DNA of 64,000 bases from Deuterostichococcus epilithicus (lineage: Eukaryota > Chlorophyta > Trebouxiophyceae > Prasiolales > Stichococcaceae): NCBI GenBank assembly GCA_033439295.1, contig JAVTLE010000019.1, positions 248,001-312,000 on the forward strand, in the 5' to 3' direction. A program made the position numbers and the translations under genes. Below are positions 1 to 64,000 of the stretch, piece after piece (the stretch's first letter is position 1; every line of letters begins with the position of its first letter). The notes beneath the pieces were generated by a model. The model saw nothing but the letters and a program-made list of their open reading frames with translations, had not been told where the DNA came from and searched no databases.

Positions 1-179
1 GCTGGTGTGTGCAGTGCAGCACAGCCCTTGCGGCTGCACCCTCAACACTGCTCTCCGGCAGCATCGCGCCGTGCTGCGGGGATGGCCGCCCAATGATGAC
101 GCCGGCAGCATGCAGGTGTAACGCAATGCTGCTGAACGGAGCCAATGGTGCTCCTGTCTATTCAGTCGATGGGGCACAC

Positions 180-2893
180 CTCCTTGACTGCCGTGGGAAA
201 GCCGGCCACCGAGCGGGAGTAGGCCAGCAGCCGCGGCACCAGGCCATCGTCCAGCTGCACATCCAGCGCGGCGCCGCCGCCGGCTGCCAGCTCCTGTATC
301 AAGTCGGACACCTGGCAGCAAGACCCAACTCGGTCATCGCTAAGGAAGGGTTTGGTGTGGAGTTCCAGACCCAGCGCTTTTGGCATTATGTCGGCGCCAA
401 GCTCCGAATCATTCAGGATAATTAGTAGACAGGAAGTAGTGTTTTGATGGAAGTGCATGGCGCCGCCGGCACCCAGCTCCCTCACGCCTTCCGCCACTAT
501 TGGGAGACAGGGACCAACGGTTGCTATAGAGTGGATTGTAGGCATCTTCATGCGCTATGTGCTGTGCCGCTAGGCCCAAGCTCCCATGTCACATCGACAT
601 TGTAGTCGTGTTGCACTGTGCAACTGCCGCCATGAATCGAGCACCTACAGTCACAGATGCTAAAGGAGGAAATGGCTCTCAGACACCAGCGCCTGACAAA
701 ATCCACAGCCACGTGCTGTGGGTATCGAGCTGCAAGCGCTGCATCCGTTAGGAGGGGTATATGACAAGGAGGAAGAGAAAGGGCGGCCGTGCGCCTTGTA
801 TTGGGTGCAGACAGAGGGTCAGAAATGTCTCGTGCAACACCAAACATCAAAAGCACACCTCCTGCGTGTGCTGGCTCTCCACCTTGCCGACGCTCACACC
901 GCCGTGTTTTGCGCCCACGAGCATCAGCGCGCTGCCGCAGCCACACGGACCAGTGTCAGAGGCCACAAGGAAGTTAGTTGGCACGTCTCACGTCTTCATC
1001 GGCGCAGAAAAGTCCCGTCCCAATCCACGGGCTGTCAACGAAGGCATTGCTCCAGATGCTGGTAGAAGAATACTGCATGCACCCAATACAGAGGCTGTTC
1101 CTGGAAAATTTGAATGCCGATCTGCTGCTGCCAGGCTCCGTTTCTCAATCGCACCTGATGCAAGGGAGATGTGTGTGCGCAAGTGACCCACCTGATCCAG
1201 ATGAGCTTCTCCAGCATGCTCTTTTTGTATTGCACCCTGTCCAACACCTTGCAGCTGAGGTCGCCGGCCGCGAGCCGCGCTGCAAAGGCGTCCGCATGCT
1301 TGCCGTTTGCGGCCGTCAGGCCCTCTGGGTTTGTGTCAGTCTTGCCGTCGACTGGCGCGTCGCCGAGCTTGGCCACAGCAAAATACACCAGCACCTGTCG
1401 CAGGGGCCAGGAAAGAATGCGATGAGACAGAGCTTTGCAGATGCAAGGCTGGGGTGTGTGAGGGACAGTTCAAATTCACTGACAGTAGATCCTGTCTGAC
1501 AACCGCCGCGCCCATGCAGACTCCTACAGAATGCGCCTGGTCCAACTCCAGACGAGCAGCGAATGCCACCACATCTGGCGGTGATGTCAAGTTCATAGCT
1601 TTATGATGGCCACACACGCCTGCGTGTTGCCGCCGAGCCCCCGCTCGTCCAGCCACGGCTGCAACATGCCGTTCTGGATGAAGACCAGGTCTGCACGCAG
1701 CGTGAAGCCGGCAGTCAATCTACTCGCCTTTTTCTGGGCCCTGATCAACGCCAGGAGTGTGACTTGCTTGGTCCTTGCGCCCTTTTATGTGCACTCCCTT
1801 TCATGTGCACTCCAAAAGGCAGCCAGTCACGGCAGCCAGGCAAGTACGATGTACACACAGCCTCAATCCGTGAGACACCACCTGCAATTGACATGCAATT
1901 ACGGCCCAGCGTGTGCTGGACCCTTGCATGCACCCTGAAGCGCCACCTATAAGTGCAATCACCTTCTCGCCGGTCTGCAGGCGTGGCATCCACCACAGCC
2001 TGCAGGTCGTTGTTGCGAGTCGTGACAATGATGGGGCCTGGCGGCCCATCCACGCTCTCCCCCCGCTTCACTATTACCTGCGCAGGTATTTGCATGCCCC
2101 GCTATGTGAAGACGGGCACACGATTCCGGCGCAGCTGGAATGTTGTCACCTGCACCTGATGGGTTGCCTTCCATGTGCGGACTGCGACTCTACGCGCTGG
2201 CGCAAGTAGGCGGATGCAAGCGGTGCATGCGGCTCCCGGGTATGCGCCGTTGCATCATGAGACTGAGCATGCATCTTCTCGGCATCAATGTATCCTGACA
2301 ATATGCGGCGCGGCTGCCCTGCACTGCCTATGGTCGCCGGCCACCTGGGGACTTACTCACATCATCGCCGTTCCCAAGGTCCGCGAGCGCCTTGCCCACG
2401 CGGCCGCTGCCGACGATCGTGAACGGCTGCGCAGCGAACGCACCAGTTTTGTATTCGTCAACCAGGTGTGCCCCCTCACTTCACAGCGGTGCAATTGCGC
2501 ACAGTCTCGATCATGCGCTTTAGAGTTTCCGCGAATGCCCGCACAGGCATGCACGAACGGTCACAGGCACACAAGAACACAGGCACACAGCAACAGATAT
2601 TCATGAAACAGTGGCCGAATGCGCCACACGAAAACGTCAATCACATGCGGGTCCCGCATATCCGCGGCGAGCGGCACCTGAGATGCCGCCATGCACACCA
2701 GCTGACGCGTTGCCGGCTGTCGGCGCTGCGATTCAGCCGCCTTGAGCGCCTTTGCGGAACCGGATCCGGGAACTGGCAGAGCAGAAGACTGGAAAGACCT
2801 GCAGGACCTAACGATGCCTGTGCATGCCTTGCGTGCCAAGCACGACCTGGCGGTGGCGATCGTGCAGGCTGCAGAGACCTGAGCGACGGACAT
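180..2893 (-). CDS. Ketopantoate reductase-like protein (3' partial)
   Basis: NAD(P)-binding protein resembling 2-dehydropantoate 2-reductase (ApbA/PanE); the true substrate is not known. Exons on the minus strand: 2893 to about 2650 (N-terminus rich in S, A and R, a likely organelle transit peptide), about 2484-2361, 2077-1963, 1690-1620, 1394-1192, 931-859 and 311-180; the phases of the last five junctions agree. The second exon carries the Rossmann turn GSGRVG. Later exons carry conserved stretches such as DLVFIQNGMLQPWLD, LVYFAVAKLG, KSMLEKLIWI and GFPTAVKE. The 1690-1620 exon is followed by GC, not GT, at 1619-1618, and phase requires this GC-AG intron. The gene continues past the left edge of the window, since the usual segment after VKE is missing. 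The junction of the first two exons is uncertain, and so is the exact start. Confidence 0.75.
451..502 (-). repeat. Decayed copy of an exon start inside an intron
   Basis: This lies in the intron between exons 931-859 and 311-180 of the ketopantoate reductase-like gene. On the minus strand it shares GGAGCTGG, GCCGGCGGC and GCC in the same order with the real exon start at 311-262, about 190 bp away. Translated, VRELGAGG resembles the real LIQELAAGG. The protein alignment joins the flanking real exons directly, so this copy is not needed. Confidence 0.55.
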
Positions 2894-3565
2894 TCTCGGA
2901 GACGCCTTGCAACAGGCTGCAAGTCAGATTCTGCACATCCCGCAGCACCGCATCAGCATGTTGGAATAAATGCGCTGCAGGGTGGGAAATTTTCTGAGCA
3001 GAGGCAGCCATCGGAAGCTTGGCGAGTGGATTAGCTGAGCACGTCGCTGGTTCAAGATAGCGGTTTCACACGTTAGCATCAAGAGGGCAATGAGGTCTCA
3101 GCACTTCGCATTCGCAATTGAATCGAGGATATACACACCACAACATTGCCTTTGTGCTCTGCACTCTCTGCAGCAACACCGCTGGCGACCAGGCCCATGC
3201 CTGCCTGAGTATCTGATACGACCCAACCAAAGAAAGAGAAGACTCCAGCCGAGACCATCACACATTGTGCATGCAGCTGCGCCACGAAACCACGACAGCA
3301 AGACTTTTGAGCATGTGACCGATGCGCTATGCACTGCGCGGAAACCACGACAAACCAAGCAGGCGCACCATGCCATGTCGCCAACCCAACAATTGGCAGG
3401 ATACAGTTGGCTGTCCACTGATCCGGAACTGCGTCTTCCCTACGGCCGCCCACCTCGCAGCACGCCTCTTGGCTGCACCACCAGCTTCTCGGATGCAGGA
3501 GCCACTGGGCATATTGCTGCAGGGCTGTCGGTGCTCTGCCAACACGCACTCAGCCCCGCGACGTC
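2894..3565. other. Intergenic region between two minus-strand genes
   Basis: This lies between the stop of the BSD-domain gene and the start of the ketopantoate reductase-like gene. It should hold the 3' UTR of the first and the promoter of the second. I see no convincing exon, RNA gene or repeat. Confidence 0.5.
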
Positions 3566-5953
3566 TCACAACACCTCCCAGTCGCCTTCCTCCGCTTCCA
3601 GTGCGGCGCTAAGCGCCATGAAGTGGTCGCTGCAGTGGCTCCACTCGCTGCCGTCCCGGTCACTGTCCATGGTGCCAGCCTCGTCTGCGCCTCCGGTCAT
3701 CGGCCAGGCCGTGCGCTGCAGCACCTGTGGATGCAGCTGCAGCGATGACACTGCGCCGGCAGCCGCCGTGCTACTGCAGGTGCCGCGGCTTTTGCAGCTG
3801 TCTGCGAGAGGCTCCCGCGTTGTCCAGCTTTCTGCCTGATCACTGGCTGCCGCGGGCTCAGCCGGTGCTGAGGCTGCATGTGCCAGCGCGGCTCGACGAG
3901 GGCTTCGCCCTGGCTGTGCCGCTGCGCCGTGCCGGGGGTTCGGCGAGCTCTCCGATGGCGCCATGTCACCGTCGGAGCAGCTGCTCTGTACGGCGGCTGC
4001 TTTGCCGTCCGGCGAAGCCCGGGCACTGCTGCTCTGTTCTTCTGCAGCTGCGCTCACGGGTTGCCACATGGCAGCGGACGTGCTGCTGCCGCTGCTTCCG
4101 CCGCATGCAGGCTGCGCGGCCTCGCCGGGTCCCACATCGGCGCAGCCATCGCGTGGCTGCTGCGAGCATGCCGCCGCCGCGGCTCCGGCTGGCGTGCCAG
4201 ATTGCGGGGCGGGGTCGACAGCCATTGCGGCGACGCTGGTGCACTCATTCTGTGCAGAAGGAGGCCACAGGATGCCACCTGCCAGGCCGCCGACCTGCAG
4301 GCCAAGCGTGGGACGTTTATCAGAAGATCCCGCCTTGGCTCTGCCAGACTGTATGAGCATCTGAGAAAAGGGAAAGGGGTGAATGGGCCCTTGTCGGGGC
4401 TGCTGCATCATGGCAGGTTGTTGCCATAGCCAGCATCTGTGGTGCGTCATGCGTACCAAGGCTGTGCTGCCTGTGAGGAACGACCACTGCTCAGAATTCG
4501 GTTCCGTGCAGCTCACCTGGCTGACAGTTTTGGCCAGCTGGCTGACGAAGAAGGTGTGTGGGGACGGGGTAGCCGCCGCCGAAACGTACGTCGCACGCTG
4601 CCCCTCCTGCTGTGGCGGCTCCCGCGCGTCCATGGCAGGACCTGTGTAAGCCGGACAGAGGTTTGAAACCACAGTGTCTTTGAAGGTAGAGCTGAACACC
4701 AGCCCTGGTCACGACCAACAGCACTCTTGACAATTCAGACTTTGGGGGCAGAAGTGATGACCGCAATCATGAACTCTGGCAGTGGCCACCTGGCATCATG
4801 ACAGAGCTGTGCGCTGATGCCATCTCGTCGGCGCCACAGTCCGCTTTGCCGGGTGGAAGCATCGCCCGCCTGATACCAGCGATGGCGGCGAAGTAACGGC
4901 GCCAAAACCGCTGCTCGGAGACGCGTCGGGGCACCAGCTCGAAGCGGAGCAACCGCAGCCGAGGGTCCTCCTGCAGGGTGTGCGCAAGGGGTGGTGAAGT
5001 GCAGGCTCGCATGCTACCAAGCTGATGCACTCGCATGGCGCGCTTGCCAAGCTCACATGTGTCCATGAGCCTGCGCGTCAGTGTGCACAGAGGGCTGCTC
5101 ATACCTGTGCGTGATTGATAGCTAATTCACATTACGCACACACCTCGAGCATGGCGCCTGCTGCGGCAGACAACTGCTGCGGCGTCAGGGCGGTGGACTC
5201 TGGAGTTTCGGTCGTGAAGACCGCAGCATCCTGCATGTGAACGCGCCTGGCTGTACAAAACGTGTGATTTGCGATTTGCATTCTACGGACGCGTGCTGAT
5301 GGCCACAGGCATCCACGGACAGAATCGCAGCAACATGTCTGCAGGACATCTTGTTGCACCTGTGGAAGGGCCAGAATGCGATCCCGAAGCTCCCTGCATG
5401 CAAGATGAATCATTTGAATGCGACCTGACGAAGCTTCACTCGTAGGTGGTGCGCATCCCGAAAGTCAAAGATCAAAGGATGGCTGGGGATGGCTGAGCGG
5501 CCTCGTCAGCAAGTCCGACATGCTGCGCGGCAGTGCTGACGACGATGCGCATCGACTGACATGACACTGTAGATTTGTTTGACGGCGTGCGCATCAAGCC
5601 GCTGGGACCCAAGCGGCAGCGAGGGCTTGCGACGCTTGGCGGAAGCTGGCGTTGAGCACTCCTTTCTGCTTAAGCAAGGCCGCGACCGACTGCAGGATTG
5701 AATCTGCCAGGCTTGACCGAATCTTAGTCGTGACGCTGCGGGTACAGGGAGAACAGCCTTGCCAGGCACAAGGTGCGCACTCTTGGAGTTCTTCCGAGCT
5801 AGCAGCGCTCCACGGCAGCTCGACGCGACCGCTGGCGCCGGCGCCACGCGTTTCTTCAAAGGAGCCTGGCGGGAATGAAATATCCTCCAGCCAGCCCTGG
5901 CACTTCGTCACCGCCTCCAGAAGCACTGCGCGTGCACACAAAAGTCGTCGCAT
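3566..5953 (-). CDS. BSD-domain protein with Ser/Ala-rich tail
   Basis: Minus-strand exons 5953-5781, 5393-5360, 5230-5144, 4970-4877, 4641-4517 and 4360-3566, each junction with GT-AG ends and matching phase. Exons 1-4 spell a BSD-type domain: SFEETRG and ELPWSAASSEEL, then LTPQQLSAAAGAMLEEDPR, then LRFELVPRRVSEQRFWRRYF, whose Phe-Trp and Tyr-Phe pairs are typical of the fold. BSD domains occur in TFIIH p62, synapse-associated-like and DOS2-like proteins. Here the domain is followed by about 300 residues of low-complexity Ala/Ser/Gln sequence ending in an acidic EAEEGDWEVL. The molecular function is not evident. The start at 5953 is uncertain; an in-frame ATG at 6004 is possible. It is divergent from the carrier gene that begins at 6571. 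Confidence 0.75.
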
Positions 5954-6570
5954 GAAACAGTTTCTCTTGGTGAGACAGCAACCGACACCTTGAACTGATC
6001 TCAAACGTCGTCATAATCGAACCTGTGCGTGTGCCCAGCCATACGTCCATCGTGTTTTGAGTAGACCGGTGCGGCAAGTCCGCTGCGTTGCTGCAGAATG
6101 CGCAGGCTGCCGTGTGCTTCTGCTGGTGCACGGCGCGTTCGAACACGTAGCGATGCCCAGCTAGTGGGGGTTGTCTGTTGTGGAACAGGACAGCAGGAAA
6201 ATCACCTGAAGAGATGAAGAGATCCAAGTTCCGGAACCAGCCAGCCAGCTAGCCAATGACCAACGATGACGTGGAATGTTTGTCATAAAACCCTGGCCCC
6301 CGAGAAATGCGACTGATGGCCCCGATTGCTTGACTTAAACTCAAACTGCAATCGCTCACATTTCGACATTGCAGCAACGTTGCACCATTCGTGCGGCTTC
6401 GATCTGCAGCGCGCAACCTTGCAATTTCCCTGCCTCGTCGTGCAAACCCTGTTCAACTGTCCAGCGATCGGTGTTTTGCGCCCAGCTTGGAGCCGGCCTG
6501 GCTCGTTGAAGCAGTCACCACCATCCGTACGAAGGCTTCAATAAGCGCTGACTGACAAGTGGCAGGCGCC
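5954..6570. promoter_or_regulatory. Divergent intergenic region (putative shared promoter)
   Basis: Separates the starts of the BSD-domain gene (minus) and the mitochondrial carrier gene (plus), so it should contain both promoters. No clear TATA box or repeat was recognised. This is inferred from gene orientation only. Confidence 0.35.
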
Positions 6571-9500
6571 ATGTCGGGGGCGCCGACCGAAATTGATTGG
6601 CAGAGGTAGGGCTGCGGCAGCTCTGCCAACTGGTGCATCATGGCCGTTCCAGCCGGCGTCGCAGTTCAACCTTTGCATTGATTGCCGCTGCGGCACTGAA
6701 CGAACGACAGTCATCACCAAGCAGCTTTGCAGGTACCCGCACCTTTAGCTGACGGGTCCAGCAACGCTGTGCGGTTGCAGGCTCGACAAGCGCAAATTCC
6801 TATGGGTCGGCGCCGGCCTGTTCTCGGTGCGGAAGGTCTTTGAATGGGAACCCATCCAGAGTGGTCACTGGATGAAAACCGTCTAGTGCAACCATCAGAA
6901 GACTGCATGCACTGGAGCCATGCTGCCTTGAAGGCGCCATGGGGACTTGCCCACTGAGGCTTGCAACACTGGCAACTGAGCGTCTCAGGATCTCCTTGTA
7001 GGGCGTCACGACGGTACTGTACCCGCTGTCGGTGGTGAAGACGCAGCAGATGGCACTGGCGGACGCACCGCGGGGCTTGAGGGTGAGCCCGCCAGAGGGA
7101 TTCCTTCTTTGTAGTGACGGCCATTTTGCTGAACATCGCCGCGGGTCGATGTGCTGCAGCGCTGCGCCCGCGGCCCACATGTGTAGGCTCTAATGCCCGC
7201 CTGGGCTGGAGCAGGGGGCTAAGGAGACGGCGGTGGCGATTGTGAGGGCGGACGGCGTGCGAGGGCTGTACCGCGGGTTTGGCACCACCATCTTCGGCCT
7301 CATACCCGCGCGCGTGGTGCGTGCTACTGGATCCGACTTAGCTTTGCTGGGCTCATCCCGCGTGACGTCAGAGAACATGAAGCCAATCCCCCTGGCGCGG
7401 AGTGAGCATCTGCAGGCGGCTGTCAGACGCTGCAACCTGCATGCCATGCTCCTGGGAGCGCAGCAGATTGGGCAGGGTGCAGAACGCGTTCGGCATTGCC
7501 ATTCTAGAGCGTTGCATTGACGGGTGCGCACGCCACTGCATGCAGTAGCGCTCCATCAGGAGCTGCGCCGCTCGAGCAGCGGCTGTCCGTCCTTGCATGA
7601 GTCTGCAGCCCCTACGGCCGCCGACAACAGCAGCCGACTCCGTCCAGCCATCGCACCCATGGGCTTCCACCCCACGACTTCTGAAAACCAATTAAAACCC
7701 TGCCGTGCGCTCCAGGTGTACCTCACCACGCTTGAGGCGGTGAAGGACTCGGTACGGCAGCACTGCGAGGGGCGGGGCATGGGCGCGGCGGAGACGGCTG
7801 CAATAGCCAGCAGCGTCGGCGGCGGCGTTGCCAGCCTCGCCACGCAGTCGGTCGTCGTCCCCGTGGACGTGGTCAGTGTCAAATTCACTGGCCACTTGTC
7901 GTATCTGACGGCCGCTCAGGATGCAGCACACAGCACACGTGGCACTGAAATTGCTGCGTTGACGATGCGGGGTTGGCGGTCAACCCGCAGCAGTCCGGGC
8001 GCTGAAGCCGGCACGCATCGGCAGCCTCATGTGGCCGAGCTCGCTACGAGCGTGCCCGTCTGCGCGTGCCACTGCAGCAAGTATTGCAGTGCCAAACTTT
8101 CACAGCAAGTTCGAAAACATCAAAACCGGTGCAGCGCCAGACAGCGCCGTGCGATCGTGAACGGCATTCTTGCAGACGCTCAGACGCTGCGGGTCGCGCG
8201 TCACACAGGTGACACAGCGGCTGATGGTGGCCGGCAGCAGCGCCCGCGCCTCCGCGGCCGGGCAGAGCGGACGGCTGGACCCTGCGGCGCTGTCGATGGG
8301 CCGGAATCGGCTCAACGGGCTGCAGATGGCACGGAAAATCGTCAGGTGAGGCGCCCTGCAAGCCGCGGCCCCCTGTCTGCTCACTCACGAAGTGGCCGGC
8401 GCCGGACCAACGCCGTGTCGATTGGGGTTTGCCCGCGGCGGCTTGCGCGCCACTTCCTGCGGCGGGTGCCAAGGCGCTCGGCCCGACCCGCGTGGCCGGC
8501 ATCTGATGTCGCAGGTGGCCCATGGAGGTCCCCCCCCACTTGGAATGGCGGCATTGAGCCCCCTGCGTAGCCCATGTGACATCCGGAATGTGGCTGCTGG
8601 AGCTGCCGAGTGAATGCGTGCTTTGCACCCCTTGCTCGCAGGACGGAGGGACTGGTGGGGCTATACCGGGGGTTCGGCCTGTCCATCGTGACCTTCGTGC
8701 CGTCGTCCGCACTGTGGTGGGGCGCCTATGGAGGGTACCAGAAGCTAGTATGGCAGCAGCTGGACCGCTGGCACGGCAGCGGCGGCGGCGGCGACATCAC
8801 GCAGCGCCCCACCAGCCAGGCAAGGGACTGGTTCCTGGGATCGGTCGATTGATGGGAAAGCGCCGTCAGTGTCCCGACGAATGCGTGGCGGACACGGTCC
8901 CGGGGGTCCTTCACAGACATGATGTGGGGCGATGCGTGCCAGACGCCAGCCAGGCGACTGCCGCGGCCCCACCGCGGGCGTCGGCGGACCCTGCCGGGGC
9001 GCCGCACCGGGAAACCAGTTCAGCCCTAGGGGCACACCTGGCCTCAGAGCCTCGGCGGCATCAGTTGCGATCTGTCTGTGTGCCGTCGCAGGTCATAGGG
9101 GTGCAGACGGTGTCGGCGGTGTGCGCTGGCCTCACCTCAGCGCTGTTCACCAACCCGCTGGACGTGGTGAAGACGCGGCTGCAGGTGCACAGCCCTCGCC
9201 GTCGGACAGCCGCGACGCAGTGCTGCCATATTCAACCTTGCATGCTGTTCTGTGCGCTCTGCGGCACCGGCGCAGCGGCGTCTGCACGTTGGTGGCGTTT
9301 CAGGCTTGCCTCCCACCCCTGCGGCCCTGGCGCCACAAGGGCAGGAATCTCGCAACGAGGTGGCGACCTCGCTGTACGCTGCTGTGAGCTTCTGTCTTGC
9401 AGGAGCGTTGACTGTTGAAGTAGCAGCGCTGTCCATGCCTCATGCAAGTGTCGCAATGCTTCAAGGCACTGGAGGTTCTGCTGATGTTCCCGACAGGTCA

Positions 9501-10062
9501 CTGAGGGCGGACCGGGCGGCAGCCGGCCCACTTTTTCGTCGACGCTGCGTGAGCTGCCGCCTCCATGATGCCCCCTTTGTGGTCATTGGTGTCGTGCTTC
9601 TGCCCTGCTGGTTCCAGCCTGCTCCCAGCTGCAGTGGGCTGCTTTCCCTCCTCACTGCGACTTCACACCAACTTGTCTGACCGTGTGTTCTGTGCAACAG
9701 AATGCCGCTGTTCGTGAACAGCCTTGCCACCTCCTCTTCATCGTCGGCCTGCGCAGGTTTCGAAATCAGCCTCCCGGCCCTGACTCTCGTTGACTGCTGC
9801 GTCAGGGACGCTGCTGCAGTCTGATGGCGCCTGGGGCCTGTGGCGCGGCGTCGGGCCCCGCATCCTATCCAGCATGTTGTGGTGAGCCCGGCGTATGTCA
9901 ATTGCTATTGCTTTGTCGAAATGGCCTGCACACTTGCTGACGATCCTTTTGTTCGCGTTTGAACTCGGTGATTCATCATCACGCAGGGGTTCGGCAATGA
10001 TCAACACATATGAGCTGCTGAAGCGGATTTGCGCAGTACCGGCAGAAGAAGGCAACGATTAG
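6571..10062 (+). CDS. Mitochondrial carrier, SLC25A44-like
   Basis: Inner-membrane solute carrier of the SLC25 family, closest in motif content to the plant SLC25A44-like group; human SLC25A44 carries branched-chain amino acids, but the substrate here is unknown. Exons: 6571-6605, 6781-6826, 7002-7082, 7215-7316, 7716-7871, 8209-8345, 8642-8819, 9092-9184, a region of uncertain splicing near 9185-9881, and 9987-10062. The first ATG begins MSGAPTEIDW, followed by LDKRKFLWVGAGLFSG. Carrier signatures appear as PLSVVKT, PVDVV and PLDVVKTR, with GLYRGFG after the first two repeats and GLWRGVG in the third. PSSALWWGAYGGYQKLVW is typical of this subgroup. The intron after 8819 has a GC donor (gcaagg), required by phase. 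Exon 8 to the GLWRGVG exon does not join cleanly; a short exon may be missing, or there is an indel. Confidence 0.85.
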
Positions 10063-10659
10063 TTTTCGCAAGCTGTCATCAGCGCGAAGCCGGATTTCAA
10101 GCCTACCGCAGATTGACTGCTGAATCCGCTGCCAAGCGGCGCGGGCAACTGCCGGCCGCTTGATGGCGGCCTCGTGACGCCAGTGGTGTCACTCAGATGA
10201 CTGTCAGAGCAGGGCGTAGATAGTGTGGCCAATGCCGCAGCACAGCAATTCTTTCATCACGCGAATTTCCTTCGGAAGACGTGAGCTCAGCATTCGATGG
10301 AAGTGATGCCCAAATCTCTTGTCTGGTACCAATGGCGCAGCTGGACGAGCAGCTAGAGGTAGCTGAACGTCACGCGGGCACGTGCCATCACGGAAAACGT
10401 TCACACATCTCGTGCGGTATCGCCCAGTCTTCCTTGTCTGCTATAGACTTCAGTACCTTCCGCTTCAAATGGTCTTTTGTGAAGCTGTGCGATCCCTCAA
10501 GGGCCGCTGTTGTTCAAATTCAATCGCTTCGTTGAAAGAGTGAACATGCGTGCAGCAGGCCGTGTCGCATTGCCAAGGTCGAGCGCTCACTGGCCGATGC
10601 GGGCGAGGCGCAGTTGTAGCTCTCTGATGGCCCCCGGCCTGAGGCCATCCGTCTCGATC
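10063..10659. other. Intergenic region, carrier to SMP-30 gene
   Basis: Lies between two plus-strand genes. In-frame ATGs at 10543 and 10627 could extend the SMP-30-like protein upstream. Nothing else was recognised. Confidence 0.4.
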
Positions 10660-13106
10660 ATGGCGCATCCGATTTGTCAGGTCCTTTGCACTGCACAAAG
10701 CAGCGGTGCGGCAACTGTAGCAGCCATTTCAACAAGCACCCCCCGGACAGTCTTCGACGCCAAATTTCAACTTGGCGAGTCCCCCATATGGGATGAGGAC
10801 CACCAGCGCCTGATCTGGGTGGGTCCTTTGGCCATTTCCCCAGACATGTGGATGATGGCGTGGACGCCAGGCTTCACGATCTATATGGACCCGGCGAACA
10901 GCTGATCACAAGAGAATACCGAAGGAAAGTGTGACCGTTCTTGCAGGTGGATAGGAAGGCAAACGCATCCATGTGCTGGTGCCGTCGAGCAGCGAGCACA
11001 CCTCAGTGCCCATGCCGACTTTGACGCCGGCAGTGATTCTGACAGAGGACCCCAACATCCTGGTGGTGCCGTTGGAACAGGTGTGTTCTCGTTAGGTTGC
11101 ACACAGATTCGGGAAGCTGCCCTGAGGAAATGCATGCACATGGCATCATTCTGTGTCCGGCGCTCGCAGTCCTAGGATGCATCGTTGGGGGCATATTCAA
11201 CTGAAACTCTTACGGTGAGCGCTGCACCACGGCGGCCTTGGCGCCGGTCTGAGTGCAAAAGTCCACGTGCCAAGAAACTGTTGGTGCTGTTGCAGAGGAT
11301 CGTGGAAATAGACCTCAGCTGAGGTGGAGAAATTCGCGGCGTGCTGGCAACGGTACCGGCCGACCAGGGCTGGAAGGGCGATGGCACCTGGCGGTTCAAC
11401 GACTCCTGCGCGGCACCGGGCGGCCAGATCATCGCCGGCAGGTGGGTTGCAGAGGGGCTTTGACAGACATTCGGGTCGTGTGCACCGAACACGCTCGCGG
11501 CTCTAAGTGGCCAGATTGCAGCTGGCAGGTGGACAGGAGTGGATCAGCCGCTGTCTGGGTCATGTGCACGGGCAGAGTGCTACACCGTTTGCTTCTTTTG
11601 CCAGACTGCGCGGCTCGGCAGCACGAGCCTGTGCGAGGTTTTGAACCTGGGAGCTTTAAACTGCAACACAAAGGAAACGAAGTCTGCTGGACAGGATGCC
11701 GGAGGAGAAGTGGGAAGACGGAGAAGGCGGCTGGGTGTACCAGCTGGCCATTGGCGGCAGCGCGGCGGCGCCGCAGTTGACGGTGCTCTTCGAGCAGGGC
11801 AAGTTCGGCTTACCCAACGGCATGGCCTGGTCTCTGGTGAGGCGCAGCCTCCGTCAGCATGCTAATTTGTCCACCGAATGGCTGCAGAGTTGGCAGCCGC
11901 AGCAAAAACGTGATGTCTTAGACCTTGCTCAGCGCACGCAATTCAACCATGAAAATTGGCGCAGCAGCATGCTATTATACACCTGATCATATTTAAAGAA
12001 ATGTACATGAGATGCCTCCGCCAATGCTACAGTGGTCAAGAAACTCAAGGAGCAGTGAACGTCTGCATCGCGCCCTTGGTGCACTGTGACGGCAGGGCTC
12101 AGCGGCGCGACACTGGCACCATGCAACTTACCGTCGCCTTTCCTGTCAAATGCAGGAGAAGAGCACAATCTACTATAACGATACGTACAAGGGCAAGGTG
12201 TTCGCCATTCCCTGCGACGACAGGGGCACGCCAGACACGAAAGCCGAGTGGGGCACCGTGGTGACGCTGGACCCAGGTGTGTCTGGGCGCAACGACTGAG
12301 AAGTTTGGCGCCTGGCGGCGCAGGGACAGTGCCTCCTTCTGCATGTTCGCGTGTAGCTGCAGCACCCTGCTGCGGCCATCGACTGCACCGACGGATCACG
12401 GACCAACGCAGCACTAGGCTGCGTGGGGACACGTCATGGGGCTCCTCGCTTCATTCAGCAGAATGTAGTATCAGAGCGCAGATTTGGATGGCGCGCCCGA
12501 TGGCCTCGCCATCGACGCCGACGGCAACCTGTGGGTGGCACAGGTGCGCTCCCAATCACGGTACTGCTTGAAGCAATGCACCGCCAAATTCTGAAATCCC
12601 GTTCCCCTACGCGCCATTTTCTCATGTGGGCATCTTCAGTTGGGAAGCAAGGGCAGCCTCCGTCTCTTGTCCATGGTAGGCCAGCACCGGCAGCGCGGCT
12701 CGCCGTACCGTTTGCGATCATTCTGCGGCAGAGCCTGGGTATACACCAATCCTTGCCATCGCCTGGAACAAAGCTGCAGCTCGCTGCCATTCAGCCTCAG
12801 TTGCAGGCCTTGAAAACATCCTCGCAACCCTGCAAAACGTCTGGGTCATGCATGTATGCACAAGCGCAGGAGTCCGGCGGCAAGGTGGGCGTGTACGATG
12901 TCGACACGGGCGAGGCACTGCACTCCATACGTCTGCCTGTGCGGCGGCCGAGCGCCGTCGCCTTTGGCGGCCCCACCCTGCAGCAGCTGTACATCACGAC
13001 GATCTCGGAGGAGGGCGACGGCGCATCGCCGGACGCCGGCAAGCTGTTCGTTGTGGACGTTGAGGGGGCGAGGGGCGCCGGCGGCGCTCACAAGTGGCTC
13101 GGCTGA
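10660..13106 (+). CDS. SMP-30/gluconolactonase family protein, reading frame interrupted
   Basis: Six-bladed beta-propeller lactonase/esterase of the SMP-30 (regucalcin, LRE) family. Exons: 10660-10818, 10947 or 10955 to 11080, 11296-11441, 11695-11836, 12156-12276, 12482-12543 and 12870-13106. The metal-binding residues of the family are all recognisable: Glu in GESPIWDE, Asn in WRFND, Asn in GLPNGMAWS and Asp in APDGLAIDADGNLW. Two defects stand out. At the start of exon 2 the expected WVDIEGK segment is one base out of frame, unless the unusual acceptor at 10955 is used. In exon 3 a TGA (11320-11322) lies in frame between RIVEIDLS and GEIRGVLATVP, both of which look conserved. All downstream exons keep phase and end in a proper stop. 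Either the gene is a young pseudogene or the assembly has errors here. Confidence 0.75.
11498..11537 (+). repeat. Decayed copy of an exon end plus donor site
   Basis: In the intron after SMP-30 exon 3. GTGGCCAGATTGCAGCTGGC followed by AGGTGG matches the real exon end GCGGCCAGATCATCGCCGGC followed by AGGTGG at about 11420-11445, displaced by 87 bp. The donor dinucleotide is retained at 11529. Confidence 0.6.
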
Positions 13107-13799
13107 GGGCCGTTTCCTAGGTTTCGCAGGATTTTAGTTGAGGCTCGGCAGCCTCGCCGGCTTGCCCTGGCCGGCGTGGGTTCAACAGCAAGTGTCTCCA
13201 TTGCTGGGTCCATGCGAAGTCAGGAGGAGGATCGCCACCGCACACGCGCGACAGGCTTGGGCACCAAAGCTGGCCTCGGCCCGGCCTCAGTGCCTGCCGC
13301 GCGGTGCCGCTGAAAACTATGTGAAGCGTATCAGTTCGGCAGCTCGCCACATGGCGGATCAGAATCCATTGCAAACGTTCAGGCAGAGGACAGCAGCCGG
13401 AAAAAGTTTGCATTTGGCCGGTGTGCCATCGCAGCCATGCCATATATATAAATCTTGCTTGTGAGGCTGCAGAATAGATCCCTAGCATATGGCATGACAA
13501 AACGCTGTTGTATTGCTGCGTCGTCCTTGGCGTGTTTGTAGATGAGTTGTGCTCAGGTTCAGTCGATACACATGCCCTGCCGCCCACTTCAACTTCACCA
13601 TCTAGATGGAATCCAGGGGTAGTGTAATGAACAGAAGTTCTATTCTCGGAATTGCTTGAAGAAGCCAATAGCACCGCCAATGCAATGGCGCCGCTGTCCT
13701 CATTATTAGCAAGATCTGCAACAGGAACAGTCGGTGCCGCCGCCCAACAGAGCTGCTGCATCGGGAGCCACAGCCACAACCAGCGCTGCACCGCCACCG
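13107..13799. other. Convergent intergenic region
   Basis: Between the 3' ends of the SMP-30 gene (plus) and arsS (minus). It should contain both 3' UTRs. No exon or RNA gene is supported. Confidence 0.5.
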
Positions 13800-16700
13800 T
13801 CACGCCTCCACAGCGCCCTGGCAGCCGCTGCCTGAGCCGGCAGTGCAGCCGAAGCAGTGGTTGTCCACGCCAATCGGCCGGCCTGCCAGCTGCGCCAGGC
13901 TGTCGACGTCAAAAACGCTTTTCGGCGCATTGGCGCCGCCCAGCCCGAGCGCCAGCTGCTGGTTGAAATCGCAGTCGTAGAGGGATCCGTCCCAGCCGAC
14001 GCTGATAGTGTCGCGGCACATGACGCCCTGCGCGGGGGAAAGGGTAGAGCGTCAGCGGCGTCAGCAGCGCTGCATGGTAGCCGGCCGCCTTGTGGCGGCG
14101 CCATGGACACGGCAGCAGCGGTGGTGTTTGCCGCACCCGCATTGCAGCCTGGCCAGGACACCCTTTTTGGCGCTGATGCAGGAGGCTCTCAAATGCCGCC
14201 TGCATCAACGTTCTCGAATCGCATTTCATGCCCGCTTCGTCTGTTTCGACTATTTCGTTTTCGTTCAATAACCGCCAAGCTTTGGAGAGGCGTGCATCCC
14301 CGACACCGCTGCATCGGAACCAGATTAGGTGCTCCACTCTGACCTGCCTCCAGCCAGTCGCACTGGCGCATTTACACATTCGGACCTTCTCTCGACCTCC
14401 TGGAATGACAGGAAGGAGCGACGCGCACCCCTGCCGCTCCCATGCATAAACACCAGCGTGTACTCTCTTCCAGCTGGCCCCGCTGGACCAGCGAGCCCAC
14501 TCGCGCTCTCATGAACCTTGCAATGGTGATCTTTTGTTTTGACATCATAGTGTAATTGGCAGGAGGAAAACGTCACCTCCGCTGCCGCCGCATTGAAGCC
14601 GTTGACCAGCGTCTGCATGTACTCCTCCAGCTGGCCCCGCTGGCGCAGGTAGTCCACATAGCGCTTGATGGGCATGTTGTTGAGCGCAAACAGGCGGCTG
14701 AAGGTGATGCCGAAGGCCTCAGACAGCTCCCGCCTGCGTGCGTGTGGTGTGTCAAGAGTTCTGGAGCCTTACGTCCACTGCGTACAAATGACATGGATGC
14801 GGCTGAAGGAGTGATGCTACTGGGCTTGGGCACCTCCTCGCCTGCGGGCAGCATGTCACCCCAGGCGACACACTGCCACGTCTGGCAGGAATGCTGAGCT
14901 GCAACATGCAAGCCCATTGCCAGGGCGCACCAGGCGGCCTGCTGGTCAGCCGGGCAGCCGGCCACGGCTCATGGCGCGTCACCCATACGATGCAGAGGGG
15001 CGCCAGCGCCGTGCTCTTGCTGCCGCGAAGGGCGGGAACCCTTGCAGCTCTGCCGGGCGAGCGCGGCGCTGATGACTGCAGGTTTGGCATGTCAACCCTG
15101 TCATGCTGCTGGCCCAGCCCAGAGCCTGCCGCCGACGCTCACCTGTACGCCTGCTCCAGGGTGGCCTGTTCGGGCGCCAGAAACGCGCCGTTCGGGTTGT
15201 ACACCAGATCCAGCTCCAGCCCCGAGCCCGGGCGCCCATAGCCCACCTCGTTCAGCCGCCGCAGGCCCTGTGCGATCAACAGCACCAGATGGCTTACTGC
15301 CATGGCCATGCGCGGGTGCGGTGGGTCCCAGGCACCCAGGCGGAGGCTGTGAGGAGCCGCGCACCGGTTACGGCCGCCACTGCTACGACAGCAGTAACGG
15401 CAGCTGCGGCTGGTCAGCTGGGCAGCAGCTGCGGCCGGTCAGTTTCGCTATCGAGAGCTACGCAACACTGAGTGTCCGTCCTGACTCCTCGACTCCCTCT
15501 GTGCAGGACACCCCCATCACCCCCCAGACCACTGGACACATGTGTTCGCGGCCCAACCACACCTGATTCCTGCGATCAAAGGCACCGCCGCGCTGCTGTG
15601 TCCCGATTCCGTACGCGCAAGGCTATGCAGAACTGCAGTAAGTCTCAATGCTGCAGACCAAGACCGTCGCCGCCGCAACACCTTTCAGGTACACCAGATC
15701 GCAAGGTGGCACCGTGGTGCTGCAGTGACACGCGTCGCCGCCGCTCTGCATGTCTACCCTCTTCCACCATGCCTCCGAAACCCATCAAATGAAATTTTCC
15801 AGCAGCCCCACCTCGATGCTGCGTTCGAAGACGCCGCCGCCGCGCTGCGCGTCCACGTTCTCGGCGCCGTAGCACGGCAGGCTGGCCGCCACGCGCACGC
15901 GATTCGCTGCCAGAAAGTCCGCTAAACCCTCCTGCCCTGGCTCCAGCAGCACCGTCAGGTTGCACCGGTCGATGATGTCACTCACTCCAATCTCGCGCGC
16001 CCGCGTCACGATGTACCTGTGCGGAATATGAGATTTGCTGCGTGAGTGAGGAAGGCGGCAAGGAATCCGGATGTGGCTGGAAAGATCTGACAATGCCTCC
16101 TTTCATGCCTCGTAAACCTCGTGGGTGCGGCCGCATTGCTGCGGGTGCCCTGCACGAGTCATCGTCGACCAGAGCTCGGCCCGTGCAGCGCTGGCAGCAC
16201 AGCTCAGGCAGCAATGTGCCAGCGCAGGCACTCCTGAGACCCACACCTGAACTGCGGGCTGAGCTCGGGCGCGCCGCCAGTGATGTCCAGCGTGTGCACG
16301 GTGTCCAGGCCACCCTGCAGCAGCTGCAGCGCTCGGTCCGCAGTCGCGCGGTCCATTGCCTCTGTGCGCAACGGGGAGCTCTCCACGTGGCAGTGGCTGC
16401 ACGCCTGCAACGCGCATCATCCGCCACGGTTCATACCCCAGGCAATGCTACCTGGTCTCAGCAAGCAGGCGACGCTCTCAACGTAGCAGTGGCTGCAAGC
16501 CTACAACGCCACAGGGAGCAGAGCTTTAGTGAGGCGGCGGATATGAGGGAACCCTGCAGCCAAGATGACACGGCATAAGCGGCGAGTGCCGCCACGCAAT
16601 CAGCTCTGAGCACAACATTTCTGTCACCATACGATGTCAGTGCAATCAGAGCTCGCATGCTCTGGGTGTTTAGGCGCGTGATGGGCCGGCGGTGTCCGCA

Positions 16701-17628
16701 CCTGGTTGCAGTAGAGCCCGATGTTTAGCTGCAGGATACCCGCCGGACGCCGCTTCAGCGGGCTCACCCCTTGCTCCTGTGGAGGGCGGCGCAACAAGTG
16801 GTTACATTGTGTGCTTCTGCGGCGCACATGTGGCGCAGAACCCGAAACATTGCTAGTCGCAATGGGATCGCCGAGTGCGGTTGCAGCAGTGCCTTTCGTT
16901 GCTTCTTAGCGGCTGCAGTAGCTGGGCGGTTGCTCGTCCCACCATGCTGCTGCCAGGTGATGCTGTCCTTCCACGCCGCTGCCATAGCCCCGACGCTTTG
17001 TCTGTGTTTACATTAGGCCGCTCTCGTTGTCGCATTGACTGGCGTCACTCGCTCACCGCGAGGACTGCCTGGAAGGAGGGCACGCCGATGGCATCGAGGG
17101 AGCGCTGCCGCCGGCGCCGCTCCTCCCGAGTCAGCGCCGCCTGCCCGCGCCGCTTGATCAGCTCCCGTACCGCCGCAGAATCGGCGTCGGCCTCCATCTC
17201 CTCCAGGGTCTGCGGTATGAGGGACGTGGCGGCGGCGCCCGGAGCGGCAGCGGCGTCACGCTCTGCTGCGGGGTAGGCCGCGGCTCTGCATCCAGTGCAC
17301 CAGCACCGGGGCCACGTCACCACCCATATGAATTGCAGAACACCAAGCAGAACACCAAAGGGCAGGCCAGTGGGTCCGCCAGAGGAGATGTTTGCTGTGG
17401 GCGCAAAGCAGCAGGGCAAATATCGGATGATTTTATTGCAAACCCTCACCTGACCACATGGCTGCGCCCACGCGACGTTGTATCGACTCTCTGAATCTTG
17501 CAAGGCGGCTGGACAGCATGCCCAGCGAGCTGCGCCTTGGCGCAGCCGGCGGGGAGGCTTGGTGCTAGGCCCACAACCCTCATGATATTGCTGTGCGTGC
17601 GGACAGCAGACCCAAGTGCGCTGGGCAC
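13800..17628 (-). CDS. arsS: Radical SAM protein ArsS (arsenosugar biosynthesis type)
   Basis: Member of the ArsS/DUF3641 radical SAM group, which in bacteria makes an arsenosugar precursor from S-adenosylmethionine and dimethylated arsenic. Minus-strand exons: 17628 (or 17583) to about 17452, about 17286-17061, 16777-16703, 16408 to about 16250, 16014-15826, 15277-15143, 14733-14577 and 14027-13800. The first exon looks like an organelle transit peptide, then AAAYPAAERD. The cluster-binding C-x3-C-x2-C is CNQACSHC; an intron splits it after CNQ. Family hallmarks follow: TLDITGGAPEL, LPCYGAENVDAQRGG, LDLVYNPNGAFLAPEQ, FALNNMPIKRYVDYL, MCRDTISVGWDGSLYDCDFN, and a C-terminal cysteine cluster HCFGCTAGSGSGC. 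The product ends at an ordinary TGA, with no sign of selenocysteine. No arsM-like methyltransferase is visible in the window. The first intron phases agree, so the N-terminus is reasonably supported. Confidence 0.88.
15399..15442. repeat. Short imperfect tandem repeat
   Basis: GCAGCTGCGGCTGGTCAG is repeated as GCAGCTGCGGCCGGTCAG about 23 bp later, within an arsS intron. Confidence 0.6.
16463..16508 (-). repeat. Decayed copy of the ArsS Cys-motif exon start
   Basis: In the intron upstream of the exon starting at 16408. Plus-strand AACGTAGCAGTGGCTGCAAG then CCTACAACGCC parallels the real CACGTGGCAGTGGCTGCACG then CCTGCAACGCG at about 16384-16413, displaced by about 97 bp. It therefore duplicates the segment encoding the CSHCHV part of the iron-sulfur motif. 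Confidence 0.65.
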
Positions 17629-17913
17629 CGCGCTGTCAGAATCAGCTTATTTCGGATGTTTGAGCCCGCCTCCTACGATAGTCTGTCTGATTGGTGCGCT
17701 GCACCTGCTGTGCGCAAAATCACGTCACCCAGTTTGCTATGGCATTCTTCGCACCCTTTCCCAAGCCCGCCCTGCAGTGCTTCAGATCCAATGCTCTTAT
17801 CGTGAAGCGAAATCCTGCGCACAACCGTGCCCTCAACCACGCCGCTGCCACGCACCCAGCTACGTCAAGTATCCACTGTCAATATCTGACCTACCTCCTC
17901 CACCGGTCACAGC

Positions 17914-19105
17914 ATGGCAGCCTCCACCATGGCCGCGAGCCTCGTCCAGACCCGAGTGAGCCTTGCCTAGCCTCCCCGAACTGTGTCGCTTGTGATTCTG
18001 CTCCGCCATCACTCACTCGAGATTGCCGGCGCCAGTTTCGCACTCGAGTCGGCTGCAGGTGACGATGCGCACAGCAGCCCCGGCGCAGCGGCGGACGGCG
18101 CTGGTCGTGCGTGCAGAGGCAGCAGAGCCGGTGTCGCGGCGGGCAGCGCTCGGCATGGTCGCCGGCGGTGAGCAGCTTTTGACACTGCTCGCAGCGCTTC
18201 ACTTCTGCGTGACGGCGCCTGCGAAGGAGCGGGACACCGATCTCCAGCCAAACCTCGATCACCTGCTGACGAGGCTCCTACGAGTGAATACATGGCAATC
18301 GGACGATGACGCAGGACGGCATGTTGTAGATGCCACTGATAACCAATCTGACGGCATCTGAGGTGTCTGCACCCTTTGCTGCACTTCGTCGCCCGCCAGC
18401 AGTGGCTTCACTGCCATTGACCGCGCTGGCGGCCAGCTCTTTACGGCGTTCACAGCCGGCGACCGAAGAGGTTGCTGCTTCGACAGCATGACGCGCTCCG
18501 ATTTCGTCTCAATCAGCTCGTTCGCCAGGCTACTCCCGCAGCTAAGCGCGTCATGGCGCTTGGGAGCGCTTACAGCAGCTTCAAGAGGACATTGTGGGTG
18601 AGAGGGTCCCGGCTCGCCGCCTAAATTGTGCCTTTGACTGCGCTGCGCAGTGTTCGGCAGCCTGAGCCTGGCGGCAGGCGCGGCGCAGGCAAAGACCAAG
18701 GTGGCATACCAGGAGAGCCTCGGCCGGGGCGGCTCCTCGACTTCGGCCTCCCAGTCAGGGTGCGCATCCGTATCCAATCCGGAACTGCCGCACAACGTGG
18801 CCTTGCATCAGGCAAAGTCTTGCACCAACGAACGCTGATGTACCCGGCACGGACTCTGCAGAGGAAAGCCGGGCAAGGGGCTGTCAAGTGCAAGTGGGCT
18901 GGATGTGTCTATACCGACATCTGGAAAGGCTTTTCGTAATACGCGTCTCCATATGGCAAGGCCGAAAACCTGGTGACACCCGCCCTGTGTACTACACAGG
19001 TATGGCATGGAGGGCACCAAGAAGCGCGGCCTGAGCCCAGCGGACCGCAAGGAGTTCCTCGCGAAGTCGAAGCAGGCGGCACTGGCGGGGCTCGCCGGCA
19101 AGTGA
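17914..19105 (+). CDS. Small thylakoid-lumen precursor, family unknown
   Basis: Exons 17914-17955, 18059-18167, 18651-18759 and 19000-19105, all GT-AG and in phase, giving about 121 residues. The N-terminus (MAASTMAASLVQTR then MRTAAPAQRRTALVVRA) looks like a chloroplast transit peptide. It is followed by a twin-arginine signal, SRRAALGMVAGG, a hydrophobic stretch FGSLSLAAGA, and an AQA cleavage site, as in lumen proteins exported by the Tat pathway. The mature part is only about 57 residues, Lys- and Gly-rich, beginning KTKVAYQESLGRGG and ending in GLSPADRKEFLAKSK and LAGLAGK. I do not recognise the family. A small photosystem-associated lumen subunit is a guess from targeting and size only. 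It is divergent from arsS, with under 300 bp between the starts. Confidence 0.65.
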
Positions 19106-20013
19106 GCTGGGGAGCGGGCGGTGGGACGGCAAGCCAGCTGGCGCGCCGTCCGGCCTGCATCGCCGCCGCAGCGGCCAGAGGGACATGCACCACCATTGTA
19201 CCTTGTTAGGAGGCCGGTCAGCATTCCGCCGCCGCCCTGGAGTTGCACTTTCATGTGGAAGGAGGGTCGGTAGGGGAACACCCATACCTCAGCAGTCACA
19301 CCTACCTACTTGAGAGGTTGAGAAGACGAAGAAGCACAGCTGGCACTTGCTGTCATGGTGGGCATTGTTGCTATTGAGAATGTGCGGTTCAGGTGGGCTC
19401 TGCAATCATTTGAAACGGTTGACACACTGTCCGATCTCCAGTATCACACCTCTTAAAGGCGTGCTTCTCTCCCAACGAATGCCACAAAGTCTCGGAGCCC
19501 CGGTTGTCGTAAAGTACGATGTACCTCTTGGAAGTTCCAATCTACGCTGAAAACCTAAACCTCAAAGTCTAGCACCACATCCACAAATCAGATCCATGTT
19601 GCTCATGGGATGGTTGGCCTGTGCAACTCCCTAGCCCCGTGCCAGCTGCACGCCACACAGGACCGCTACCTTTTTGGGCGTCCCTGGCAGGGCCATGCCG
19701 AGACCAGGTACCTGCAGCGCCAATTGCGACAGGGACGGCATGCAAAACTCCGGCACCCGGCCTGCGCACAACACCAGACACAGCTGCCGGCGCCACATCG
19801 ATCATCCGATGTTGGGAGTCGAAGCATCGTCACCTTCACCACTTGCTGGGCCCTGCTCAGATTGATGAGCTGCGGTCCAGCAAAGCTCCTTGTACAGGCA
19901 ACATTCTCGCCCAACCCAGACCTGTCCCTGGGGCCGAACCAGCGCACATCTGGGCTGGCTTGTGCTGGCCCGGCGGCGGCGCGGCGCCCGGCGCAGGCGC
20001 CCCCCGGCGGCAC
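19106..20013. other. No supported gene
   Basis: Several open frames exist on both strands but none shows recognisable domains or a consistent set of splice sites. Likely 3' UTRs of flanking genes plus intergenic sequence. Confidence 0.4.
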
Positions 20014-20117
20014 TCAGCGGCGGCCTTCGATCCAGGGCGGCGTGTTCGCGCCAAAGCCGACGCCGCCACCGCCATGCTGCCCGTACCCGTCTGGCACCCA
20101 GCGCTCCTCTGTGCCCA
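20014..20117 (-). CDS. C-terminal exon of an unidentified protein
   Basis: After a good acceptor (gttgttcag) the minus strand reads GTEERWVPDGYGQHGGGG, then VGFGANTPPWIEGRR and a stop. The sequence has the look of a real C-terminus, with several aromatic and Gly residues and no frame break. Upstream exons between 20130 and 20790 could not be assigned; an open stretch at about 20700-20590 has hydrophobic character. Family unknown. Confidence 0.35.
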
Positions 20118-20929
20118 CTGAACAACACCGATCAGTGTCGCCAGGTTTACAATCGCACACGGGCCTGGCGATGGCATCCAGAGGCGGCCAACCGCCCTGC
20201 CACACCTGCGCAGCCCCTCCAGCTGGATCATATTGCACGAACCCTCAGGGTCCCCTCCTGCGAATGCACCTGAAAAGCGCGAGATCGCTTGCTGATGCGC
20301 CTCAGAGGTCAAATTACCAGCAAGTCGTCAGGCCTGGGGACAGTGTGCCACAGGCCCCTTGGGGTTTTGTGCATGGGGGCAGGCCGCGGTCTCTGGTGCT
20401 CGTCGTTTCCTGCCTGCAGAAAACTCAGCAGTGCACCGTCAGAGGTGTCATTCATTTGACCGCGCTCTGCAGGCACAGGTGGTATGGACAATCGTCCTCG
20501 TACTCAGACCCTGCTTGCTGAGCCTGCAGCAGAGGCGGAACAAGTGTGAGAATGTGGACGGCGCACAGCAGGGCGACCTTCGGTACCACGCCCTGAGTGA
20601 GGGTCGCACTATCCAGCGGATTGCAACGGACACCAGCACAGTCGCCAGAGGCGGCTCGGTCAGCGACACGAGCAAGTGAAAGCCCGTTCGAATCTCAGGG
20701 AAGCAGAGCATCGAGCTGCCTCTGCCGTTTTCATGACTGCCATTTGCATGACACCATGCTTGGTCACGCCTTAGCGCAGGGATGCGCCAATCATGTGTCA
20801 TTCATGCACAAGCGCTTCCGGGCACAGCTGCCTGGGTAGGAATAACGAGGTCCCCGAACAGCAGTTGTTGACACAGCTGCCGGCTTATGGCAGCTGCAAC
20901 CACAGCGCAACTGCTGATCGGATGCCGAG

Positions 20930-23900
20930 TGGGGGCCATGCGGAGTGCGGAGTTTGCAGGTGGCGTGCACCCGCTGCACTAGCCAAAGACTTCTTGCACC
21001 GCTAGGCGAGCTAGGTTCGAGCAGAAAGGCAAACGATGCACCTGGAGGCAGCTGCCGGAAACCCCCCAGGAATTGGGCCCCTGGCGTTGGCGGCCGGAAC
21101 CCCGGCCCCTGATGCTGCTGCCGCTGTTGCGGGTGCTGCGGCGCGTGCGACAGGCGCTGCAGGTGTTGCGGCGGCTCCCAGTCCGCGGCCATGCTGCTGA
21201 ATGCCTGCGGCTGCCCAGTGCTGTGGCCGTCAGCGGCGAAGAGCGGGCGTGCCTGACCAATGAACTGCTCTTGCCAGCCGAACGGCGGCTGGCCGCCCAT
21301 GCCGGCGTTGCCCGATGGACTGCCGCTGCCAGTAGCACTGCTTTGAAAGCTACCGCCGAGTAGGTCGGCAGCGGCTGAACTGCCGCCGCCCCAGGGGGGC
21401 CCCATGCCAAAGGGAAGCTGCCGGGAGCCTTGCCCGGCTGCATCGACTGCTGCGCCGCCGGCGCGGGACATCGCCACGACCCCCTGGAGCCACGGCCTGG
21501 GAGACGCCGCATGGGAGAGGATACCGCCAAAGGCGCCGCCGTCACCGCCGTCGCTCCGCAGCCATGGCGGCTGCGGTTGCTGCTGCGGCTGCCAGCTGGC
21601 GGCGCCGCCCTGCAGCCTCGGGGGCAGGCCCCTGCCGCCTGCCTCCTGCTGCACCTGCGCTTGCTGCGGAGGGGGCCGCCGCGGCCGCGTCGCCAGCGGC
21701 GGGCGGTGCCTGCGAGCCAGGCGCCACAGGCTGACCACTCTGCACCATCCAGGCCGGCAGCGTCGATTCCTTCCCACGGCCGTGGCCGCGGGGGCGCTTT
21801 CGGCGCGGCGGCGCGGCAGCTGCAGGGACGGCAGCGGCGGACGACTGCGAGGCAGGTGACGGCAATGCGGCCGCGGCGACGGCCACCAGCGGCTTTGGCG
21901 ACTTCCTGCCGCCGCTGGGCTTCCGGTGCTGCACCAGGATGGCGCCCAGGCGGGCGTGGGCCTTCGCGCGATTCGCCGCCTTCTCGTCTTCTGCGGCCGC
22001 CTGCGTGGGCACGGCTGCCTGCGGGGGCGCGGCCGGCTGCCGCATCGTCTGCGGCGACTGCGCGGCTGGCTGAGGAGCCTGCTGCGCCTGTGCCTGTCGC
22101 TGGCTCGCCTGCTGCTGGGGCGGCTGCTGCGGCGGCTGCTGCGGCGGCATCGCCTGCCGCGGCACTGCCCCCTGCCGATGCTGACTCGCGGGTGCAGCGC
22201 CCGACTGCACTGGCTGCTGCTGCGAGGCTGCTGCCTGCTGCTGCTGCGAGGCTGCTGCCTGCTGCTGCAGGTTTGGCTGCGGCGTCGCTGTTTGCTGCAC
22301 TTGCTTTCGGGCCACAGCGCCCTGTGCTGGCTGCTGTTCGGGCAGCGGCTGCGGCTGCACCTGCTGCGATGCTGCTGCTGGGGCAGCCGGGCCGCTGTCG
22401 TCGCTCAAGGCCTGCGTGAGTATGGCTGCCAGGCGGGTGTTGCGCCCGCCATCTTGCTTGGCCTGCGCGAGTATCGCTGCCAGGCGGGGGTTCAGCCGGC
22501 GCGGCGTGACAGCGGCGGCACTGTCGTCCTGGGCTGACGCCGCCGGCGCGGGCTGGCCAGCTGCAGCAAGGGGTACTGCAGCTGGCAGGTGCGGCGGCAA
22601 AGAGCCGTCAGCGATGGCAGCGCGGTTCGGCGCTGCAGGTGAGGATTGAGCCAGTGGGGAGCCACTGGCGGCTGTCTGTGTGGCAGCAGTGGCGGCGGCG
22701 GACGAGCCAGCAGCCAACAATGCCCGTACTGCAGGTGTGCCGCCTGGCACGGCACCTGCCGCAGCGCCAGAGTGCGCTGGCTGAACAGCGACGCTAGCAG
22801 AGCGCACCGCCACGCCAGCTGAGGACGCAGGCGGGGGCTGCGCCGCCGGCGGTTTCGGCCGCAGCGACGGCGGCGGCGCCTGGCGTGGTATCACCAGCGG
22901 CGTGCCCGTGTCCACGGCAGGAGCGGTGCATGGCGTTCCTGCCGCCGCAATGGGCGCAGGCTGCTGCACCGCCGGCGCAGGCGTGGTGAGGCTGGGTGGT
23001 GATGCCCTGTGAGACGCCTGCAGCGGCAGCGCCTGCGGCACCGTCGATGACTGGGCTGCAGGCTCTGGTGCAGCCTGCCCCCCGAGGCCAGGGCCGGCAT
23101 CGCTGGCGTGCTTACCGGCAGAGCCTGCCGTCTTGGCTTCCTCGTTCTGTGTGGCGCGCCCCGCCCGGTCGCGATCAAAGTCCCTCCCCGCGCCGCGGTC
23201 TTTGCTGGAGCCCCTGCTTGCGGCGGGGCCCGTGTCGCCGACGGCGCCGCCAGCGGCGTCAGTGCGCCTGCCCTCGCCTCGCGAGCCGCCGCCAGCGCCG
23301 CCGCTGCCCCGCTGCAGAGGGCGGCCCCTGTGCTCGCTGTGCGGCGTGCCGTGCTGGCGTGCAGGCATGGGGCTGCGGCTGCGGGAGCGACTCCCCCTGG
23401 CACGGTCGCTCCGGCTGCTGCCGCTGGGCCGACGATGCGGCGGCAAATGCATCGTGCCGGTCCGTGCACGATCCCTCAGCTGCGCAGAGTCGATGGGCTC
23501 ATACACGGGAGACTGCTTCCGGCGCACCACTGCCGCCGCCGCCCGCAGCCGGTCCCGCGACAAAGAGCGACGCCGCTCCTGTGAAGGGCTTTGGCGGCGG
23601 CGCTGGCCAGGCGGGGAGCGCCGCAGGTGCCGCTCGCGGGAGGGGCTGGTTCGGCCTCGGGAAGTGGAGCGGGGCGGAAAGCGCCGCCTGTGCCGGTCAG
23701 TGGAGGGGCTGCTTCGGGCTCGGGAAGTGGGCCGCGGCGGGGAGCGCCGCCTGTGCCGCTCACCGGAAGGGCTCCGTCGACCTCGGGAAGTGGGTGGGGG
23801 CGGAGAGCGCCGCCTGTGCCGCTCGCAGGAGGGGCTCCTTCGGCCTCGGGAAGGGGAGCGCCGGCGCTCGCGCGACACCGGGCGCTCACGTCGCGACAGC

Positions 23901-25584
23901 AATGCCGACGGTCGCTGCTGGCGAGGGGGCGACACTGACCGCCAGCGGTCCCTCGAGGCAGCCGCGCCGGGTGCGGCGGGGGCTGCGCGGCCGCCAGAGG
24001 CGCTGCCGGCGGCTTCGACAGGAGGGCAGGCAGCGGCGGCAGCGGCAAACTCGCCCGCGGCCGGGGTTCTGGCAGCAGGGCCACCGCTTGCCTCAGCGGC
24101 GGGTCCGGCCGCGGCCGCGGCTTTGGCTGCGCCAGTGTCGGGGCGGGCTGCCCTGCTGGAAGTTGACGCCGCTGGTGCCGAGGCAGCTGACGCCCCAGCG
24201 CCTGCTGCAGCTGGCTTGGAAGCCGGCCCGTCAACCTCACTGTTGGAGGCTGTCGTTGCTGCGCTGGGCGCAGGAGCAGGCTTGGTCGCGTGCATGGGCA
24301 GCGAAGTCGTCGTGGCCTGCGATGACGGCCGCGTCCCGGCGGCGCTCACGGCAGCCGAGACCGCTGCGGCGGCAGGTCCTGGCGCGCCGGTCGCTGCCCG
24401 GCCTCCCAGCCCAGAACCTGCTGCAACCGCTTGAAAAGGCGCTCTCGCTGCAGCGGAGGCCGCGGCGGAGGAGGCATTCGGCGCGGCGGCTGCAGTAGCT
24501 TCCATGGCGGCTGAAGGGGACACCTTTGGGGGCGCATCCAGTGGCGGCACGCCAGGCGAAACTGTGGGCGGCCCTGAGCCTGCCAAGCTTCCTGCAGACG
24601 ATATGGTCCGCTGATGCGGCAGCGGCTTTGTTGCAGTACTGGACGCCGGCTGCTGCTCAGAGGCAGCCGGCGCAGTGTCGCCGTACATCGCCTGCCGGCT
24701 GGCTACAGCCTGCTCAGCCGCCGCCGCCGGCGCAGCGCAGTCGCTCTCCCGCGACTCTGCCAGGTCAGCTGCTTGCTGCGGTGCGCTCTCCGGAGGCGTC
24801 TGCTGGGGAGCTGCAGGCAGTGCTGCCAGCGGCGTGGTCGGCTGCTGACCAACGATCGTAGTATCTGGCTGCTGCTCCATGGGCCGTGATGGCACTGGCA
24901 GCGGCGACACCTCTGCCGCCGGCAGCGGCGCGGCGCTGGAGGCCGCTGGCAGCGGCGGCGCGGCCTGCACAGCAGCTGCGGTGTCCGGTGCTGCCGCTGT
25001 AAGGGGGACTGCTGCGCCGGGGGCAGCCGCGGCGCTCGCGCTTGCCGCCTTGCTGGTGACTGCCGTCGCGGGCTGCGAAGCCGCCGAGCGCCCCGCCGGC
25101 GTGCTCGGTGCAGCCAGCGGTGGCACCGCCGGCTTTGGGGCTGCAGCCGGCTCCCGGAGGTGCGGCGCCCGGGGCTTTGAAGTCGTCGTTGAAGTCGTCA
25201 CCGCCGGAGGTGTGGCCGGCGTGGCACGGACAACAGCGGCAGGCCTGGCGGCAGCTGGCTGCGCTGTGGCAGCCGGCCTTGACTGCTGCGGCTGGCCCTG
25301 CATCAGTGGCGTCCGCGTTGCCGCCGGCCCCAGCCTGGGGACAGCGGCTGCGCCCTGCGATCCAGCCGCCGCAGCAGCTGCTGGCNGCGGCGCCGCCTGC
25401 CGCAGCGCTGGGGCTGGCGCCGCCGGCCGTGCCGGCACCGCAGCCGCTGCCTGCGCCGGGTGCATACGTGCTGCCGGTAGCTGTGGCACTGCTGGCAGCG
25501 CGCGCTCAGCCACAGGCTGCCAGGAAGCGCCCTCGAAGAGCCGCGGCGGCTGCGGCCGGCTGCCGGGGTCGGCAACCTGCCGCG

Positions 25585-25649
<65 letters not shown>

Positions 25650-27270
25650 GTCTTCGGGGCGCGCGAGGGCGCTGCCGGCGCCAGCGACCTCTTGAGCTGC
25701 AGGCAAAAGAGAGGGCGGCTGTTGCCATGGACGACCATTTCAGCTCCGGAATTACGGGAGTTAGATGCGGGCACCAATCAGACGAGTTTGCAGTCTGTTG
25801 GGGTCGCAGATGCCGGCAAGGGCCTTGGCAATCGACGTGTGTTATTGGCAATGCACAAGTCTTGGCAGTTGACGCCACATGACAGCAGCCACAACCTCCC
25901 AGGTGTGGGCGAAATTACGAACTTCTGGGAGGACCCTTAGGGTACAAATTCCATATCCGCACCTCCACGAGCCGGGCCTTGACATGTTTCAGGTGCTTTG
26001 GGCTCAGCGAGTGCTGCAGCGCCACCGTCACGTCCATCGGCCCAGATTTGCACAGGTCGCACGCCATCTGCAGTGGCAGCAGCGGCACTTTGTTTGGACT
26101 TCGCAGCCCCTGCAAGTGGGCACTGAGACGATGGGGTCCACTGGGGACGACAGCTTGAAATAGGAAGGGTCCGCCAGAACAGCTCATGTGCGAGTGGCCC
26201 CAAGCCTGGATGGCGCTGAGTTGCACATCTGCACCAGCCCACCCATGCGTGCACACATGGTCATGATGTGTGGCAGGGCACAGCTGACAGCAGCGTGCCA
26301 TCTGCCCAGTGATGAGCGTCGTTGGCATGAGCACGGGCCTGCTGCATGTCTGGCTGGACTATCCTCAAAGGCCCATGATACGAGCGGACATCATTGCATT
26401 CGCTCGTCTGGATGTTTGCACGCTGCAGTCAGCCAAGCACTGCAGGCAGGGGCCGGATGCAAGACCTTCTGCTCGCGCGACTTGTCGACCTTTTCGGTGA
26501 CCCCGCCTGCAATCCGGCTTCTGGTACCTTTGGTATAGCCGCCGTGGTCGTTGACCTTGAAGCCTGCAGCCAAGCCAGGAAACCCTGTTAGCCCTCCGCA
26601 AACAGCAACGGGGTGAGCAGACCGTGACCCTTTGCGGGCCACCTATGAAAGGCCTCAGTACTCTGCCAGCCCATCGCCACGGAGGCCATCGGGAGCGATG
26701 ACATCAGCCCACGTTCCCGTGACTGCAACTGGCGTCTGCTGCAGACAGTGGCATGCCTGGCCGAAGGCTTCCGATGGGGCCGCACTTGTGTGCAGCGGCT
26801 GTGAGCGGTCGGCAGCGGAGAGTGCAGCAAGACCTGCGAGGCGACATTGATGGCAAAAGGCACGTGGTATGAGGTGTTGTTGCACAAGAGGCGCACATGG
26901 AATGGGCAGAGAAGGGCGCGCCAGGCCGCCAGGTGTGATGAGGATACGTTGGCGGTAGGAAAGACGACTTGATTGAGAGGGGCGCACCGGTGCGGGCGGA
27001 TATGCGAGCGCGGCAGGCCGCCACGTGGGAGGGCGTCGAGTAGTGCTCCATGCACGCGACCTCGCTGGGCAGGAGGATGCGGCATGCGAGGCAGCCCCAC
27101 CCTGCAGCGCAGGGGCGGCACCGGCGGGTCACATGACTGAGCAGCAGGGAGCACCAGGGCCCCATCCAAAACATGCTTGCCTCAAGCAAAAGAGACAGGA
27201 AGACTTGGAGCTGCCATCCGGTGGTCGCCGCCGACACGGCGCAAGCCGGGATGTCACATGGCGCGGCCAT
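20930..27270 (-). CDS. Low-complexity nuclear protein with two matrin/U1-type zinc fingers and RS-rich repeats
   Basis: Supported minus-strand exons are about 27270-26988, 26109-25963, and a very large exon from 25696 to about 20930. The first carries CLACRILLPSEVACMEHYST followed by PSH; the second carries CDLCKSGPMDVTVALQHSLS followed by PKH. Both fit C-x2-C-x12-H-x5-H exactly, the U1C/matrin-type zinc finger of many splicing factors and dsRNA-binding proteins. The large exon has a 21-Gln run, long Ala/Pro tracts, and an Arg/Ser-rich block (about 23960-23330) with four 21-residue repeats such as GRRSPSGERHRRRSPP. Nearer the end a short motif recurs: NPRLAAILAQ, NTRLAAILTQ and HARLGAILVQ. 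The reading frame must change near 21740-21660 to reach the clearly coding Gln/Gly/Pro-rich C-terminus (GWQEQFIGQARPLF). This may be an indel or an unseen intron. Any exon between the two fingers is unresolved. A role in RNA processing is inferred from composition. Confidence 0.6.
23627..23875 (-). repeat. 63-bp coding repeat, about four copies
   Basis: Imperfect 63-bp units encode the 21-residue Arg/Ser/Pro repeat (RGRRSPSGERHRRRSPPRPT) in the zinc-finger/RS gene. Copies differ by several substitutions. Confidence 0.8.
25586..25648. repeat. (CTG)21 / polyglutamine microsatellite
   Basis: Twenty-one perfect CTG triplets on the plus strand, read on the minus strand as a 21-glutamine run near the start of the large exon of the zinc-finger gene. 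Confidence 0.95.
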
Positions 27271-27538
27271 GACTGCTGGCAGGCACAGCAGCGGTGCGGG
27301 GCAGCACAGCCAAGTCCTGTCTGGTGTTTGTGCAGTGAGCAGGCGGCAGGACCGAGCCTGTCGTGCTGCTGTGCGGTGGAGTCTCCGTCACTGCCTGGGA
27401 GCCTGCTGTGAAGCCACAGCAATTTCTGAGCACTCAGCGCCGCACCCAGCGGACAAACCAGTGCCCTGTGGGAGCTGCGCCACCCCTGCAGTCGAGGCGG
27501 CTGCACAAGCCCCCGCGGGGCACCCGGACAGACTTGTC

Positions 27539-30500
27539 TCAGAGAAGAGCTGGAGGCTTTGGAGGCGCACCCTCGGCGTCGATCTCTCCGTCCTCAATGC
27601 TCATGTCGGAGTCCCCGCGCGGCAGCACCTGCACGACCCGCCGCGACGGGCTGCTGTCCGGCACACCGCCGCTGCCGGGGCGGCGGGCGGCTGGCGCGCT
27701 GCGGTCCGGCGGGCCGCCGCCGCTGCCGCCGTCGGCGCCGCCGCTGCCGGGGGCGGGGAACAGCGCCTCCTGATACTGCGACTCCTTCTCCCGCAGCTGC
27801 TTGCCGTGTGGCGTCTCGTCCTGTGAATTGCAGAGGTGGAATACGTGATTCAAAGCATGGTGTTATCTCGGTTGTGACGGCAAACAGGGGGAGTGACATT
27901 CGAAGAAAGCCAGAATTGACGTGCGTCGGCAGACGGCGCTGTCTCGCGGCACCCACAAGCCATTGTGTCGGAAGACTGCGTCCCTGCATGTGCAGCTGCG
28001 GCGGGAAGCTGCCTGCGTGTGCACTCACCATCCCCGCCGCATCGGTGTCGTGCAGCGAGCGCAGCTCGGGCAGTCGTTCCTGCAGACAGCCTTGAGAGCA
28101 GCTGCCACGCGCCGGCAAGAACCGTGAGCAGATTCGGGTGGAAACTGGATGGCTGGGTGGCTGTGCGATGGGGCCTACCTTGGCAGGGGGCAGTTGGTGC
28201 TGCGAGCTGACAACAGACACCTGCCGCCTGCCCGCCGTGGAATGCTGCGGCGCCGCCAGCGCTGACGCAAGCGGCGCTGCCGGCGCCGGCGCCAGGGCTG
28301 CCGGCGACCCGGCTGTTACCACCCGGCCGCTCGCCGCCAATCCGCTTGCCACCCGCCGCTGGGCAGGGCTGGGGGGCCGCGGCGCTGGCACAGAGGCGGC
28401 CGGAGCTGCAGCCTGCTGCCTGCTGGGTGTTGTGCCGCCAAAAGCTGCCGGTGCTGCTGCCGCTCCCGAGCTGGCGGCTCCCTGTGCTGCTGCCTTGCCT
28501 GCGCCAGGTGATGCGGCCGCCGCCCTCGGAGGGGCCGCAGGCTGCAGGCTGCCGAGACTGGCCTGAGCCGGCGCCGTTGGTGTTGCTGCAGCCGGCTGAG
28601 TCCGCTGGGGAGCCTGCTTCTCAGCAACAGCTCCTGGTTCTGCTGCGGGGCCAGGGTTGCTGCCCACCGTCCTGACGCCATTGCTGCCTGCAGGCAACGC
28701 CGCCGGTATGGGCGGCGGCTGCTTTGCAAGCGGCGACTTGCGCTCAGCAGCGGCAGGGGTGCCAATCGCCTGTTCTGCTGCCTTACCCGGCTGCGGTGCC
28801 GCTGACTGCGGTGTGCCGGCTCGGCTGGCCGGCCGCAGCGGCGAGGGCGCACGCGCCGCTGTCAGAGGCAGCGCCTTGGCAAGCGATGGCGGCATCTCGA
28901 GCCTGGTCGGCGAGATGGCACCGGACGAGCCTGCCGGCGCTATGCCCGGCCGCGGCGGCGAGGCTGCCGGCGACCGTACTGCCTCCGCCACTGCTGCTCT
29001 CGCTAGCGGTGCAGCGGCCAGCGCATCGTCCCGATAGTAACCCTGGCCCTGCGGGCCTACCCGGAATGTGTAGCCTGTGACCGCACCAACGAAGGCAGGC
29101 GCTGGCACGAAGGGGTCCAGCGCGACCGCCGATCTGGCGGCTCTCGAGCCTGCCGCCTTGGCGCCGCCAGGAATTGAAGCGGCGCCGACGCTGGCGCCGG
29201 GCGTCGCGCTACTGGCCGGCAGCAGCCTCGGCGGCGCCTGCTGCTGCGGCTGCTGCTTCTGCTGGTGCGGCTGCTGCCTCGACTGCGGCTTTGGGGGGAA
29301 GATGGGTCGTGCGACTGCCTGCCGCGTCTGTGGGGGCGGGCTTGCAGCAGCCAAAGGAGGTGTTGACGTCCGCGCAGGTGCCGCCGCCGCGGAAGGTGCC
29401 GCCGCCGCCGCTGCGGCGCCTACAGGCTGGCGCGGAGCTGCCGCACCGTCTGCAACTCCATGCGTTGCCGCCAGCACAGGAGCCTCCGGTCTGAATGGCT
29501 GTGACAAACGCGTGGCCGGCGGTCCCGCAGCGGCGGCTGCAGCTGCGCTAAAGATGTCTGGCAGCAATCGCTGCGGACGGCCAGCCTTTGCCAGAATCTT
29601 CGTCGCTGCTGCTGCTGCTGCAGCAGGCGGAGCGGGCTTTGGCCGCTTTGCAGGCGGCCGCAGCGGCGACGCTGCTGCCTCTGCACTTGGTGGACCTGCC
29701 GGTGCCGCCCCTGCAACTGCCTGCCGACTGACGGCTCGCATCGTGTCGGCGGCCGTGACGGGAGTCGCCTCCGAGGTGGTTGCCGCGGCAGCGTTGGCGG
29801 CAGTCACAGCTGCAGCGGCCCGCGGGGGTCCCAGCGGCTGGCCTGCTGCAAGGCCAGCTGCGGCCGCCTCCGCTGGCTTGGAGCGCTTTGCAAGCGGTGC
29901 GGGCGCCGCCTCAGCGGCCTCTGGACTGCGCTGCCGCTGCAATTACGAGGACCGAGAAGAGGTGGGGGTTGGTCAACAGGACTGTGCAGCTGGCACGAGT
30001 GCACGGCCTTGGCTGCAATTGCAGGTTGAGCTTTGGGTCTTTCTGAAGCGAGAATTCACAATCTCCTGGATGAGGTCCAGCGAAGACAACACAATTGTAT
30101 CGGAACTGAACAACACATCGCAGATGTTGGATCTGAAGTTAGCCACTCCGACTGCCAACACTACGCTGACCTTCAGTGTGGCCGGAGTAGCTGCAGGTTC
30201 GGGCGCGGTGCCGAAACTGCCTGTGAGCTGGCCTGCAGGCGGCGCCGCCTGCGCTGCCAGCACGTCCGCTTGCGGTGCCTGCGCTGATACTGCCGCCGCT
30301 GCTGGAGGCGCCACCACACCAGATGATGTTCCTGATGCATGGCAGAACGCAGAAGTTACACTCGCAATAGGGTGAGAGCGAGCAGGGCAAGGCGATGCTC
30401 GGTACTGCCGCTGTGGCATTGCAGCAGACAGTGCTGCCAATACGAGAAGCCCCACAACCTGAAGGCGACCATCGTCCTGTCTGACCTGCACCTGAATCTT

Positions 30501-31817
30501 TCTGAACCACACTGTCGGCTTGTCTGCCACAAGTCGTCTTACAAATGTGTGGCTTTGAAAGTCCATCCACTCCAGACGCAACCTCAGTCATGTATTACTG
30601 GCTCGAATTGTCTGACGATTGAGTGAGTGTCACGTCTGCATCGAATTGCATCATCATCATCACCTGCAGTGCTCTGAACGAGCTGCAGCAGCTGCGGCGC
30701 CGCAGCCGCGAGCGGCGCCAGCGCTGCCACCAGCGCCGCCAGCTGACTTGCGTCCACGAGCGCTGTGCCAGGCGGGACGACCGGCGGCGGCGGGGAGCAC
30801 GGTGGAGGGAGGCCGAAGTGATGGCAGGCCTCAAGGAGGGCCGGCCTTGGCGCTGGCGCCGGCTGCTGGCCGCTGCCGCCAGTTGCTGCCGAGCCGGCGG
30901 CGCCGGTCGCGGCCGGCAGCAGGGCGAGCGGCGNCGGCTGCTGCTGTGGCGGCGGAGGGCACAGCAGCAGCGGCGGCGCCTCGCCGCCCAGAGGTGCGCG
31001 CCACTGCAGGGCGGCCTCAGCGCTCCGCAGGCGCGCAGACACGTCATCGCGTTCCTGCAGCAGCTCCGCCATCGCCACCCGCTGGCCGCCTGGCGGACAC
31101 CTCAGCAGTGTCGGGACCCGGCAACGAGAAGCTTACCCCCCATCGAGTAGGATACGGAGCGCTAGCCTGCGCAGCCTGGTGCCAGCGCCGCCACACAGGA
31201 AGTCCCACGCGGCGTACGCCTTTGTTCTGCAGAAGCATGTGCCGCCTTTTCTGCAGCACTACGGCGGCAGAGTCGTGTGCAGGGCTCAGTACCAAAATTT
31301 GGAGTTTGAAGTCACCTATGACGTCCAGCAGGCGCCCAATTTCCGCATCGTCCACCTCCTGCACCGCAAGCAGCTCCGCCTGCAGGCGCGCAGCCTCCCG
31401 CCGCGCCGCCGCCAGCGCCTTCACGGCATCACTGCCGCCGCCGCCGCCGCCGCTGTGTGCCGCAGCAGACGCATGCAGCAACCGCCTGCCGCCGCTGGCG
31501 CCGCTGCCGGCTGCCTTGGTCGACTGCGCAGCGTATGTCACGGCGGTCTGCACACAGAAAGGTGCGGACGGAGATGCGAGCGCCATCACGCAGTGCCGTG
31601 CCGTGTGGTGGCATAGTAAGCCTAGCCAGGGTATGAGCACTCTGGATGAGCACAAGGGTTCTGCAGGCGTGCGAACTGCTTCGGTTGATTGCTTTGGTTG
31701 GCCCTTCGGGGGAATGCTCACCTGCTTCTGCATGGCGTTGTTGCCGGGCCGATTGGCTCTGAGCAGATTGGCCTGTGGCTGCGGCGATGCCGCGCTGGCC
31801 GCGCCGGAGGTGCCCAT
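27539..31817 (-). CDS. Large Ala/Pro-rich protein with a coiled coil
   Basis: Exons on the minus strand: 31817-31722, 31547-31316, 31089-30664, 30331-30171, 29936-28179, 28079-28029 and 27820-27539, all GT-AG and in phase, about 1000 residues. Exons 2-3 encode a probable coiled coil (ALAAARREAARLQAELLAVQ, then AMAELLQERDDVSARLRSAE). The 1.76 kb exon is low complexity, but contains a distinct segment, AFVGAVTGYTFRVGPQGQGY. The C-terminus is charged, with KQLREKESQYQEALFP, then an acidic MSIEDGEIDAEG tail. No enzyme domain is visible. A nuclear or RNA-associated role is a guess from composition and from its neighbour. A single N occurs at 30934. Confidence 0.6.
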
Positions 31818-32947
31818 GCTATTTAGGGCTGCCGCAGGTCGTCTGGGACTCCCTTGCAACGTGCTGCCATCCTGGTGATGCGCCCAGCGCAGGGCATCAT
31901 GCGGAGTCACGCCTGCAACAGGACCGCCTCATCGCTCCTGGGGCGGAGGTGATGCGGGTCACAGGAAGTCAGCGGGCAGCTCGCAATGATCGAATTTGCA
32001 TGGTCGCATGTCACAACGGCGTCGCAGTGCTGGTGAGCGGTTAGAGCCGGCAGCGCGCCTGGGAAGGGTCCTGGTACTGCCAAGCTATAAGCCGCTGGCG
32101 CTCACAGCGGGGTCGACCACTCGAAATCAGATGTGCGGACCCCTCTGCGCCATCGTATGTGCTAGTCGGCTCAGTGCGTATCGAAGCGTTGGACGCTGCC
32201 AAGCATGAAATATTTCCGTGATGGTACGAGGCGAGAAGCGACGGCTAACAACACGTCAAGTGACGCAGCCGCATGCAATCAACTGCTTGCAATGACAAAC
32301 TGCCGCATTGGCGCCGGGCTGCGGCCGTGCAGCGTCCTGCACAAGGTCGTGCCCTAGTCGGTCCTAATCCGCGACCTGATCTTCACAGGTTTTGCCCGTG
32401 TCCTCCGAGACCGGGGGCCTCCCCGCAGCACAGCCGACTTGCACGCCGCGCAAGCATAAGGCTCGTTTCCGCCAATTGGAGCAGGTTCCAGGAAGGCTGC
32501 AAGCCGCAACCTGCTGTGAAGGTGGTTGCCTTTCTTGTGCCCCACTTGCTCGTTCAATATTTTGCCTCTGTTTCGGAAAGCATGGTTTGCTGGCACCCAC
32601 GGGCCACACTGCTGTTCCTGCTTGCGTCGATACATACACTGTCCACGAAACGGTGCCTGTGGCACCCTGTCACATTCGTGTCTGACTTACTACGACACCT
32701 TGGCTGGGCTCTCGTGTCGCCTGCTCCTGGCTGGAGCATAACCTAACTTGGTTCTCGGGCGCACGAAGCGTCGGCGCCTGGTTGTGCAGCCTGGCGTGGC
32801 CCCGTACTCCACTCCGTTCCAGGATGGCGCCAACTCATGTCGTCATAGCAGCGAAACTGCCGCCTGCCACCGCAGGTGCCTGGCAGCTCGGGAGCCAGGC
32901 GCGCCTCCATCTGCCCCCGTGCCACCCGCATGTTGCGGACGGCCATC
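31818..32947. other. Divergent intergenic region
   Basis: Between the starts of the coiled-coil gene (minus) and the OSB gene (plus), so it should hold two promoters and 5' UTRs. Open frames here lack splice support or recognisable domains. Confidence 0.4.
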
Positions 32948-35900
32948 ATGCAGCTGTTGAGGTCGACATGCCTGCCACCCACCGCCGCCGCTGCGCAGCT
33001 GTGCCGCGCGCCGATGCCTGCCGCCGGTGCTGCCCTGCGCGACGCCACCGCGCTGGCGGGCCGCCGCCCGATGCTGGGCTCCGTCCCGCGTTCGTACTCC
33101 GCAATAGCGGTGCCGTCTTCAATGCTGGCGCAAGAGCTCGGCAACATGCGCCCGCAGGCGTATGCAGGTAAGGCTGCAGCTGCTTGCCTTGTGCACTCGT
33201 GTTAGAGTTGGCCCCGGCCGTCGTGCTGGCTGTCATGACAGTGACGCTGGAGCTGTCTGCCTGCTCAAGTGACTGCCTTGTCCATGCCATATCCACCCCC
33301 AGCTATATGCAGGGCTGCATACCCATGCGCCATGGCAAATGCGAGCCGCTGCGCACCCAATCCTTGACGCCGCGCTCCATGCAGGCGCCGCGGAAGATCC
33401 GGCCGTCCTGCACGAGGTCGACTGGTCGGCGAACAACGCCAACTACATCAGCATGATCGGCACGCTCGGCACGGTGCGACGCCACAGCTGCACTGCCGAA
33501 GCACCCCGGCACGAGTCTCGCACCTCCCTCACATGCTGCACGGTGCGAGGCTGCGTCCGCCCAGGCTGCGACTGCTGTGCCCCGGCATGTCAGCATGCCT
33601 GACAGCAGAGCTCTTGCGACTGAAGCGGTGAAGCGGTCCCTGACTGCGGGCTTGTTTAGGACCCGGAGGTGAAGGAGCTTGCTGGCGGGGTGCTGGTCGC
33701 AAAGATGCGGATGGCCCACAGGACTCCCAAGAAGACCACGGAATGGTGCGTCCTGTTGGCATTATATATATATACATGTATACGGCAGGATATATGGCAG
33801 GATATATGATATAAGGCAGGCCTCTAGGACCAAAAAGGCTCTGGGAGTGCTCCAGGCAGAGGCGTCGTGCAATCGGCGGCGGCTCTTGCGGACTCTGTCA
33901 GATGCGTCACCGCAGAGCAGCAGCACCCTCCTTGGGAGTAGGCCGGTGCACCCTCCAGATGCGAGGCTGCTCGTGGCCGCCGTGCCAAGTGCCTCGTTCA
34001 CAATCCCTTTCCAGGAGCTGCAAACCTATCGTCACAAGCATGGCGGGCTTGCTGTCGCGCACAAAGGTGTCATCATAAGCCAAGGAGGCCTGAATCTACG
34101 ACCAAACCTGTGCCAGGTGCAATGTGGACGCTGTGAAGGGCTTTGCACCCTCAGATGTCATGTTGATTTCTAAAGGCTTGTACATAGGTGCGAAGCACGA
34201 CATGTGCCAAGGGTCCTCTACCTGTACCTGGAGTTTCTTCTTCCTCCCTTAGCGCAGGTACAATGTGGATGCCTGGGACCGGTGGGCTGAGGCGATCCGC
34301 GCTGCTGGGCTGCGCAAGGGGCAGCAAATACTGGTGGAGGGCAAGCTGCGGACGGACGAGTGGTCGGACCGGGTGACCGGCCAGAAGCGCAGCGCCGTGC
34401 GCGTCGTCGCAAGCCAAATCAGCATAGTGCGGCCGTGGGGCGGCGGCGGCGGCGGGCAGGTGTGTGTCGCTTGAAACGTAAAGCAGTGTGCTGCCATGCA
34501 TGTGGCTGCTCATGGCCCAGGCTCGGACAGGCTATGAGTGCCTGCTTCCTGCTTCCTAAGAGTCCCGACCCTGAAGGGCAGAAAGACAGGATTTCATTAT
34601 GGCTGACCCCGTCGGCCGTCTGCTGGCGGTGAATTGAGCCGGGGGGAGGAACATTCTCAGTTCTTGCGCGTAAAGTTGCTTGGAAGGCTGCCTGGGGAGC
34701 TCGGCACGACGCCCCCGCCCACTGTCGCCTGCTGCACGCCGTGCATGCCTGAACAAGGCGCTGTTGTGGGGTGGCAGCCAGCACGTTTGCAGCCTGTTGC
34801 ACTGCTGCCAGCCGTGCTGCGCTCGAGTAGTGCTCCAACCTGCCAGCATCGCCGGCTGGCACACCACCGTGCTGCGCTCGACGCCCTGCCTGCCTGAGCT
34901 GTCGAAAGAGACCTGTAGGGAGACGCCCTGTTGCGTGTGCCCATGCAGCAGCAGCAGCAGCAGCAACCGCCGCAGCAGCAGCACCCGCCGAGCGAGTGGG
35001 GCGGGTACGGAGCGCAGCCGCCGCCGCCAGGCGGTGAGTGGGGCGCCGCGGACCAGACGGTCGGCGCTTTCGGCGCGCCGCAGCCGGTGGGCCCGCCCGT
35101 GCAGTCGCCGCAGTCGCCGCCCCCGCAGGTAGCATGGCCTCCGCCTCGAGGCATGACCCCCACCTGAGCCTTGCCTGTGGGCGTGCGCGCATGCAGTGCC
35201 GCAACCGCCGGCGCCCAAGGCGCAGGGCGCCGCTTGCACCCTGAGCCTTGAGCAGGGCGTCCCCAGCGTGTCTGAGGCTCGTTGCTGTGGCCAGTGGCCT
35301 CCCCGGCGAGACTTCGACAACCTCTGCCGGCAGTGCCGATGGAGGTGTGGAGCTCTGGGCAGTGGCAGTGGTTCCTGCTTGGTGCGAGCTCGGCAGTGCC
35401 TCCGTGCGTGCAGGCTGCAGCATGCGGATTTGTCAGCAACACACAGCTTTGGGCCTAACACAAAGCCGCTGCCTCTGCGAGCTGTCTCTTTCCTGGGCTC
35501 GCACCCTGCCTCTGACCCTCCGCCTGCCCGCCTGCCGTCGCCAGGGCATGTCTGCGGCGGCGAGCGGCCCCAAGGACGTGGCCTGGGAGGCATACTTTGC
35601 GAACCCCGCCGACTTTTGGGACAACCGCGACCGCAAGACCAATCCCAAGGCGCCCGACTTCAAGAACAAGTCCACCAACGAGGTCTGTGTCTTGGCGGCA
35701 TATTTACAGCAGCGTTGAAATCACCCGCAGCCAGTCGCGCACATTCTGTGCTTCTTCAGACACTTCTTCGTGTGGAACTTGAGGCGGCACTCGCCCCCTG
35801 TGTTGAACGAGGCTGCTCCTGCCTGACACGGCTCCGCTCTTGGCACTTGGGCGTCTGGCTGCCGCCGCCCGGGAGAACCTCGAGCACGAGGTGCGGCGGC

Positions 35901-36171
35901 AGGGCACACTAACGTAGGCATGTCTCGCCCCGCACGCAGCAACTCCCCCCGCAGGTAGCGAGCCGTGCGGACACCAGCTATGCCACCTTGCTGAGCCCGG
36001 GCCTGCCTGCTCATCATCGTTTGCAGCGTCGCGTTGACGGCTGCCGTGTGGGTGCAGGCGCTGTGGCTCAACGGCGCGCCAGACTGGGTGCACATGGAGC
36101 TCGCCGCCAGGGAGGGCGGCGGCCCGCCCGGCCAGGGCGGCGATGTCCTGGACGACAACCCGCCCTTCTGA
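32948..36171 (+). CDS. OSB: Organellar single-stranded DNA-binding protein (OSB family)
   Basis: Exons 32948-33167, 33385-33473, 33660-33745, 34258-34459, 34949-35128, 35545-35682 and 36058-36171, each with GT-AG ends and matching phase. The N-terminus (MQLLRSTCLPPTAAAA onward, Arg/Ala/Ser-rich) looks like an organelle presequence. An SSB-like OB fold follows: EVDWSANNANYISMIGTLG, AKMRMAHRTPKKTTEW, YNVDAWDRWAEAIR, and GQQILVEGKLRTDEW. The last two exons contain the family's PDF motif, FWDNRDRKTNPKAPDFKNKS then ALWLNGAPDW. OSB proteins bind single-stranded organelle DNA and restrain recombination between repeats. Between the two domains lies a 60-residue Gln/Pro/Gly linker beginning QQQQQQPPQQQ, encoded by its own exon. 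An alternative ATG at 32924 would add eight residues. Confidence 0.9.
33764..33815. repeat. TA-rich microsatellite in OSB intron
   Basis: Alternating TATATA followed by GGCAGGATATATGGCAGGAT-type repeats, immediately after the donor of OSB exon 3. Confidence 0.8.
34110..34138 (+). repeat. Decayed copy of an exon start inside an OSB intron
   Basis: CCAGGTGCAATGTGGACGC resembles the real acceptor and exon start GCAGGTACAATGTGGATGC at about 34254, 142 bp further on. The acceptor AG is retained. Confidence 0.55.
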
Positions 36172-37503
36172 GCGCCGCCGCGGCGGCAGGCCTGGTGTGC
36201 GCCAGCGGTGATGCCTCGATGGCGCTTCCGCAGCGCTGGCGTGCCTCTTGCGGCGCCGGCCCGCCGCGCTGGGACCCGGCGGCCGGGGACCAGCGCTGGC
36301 GAATGTAGAGGGTGTGGCGGCCGTGGCGGCGCGCTCTTTGCCCGCAGCTGCAGCCAGGGCTGCAGCTTTCGCGACATTTATCTGTGGTCCTGCAAGGCGC
36401 TCTGCAGGCCCTCGGAGGCTGGCTCCGGCGCACAGCAGAGCGGCGGCAAGGGCCTTGCAGCAGCCAGGTAATGGACGCGTGACGCCAACACAAGTTGCTG
36501 GTCCTTTGGATAGTGGGGTTGGCTGTCGTTGGTGTTCAGAGGGGCCACACGAGTCGGGCCTGCCCTCGCATGCTCTGCAGATCAGATCATCTGCAGCGTC
36601 TCTGCAAAACCCAATCATGTTGGCCCTGTTGAGAGCAGCTGTATTGTGCCACACGAGGCCTCGTGCTAGTTTAGTGGTCTGCAATGGTGACCGTGCAAGG
36701 TGTCGCATCAGAAACCACTTTGTTCAGTTTTGCCTGTACAGCAGCGAAGGAACTACCGAGCTTCTGCCTTTCAGGTTTCTAGGGGACCAATACCTGGGTA
36801 CCCACTGCCTACAGCAGGAAACCCCAGAATTTGTGGGGCACACCACGCAATATCACGACGCAGCAAATACACCTCTCAACGATACACCATGTCACGAAGC
36901 CAACCGTCCCATTTCATCCGCAATGTCATTAACTCCCAAGCAAGATGCACTGGCGACGCTGGCAGGCGCCTTCCAGGCCTGAAAAATCAATGTTCTGGTG
37001 TGCGGTACAGACCGCCCACATCAAATCAAATCAGCGAATGAGCAATCCCAGCAGCCACGATGTGAGCAGTAAAGACAAGCCGCCTGCATCTTTGTCAGCA
37101 GCATTCTCACTCTTCTTGTGCGTGCGACGCAGCGGCGTCGCGGCTGACCCTCAGCAATGCCAACCAGTCTTCGTTGTGCTGCACCAAGCCATTGCCTGAC
37201 TGCGCCTTCACTCGTACTTCGTGCTTCCGCCTGTGCCGAGCTGCTGCGCATGGGGTTTCCAAGCATCAACGACGCGACAGACGCAGCCATCGGCTGCCAC
37301 CAGGTCAGCTCATCGGTGCTCAACAGACCTTGAGGTGTCGCCGCTCAGCAGACCCTGAGGTATCACACGCAACACAACGATGTCAGCTGCTGGAATATGA
37401 GAGGGCACAATGTCATGCAGGGCTATCATCTTTTCGAGTGTCCTACAATGGCTCACGTCACACAGACCGCATGCGCGCTGTTCACTTCAGGTATGAAATG
37501 CGC
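36172..37503. other. Convergent intergenic region
   Basis: Between the 3' ends of the OSB gene (plus) and secreted gene A (minus). About 37317-37368 holds an imperfect 25-bp tandem repeat (GCTCAACAGACCTTGAGG and GCTCAGCAGACCCTGAGG). A related block recurs at about 40630-40720, downstream of gene B, so it is part of the duplicated segment. No gene is supported. Confidence 0.5.
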
Positions 37504-39325
37504 TCACTTCAGGTACGATATAAAACAGTAATCAAGAAGCGAGCCGCCGCGGTTGAGCACGCCCGTGAGACGCACGGTCTGGCCGGACTTCTTTCTGCAT
37601 GCAGCCATTGCAGGACTGATCAAGAATGAATACAGGAACATGGCCAAGACATGCAGAGTGGGCAGCATGCCGCCATGCTAAATCATTGTCTGCACAGGCC
37701 ATTCGCGAGCGGTGATAATCGAAACTTGCTTGCTGGGAGGAGGTCGAGCTTCAGGTCGCGAGCCTGTATGTGCTGGCTTTGGCAATATGCATGGGGACGG
37801 CACAGGTGCATGACAGAAAGGGCGATGTGCTCCAAGGGCTGCTGTCAGGCACTGCAGCTGTCTGCACTGGTCTTTAGATGCTACTCAATGTAAGTGTGCC
37901 CACCGCAGGGTGCCGAACTTGTCGTCGAATTGGATCAGCAGCTTGTTGGAGGCACCGACTTTCCGGTTGATGGAGATGACGCTACCGTTCCTGGCCCGGC
38001 GCGGCGGGATAGTGTCTGCAGACAGCACAAGCAGCTTGTAAGTCGTGCTGATCAAGGTGACGGGCTGGTGATGTGCACCCTGCTGGCTTGCCCTTCAGGA
38101 GCTGTTGCAGGCGACCCTCTAGGGATGCGTCATTGCAGTCTCCAGCTCGTTTGGTAGGCGTCAGCAGCGGCAACCATCGCGGGGCGGGGTGCTGGCAGGC
38201 TGCTGGGCATGCATGGAGTGCAGGCATGATCAAGATATGTGATGTCTCACTATTCAGGCGCAGGGAGGTCTTGATGTAGGTGCCGGCAGTGAGTTTCTTG
38301 GTCAACGCGGCGCCGCTCTTGGTCACCAGCAGGACTGACACGCGCGGTGTCTTGCCGTTGATGCAGGGGATGATCTTGCGGATGTTGGTGTTGTCGCGCA
38401 CAAAGGCCGGCAGGATCGTCGGGGCTGCACGGCGCAGGTTTAAAATTATTGTCAGCATAAAGCGCAGGTATACGTTCTTGGCAGAGGCACAAGTTTGGGG
38501 CCGGATTCACCGCCACAGCAGTATCCGCTTGCAAATGCGCTGCGCCTCTCTTACATACAGTAGCACCGTCAGTAATGATGCCAGGAGTTAGGATCTTGGC
38601 ATAAGCGTATGACGTGCGGATGTGGGCAGGAGAAGCAGCGGGGGTTCAAGGCACTCACTGCAAACGGTGGACGCCCGGGATATCGTCGTTGGCGGGTAGC
38701 AGGCCGAGCCGCCGCGCGTCGTGCGGAATGGCGACGCCGCTGTCACGCACTTGGAGCAGGCGTTGGTGGCCCTGTTGATCCAGAGGCCCGTGGGGCAGGA
38801 CGTGATGGGCGCTGCAGTCGGCGCCTTGGTGGGAACTGCAGTCGGAGCGGCGGTCGGGGCGGCAGTGGGTGCCGGCGTGGGGGCGACGACTGCGGGCGGA
38901 GGCCGGGCAGTTGGCACTGCTGTCGGCACTGCCATCGCCGGCGGTGGGTTGGTTCTGGTGGGGGCGGCTGTCACAGCGGGCGGCGGGCCGGCAGTCGGGG
39001 CGGCAGTCGGGCTGTCAGTCGGGGCGGGCGGCGGGCTGGCAGTCGGGGCGGGCGGCGGGCCGGCAGTCNGGCTGGCAGTTGGGGTGGCAGTCGGACTGGC
39101 AGTTGGGGCGGCAGTCGGGCTGGCAGTTGGGGTGGCAGTCGCCGGTGGCGGTTGGGCAGTGGGCGCAACGGTCGCGGGCGGCGTGCCGACGGCCTGATCT
39201 GGAGGTGGCGGTGCGATAACGCCAGGAGGAGGCGCAGCGCCGCTCGAGGGCGGGGGCGACACTTGCGCATTGCATGTCGCAGCCAGCAGCACGACGGCCG
39301 CGACGAGCAGCATGGCCGGCTTCAT
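37504..39325 (-). CDS. Secreted Pro/Thr-repeat protein A, family unknown
   Basis: Minus-strand exons 39325-38659, 38424-38251, 38015-37904 and 37594-37504; phases agree, giving 347 residues. A signal peptide (MKPAMLLVAAVVLLAATCNA) is followed by about 150 residues of Pro/Thr/Ala repeats (APTASPTATPT style), probably hydroxyproline-linked O-glycan attachment as in algal wall glycoproteins. The C-terminal 170 residues form a distinct domain: CPTGLWINRATNACSKC, SACYPPTT, ILPAFVRDNTNIRKIIPCIN, VSVLLVTKSGAALTKKLTAG, SVISINRKVGASNKLLIQFD and SGQTVRLTGVLNRG. It has seven cysteines. I do not recognise the domain. The gene is a tandem paralogue of the gene at 40732-42893, with identical exon phases. 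A single N occurs at 39069. Confidence 0.75.
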
Positions 39326-40731
39326 GTTTGAGGCGTTGCAGAAGAAGGCGTACACCACCGGTTTTCCGCCGGAAGCCTCGCCGGCCAGGCAGCTGCTCAC
39401 TGCCAGATCTGATGCCTGCGAACGGCCGGAAGCACAAGCCTCAGAGTTCGGGGCTGGACCGCTTGCTTCAAGCCATGCGCGGAAGCAAAGTGTCATCTGC
39501 ACAACCGGCCTGCAACCCCTCGGGCAAGGGTGCTCCCCGGAGCTGCAACTGGGACCAGTCGACCGGAGTTGTGATCACGCCAGCTCCCAAAACGGCGCGG
39601 GCTCGCAGAACACCGTCGCGATCGAATGAGCAGACGAAGCACAACAGGGAGCGTCAGCGACTGCGGAGGTAGCATCCGGGTGCAGGCGTCTCCCTTCTTC
39701 CCCCCGTGAACAACCAAGACCTAGGGCACCAGCCGCAGTGCAGCGAGCGCGAGGTGCTTGCGCACGGCGTCTCACCCTGTGAGGATGCTCGAACGTCGGT
39801 GTCGGCTCGTGGGCGGCGAGAGGTGGCGCGGTGGGATTCAGAAGTGGGCGTCTCTCAGCACATCAACCGCTGTGACCAGCTGGCGATCGGGAGATTGGAA
39901 CAGCTGGCGCAAGATCAGAGATCCGTAGGTCGTGTCGCACCAGTACATACTCGCACCCAGTACCTTCCCTAGCTGGCTTTGATAGCGCGCCCGGTCACCT
40001 AAGCTTTGAGCAAGAGACCGTGTACTAGCTGAAATGGCCGCCCTTCTGATCGAGGGCGGGTGGTTGATGCGCTGATGCCGCGATAGTGTCGGTGGCGTGA
40101 CACCGACCGCCGCTGCTCATTGATGCAAAGACATTCCGAGCACAGTGCTGATGCTGTGAAGGCGAGTAGAATTTAAAGTTTGCGGCACTCATTCAAGTCC
40201 AATCAGATGGCAACTCGATGTTTTCGAGACATCACTGCCTTCGTCGCTCCCCGCTGCCCCGAACTGAACAAATAACCCCGGAGCCAGAATTTCAAGCGTC
40301 ATGATGGGCAGACACCCTGGCAATTGGTTCATCAATCGGCCATTGCAACCAGAGATGGAGATGATCGAGCACCTCAGCTCGTGAGTGCGCTCAGAGCCCG
40401 ACTGGCGTCGACTATCAGCATCAGGCATCAGCGCAGGACTGCCCATGGTACGGTAGTAAGCGCTCAGCTGCATTGATCCGATGATGACGCAGACGGCAGA
40501 CGTCGTCGACGAGCACGGGGCTCCTTCATCCCCGAGCAACTTCTCCTTCGCGCCCGCTGCCGCCGCCCCCACCGCCGCTCGCTTGCGCTTCTGCTCCGTT
40601 AGGCAATAACAATGATGCGGCAGGCGCACCCGTTGGCTGCCACCGGATCAGCTTATCGACGCTAATCAGCTGAAGGCGGTCAGCAGGCCTTAAGGTTGTC
40701 GCCGCTCAGCAGACCTGCGGTTAGGCAGGCT
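39326..40731. other. Intergenic region between tandem paralogues
   Basis: Should contain the promoter of gene A and the 3' UTR of gene B. A minus-strand open frame at 40629-40189 has no recognisable domain or splice context and is not called. About 40630-40720 is similar to 37260-37368. Confidence 0.4.
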
Positions 40732-42893
40732 CTATGAGATCGTCGGTCGATTCAATGACGATCCTTTCCGAGATGTACTACAAGGTTCATGGATGAGGAG
40801 ACAAAATTTACCACCGTGGCGGACCTTAAGGTACGACTGAAAGCAGTACGGAAGGCGACCAGGGCCGCGGTTGAGCACGCCTGTGAGTCGCACGCGCTGG
40901 CCGGACTTCTTCCTGCGGCAGCCAAGTGGGGAAGTGGTGACAGACGCATTGGATAACATGCAGTCGAGACAGGAGTGTGCTTGCCATACCAAGCACTAAG
41001 TATTCTGTATGAGAGATGCACACTGCCTTCTGCTCTTGTATGTTGACGACCAAAATCTACGAGGATGTGCGTCAAGTGGCTTGCAATGGCTTGGAGTGCA
41101 CATGGTCGTAGTGGGGTTTGCACGCAGACCTCAAGACGAACGAGCCGGCACTGCGCTGGCTTCAAGCAGGGGTGCAAGGCAGAGCTGGGTTACCCCGGAA
41201 AATCTGCAGCGCTAGCGGTTGAAACCCGAGCGCTCTTGACACTGATCCTGTGCCACTCTGCTGGCATTGGACAGCCGGCACTCGGCTTGCCGCGAATGAC
41301 AATGCTGCAAGTTGATGGTATGGAATTTTGGGCTGACTACCGAAGTCGGCCATCGCATGGTGGTCGAGATGCGCACCGCAGCGTGCCGAACTTGTCGTCG
41401 AATTGGACCACCAGTTTGTTGGAGGTGCCAATCCGCCGGTCGACGGAGATGACACTGCCATTCCGTTTGCGCGGGAGGATGGTGTCTGCAGACATCAGGG
41501 ACAGCACACGTCCATCAGAGATCGCCAGACTGACCTCTTTCAGCTGATCGTTGCGTTGTCACCCGCCGGCTCATGCTTCCAGTCCAGGGCAGCCTTCCTG
41601 CAATAATGTGCGAGGTGCTCGAATGCGGCAGCAGGCATGTGTGCGTGCGCGGCACAAACATCCTGCCTGCACAACGGCGCTGCTGACCAATATCAGCATC
41701 TCACTATTGAGGCGTAGCGACTTCTTGATGTAGCTGTTGGCTGTGAGGAACTTGGTCAGCGAGCTGCCGCTCTTGGTTACCAGTAGGACCGACACGCGCC
41801 GTGCCCTGCCGTTGATGCATGGGATGATCTTGCGGACATTGGAGTTGCTGCGCACGAAGGCCGGCAGGATCGCCGGGGCTGCGCAGCCAAACAGGAAAAC
41901 AGTCATTCAACGGACAAGCGAGGAGATGAAGATTCGACAAGGGGATTGTTGATCACGACTCGGTGCATGCGCTGCACTCACACCTGGACACATGCAACTC
42001 AGATGCATGGTGTCTGCAAAATGCTGTAATGCTGGAGACTCGATGACGATATTTCATCGAATCTGCGATTCATGCCAACTCATCACACAATGCCGCAAGA
42101 GCTTCTCATGGAGAGACAGTCGTGGTCGAGAGGTCTCACTGCAGGCGGTGGACACGCGGGTCAGCGTCGTTGGCGGGTAGCAGGCCGAGCCGCCGCGCCT
42201 CGTGCGGAACGGTGACGCCGTTGTGACGCACTTGCTGCACACGTTGGTGGCTCTGTTTATCCAGCGACCCGCAGGGCAGGACCTGATGGCCGCAGTCGGC
42301 GCCTTGGTGGGGACTGCAGTCGGAGCGGAAGTGGTTCGCGGCGGCGGGCGGAAGGTGGGTGTGGCGGTCGGCCTGGCCGTTCGCGGCGGCGGGCGGAAGG
42401 TGGGTGTGGCGGTCGGCCTGGCCGTTCGCGGCGGCGGGCGGAAGGTGGGTGTGGCCGTCGGCCTGGCCGTCCGTGGCGGCGGGCGGAAGGTGGGCGCATT
42501 GGTCGGTCTGACTGGGCGCGGCGGCGGGCGGAAGGTGGGCGCATTGGTCGGTCTGACTGGGCGCGGCGGCGGGCGGAAGGTGGGCGCATTGGTTGGCCTG
42601 GCTGTTCGCGGCGGCGGGCGGAGGGTGGGTGCTTTCGTCGGCGCGGCAGTCGGCATGGTGGTCGGCGCGGTGGTCGGCGCGGGGGTCGGCGCAGCAGTCG
42701 GCACGATGGTCGGCGCGGTGGTCGGCGAAGAAGTGGGCGCAGCAGTTGGCACGGTGGTCGGTGCGATGGTCGGTACAACTGGGGGAGGCGCTCTGCCGCC
42801 CACAAATGGGGGAGGCCCACTCTGCGCCGTGCACACGGCAGCCAGCAGCGCGGTGGCCGCGAGCAGGCGCAAGGTCATGCTCAGACGCGCCAT
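40732..42893 (-). CDS. Secreted Pro/Thr-repeat protein B, paralogue of A
   Basis: Exons 42893-42140, 41878-41705, 41485-41377 and 40912-40732 on the minus strand. Signal peptide MARLSMTLRLLAATALLAAV, a Pro/Thr stalk, then the same unknown domain as gene A: CPAGRWINRATNVCSKC, ILPAFVRSNSNVRKIIPCIN, VSVLLVTKSGSSLTKFLTA, SVISVDRRIGTSNKLVVQFD, SGQRVRLTGVLNRG. Intron positions and phases match gene A exactly. Two differences matter. The stalk includes seven 15-residue units (FRPPPRTARPTATPT) that gene A lacks. The last exon reads through the position of A's stop and adds about 30 residues. A cell-wall or extracellular-matrix role is inferred from the signal peptide and stalk. Confidence 0.75.
42334..42648 (-). 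repeat. 45-bp coding minisatellite, seven units
   Basis: Units begin at 42334, 42379, 42424, 42469, 42514, 42559 and 42604, each starting near GTTCGCGGCGGCGGGCGGA in plus orientation. They encode the Arg/Pro/Thr repeat in the stalk of secreted protein B. Neighbouring units are most alike, consistent with recent expansion. Confidence 0.9.
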
Positions 42894-43879
42894 ATGGGTT
42901 CAGCTGTTTTTTCTGGAGTTTATCCGCAATGGGGCCGATGGAGCTGTGCCGATCTGCTCCTCAGCCCAGCCCGAAATCGCCCTGCAGCACGGCACCGGGC
43001 ACACAGCACAGCTTCAAGGCTGAGCGGCGCTAGAGATGTCGACCTTGGCAATGCTGAGCTACGTAGCAGGGCATGTCGACCGCTCGATCTGCTGAACTTT
43101 TGACTCTCGAGAGCTGTACGCGTTTCAACCACGACGGGTTGATGAGTACGGGCTGACTTTCATCACGGCAAGCGCGTGCGCGGGCCACGTCCAGTACCAC
43201 TTTGATGCTACATGTATCAGCTTATGCGCACCACCGCACATGCAGGGGCGCGCCGCCTTGTCAATGTTTCCTGGTCCGTGGCGAGTTCAGCGGTACAGTT
43301 GTTGGGTGCCAGGATGCGCCATAAGTACATGAGGCGCCTTGAGAACGGCTTACCGTTGAGTGGTGATGCCGGCTTGTGTGGCGAGGTGTATCGGCGGTTT
43401 CGGTGTGAATGATCAGGCGGGTCTGGCCCCAGGGACCCCTCACGAGGTCAGAGGTGACGTACACCCTGGCATAGAATGAAGGGTGATACAAATGGTCTGG
43501 ATTCGGATGAATTTGTACCATACTTGCACGCTCAGGGTGCACTTTTGCGCACTTCGAGCGTCGGTGCCGACGGTGGCTTCGCTTCAGAAGCTGCTGTAGA
43601 GGAAAAGAGCTTGCACGCGTCAGACAGTGCAGCTACGAGCCTGTCACACGCGACTCGACAGCGGTGAACGGAGGTGCAACTGCCAGCATGCGAGCTACAA
43701 GATGCTGTAACAACCTGCTTGACGCCTTCATCCTCCTGCACCCACACCAAAACAACTCGCAGGCGCATTCACGGCCGCAGCCAAACATACGAGGCTCACA
43801 ACCGGTGGCCCACCGTTGCGAACTGCGGCGAACTGCTGCTCAGGCAATCAGAGCCGCAGGAGGCCCGGGAGGAGCCAGC
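42894..43879. promoter_or_regulatory. Divergent intergenic region
   Basis: Between the starts of secreted gene B (minus) and the DUF3598-like gene (plus). An in-frame ATG at 43664 would give the latter a 72-residue N-terminal extension resembling a transit peptide. Confidence 0.35.
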
Positions 43880-46308
43880 ATGAAGCATCTCGATCCAGAG
43901 GAGAACTGGGCTGCGCTAGCAGGCAATCTTCCCAAGTGAGTGACTCTGCTGCAGCTCGGCGCACCTTGGGTGCAGCATGTGTTCACGCCTCCCCATGGGC
44001 TGTTCCGATGCCTTGTGCTGCACGTACAGGGGCTGGAGCGGCTTTGTCGGACGCTGGGGCCTGTTTGACGGCAGCGGCGCTGACACCAAGGTCTGGAATG
44101 GCGCGCGACTGTTCCAAAACAATGGCGACGGCACCTTTGAACAGGTTGACCGCGTGTGCAGAAGCCTGTGCCCTCCTCTGTCACCGCCGAGACCTCATGT
44201 GCTACTCGTTGAAGCCACTCCGCTTTGAGACGGCAGCGCATCTGTCATCGCAGGCCAACATCTATGATCAGGTCATCACGCCGCATGATCCTGGGAAGCA
44301 GCGGCCAGATGGTGCTTGGGAGAAGCGGTGGTGAGAAAGCACCACCGGTCCTTCACTTGAATACCATCAATCATCATCATTTGATGTGCTGCTTGCTTGC
44401 TGCCAGTTGACGCGGTGCAGCTGAAGCTATGAACGCATCTGGCATGTGCAGGACCTTCACCAAAGCAGACGGATGCCGAAACGACGGCTGGTGGCACCCC
44501 TACATCAAAGAGGTGGGCGGCTCTTTCCTGACATGATGGAAGGCTGCCCTGGCCCATATCGCATGCCGTCCTGATGCCGTCCTCAGCACGTGGTTTTACA
44601 CACATGCTGCACTCAGTTGGGACGTTTCCAGTACCATCGGATCCCTCCGCAGAGATGGTCGGACATTCTTGGTTCCGAGTGCATCTCGATCCTTCACAGA
44701 TCCCTCATGCTGATGCAGACCGGGCCGCTGCGGTCTCGCCTCTTGGGCATCTCGCCGCCGCGCACTGCGACCGTCTCCTTCGCGCTGCCGCTGGCAGAGT
44801 TTCTGGAAGCGGACGGCGGAGCGCCGCCGCCGTTCTGGAACTCTGAGCTGTTCGTGCGCCCGGCGGGGTCGGCCCGCAGCTGGAGCGGCGGCGTCGGCTA
44901 CGATGTTGCCAGCGGCAGGTTTCAGGTGAGACACCATCACCGAGTGGGGCATACTGCGTGAGCTCCCCTCTGCGTCTTTAGCTGAGCCTAGCAAGCTCGT
45001 GCAGCACTCGATTGCATGTACTCGTATGCAGCGACGCGCAGAACACACCAGCTTTCATCTGCTGCTTATAGCATGCGACAGCACGTCCTGGTTCGCGCCC
45101 ACCCTGATCGCACCGTGCAGCGCGCAGCATCCCGCAGAACATCACGACTTCGGCGAACTGACCCCGCCCTGCTATGCTGTCCCCCCATGTCAAGACCGTC
45201 TTCTTCATTCGGGAGGCGCGGGTCGCGGACGACCCCGCGCAGCCGGTGCGGTGGAGGGGGAGGGAGGAGCTCCTGCCGCCGCCGCGGGGGCCGCTGCCAG
45301 CCGATCCCGCGGCGTGGCCGCCTGTGGGCGGGGCCTGGGCCGGCGTGTCGCAGGAGCTGTGCTGGGGGGCGGGTGCGACCCCAGAAACGGCCGCACGCTT
45401 TGCAGAGCCTTCGAGCCTGGCGCGCTGGGTGTTCTGTCTGCCCGGTCGTCCAAGCACCGAATTACCCGGTCCTTGAAGCCAAAAACCCTCTGCAGCTGCC
45501 GTGTGCCCGGAATCTATAGCCTGTCACCCAATGCAGGCTGCTTTTGCTGGCCGCAAGTTCTACTTTTCGTTCTTGTTTTCACACCATGCATCTGGGACTA
45601 TTCTTGTGCGAGTGGAAGGCCTTTTCAACCTGTGCAGATGGGACCATCATGGTGGGCGAGGAGCAGCCAGCCAGCTGGGCGCCGCCTGCCGGAGGACAGC
45701 GCATCGCAGCCCTACCAGACGCAATGTATGCTGCTTTTCCAGGTGACTGCTGAAACCCCTCTCGAAAGTTCATGAGTGCTGCGACTTGATAGAAAATACT
45801 GCCGGCCCTCTGTAGAGGCCGGTGTGCACCGCAAGCGCAGGCTGCCGCGCGGTCGTATGGACCTTACGGCAAGGATTGCGCCGCACTGCCATGCCTCGAA
45901 ACTGGCAAGGATTGCGCCGCACTGCCAGGCCGAGCCTGCAGCGAACACGCGCCGTGACTTCTGCTGAAAAACACTCCGGCCCAGTGCTGCAGATGCAGTG
46001 GCTCCAACGCAAGACACTGCACATGCATCATGCTCGTGCGTCTGTGCGGCGGCTGCAGCTGATGCAAGAAGGTTCCAGATTCCGTCTGGCACACCATCCG
46101 ATGAGGCGGACCTGACAGCCTGTTCCACATGGGCAATGCAGAGGCTCTGCCAAAAACGCTGGGGGAAGTCCCATCGGATGGCGTCGTCATTGAATTCGGC
46201 GGCGTCCTGCCCGACGGCGCCGGCTTTGCCCGCACGGTGCTGCAGTATGGATCCAACGGGCCCTTGGAGAGCATCCGCTTCGACGAGTTTGCGTGTAAGG
46301 ATGTGTAA
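43880..46308 (+). CDS. DUF3598-like protein
   Basis: Exons 43880-43935, 44030-44144, 44254-44330, 44452-44512, 44653-44925, 45195-45372, 45638-45742 and 46142-46308; donors are GT and phases agree throughout. The order of motifs resembles the DUF3598 family of cyanobacteria and plastids, a lipocalin-like group without a firm function. An N-terminal DPEENWAALAGNLPKGWSGF and GRWGLFDGSG are followed by ARLFQNNGDGTFEQ, a basic-aromatic GWWHPYIKE, TVFFIREARVAD in the middle, and a C-terminal ALPDAMYAAFPEALP then VIEFGGVLPDG, ARTVLQYGSNGPLESIRF. The acceptor at 45194 (catgtcaag) is weak. The start could instead be 43664, which would supply a plastid transit peptide. The family call rests on motif layout, so it is moderate. 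Confidence 0.6.
45868..45926. repeat. 36-bp tandem repeat in an intron
   Basis: GGCAAGGATTGCGCCGCACT followed by GCC occurs at 45868 and again at 45904 without mismatch, in the last intron of the DUF3598-like gene. Confidence 0.9.
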
Positions 46309-46938
46309 CAACCGAGGCGTGGAACTGCCTGCTGGCAGAAAACCCGTGTTGGATGAAGTCGTCTGAGCTGGCAGCGCACAGCGGTGCAGAATGGCGAGCT
46401 AAGAGCAGGAGCGAGTGAGGTAGAGCCCATGACACCTGTGCATGCATTTCGATGCTGTCACGGTTTTGCGCTGGAGTGCGTTCAGGATGGAGTTTGAGTG
46501 TAACAATGTATAAGTATGAGAAGTGTGTCGCCCTCTGAATGATCGCCTGGATTTCTGGTGTGCATAATCAGCGGAATTTCGACTTTGTACTTCAGCACCT
46601 CTGTAATACCTTCGGTATGGACTGCGATCATCGAATGCTCGCTGAAGCTGCCTGCAGCCACCACCCTGCTTGGTACAGGTGGATTGAGCTGTGCGACCCT
46701 GCAAAATCTGCTGGATCATCCTGTGCGTGGCGTGCTGTCATGGGCTGCAAAGGCTTTCAGAATGCGCAGCAAAGACCCTGAGAAGCCTGCCGCGGCAGCG
46801 CTTGCGGGGCATGGAATCATTCAAGTTGCTGCACTTGAGTCAGCTACATGGTCGCTACCAACCGGCCATGCCCTGTAGTATCGTTCAGTCCCCATGCCGC
46901 TTGCTTCCCCACAATAGCTGTGCCAACGAGGCGCTTTC
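46309..46938. other. Convergent intergenic region
   Basis: Between the 3' ends of the DUF3598-like gene and ERH. A TGTAA signal occurs at about 46498. No gene is supported. Confidence 0.45.
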
Positions 46939-47505
46939 TTACCGTGACTGGCCAGCCTCATTCTGCAACTGGTACGCTATCTGTTCCTTGATCCAGCTGC
47001 GGTCCCGCTGCTCGTACGTGCCCGCGCCTCGCTGGTGCACCAGCGCAAACACCTGGGCCTGCATGCGGACATTGCGCAGTTGTGGGCAGGCCCGCTTGGA
47101 CAACTTGGTGGTTCGGATATGCAGGCTCAACAGCAGCAACCACAAAGGAGCAGATATGGCAGGATGTCAACAGGACGTCGGTGGTTTGCAGTCGGCAGAC
47201 ACGCACCATTCCGTCCAGCCAGCCGTAAAGGTCGTGCAGCGAGTAGGACACTTTGCCGACATGCGGGTTGAGGTCTGACAGCCGCAGCTCAAACCTCTCG
47301 CACAGGGCTGCACCGGAAATGGAAGTGCTTTCAGACCCGGGCCGCCGGATCGATTGGAGCTGATGTGCAGAAGCGATCAGGAGATGTTGAAAGTGAATTT
47401 CCTGGGCGCAGGCGCACCGCTGATGGCTTTGGCCGGCGTTGGGAAGTCAAGCCAGAGCCTCGAGTCGAAGTTGGTGGGCTGGATCAGTATGTAAGTCTTA
47501 TGGTC
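46939..47505 (-). CDS. ERH: Enhancer of rudimentary homolog
   Basis: Small, highly conserved nuclear protein that forms a homodimer and works with RNA-processing and chromatin partners. Minus-strand exons 47505-47418, 47307-47207 and 47058-46939, in phase, cover about 102 residues, the usual full length. Recognisable stretches are KTYILIQPTNFDSRLWLDF near the start, the central LNPHVGKVSYSLHDLYGWLD, and VFALVHQRG then RSWIKEQIAYQL near the end, matching the family's strand-helix pattern. No ATG precedes the first of these exons in frame. The initiating codon must lie in a tiny upstream exon beyond the acceptor at 47508-47506, which I could not place. Confidence 0.9.
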
Positions 47506-48165
47506 CTGCAGGATGCAGACGGACGAACCACAGTCGCCCGTGCAGTGGTCTTGATTGCTTCGATGCATGACGCATGCCGCATGATGCGGCGATGACACCG
47601 TTTGATACACGACTTGCAGCAGCATACCATTGCAGCGGAGGAGCGGGCCGCAAGATGACAGGCGCAGTATTGCCCGAGCTCTGTGTGCCGCGTCTGCAGA
47701 TATCTAGCTGGTCTTGCTGCGGCTGCACCTGCCTCGAATGCTCTCAAAGATTCGAACTACCCAGGCACAGAATGGGAGCCGCAGCAAGTTAGCGATCGAC
47801 CTCGACTGACAGGCCTTGGACGTCGATGAAGGGAATGATTCGAGATTAAGAGGTGCCGTGCAATCGACACGGCAGGGGACTGCGACAGGACGCAGGGGAA
47901 GGGGCAAATCACGTAATTGTATGCTGCCCTGCGAAGTTGCAGAGCACTGGGAGCTTCAGAGCAAGCATTTGTGCCCTTGCATGGCTCACGAAGGTGTATT
48001 ATCCCTCCTTTGCAAGCATCAGCTATCGCCCAGCAAACACACACACGTGTACTTTACTGACACATTCATAGCTTGCAGGAGTCTGTGCTCAGCCATCCCA
48101 GCGCAACTTAGTGGACCTCTGAACACGCAGCACAGTCCCGGCACAGACTTACCGCCCAGCGCGGT
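47506..48165. promoter_or_regulatory. Divergent region upstream of ERH and UFD1
   Basis: Should hold the missing first ERH exon and the promoters of both genes. No element recognised. Confidence 0.35.
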
Positions 48166-51100
48166 ATGTTTGGGCACTTTTTCCATGGTCGGGGTCCGCT
48201 GGCCTCATTCGACCGATCCTACCGCTGTTATCCCGTGAGCTTCATAGACAAGCTGGGAGCGGAGAACGGGGACAAGGTCTTCCTGCCGCCCTCGGCGCTG
48301 GACGAACTATGTGAGCACTTCCTAAGTGTCCGTGCATGTTCTGTCTGCTGCATGCGCCTCGGGTGATGAACGCATCGCCACATGGCAATTGCGCCGCCGC
48401 CAGCGGGTCACCCAACTGCCAGGGGCAGCCAGTTGCCGCAGCACGCCTTTAAGGGCACCGCATCGCCCCGCAACAGCACGTGAAGGATGTGCACGTGCAG
48501 GGACCGTGCCAGGTGCTCAATCAGACGCGGTCGGATCCGTTCAACCCGACGCCGCCGCTCGCTGACCTGACTGCTTCCTGCACCATTGCAGCCTCCATGC
48601 AGGTTGAGTACCCGATGCTGTTCAATGTGTCCAACCGGCAGACGAGGCGCGCCACGCATTGCGGCGTGCTGGAGTTCATTGCTGATGAGGGCGTCATCTA
48701 CATGCCCTACTGGGTGTGCCCTCTCTGCCATGCCATTTAGTGTGGGAGCTGTGTCCCTTCTGCCCCCATGCTCGGTTGTGGAGGCAGTCATTGCATGAGT
48801 CCGCGCATGGTGCTGGATGCAACTGGTGTCCGCGCATGGTGCTGGATGCAACTGGTGCAACTCCTTGCATCGCTGTGGCGGTTGTCTTAAGAATGCTGAA
48901 TTGGACGCGTCTGACGCCGTGCTGACTTGGAATCGGCTGGAAGCTGGCGGTGCATGCATGTCATGGGAGAACAAATGGTGGGCATTGCACCCAAAAGTTC
49001 ATGTGCATTTCAGGCTGCATGCGCCTAATGCCGCGCTGTGCTTTCCGTCTTTGCAGATGATGCAGAACCTGGTGCTGCAAGAGGGCGATGTGGTCAAGGT
49101 GAGCACGGTGTCTGGTCCCTCCTCACTGCCTTTACTACTTTCTGCTGCAATTTGCACGAGGTTGACTGAAATGTCCCAGATGTTCGCATCGCAACATGCG
49201 CTGAGAGTGCGCCACTGTGAGGCCCGGTCGGGGGGACTGGACCGCCGTGTGCCTCGCTGAGAATCCTTGTGGGAACACCACACTCTCTGCTGTGCGCTGC
49301 CCAGGTGCGCAACGTGTCGCTGCCCAAGGGCACGTACGTAAAGCTGCAGCCGCACACCACGGACTTCATCAACATCTCCAACCCCAAGGCGGTGCTGGAG
49401 ACCACGCTGCGCGGGTGTGTGCGCAATCGATTATGCTTTCCATCCGTGATGCCCTGCGCAACAAGCGCCTGTGGATGCCTTGTCTCAGGGTCACTGCAGC
49501 TGCCATAGAGCTGCCATGGAATTGCATCTACGGTCACCATCTGCATGCACCACAACAACACGGATTGCGGCTTGCAAACGAACTCCGAAAGCTCCGCCTG
49601 TGCTGATATTGAAGGTACTCGGCGCTGACGGTGGGCGACGCCATATGCGTGTACTACAATAGCAAAAAGTACTACATCGATGTCGTGGAGGCCAAGCCGG
49701 CCGACGCCATAACCGTCATCGACACCGACTGCGAGGTGCGTGCCCGTGCGCGTCCGGCTGTGCCCTCGGTCAGGCTGTCCAGGAGAGCGCCCCAGGATCT
49801 CTGGAGAGTCGGTCGAGACTGAGACGCGAGGTGGTGAAGGGGCCAGCGCCCTTGCAGGCGTCGCGCATGCAGCTAGTGCCAGGGGAGCCTGCGTCCACGT
49901 GCAGGATTCAGACCAGAATCCGCACCCGGAGGGAATTCATGGAGCGTCTGCTCATCCGCCGCTGCCGGGCGTACTTTGCTGTACCTCATGTCTACACGGC
50001 TGAGGCTTCGTATTACCTGCACCGCAGGTGGACTTTGCGCAGCCGCTGGACTACGTTGAGCCGGTGCGGCAGCCGCAGCCAGCAGCTGCGCCGGCGCCGG
50101 CAGCAGGTGCCGCCTTCGCAGTGCTTCCTCGGACTTTTCGGTTCTCTCTAGGGTCCTAATAAGTCTGCATGGACCCTGCGCAATGGTGCCCAGCCATCGA
50201 CGCTCTGCAGGGCAGGGGCGGTGTTTGAAGCATGACTATGTCACTCCCTGTAGAGGCAGCGGGCCCGTCGACGTCGGCGGCAGAGCCAGCGGCGCCGGAG
50301 GAGCCAAAGTTCCTCGCTTTTGCGGGCTCGGGTCGGCGTCTGGACGGCAAGACGCCGAAGCACGAGGCGCAGCCGGTGGCTGTGCCGCTGAACCAGTACC
50401 AGGGTGAGGCTCCTCGTCTCTTTGGTTTCTCATGTGCCCTGCATCACGACGGTTGCCGAGTGGATCTGCTGTAGCACGAGCTGCAGTGTCCTGCGCAGCT
50501 ACGCCGCAAGCCGCTGCACATCAGCAGCGACACGGGTTCATACAACTGGCTACGCAGGCAAGCGCTCCTGAAGCTGTTCCTGTCAAAACCCTCCCTTGCG
50601 GCACCGGCCCTGTTCAACTCCCGCTTGGCTCTGCCTGCGCAGGCGGCTGGCGCACGGCAGCAGAGTCGCTAGCGGCGACGGGCGGCGGGCCAGAGAGCGA
50701 CGCGGCTGCCGCGGAGGGCAAGCCCGGCGCAGGTGCGTGCCGTTCTGAGGTTTCAGACGCTGCCGGGCAGGGTCGGCGCAGCAGCACACCTGGTGCCTCG
50801 CATGTGGCCTGAGGCCTGTTGCCACATCCGCGGACAGGGGTAGGCGGCAACGGCAAGCGTGCCGGCAAGGTTGTGTTTGGCGGCGGCAACCGTCTCACGG
50901 CAAAGAAGGTGGGCAGCAAGTCGCACGGACTGGGATCTGGCTGCAAATTGGCCTCAGCTGCTCCCAGTGGGGAAGGCTGAGCATGCATATCTGTGACAGG
51001 ACACTACTCGTTCCTTGCCGCAGCCGCCGCTGCCACTACTTTGGGGCTCTCAATCTGGTTCAAAGGTCCACACCTAATAAACCTGAAATCCTTCTACGTT

Positions 51101-51237
51101 GTACGCTTCGGAACTGCAACGCCACACTGCTGCAGGACAAGCCAAAGGAGAAGCCGAAGCCAAAGGAGGAGCCACAGGTGGATGACTCGGGCTCCAAGTT
51201 TTCGGCATTTGGCGGCAAGCCCAACAAGCTACGATGA
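48166..51237 (+). CDS. UFD1: Ubiquitin fusion degradation protein 1
   Basis: Adaptor that, with NPL4, brings ubiquitinated substrates to the Cdc48/p97 ATPase in ER-associated and other degradation. Exons 48166-48310, 48592-48713, 49057-49098, 49305-49414, 49615-49735, 50028-50106, 50254-50403, 50643-50732, 50838-50908 and 51136-51237, all in phase, 343 residues. The UFD1 double-psi barrel and following domain are nearly complete: [85 protein letters not shown]. The C-terminal half contains [14 protein letters not shown] and [10 protein letters not shown], corresponding to the Cdc48-binding region, and ends in [18 protein letters not shown] signal sits about 140 bp after the stop. Confidence 0.95.
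48801..48858. repeat. 29-bp tandem duplication in UFD1 intron
   Basis: CCGCGCATGGTGCTGGATGC followed by AACTGGTG occurs twice head to tail with only the last base differing, so it is recent. Confidence 0.95.
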
Positions 51238-51896
51238 AGTCCTTAGGGGAGGACACGAAGGGCGTGTTTGCGTCGCTGTGCTTTTGACTGGCGTTGGGCT
51301 AAGCGCTGGTCAGCATGCATACGCTCGTTGCCGCTGCCTGATGCTTGCTCGTATTCAAGGTTGCAGCCGCCGCGCGCTGTAACCACATTGCACACAGGAT
51401 GAACATTGACTTGTCAAGCCAAGAGTACGTGCAGTACTGTTGCAGGCGTCTTGCGTGCAGGCTGGTGCCAGTCAGACAAGCCAGCTGGCAGCGCCACAGC
51501 CAGACATGCCCAGGCTTGTGATAGTCCGCAAGAACCTCAGAACCTAGGGCTGCATGCCATGAGCTAATCGTTCTCAGGCTCGCTTGGCGGCCTGTCAAGC
51601 ACCACGAAAGGCGTGAACTTGCTGCAGACATCTTGCTGACGTCTCCACCACAAGCGGCAATTTGTCAGACAGCGCTGCAATACTAGACAGATTGGAGGCA
51701 ACTAAAACTCCACATTGCTGTATCTGTACGCGTTCTCGAAACGCTTTCGACCAAGATCTGCTCAGGCTGAGACGTGTCTGCACGCGGCTGCTGGTGCTGC
51801 CAGCCCTCTGAGACTGAAGCCCAGGCATTTGGACCTCAACTTCCCGCATGCTGCCAGCCTGATCGCGTCCTACCCTGCAGCTGACAGCTCGATATC
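51238..51896. other. Intergenic region, UFD1 to glycosyl hydrolase gene
   Basis: Holds the UFD1 3' UTR (TGTAAC near 51379) and the promoter of the next gene. No other feature recognised. Confidence 0.5.
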
Positions 51897-54800
51897 ATGG
51901 CGGCCGACAATGCGCCGGCCAAGGAGCTGTCGGGGAAGGCCAAGAACACTGGGGATCATCAGGATGCCTCCATCGAATTCCCACCAACCTTCCTGACCGG
52001 TAAGGCCAGATCTCCAGGCCGCTGTTGCCACCATGTACGGCTCACGATTCTGCAGACGAATGACACTGCTCTCTGCGCACGCAGGCGTAGCCATCTCGGT
52101 GTATCAAAACTCAGGTGGGAACTGCCGCACATGGCGCGATGTCACCCTCGCCGCAGCCGGCACAGCATCTTTCTGTCTCTGATGCACGAGCTCGTGCCAT
52201 TCCGCTGGTTGCAGGCGACCCCAACTCCAACTGGGCGTGGTTCGAGAACCAAAAGAAGGCCGCCGCCAACGTGCGCCTGCGCTTTGCGCTTGGCAGCGCG
52301 GACGACAATGACGGCCTGGACGAGAGCAGCGACGGCTTCGCAGAGACACGGTATGTCCCGACGTTTTATGTCTGTGAGCTGATCAGATGCTGTTGCAATT
52401 CTGCAACGCCGCTGCTGATCCAGCCGCGGGCGGCTGAGGCGCCGCCCAGCACATGGCAGGCTACATGTTGTACGCCAGCCTTCCTGCGAGCGGTCACCAG
52501 CAACTATCCAGGCAGGCAGATCATCTCGTGTGATTCGAGGGAGAAAAACCTTGGTGTCTCAGGTGGGAGAGGCTGGGGCCATCGGTCATCGAGAAGGGCT
52601 ACAAGATCGGCATCAGCTCCGACTTTTGGAATCGCTATGAGGAGGACATCCAAATCGCCAAGGACCTGGGTGAGTACATATACTTAATGCTGAGATATAC
52701 AAACTGGAATGTGAAGCCTCAAGTGCTACGACAAGAACATTGGCATCGCCAAGGAGGCCTGAGCGAGCAGGTGTTGCAGCGATGACGAGTCCTGCTTCCG
52801 AATGTGAACGTTCAGAATCACCCAGCATGCTGCCGAAGTCCATGCAATTGCTTAAAACGTGTCGGGAGCAGCCTTTTGAGCCCGCGTTCATGCCCACTGT
52901 GTGCAGGTTGCAACAGCTTCCGGCTGTCCATCGAGTGGAGCCGCATCTACCCGCGCCGCGGCGAGATTGACCAGTCGGCAGTGAACCGATACCACCAGAT
53001 GTTCGATGCACTGGACAGGCGCGTGCTGAATGGCGCACTGCTCCTGCTTGTTGGACACTGATCCGCACGTCTCATTCGCCACCAGCCTGTCATCATCGGG
53101 TGATGCGCTCACCCGCCGCCCGGCGCTTGCATCCAGCCTGGCGCAGCTGCTCGTGACGCTGCCGCTCGCACGTTCACAAGCGGGCTTTCACCGCTGCCGG
53201 TGCCCGACATGTGCGCTGGTCGTTTGCGCGGCAGGGCCAACATGGAGAGCAACGTCACCCTGTACTGGTTCGTGCTGCCCAAGTGGTTCATGGACATGGG
53301 CGGCTTCGAGAAGGAGGAGAACATCGAGGAGTTCGTCAACTGGGGCCGCAAAGCCTTCGAGCTGTTTGGTGGGCGCCCCGCGGTCCTCAGATTTTTCTGA
53401 TTTTTTTTAATTTGACCTTGAGGCCTTGTCGCTGCTTGCACACGTACAAATGCGCATTGTGACATGCTGCATGAGCTGCCGCACCGGTTCCGCATCACGC
53501 GCCGTACGACCCGAGGAAGCCGTCGGGGATGGCGGCCGGGCTGTGGTAGCCCGGCCTGGGACACTCAGCCTTGGCACGCCGCGCTGCAATGTTTGCGTGG
53601 CAATGTTCGTGTCGCAATGTTTGCAAGTTCCACCGCCGCGGCGCAGGCACGCGCTCGAAGCTGTGGGCGACGGTGAACGAGCCGGGCGTGTCGGCCATGT
53701 GCGGCTACATCGTGGGCAACCACCCGCCGGGCAACAAGGGCCGCTTCCCGGTGAGCGCCCGGGAGCATTTTTGGGTTTGGGGCACATCAGAACGTCCTGA
53801 TCCGACCTGCAGGTGGCGGCACAGGTGGATAGGCCCTGCAAGTGCTGGTAGCCGGGCCTGTGACTGCATGCATGCGCCGCCGCTGGCAGCTGCAGCCCCA
53901 CACCGCTAAACCGGCTGCGATATGGTCAGCCGACTGGAGGGGCAGCCTGGGTGACCCGCGCACTGCAGGCTTGAGGCAAGTCGGGAGGGGGAGGGCCTTT
54001 CGTGCATGCAGCGTCCGCCGTGCTGCTGCAGACCTGCCGCATGCCGCACAAAGGCGGTGTCTTTCCTCCGCTGGCAAGGCCTTCGGCACCCGAACTGCCT
54101 GCCCCCGCGACCGCAGATGGCGGGCAAGGTGCTGTGCAACATCCTGCGGGGGCACACCTGCATCTATGATGCCATCAAGGCGGCGCCCGGCGGCGCCAAT
54201 GTCGCCGTCGGCATCGTGCACAACGTGTTCTGGCTGGAGCCGAAGGGCACCGGGCCGCTGTACGCGCACGTCAGGTGAGGAGCCACATCCCTGATTTGGC
54301 AGAGACCGATGGTCGGCATCTGCCCGCAGCGTGCTCTGGCCGAGACCCAAGGACACCTGGCCGCTCTCCGTGCATGTCAGGTGAGGAGCCACCTGCAGTC
54401 GCTTCCGGGAGAGCGCTCTTGGACCTTGCGCTGAAAGATTGGGTTCGTGTCGGTGGCATGCACGGCGCATGGGGCAACGAGGAGTGTCCCAGCACGCTGT
54501 CAATTGGCAAAGTTCTGAGACTGTCACGTCCATTGCCGCAGAGCCGTCCTGAACGCCGCCAACCGGGTTTGGGGGAACGAGGTGGTCATGGACTACCTGC
54601 GGGAGGGGCGCTTCGACTACTCGACGCCGGTGCCCTTCCAGGGCAACGTCAAGTACCTGGTGTGCCTCGTGTTGCCGTCTTTACGCCTCGCGCTCTCCCC
54701 TCCGCTCGAGTCGTGCCTGCACCTGGCAGTCGCGCAGCATCTTGAATGGTGTGGCAGGCGCAAGGGGCCCGATGCGTGGGGGGCGCTGCGAGGGGAGGTT

Positions 54801-57800
54801 TTAGGGTTTTGGGTTTGGGGAGGTCGCCCCTCCGCACCCTTCCGCGAACCATCGTTTGCAGCAGATCTTGGGAGTGTGCTTGGGCCGGACCACCCGCTGT
54901 CTTTGGCTAGAGCTGACGGGGCTGCGCTCAAACTCTGCGGCTGCAGGAGCCGAACGGCAAGCCAGGGTGCGACTTCCTGGGCATCAACCACTATGCCAGG
55001 TGCGCGCACCTTGTTTGCAGTGCTTAAATCCATGGCAGCTGCGCATGCAAACACGGAGAGGCTTGCCGAGCTGTGCCAGTCACTCTTGCACCAAGCATAA
55101 GGCAAGGCTGAGTCAGTTCCCGCTGAAAGAGAAGGAAGCACTACCGAAAGCGCCGGGGACATTGGGCGGCGGCACAAACCTACGTCCAGCAGGGATCCCC
55201 GCCCACCGGCACAGGACGATGAGCATAGTTTGTCGTGTGCAGGGCGGTGTGCAACTGGAAGCTGCAGCCGGACACGAAGGGCGAGAAGGGCGGCCTCAGC
55301 CAGATGGTGCGCGATGCGGAGTCCTGCGCCCTATACTCAAACCACTGCCCGCAACATCACACTCTCGCACATTCCCGCATCGCATTCCCGCCGTCACCCT
55401 GACTGCCTGCAGCATCTCTGTAAGACCCCAGGCCGCTGCGTGACTGTGGCGCTGGTGCATGCGGTGAATGCGCATTCCTCGCACGGCAGCCAGCGGCAGG
55501 GGCTCCCCACTAGCCCGGCAGCGCCCGCCGCTCTGCGGACCATGCTGCTGGAACGGCCGCAGCAACATGAACATCCGATGGAACAGGGAACGGCGTGGCC
55601 GCAGAGCAACGCGCGCGCGGTCGTCAATATGTGCTCCGACCCTTGAAAACCACCAACACTCCTTGAGAAATCATCCCAACAAAACCCAGTTCTGCCGCGC
55701 CTGCAGGGCGACCCGCACCCACCCTCCCTGTAGCACCTTGATAAGGTCATGCCAGCAGAGGATACCTCATGTAGCAGACGACACCCTGCTCACCCGTGAA
55801 CCCCTTCTCCTGTCGCCAGGAGTACCATGTGCCCCCACCAGGCCTGCACCGCTCCATCAGCCACGCCTCAGCCAGGCCTAGCCGACGACACCCTGATAAC
55901 CATGAACCCTGCTGCTGCAGGACTACCCGGTGTACCCGCCGAGCCTGTACCGCTCCATCAGCTACGCCTCGACGCTGGGCGTGCCGATCTACATCATGGA
56001 GAACGGCATCCCAGCTGCCAAGGACGACCCCTCCCGCCGCAAGTGGATCAACGGCTGCCTTCAGCAGGCGCGCGCCCTACACCTCGCCTGGCGACCGCCT
56101 CGGCTGCACCTTGCGCTGGTCGCCTGCCCTGCTGCGCACTGCGGCAGTGGGTGACGCACCGCGCTGCACGTCAAGCTGACGACAGCATCTGGTCTACAGC
56201 CTGGGCGTGAGCCTTCTGAAAGGCGGGAGGCGAATTGGCGTCCTCCCGCTGCAGCATGGGCACTTCCAAGGGTATGGGCATCAGGCTCAGTGGAGGCAAG
56301 GCAACCAGCCTGTCCCTGACGCCTTGCGCCTCCTGCCCACAGGTGAAGAACGCGATCGATGACGGCTTTGACGTGCGCGGCTACATGTACTGGACGCTCA
56401 TCGACAATTACGAGTGGAATTTCGCCTGGGTACGCATCCCGTAGGGTCCAGACCGAGTGTCAAGTCAGACACCTTATCTTTTATCTTTTATGACAAACTT
56501 CCTATTAAAATTGTGTATTCATGCCTTTGAATGAAATGCTATGTCTGGCGGGTGCAGCGCACAGCCATCGTCGCAGCAACCTGTGCGCCGTAGCAGGTCC
56601 CTGTCCCAACTGCGGGAAGCACCTCCTTGCTGTGCATCACGTGGAGCCCGCTGCCAGAGCGCACGGCGGTTCACCGGTCCACGCCTACACCCCGGCACAA
56701 GAGGAGCGTGCGACCGGAGCATGCGACCGGCCTCTGACTCGTGGACACCGGTCGCCCGCAGGTCCTGGAGTTCGGCCTGTACGAATTTGTGCCCACGGAG
56801 GACAATCCTGGCGGCGTGCGCAAGATGAAGGCCGGCACTGAGGTGTGTGAAACCTGACATTTGCTCGGCAGTCGTGACTCCACTTTGCGCTTCCCCAGAT
56901 CGTGCCTGGCCGACTCGGCGAGCATGCACCGTCGTGACGGGACCGCTGCACCGCGCCGTGCGACCGAGTTCGTGCTCTGGAGCAGCACAGCCGCGGCAGA
57001 GGTTGCCGCCCTGTCCGGCCCGCAGCCCGCCCAGTGGCTGCGCCTCCTGCCGAGTATGTTGTCTGGAGCCCTTCCTCTCATGCCGAGGCAGGCGCTGGGG
57101 GAGTGGTATGAACACCAAGGCCCCCCAAGCTCACCAGGCTGCCGGAGGCGTTCACATTCTTGGTGTAAACCTCATTGAAACCTGCAACTGCTTGCTGCAC
57201 ACCTCGAGCGCAGATGGTCTGCCTCCTGCCGACGCAGGCGCTGAAGGAGTGGTACGAGACCGAGGGCCCCAAGCTGACCAAGCTGCTCGAACAGCGCGTC
57301 TCCCAGAAGGGCAGCCCGATGCCGGTCAAGTCGGACGGCGAGCGGCGGCGGCTGGAGGAGTCCCGCGAGCGGGAATTCCTGAAGGCGCAGGGCGTCGCCG
57401 AGAAGGACCTCCCGAACCTCACCAGCCAGGACGTGAGCGCCTGCTGCGTGTGCATTTCATGCCTGCGTGTGAGATATGTGGAGCCTCCCGTCTGGTGTGC
57501 TACGAAGCCCAACCTCGCCAGCCGGGGCGCGCGCCGCACCGCCCTGCTTTGTACCGTTCATCTTCTGTGCTGAGCCTCCTTCTGACGATATCGCGGCTGC
57601 AACACACAGATCCTTCCCTTCGACCTTCCTTGTCGCCGGCGCCGCACGGCCTGACTCGATCTTGGGAGGGGGGCAGCGCGTGGTGGGCTGCTTGCGAGGA
57701 AGCTGTTCCAGCCCGGCCGCCCCTGTGCTGCGTTCTGCACAGCCTGCCCAAACCCTACTGGATTTCCCGTGAGACCGCCTTGCGCCCTGGAAACTGCCTT

Positions 57801-57903
57801 CAAAATTTGCTTGGGTTCCTGTCATCAGGACCCAGCGGAGCACGGCATTGGCGGCGAGCGCTACCAGGCCAATGGGATGGAGCACCCGTCCGCCACATCA
57901 TGA
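51897..57903 (+). CDS. Glycosyl hydrolase family 1 protein (beta-glycosidase type)
   Basis: Sixteen exons: 51897-51999, 52085-52114, 52215-52350, 52563-52669, 52906-53018, 53235-53368, 53647-53750, 54117-54274, 54542-54659, 54947-54999, 55243-55306, 55921-56067, 56343-56429, 56762-56842, 57238-57432 and 57829-57903, about 570 residues. The retaining catalytic pair is present: acid/base Glu in WATVNEP (exon 7) and nucleophile Glu in YIMENG (exon 12). The sugar-binding Gln (VAISVYQNSG) and the late YWTLIDNYEWNF segment are also there. One departure: where family members usually have two His (TLHHF.LP), this protein reads TLYWFVLPKWF. This may change the -1 subsite. Introns after 53018 and 56067 use GC donors. 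The C-terminal 110 residues, with KEWYETEGPKLTKLLEQR and a charged helix, extend beyond the barrel. No signal peptide is seen, so it may be cytosolic; the substrate is unknown. Confidence 0.88.
53512..53566 (+). repeat. Decayed copy of catalytic exon 7 start (GH1 gene)
   Basis: In one frame this reads EEAVGDGGRA, against LEAVGDGERAG in the equivalent frame of the real exon at about 53653-53690. Displacement is about 141 bp. Between the two lie three short near-repeats of GCAATGTTTGCG. Confidence 0.5.
54330..54395 (+). repeat. Decayed copy of exon 8 end plus donor (GH1 gene)
   Basis: The intron sequence CGTGCTCTGGCC ... CATGTCAGGTGAGGAGCCAC repeats the real exon end CGTGTTCTGGCT ... CACGTCAGGTGAGGAGCCAC (54223-54288) with a 106 bp displacement. 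The last 15 bases, spanning the splice donor, are identical. Confidence 0.85.
55777..55882 (+). repeat. Decayed copy of exon 12 start plus acceptor (GH1 gene)
   Basis: A 101-bp displaced copy of the region 55883-55985. GACGACACCCTG, an acceptor AG, and CACCGCTCCATCAGCCACGC align with GACGACACCCTG, the real acceptor, and TACCGCTCCATCAGCTACGC. Translated, YHVPPPGLHRSISHAS parallels YPVYPPSLYRSISYAS. Confidence 0.88.
57085..57152 (+). repeat. Decayed copy of exon 15 start plus acceptor (GH1 gene)
   Basis: AGGCGCTGGGGGAGTGGTAT then GGCCCCCCAAGCTCACCAGG parallels AGGCGCTGAAGGAGTGGTAC then GGCCCCAAGCTGACCAAG at 57236-57285. Displacement 146 bp. ALGEWYEHQGP corresponds to ALKEWYETEGP. Confidence 0.85.
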
Positions 57904-58682
57904 TGACATGGCCGCAGCAGGGTTGCGGCGGCCCGGCCGGCGGCGGCCAAGCAGCAGCGCGGCCGGGCTGCGGGCCGGCGGTGGCCAAGCGGCAGCACGA
58001 CGCAGCTCTGGAGGGACTCAAGGCAGCAGGAAGCCGGCAGGAGTGGCGTGCGCCGGGGATGGGAGATACGGGTAGCAAATTTAGTTGTCGGTTGCGGCGG
58101 TCGGTTGAAAATGAATTGGACGGCGAATTGTGGCTGGACGAATATGCTGGGACATTGCCAGCGAATAGGGCTTTTAACCAGATGCCGAATGGCACATTTC
58201 AGGGTTCACTCGTGATGTATTGCAATGTCTGTTCAGTCGTCGGTTTGATGCACCATATATTCGGCATCACTGCTGTAATCAGATGTCGGTTGCAATTCAC
58301 CTACTCAAAGTCACAGCTGCATAAGTAAATTCCGCGGCTCAGCACCATGTCAACAAGAAACTCTTCCAGTCCACTTTTGCAGATGGCAATCGTTCCCAAC
58401 AAAACATGTAAGTCATCGGACGCTGGCGGAAAGCGAACATACTGTGCCATTGAAGCAAAAAAGATTGGGGCGAATCAGGCACTCAAAACTGCAACGGCAC
58501 CATCAAACCGACAAGTACAGCCGTTTCTAGGAATAATCTGTGCGTGCGCACTCGTCCAGCCAGGTTTCTTCCGCAAGCTTGTAATCAAAAGCCTGCCACC
58601 ATGTGCTGCCGCTTTCACTCGGCCGCTGGGCCACTCATCGGCTGCTGCGGCGGAGTCTTGCGCGGCCGCAGTGTGTCAATCA
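57904..58682. other. Convergent intergenic region
   Basis: Between the 3' ends of the GH1 gene and the alpha/beta-hydrolase gene. About 58080-58330 is noticeably less GC-rich, repeats GTCGGTT several times, and has a TGTAA signal near 58273, so it is probably the GH1 3' UTR. No gene is supported. Confidence 0.5.
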
Positions 58683-61600
58683 TCAGCCACTCAACAGCCC
58701 GTGCCAAGGACATGACCTGCAGAGGCACATCAGCTCGACGTCATCATCCTTGGTCGAGTCGAGCACAGAACTTTGACGCCCGCCAAACCGAGGCAGCCGG
58801 CCTGACGCTCAGCAGTGAGCAGCTTCTGCAGAGCATGCCGGCATGGCAAGGCTCCCACATCCCCGAGAGCCAAGGCCCTGATTTGATCACACAATCGCCC
58901 ACATCCCCACACGAGCGCCCGAGCAGCTCTGCTGCCTGCTCTGGCATGCTCCTGCCAGGGTGTTGCCGCACGCTTGCTCCGGCGAAGGCTCCGGCAGAGG
59001 CTCCCGAACATACCGGCAGGCGTGACTTGAAGAGCAAATGCATCGTTCAATCCAAACAAGCATGTTCCGCACGACTTCAGACACCTCGACATGTACACTG
59101 TCCTACCTTGATGTAGTGATTGCCCGCAAAGCGGCCGAAGCCTTTGCTGTAGCTGTCCAGCCGGGGCACTGGCTCGCCGGGCGCTTGGGTGTTAACAAAG
59201 GGCGCACACACCTGCAAGCACACACACGGCAGCCTCAGGCTCGACACATGACAAGCCCTATCCCCGGCAACTTGCTGGCCCCAGACGAGTTGCCGGGGTC
59301 ACAGCTGCGGACGAGGCTGCCTCTGCAACGAGATGCAGGAGCCACAGGCAGCAGCGTGGTCAGCACTGGTTGAAGGACAGCCGCACGCTCACCGTGCACG
59401 ATGCCGCCCATGCACCTGGCGCAGCGCCTGCTGGATCCTAAGCCCTATAACCTCACCTGCGTCTCGGTGTCGGACACGTCCGTGAAGGTGACATGCTCCT
59501 TCTGTACCCAGTCCGGCGCCGCCGAGCGGCCCACGACCGGCCGGTCCGACACCGCCGAGAGCTTCTTGCCGCGGGCCTGATACCGTTGCCGCACTGCTGG
59601 CGGCACCAGCCCCAGCGCCGCCTGCGCGCCGCGTGACAAGGTGACAATTTTGCCCTGTGGGCGCTGCGAAGGCATTGCTGTCGAGGAACGCCGTCAAGAC
59701 TGACTCCTGCTGCTGGGCAAAACGGCGACCGAGCGCGCAGAAGGATGTCTGCTGGGCAAAGCAGCAATTGAGCGTGCGGAAGGTTGTGGGTCACAACCAT
59801 CCAGGAACAATCGGCCGCCGCAGGCGTCCTGTCGGCGGTGCGCAGAACGGTGCAAGCTGCACCTGGAAAGTTGCCTGGTTGACATCCTCGCCGCTGATGC
59901 AGGAAGATGTCTGCTGCTCCGCCAGGTCGTGCTCACCGAGCGCCTGCGTTGTGGGCGCAGGCACTGGTCAGTCTCCATCTGCTGGATGCTCGTTGCCGAA
60001 GTCAGGAGGCCTGAAACGATGCCATGGACGGGAGTCGGCATTGCTGGCTGCAGAGCCAGTTTTCACCATGTGTATGTGACCAGTAAACCCGGCAGGCTTA
60101 GTCTGGCGCAAGGACCTTCTGCAGTAAGAGAGGTGGTTCTGCAGTGGCAGTACTGCACCAAAGACGGTCAACACACAGCAGCAGGCGCGGCAGCGGATCA
60201 CCGGGTGGACTTGAACAAGCTGGCAGCCTTGCGAAAACCGACCAGCCATGAATCAGAGGCAGCAAATGACAGCGATTCACTCATCCGGGACACAGCGAAG
60301 GCAGTGCTTGAAAGTGCCCTATTGAAATTGTAGGACCTCAGCGAGAGCGGTGCATCAGGTGGCATTCCCATTGTTTGACGGAGGCGCAGAGCGCACCCGG
60401 CAGACTGCAGAGGCGGTGCGTGTCTTGAGAGCGTACTCTGCCCCCACAGCCGGCTGCACTCGCTCTTGGGTCTCCAAGAAGTGGCGCCACAGGTGCACGT
60501 GCACCTGCACCAGCGCCCGCCCGCCTGCGTAAGCAGGATGTTGGGAATTTGTTCAACGTCACAAACAACAGCCCAGAGGGTCTCAGGCCACAGATAAACT
60601 GCGCTGCCTGCACTAGCGGCCGCCTGCGCATCGCAGGCATGGCGTGAGAGGATGGAACAACGACCACTTCCGAGTCATGGCGCAGACAAGGCTTTCTCCA
60701 GGCGTCCGTCGCAACCCGACACATCAAGCCTGCGGGGCCATGCGTCTCGTCGCAGTCTGAGGACACAAGCGTTCGGAACGCCATGACTGCGCGATCAACA
60801 AGTCGACTGGCATTTCCATCAATGATGGCCGGTCCACTGCGCTTCCACGCGGCAGCGCTGCAACCCACCGGGTAGCGACTCGATGACTGGCTGATTGTAG
60901 AGGAAGGTAGACTCGTCTGTGTGCGCCGTCGCCACGATGACCACTCGGTCCTGCACCTCGGGCGGCAGCGGCGCCAGCGCCCGCCGCTGCACGTCCGCCG
61001 CAAATGCCTCAGCGGCCGCCAGCTCGCCCGGGTGCGCCAGCCACTTCCTGCGGTGCGAACAGCGCGGCATCAGCCCTGCGCTGCGGTCTCTGATCTGATG
61101 CGGCCTGTGGTCCCTGGCGGGCCTCGGGCGCCGCAGGCAGCCGCTTCGGCCGCCAAGCTGCCGTGTCGCCCGCCGGGCAGCTTGTGCGAGGTGCGAATGC
61201 TTCAGCCCCGCACACAATTGCTTTGTGAGCTGACGTGGATCCGATCGCTGATCCGATGGCAAGGCTTCGGTAAAGACAATTTCTCTGACTCGCCTGGAGG
61301 CTTCTGAGGCACTTATGGCCTCGCCGCCCACTGCCCCCGCGATGATGCCAGCCGCCGCCAGCGCGCCAGGGTTCGGCATGTCGGGCTCCTGCGCGAGCGC
61401 CGACAGCGCTGCGCCGACGCGGCCCCGCCCTGCAGGACAGTGTATCGACCGGGTCCTTGCGCTGGGGCAGCATCTAGAGCTTCTCTTTGGTAGGTCTCAG
61501 AATCCGGGGTTTGCAGCATGGAGAAGCGGGCGGCAGCTGGACAGGCGCGCGCCATATTCCTGCAGAGGGGACTAGCGACAGTGATGTATGGATTTCTAAT

Positions 61601-64000
61601 CGAAAGATTTCTTGACCCCAGTTTTCTCTCGAGGCGGAAGCGGTGGTTCTGTTTGCGACCTGAAGCCTGCACGGAATGCGCACCTGAAGCCTCCAAGAAA
61701 GGCCCCACGATGTGCGCCGACGCCAGCAGCTGCTGCAGCAGTGCGCCGGTCGCAGAAGCGGCTGCGGCGGTGCCGCCGCGGTGTACCGCCAGGAAGTTGG
61801 CCATGATGCCGGCTGCCTGCAGCATTGCAGGGCATGCGCTTGGTCGCTGTCGACAGTGGGTCGTGAAAGCTGCACACCCATTTGAGCCGCAGCCGGTGCC
61901 AGGCCGTCGAGACGGCCTTCTCATGGTATCTGCCAAAAAATGATCGCTGTCATATACGACTGCTGCGCAGAGCGATCCTGACGAGCCCCCTGCTGGCAGC
62001 TACTGAGCGCAGGGGTGTCTGGCACAGGGTTGGCTGGCACAGTCCTTGTGCGCAAACCTCTGAGATGGCGTCGTCATGGCTGAGGTCCGGATCGAGGTCC
62101 AGCTGCGGCGCGCCAGGGAACAGGGACCTCTCCTTGCCGGACCCGAACTGTGCGTGGTTCATGCCTGCAGCAAGACACGCACCTTCCGTCAGGCCCGGCA
62201 AAATAGGGTGACCGGCGCCAAAGCGCGAGCCAGCAGTGCAGTCACCCTGCTGACATGCATGGCGTAGCTCATTCTGTGTCCGCAGACAGCGACAATGAGC
62301 GCAGGCACTTCTGCAAGACCGCGGATCTCCAGTCTGCATTCACTGATACTTTAGCGGTTTAGCGCATCCGTTACGACTGATGCACATCCTTGGTGCACCT
62401 GGCACAATGACAACAGGCTGGAACACCGCCGCCCGCCGCAGGCCCTGCTTGGCCGCGCGCGCCACGGCATTGGCGAATGCGGGCGCTTGGCGGCTGAGGT
62501 ACTGCTGCCCGTCCAGCTCGCCGGTAAGATTGAGAACCGGCCGCGTCCTGCGGCGGAATGATGAAGGCCTCAGCAGGTCTAATGACCTGTCTCAACTTGG
62601 ACACAGTTTCGCAAGCCGGCCTGCTTCGACATGTTTCTGTCCCGAAAGCATATATGATGCGCCGTGTCCCGCCTGCCCTCAGCAAGGCATGAGCGCCTGC
62701 CAGGCCACGCCCCCCACCGGCGACTCGGCAGGAATGTGTGCGCTGCTGCAACTGCAATGTCGGACAGGCTTTCACTAGGGGGAGACCTGCGCTACCACGG
62801 GTCCTGACAGGTCTTCACCAGGTGGAGACGGTGGGGAATGTGTCCGAGATCTCCGGCAGGATGGTGGACGCCAGCAGGATGAGGCCGCCCGCCTGCTCCA
62901 GGGCATACCGCACCAGCGCCGGCCCCATGGCGCTGTGCCCCGCCATGAACACGTTGTCCCGCCGGCCTGTGCGGGTGATGCGTGTTCACGAAGAGCGTCA
63001 CAGTGGCTGAGCTTCTTGCTGCTGCTAGCCAGGGCACACCGCCCCAGGGCGTATCGCTCCAGGGCATACTGCACCAGCGCCAGCCTGAGCGGCCTGTGCC
63101 CATGTCATGCTAGCAATGTCGCGCCGGTCTGCACGACAGGAAGCTGCCCAAGAGGCTGCTGCTGCTGCTGCTGCGGCATTGCTGTGCAGGCGCATGTCAG
63201 AACATGTCAGCACATGCACCCGTATGCGAAACGCATGCCCTGGCACCAGAGGAGTCGAGTTCAGTTCCTACCGGTGCCGCCCGCCTTTAGGTCCATGTGC
63301 TGCCCTGCCGCGTCGATGATTGTTGCCGTCGCTGCTGCAGCAATGTCCACCAAAATGGACATGGACCCGCTGCGGCTGCCCATGCTCTTCTGCGACGCCA
63401 TGATGGCCTGCCAGTCGATGTCGATGATGCCCACGGTGAGCCGCACTCGCTCCCGCAGCGCTTCCTGCGGCCACACAGTGTGTGCTGCAGCATCAGAGGG
63501 CTTTGCCGCCTTGCAGCGCTGTGAAGGGCGCATGTGGCGCATCCCCACGGCGTTCCTGAGTGGCCATGAGAAGGGTCAGGTGATCCACAGCAAAGCGCAG
63601 CCCTGCTCGTGAGCTCACACCTGGAAGGGGGGCCATGTCGGACAGGCCCACGGTCGATGTTTTCAGCTTGGACATAGGGGCTTCCGTCATGGATTGAAGA
63701 GAGCTCAGCTCGGAGGTCCAGGAGCATACACCTGCAGGGCTGTGGCGAGCTTACGGAAGTCTGCAGCCGGCAGCAGCGCCCCAGGCGCCAACACCAGCAG
63801 CGTCGCCGTGGCTTCATCCGCCGTGCAGTCCGGCAGGGGTCCTGCATATCAGTGAAGACTGTTTTCCCTCAGGGCTGCGGTAGCCGTGAGCCAGATCCTT
63901 TGCACAGAAGGCGAGATCCTCGACGACATTTCAGCAGCGCATGTCACTCCTTACAGGAGCGCGGCGCAGGAGTGCAGCGTGAGCGACTCGACATTCCCCA
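58683..64000 (-). CDS. Alpha/beta-hydrolase with long C-terminal extension (5' partial)
   Basis: The first exon enters from the right edge and ends near 63954. Supported minus-strand exons follow: 63841-63733, 63464-63272, 62966-62819, 62547-62399, 62165-62059, 61816-61684, 61429-61294, 61047-60869, about 60524-60430, 59677-59457, 59211-59107 and 58748-58683. An alpha/beta-hydrolase core is clear: LLVLAPGALLPAADF strand, the nucleophile elbow MAGHSAMGPALV (GxSxxG), an acid-region VLNLTGELDGQQYL, and PGMNHAQFGSG for the histidine. The following AAGIMANFLAVHRGG closes the core. The remaining 300 or so residues (QDRVVIVATAHTDESTFLYN, GRALVQVHVHLWRHF, TFTDVSDTETQ, DSYSKGFGRFAGNHY) are unfamiliar. 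They could be a second domain, or the end of a separate gene, though most phases join. The intron after 61294 has a GC donor. Substrate unknown. Confidence 0.65.
59710..59786. repeat. 39-bp imperfect tandem repeat in an intron
   Basis: CTGCTGGGCAAAACGGCGAC and CTGCTGGGCAAAGCAGCAAT begin two head-to-tail 39-bp units ending in GAAGGATGT and GAAGGTTGT, within the hydrolase gene. Confidence 0.85.
63053..63110 (-). repeat. Decayed copy of the nucleophile-elbow exon
   Basis: Plus-strand CTCCAGGGCATACTGCACCA then GCGCC at 63057 parallels CTCCAGGGCATACCGCACCA then GCGCC at 62896, displaced by 161 bp. The copy lies in the intron upstream of the GHSAMG exon and covers the AMGPALVRYALEQ coding segment, now out of frame. 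Confidence 0.85.

Follow-up and report, generated by a model that had tools for sequence, protein, structure and literature searches.

Introduction

The origin of intron length is an open question, and a 64,000-nucleotide stretch of DNA from the green alga Deuterostichococcus epilithicus (the window, by which we mean this whole stretch) raises it in a concrete form: why do introns here contain sequences that resemble the ends of the exons beside them? A first-pass annotation of the window described nine such segments as copies of exon ends and attributed them to tandem duplication across exon junctions. If about one-fifth of introns keep a datable copy of an exon end, junction-crossing duplication would be a measurable source of intron growth. 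If true, this would also show how frequently a duplicated splice site is tolerated. Past duplication episodes could be dated from the relics, whose duplicated splice sites would in turn offer natural material for testing how a splice site is chosen.

Predicted genes in the window

The GC content of the window is 59.5–70.9% per 4 kb and its gene structure is eukaryotic. Pfam matches revealed GH1 fragments on the + strand within 52.0–58.2 kb and DUF3641 on the − strand within 13.0–17.8 kb. A small, purpose-written gene finder seeded with the GH1 and DUF3641 exons returned 8 predicted genes with 58 exons; these gene models are predicted from sequence alone. From a by-eye reading of the translations, we take further genes to be UFD1-like, SSB-like, SMP30-like, ketopantoate-reductase (KPR)-like, and alpha/beta-hydrolase (ABH)-like. 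The surveys described below cover 7 of these genes, which together have 49 introns and 98 exon boundaries, and leave out the predicted gene at 27434. Exon ends were set by hand for 16247–16406 (from the strict boundary survey onward) and for 162–314 (from the permissive survey onward). Searches of the window with Rfam (at the gathering threshold) and ARAGORN both came back empty, and no relative was found when the GH1 and UFD1-like peptides were compared with viral contigs or when the UFD1-like peptide was compared with genome contigs.

Copies of exon ends in neighboring introns

We aligned each claimed segment to its own surroundings (±400 bp), using 200 dinucleotide shuffles as a control. 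Among the nine reported intron copies of exon ends, five are strong and one is good; two are marginal, and one (53512) is not established. The similarity in the strong cases exceeds that of the shuffled controls, with z up to 13.9. We conclude that the observation of exon-end copies in neighboring introns is largely real.

In the GH1 gene (+ strand), an exon end and the first bases of its intron (54207–54286, with the donor GTGAGG at 54275) recur as a decayed copy 105–106 bp away in the intron, at 54312–54392, where the donor GTGAGG is kept at 54381 (z 13.9); the segment first reported here, 54330–54395, has a score of 69, reached by 0/200 shuffles. Farther downstream, an intron end and exon start (55879–55970, first exon base 55921) have a decayed upstream copy at 55772–55869, with a spacing of 107 bp that leaves the two nearly abutting and the copied acceptor lying before 55820 (z 12.5; reported as 55777–55882, score 78, reached by 0/200 shuffles). 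The exon start at 57223–57286 (first exon base 57238) is likewise preceded by a decayed copy at 57077–57142; the spacing is 146 bp and the acceptor AG is kept before 57092 (z 11.5; reported as 57085–57152, score 57, reached by 0/200 shuffles). There is also a weak intron copy, new to the list, of the exon end at 52634–52674; it lies 91 bp away at 52725–52767 (p 0.0075), and its donor reads GC instead of GT. The same gene contains a predicted GC-AG intron (53019–53234), with CTGGACAG as the last bases of the exon and GCGCGTG as the first of the intron. As for the segment at 53512–53566, its best match within its surroundings (score 28, p 0.01) lies 302 bp off at 53846–53864 and not at an exon end; against its own adjacent exon, the region gives p 0.025 in the permissive boundary survey.

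In the DUF3641 gene (− strand), an exon start with its acceptor (16368–16413) has an upstream copy 96 bp away at 16461–16509, the least decayed of 12 alignments, in which the acceptor CAG reads TAG (z 7.2; reported as 16463–16508, score 50, reached by 0/200 shuffles). Three more copies in this gene were missing from the earlier list. An exon end (14577) and intron start (14551–14670) have a decayed copy in the downstream intron at 14401–14513, about 157 bp away (z 9.2); an exon start with its acceptor (14694–14741) has a decayed upstream copy 105–108 bp away at 14799–14849 (p 0.005); and the exon end at 15803–15883 has a decayed copy 249–259 bp away at 15554–15624 (p 0.0025), with a further weak copy at 15644–15676.

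In the ABH-like gene (− strand; named by eye), the exon start at 62870–62969 has a decayed upstream copy at 63024–63131, with a spacing of 161 bp; the segment reported here, 63053–63110, is strong (score 55, reached by 0/200 shuffles). The copy overlaps a 15-bp repeat at 63029–63077. Over 63022–63077, this repeat amounts to 3.3 copies of 15 bp, carries the same exon motif as the 62.9 kb exon, and perhaps represents a second, shorter round of duplication. Elsewhere in the same gene, two predicted exons, 61010–61039 and 61349–61378, are alike (83% over 30 bp) and lie 339 bp apart. On the same strand, a short predicted exon (20 bp, which may be false) and its acceptor, at 60505–60540, have a copy 101–103 bp away at 60608–60641 (p 0.0025), also an addition to the list.

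The exon start of the KPR-like gene, again named by eye (275–334, − strand), has a decayed upstream copy 185–187 bp away at 461–521. We rate this case, reported as 451–502, as good: it scores 30 against 29 for the best shuffle and reaches p 0.01 in the permissive boundary survey. The marginal cases are both on the + strand. At 11496–11532 there is a copy of 11409–11445, 87 bp away (reported as 11498–11537; score 25, p 0.015 from shuffles); it is absent from the boundary survey because the predicted gene model has no exon there. The other, at 34114–34131, matches an exon start of the SSB-like gene (34255–34272) 141 bp away; reported as 34110–34138, it has a score of 26 and reaches p 0.005 both against shuffles and in the strict survey, with p 0.17 in the permissive survey.

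Exons match their own introns

Self-BLAST was performed on the window in 2 kb pieces, with masked stretches excluded; pairs with a first copy at 20000–33000 or 38800–42900 were masked as low complexity, and 12801/21852 pairs were kept. At distances of 90–180 bp and scores of at least 26, there are 12 direct pairs, two of which share one site at 62.9 kb, versus 0 inverted pairs; a single shuffled window yields 0 direct pairs and 1 inverted pair over the same range. Lowering the score to at least 24 gives 17 direct versus 3 inverted pairs. Strong pairs occur at 54207/54312 (105 bp), 55772/55879 (107 bp), 57077/57223 (146 bp), 62895/63056 (161 bp), 16378/16474 (96 bp), and 14465/14622 (157 bp); weaker ones are 14694/14799, 15803 with 15554 and 15644, 52634/52725, 60505/60608, and 275/461.

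We also compared every exon end with its adjacent intron. In the strict survey, 10/98 boundaries have a match at p ≤ 0.005, where 0.5 are expected and the reverse complement gives 0; at p ≤ 0.05 the count is 23/98, with 4.9 expected and 5 for the reverse complement. In the permissive survey, where the query includes up to 20 bp of intron, 10/98 boundaries have a match at p ≤ 0.01 compared with 1 expected from shuffles. At this threshold, the control counts are 1 for the reverse complement, 0 for reversed sequence, 3 for the complement, and a mean of 4.0 for random other introns; at p ≤ 0.05, 19 matches are observed, with 10, 5, 5, and 10.0 in the corresponding controls, and at p ≤ 0.0025 there are 7, compared with 2.4 for random other introns. 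The matches at p ≤ 0.01 are distributed over the GH1 (4/28 boundaries), DUF3641 (4/12), KPR-like (1/8), and ABH-like (1/16) genes. The SSB-, UFD1-, and SMP30-like genes, which make up 3/7 genes and 34/98 boundaries, have no match at p ≤ 0.01 in the permissive survey. In this window, perhaps one predicted intron in five bears a worn copy of the adjoining exon end.

Given that random other introns exceed dinucleotide shuffles, which makes shuffling alone too lenient a control, the test we rely on is the comparison of an exon's own intron with other introns. The same excess (4.0/98 at p ≤ 0.01) speaks for a simple explanation of the matches, in which GC-rich exons and introns resemble each other by chance through composition, triplet runs, or splice motifs, as does the fact that 3/9 of the original claims (11498, 34110, and 53512) are marginal or not established. 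In the cleanest test, exonic sequence alone was compared with real introns using length-normalized scores (the counts are derived from fractions). Scores of at least 24 are found in 13/98 own introns versus 75/3960 introns of other genes (Fisher p 1e-7), and scores of at least 32 in 5/98 versus 0/3960 (Fisher p 7e-9). That own-intron scores rise above those of 3960 pairings of exons with introns of different genes, that no inverted pair scores at least 26 at 90–180 bp, and that z is as high as 13.9 all argue against chance, which we consider very improbable as a general account. For the strong cases we reject it, based on the shuffles, the inverted-strand control, and the introns of other genes. 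We also considered introner elements; these are unlikely given that 0/3960 pairings of exon ends with introns of other genes reach a score of 32, a measure that counts exon–intron pairings.

Within a gene, introns out of contact with the exon match at the background rate at scores of at least 24 (12/660), and the intron on the opposite side of the exon matches in 4/84 cases. At scores of at least 32, there is 1/660 among the non-touching introns, so a strong match is not always adjacent: in the SSB-like gene (33122–36171), the start of the exon with index 4 pairs, at a score of 36, with the intron of index 2, which it does not adjoin. A CAG-rich tract (34945–34990) lies near this pairing.

Copies straddle splice sites and lie within existing introns

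The boundaries copied at p ≤ 0.01 include 4 donors and 6 acceptors. All 10/10 matches straddle the splice site and extend 4 bases or more to either side of it; the source of the copies is therefore unspliced sequence. As expected from tandem duplication, the alignment of the 55772/55879 pair fills 98 columns of its 107 bp spacing. Elsewhere, the unit is filled only in part (81/105, 66/146, 44/157, and 36/96), and near-abutment is seen only at 55772/55879. The earlier proposal of tandem duplication across exon junctions thus agrees with the direct orientation of the copies, their position in the adjacent intron, and their straddling of the splice site, although most alignments fall short of a full unit.

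The distances at p ≤ 0.01 are 91, 96, 101, 105, 106, 108, 146, 157, 187, and 259 bp. For the analysis of distances and intron lengths, the predicted exon 63040–63067 was taken out because it is itself the copy, leaving 48 introns; as a result, the strong pair 62895/63056 is absent from the 10/98. Introns with a copy have a median length of 402 bp (n = 10) compared with 265.5 bp for those without (n = 38; p 0.005). Relative to length-biased sampling, this difference has p 0.17, so growth of the copy-bearing introns by about one unit is no more than suggested.

The first-pass annotation also named tandem duplication across an exon junction as a known route to new introns. The geometry speaks against intron gain here: the copies are 91–259 bp away from the boundary, within introns 237–614 bp long, which suggests that existing introns were lengthened and not that new introns arose between two AGGT copies. 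In Rogers-type intron gain (reviewed in PMC3443670), an AGGT-containing exon segment is tandemly duplicated and the sequence between the AGGT copies becomes the intron. The window shares with this model a short tandem duplication involving splice motifs. In contrast, the distance between copies, which equals intron length in the model, does not equal it here, and on these grounds we reject Rogers-type gain.

The copies decay with little codon-position bias

Across 12 alignments, a set that includes the not-established 53.7 kb and marginal 34 kb cases and takes its reading frames from peptide anchors, exonic mismatches number 43/215 at codon position 1, 41/215 at position 2, and 52/211 at position 3 (20, 19, and 25%). 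Conservation of a coding copy should give a strong excess at the third position; the nearly even distribution of mismatches indicates that the copies decay as non-coding DNA. Divergence in the exonic part is 12–25% per case, and 11/12 alignments contain gap columns there.

These data bear on the possibility that the copies are functional, that is, tandem-duplicated alternative exons or splice sites kept for regulation as cassette or poison exons. In all 11 copies located by motif, the copied position reads GT or AG, though these copies were chosen as alignable with a site in the motif; the copied site is altered at 52725 (GC for GT), and the not-established 53.5 kb copy has no AG. The distance from the real to the copied site is a multiple of three in 6/11 cases, where a third would be expected by chance. 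In the GH1 gene, what looks on hand reading like a complete 51-nt mini-exon, open and in frame, lies at 54330–54380 with an AG before it and GTGAGG after it; among the copies, this one is the likeliest to be used in splicing. The little codon-position bias and the gaps in 11/12 alignments argue the other way, as do stop codons in the extension, which occur in at least one of three frames in 11/11 copies and in all three frames in 4/11, counted irrespective of which frame is the gene's own. Taken together, we consider it unlikely that the copies are functional.

The same reasoning applies to duplicated, mutually exclusive exons. Tandem exon duplication (PMC5740500) resembles our observations in that exon sequence is duplicated locally, and differs in that here it is mostly parts of exons that are copied, with gaps and little codon-position bias. 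Functional exons of this kind are unlikely because the codon positions reveal no coding constraint and 11/12 alignments are gapped; the open, in-frame 54330–54380 is the exception.

Proposed origin of the copies

The copies are probably fossils of short (roughly 90–160 bp) tandem duplications across splice sites in which the outer site was kept. In this proposal, a tandem duplication of roughly 90–160 bp, with breakpoints on either side of a splice site, would place an additional exon end, together with its splice site, in the intron. Splicing would stay with the outer site, so the protein would be unchanged. The inner copy would be absorbed as intron, lengthening it by about one unit, and would then decay neutrally. 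Copies of exon ends would remain visible longest because coding constraint holds one of the two copies, whereas purely intronic duplications of equal age would show about twice the divergence and fade out. Since one constrained copy would roughly double the time over which a pair can be seen, a bias toward exon ends could arise without special targeting.

A process aimed at the junctions themselves, such as slippage in replication, transcription, or repair at exon–intron borders with a nucleosome-like length, could produce a similar picture. Among the 17 direct pairs with a score of at least 26 at 85–400 bp, classified with the predicted exons, 14 are exon–intron, 1 is exon–exon, and 2 have no exonic member. 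The lengths also look restricted: 8/10 distances fall within 85–165 bp (p 0.00025 by Monte Carlo simulation with copies placed uniformly along the intron, for a range picked after seeing the data), and outside the masked stretches self-BLAST finds no direct pair with a score of at least 26 at 30–90 bp. Yet old age combined with one-sided constraint would predict an equal exon bias, and the same length window could result if duplications that are very short or contain exons were selected against; the sample, moreover, is small. We regard junction targeting as quite unlikely. A broader scenario, for which we see only an outside chance, is that an episode of junction-aimed, nucleosome-sized duplications (about 100–160 bp) enlarged the introns of this lineage, that about a fifth of them carry the fossils, and that the copied sites supply a stock of potential alternative or poison exons.

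Age of the duplications

The first-pass annotation suggested that the process is active. Our data do not support that description: we find no direct pair of at least 30 bp and at least 90% identity, 30–600 bp apart, outside the masked stretches, and the exonic parts of the copies differ by 12–25%. If the process were steady and continuing, young copies should outnumber old ones and should include purely intronic ones; we infer that the set dates from an old episode and not from a process still under way. Contraction or assembly collapse may have removed young copies, but neither should eliminate those at 5–12% divergence. Outside the masked stretches, Tandem Repeats Finder also detects an exact tandem doublet with a 29 bp unit at 48799–48857, within an intron predicted for the UFD1-like gene; this is a young, short duplication.

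Relation to described duplications

Segments inside genes are duplicated in the window, as in the internal gene duplication that Gao and Lynch reportedly treated in 2009. Internal gene duplication is commonly observed, according to PMC4974935, and introns in general are reviewed in PMC3488318. The closest parallel is the potato RdRp gene, where a young tandem duplicate across an intron–exon boundary made a new spliced intron (Ma, Lan and Niu 2016, PMC4974935). There too the duplicate crosses the boundary, so that the 3′ splice site and the start of the exon recur at a second position. The potato duplicate is young and gave rise to a new intron and new exon sequence, whereas the copies in the window are decayed and lie within an existing intron.

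The mechanism is thus known, and it is the density within the window that is notable. We recognized no report of such density in an alga among the matches listed, judged by titles and the starts of abstracts, a weak negative in that subscription papers are mostly uncovered. Junction-crossing duplication having already been described in potato, what would be new is the density and the 100–160 bp scale.

Other repeats in the window

Repeats of other kinds are also present. A 63 bp unit is repeated four times at 23610–23860, in the GC-richest part of the window (20–32 kb, 68–71% GC), and minisatellite arrays with units of 45 bp and 12/48 bp occupy 42334–42773.
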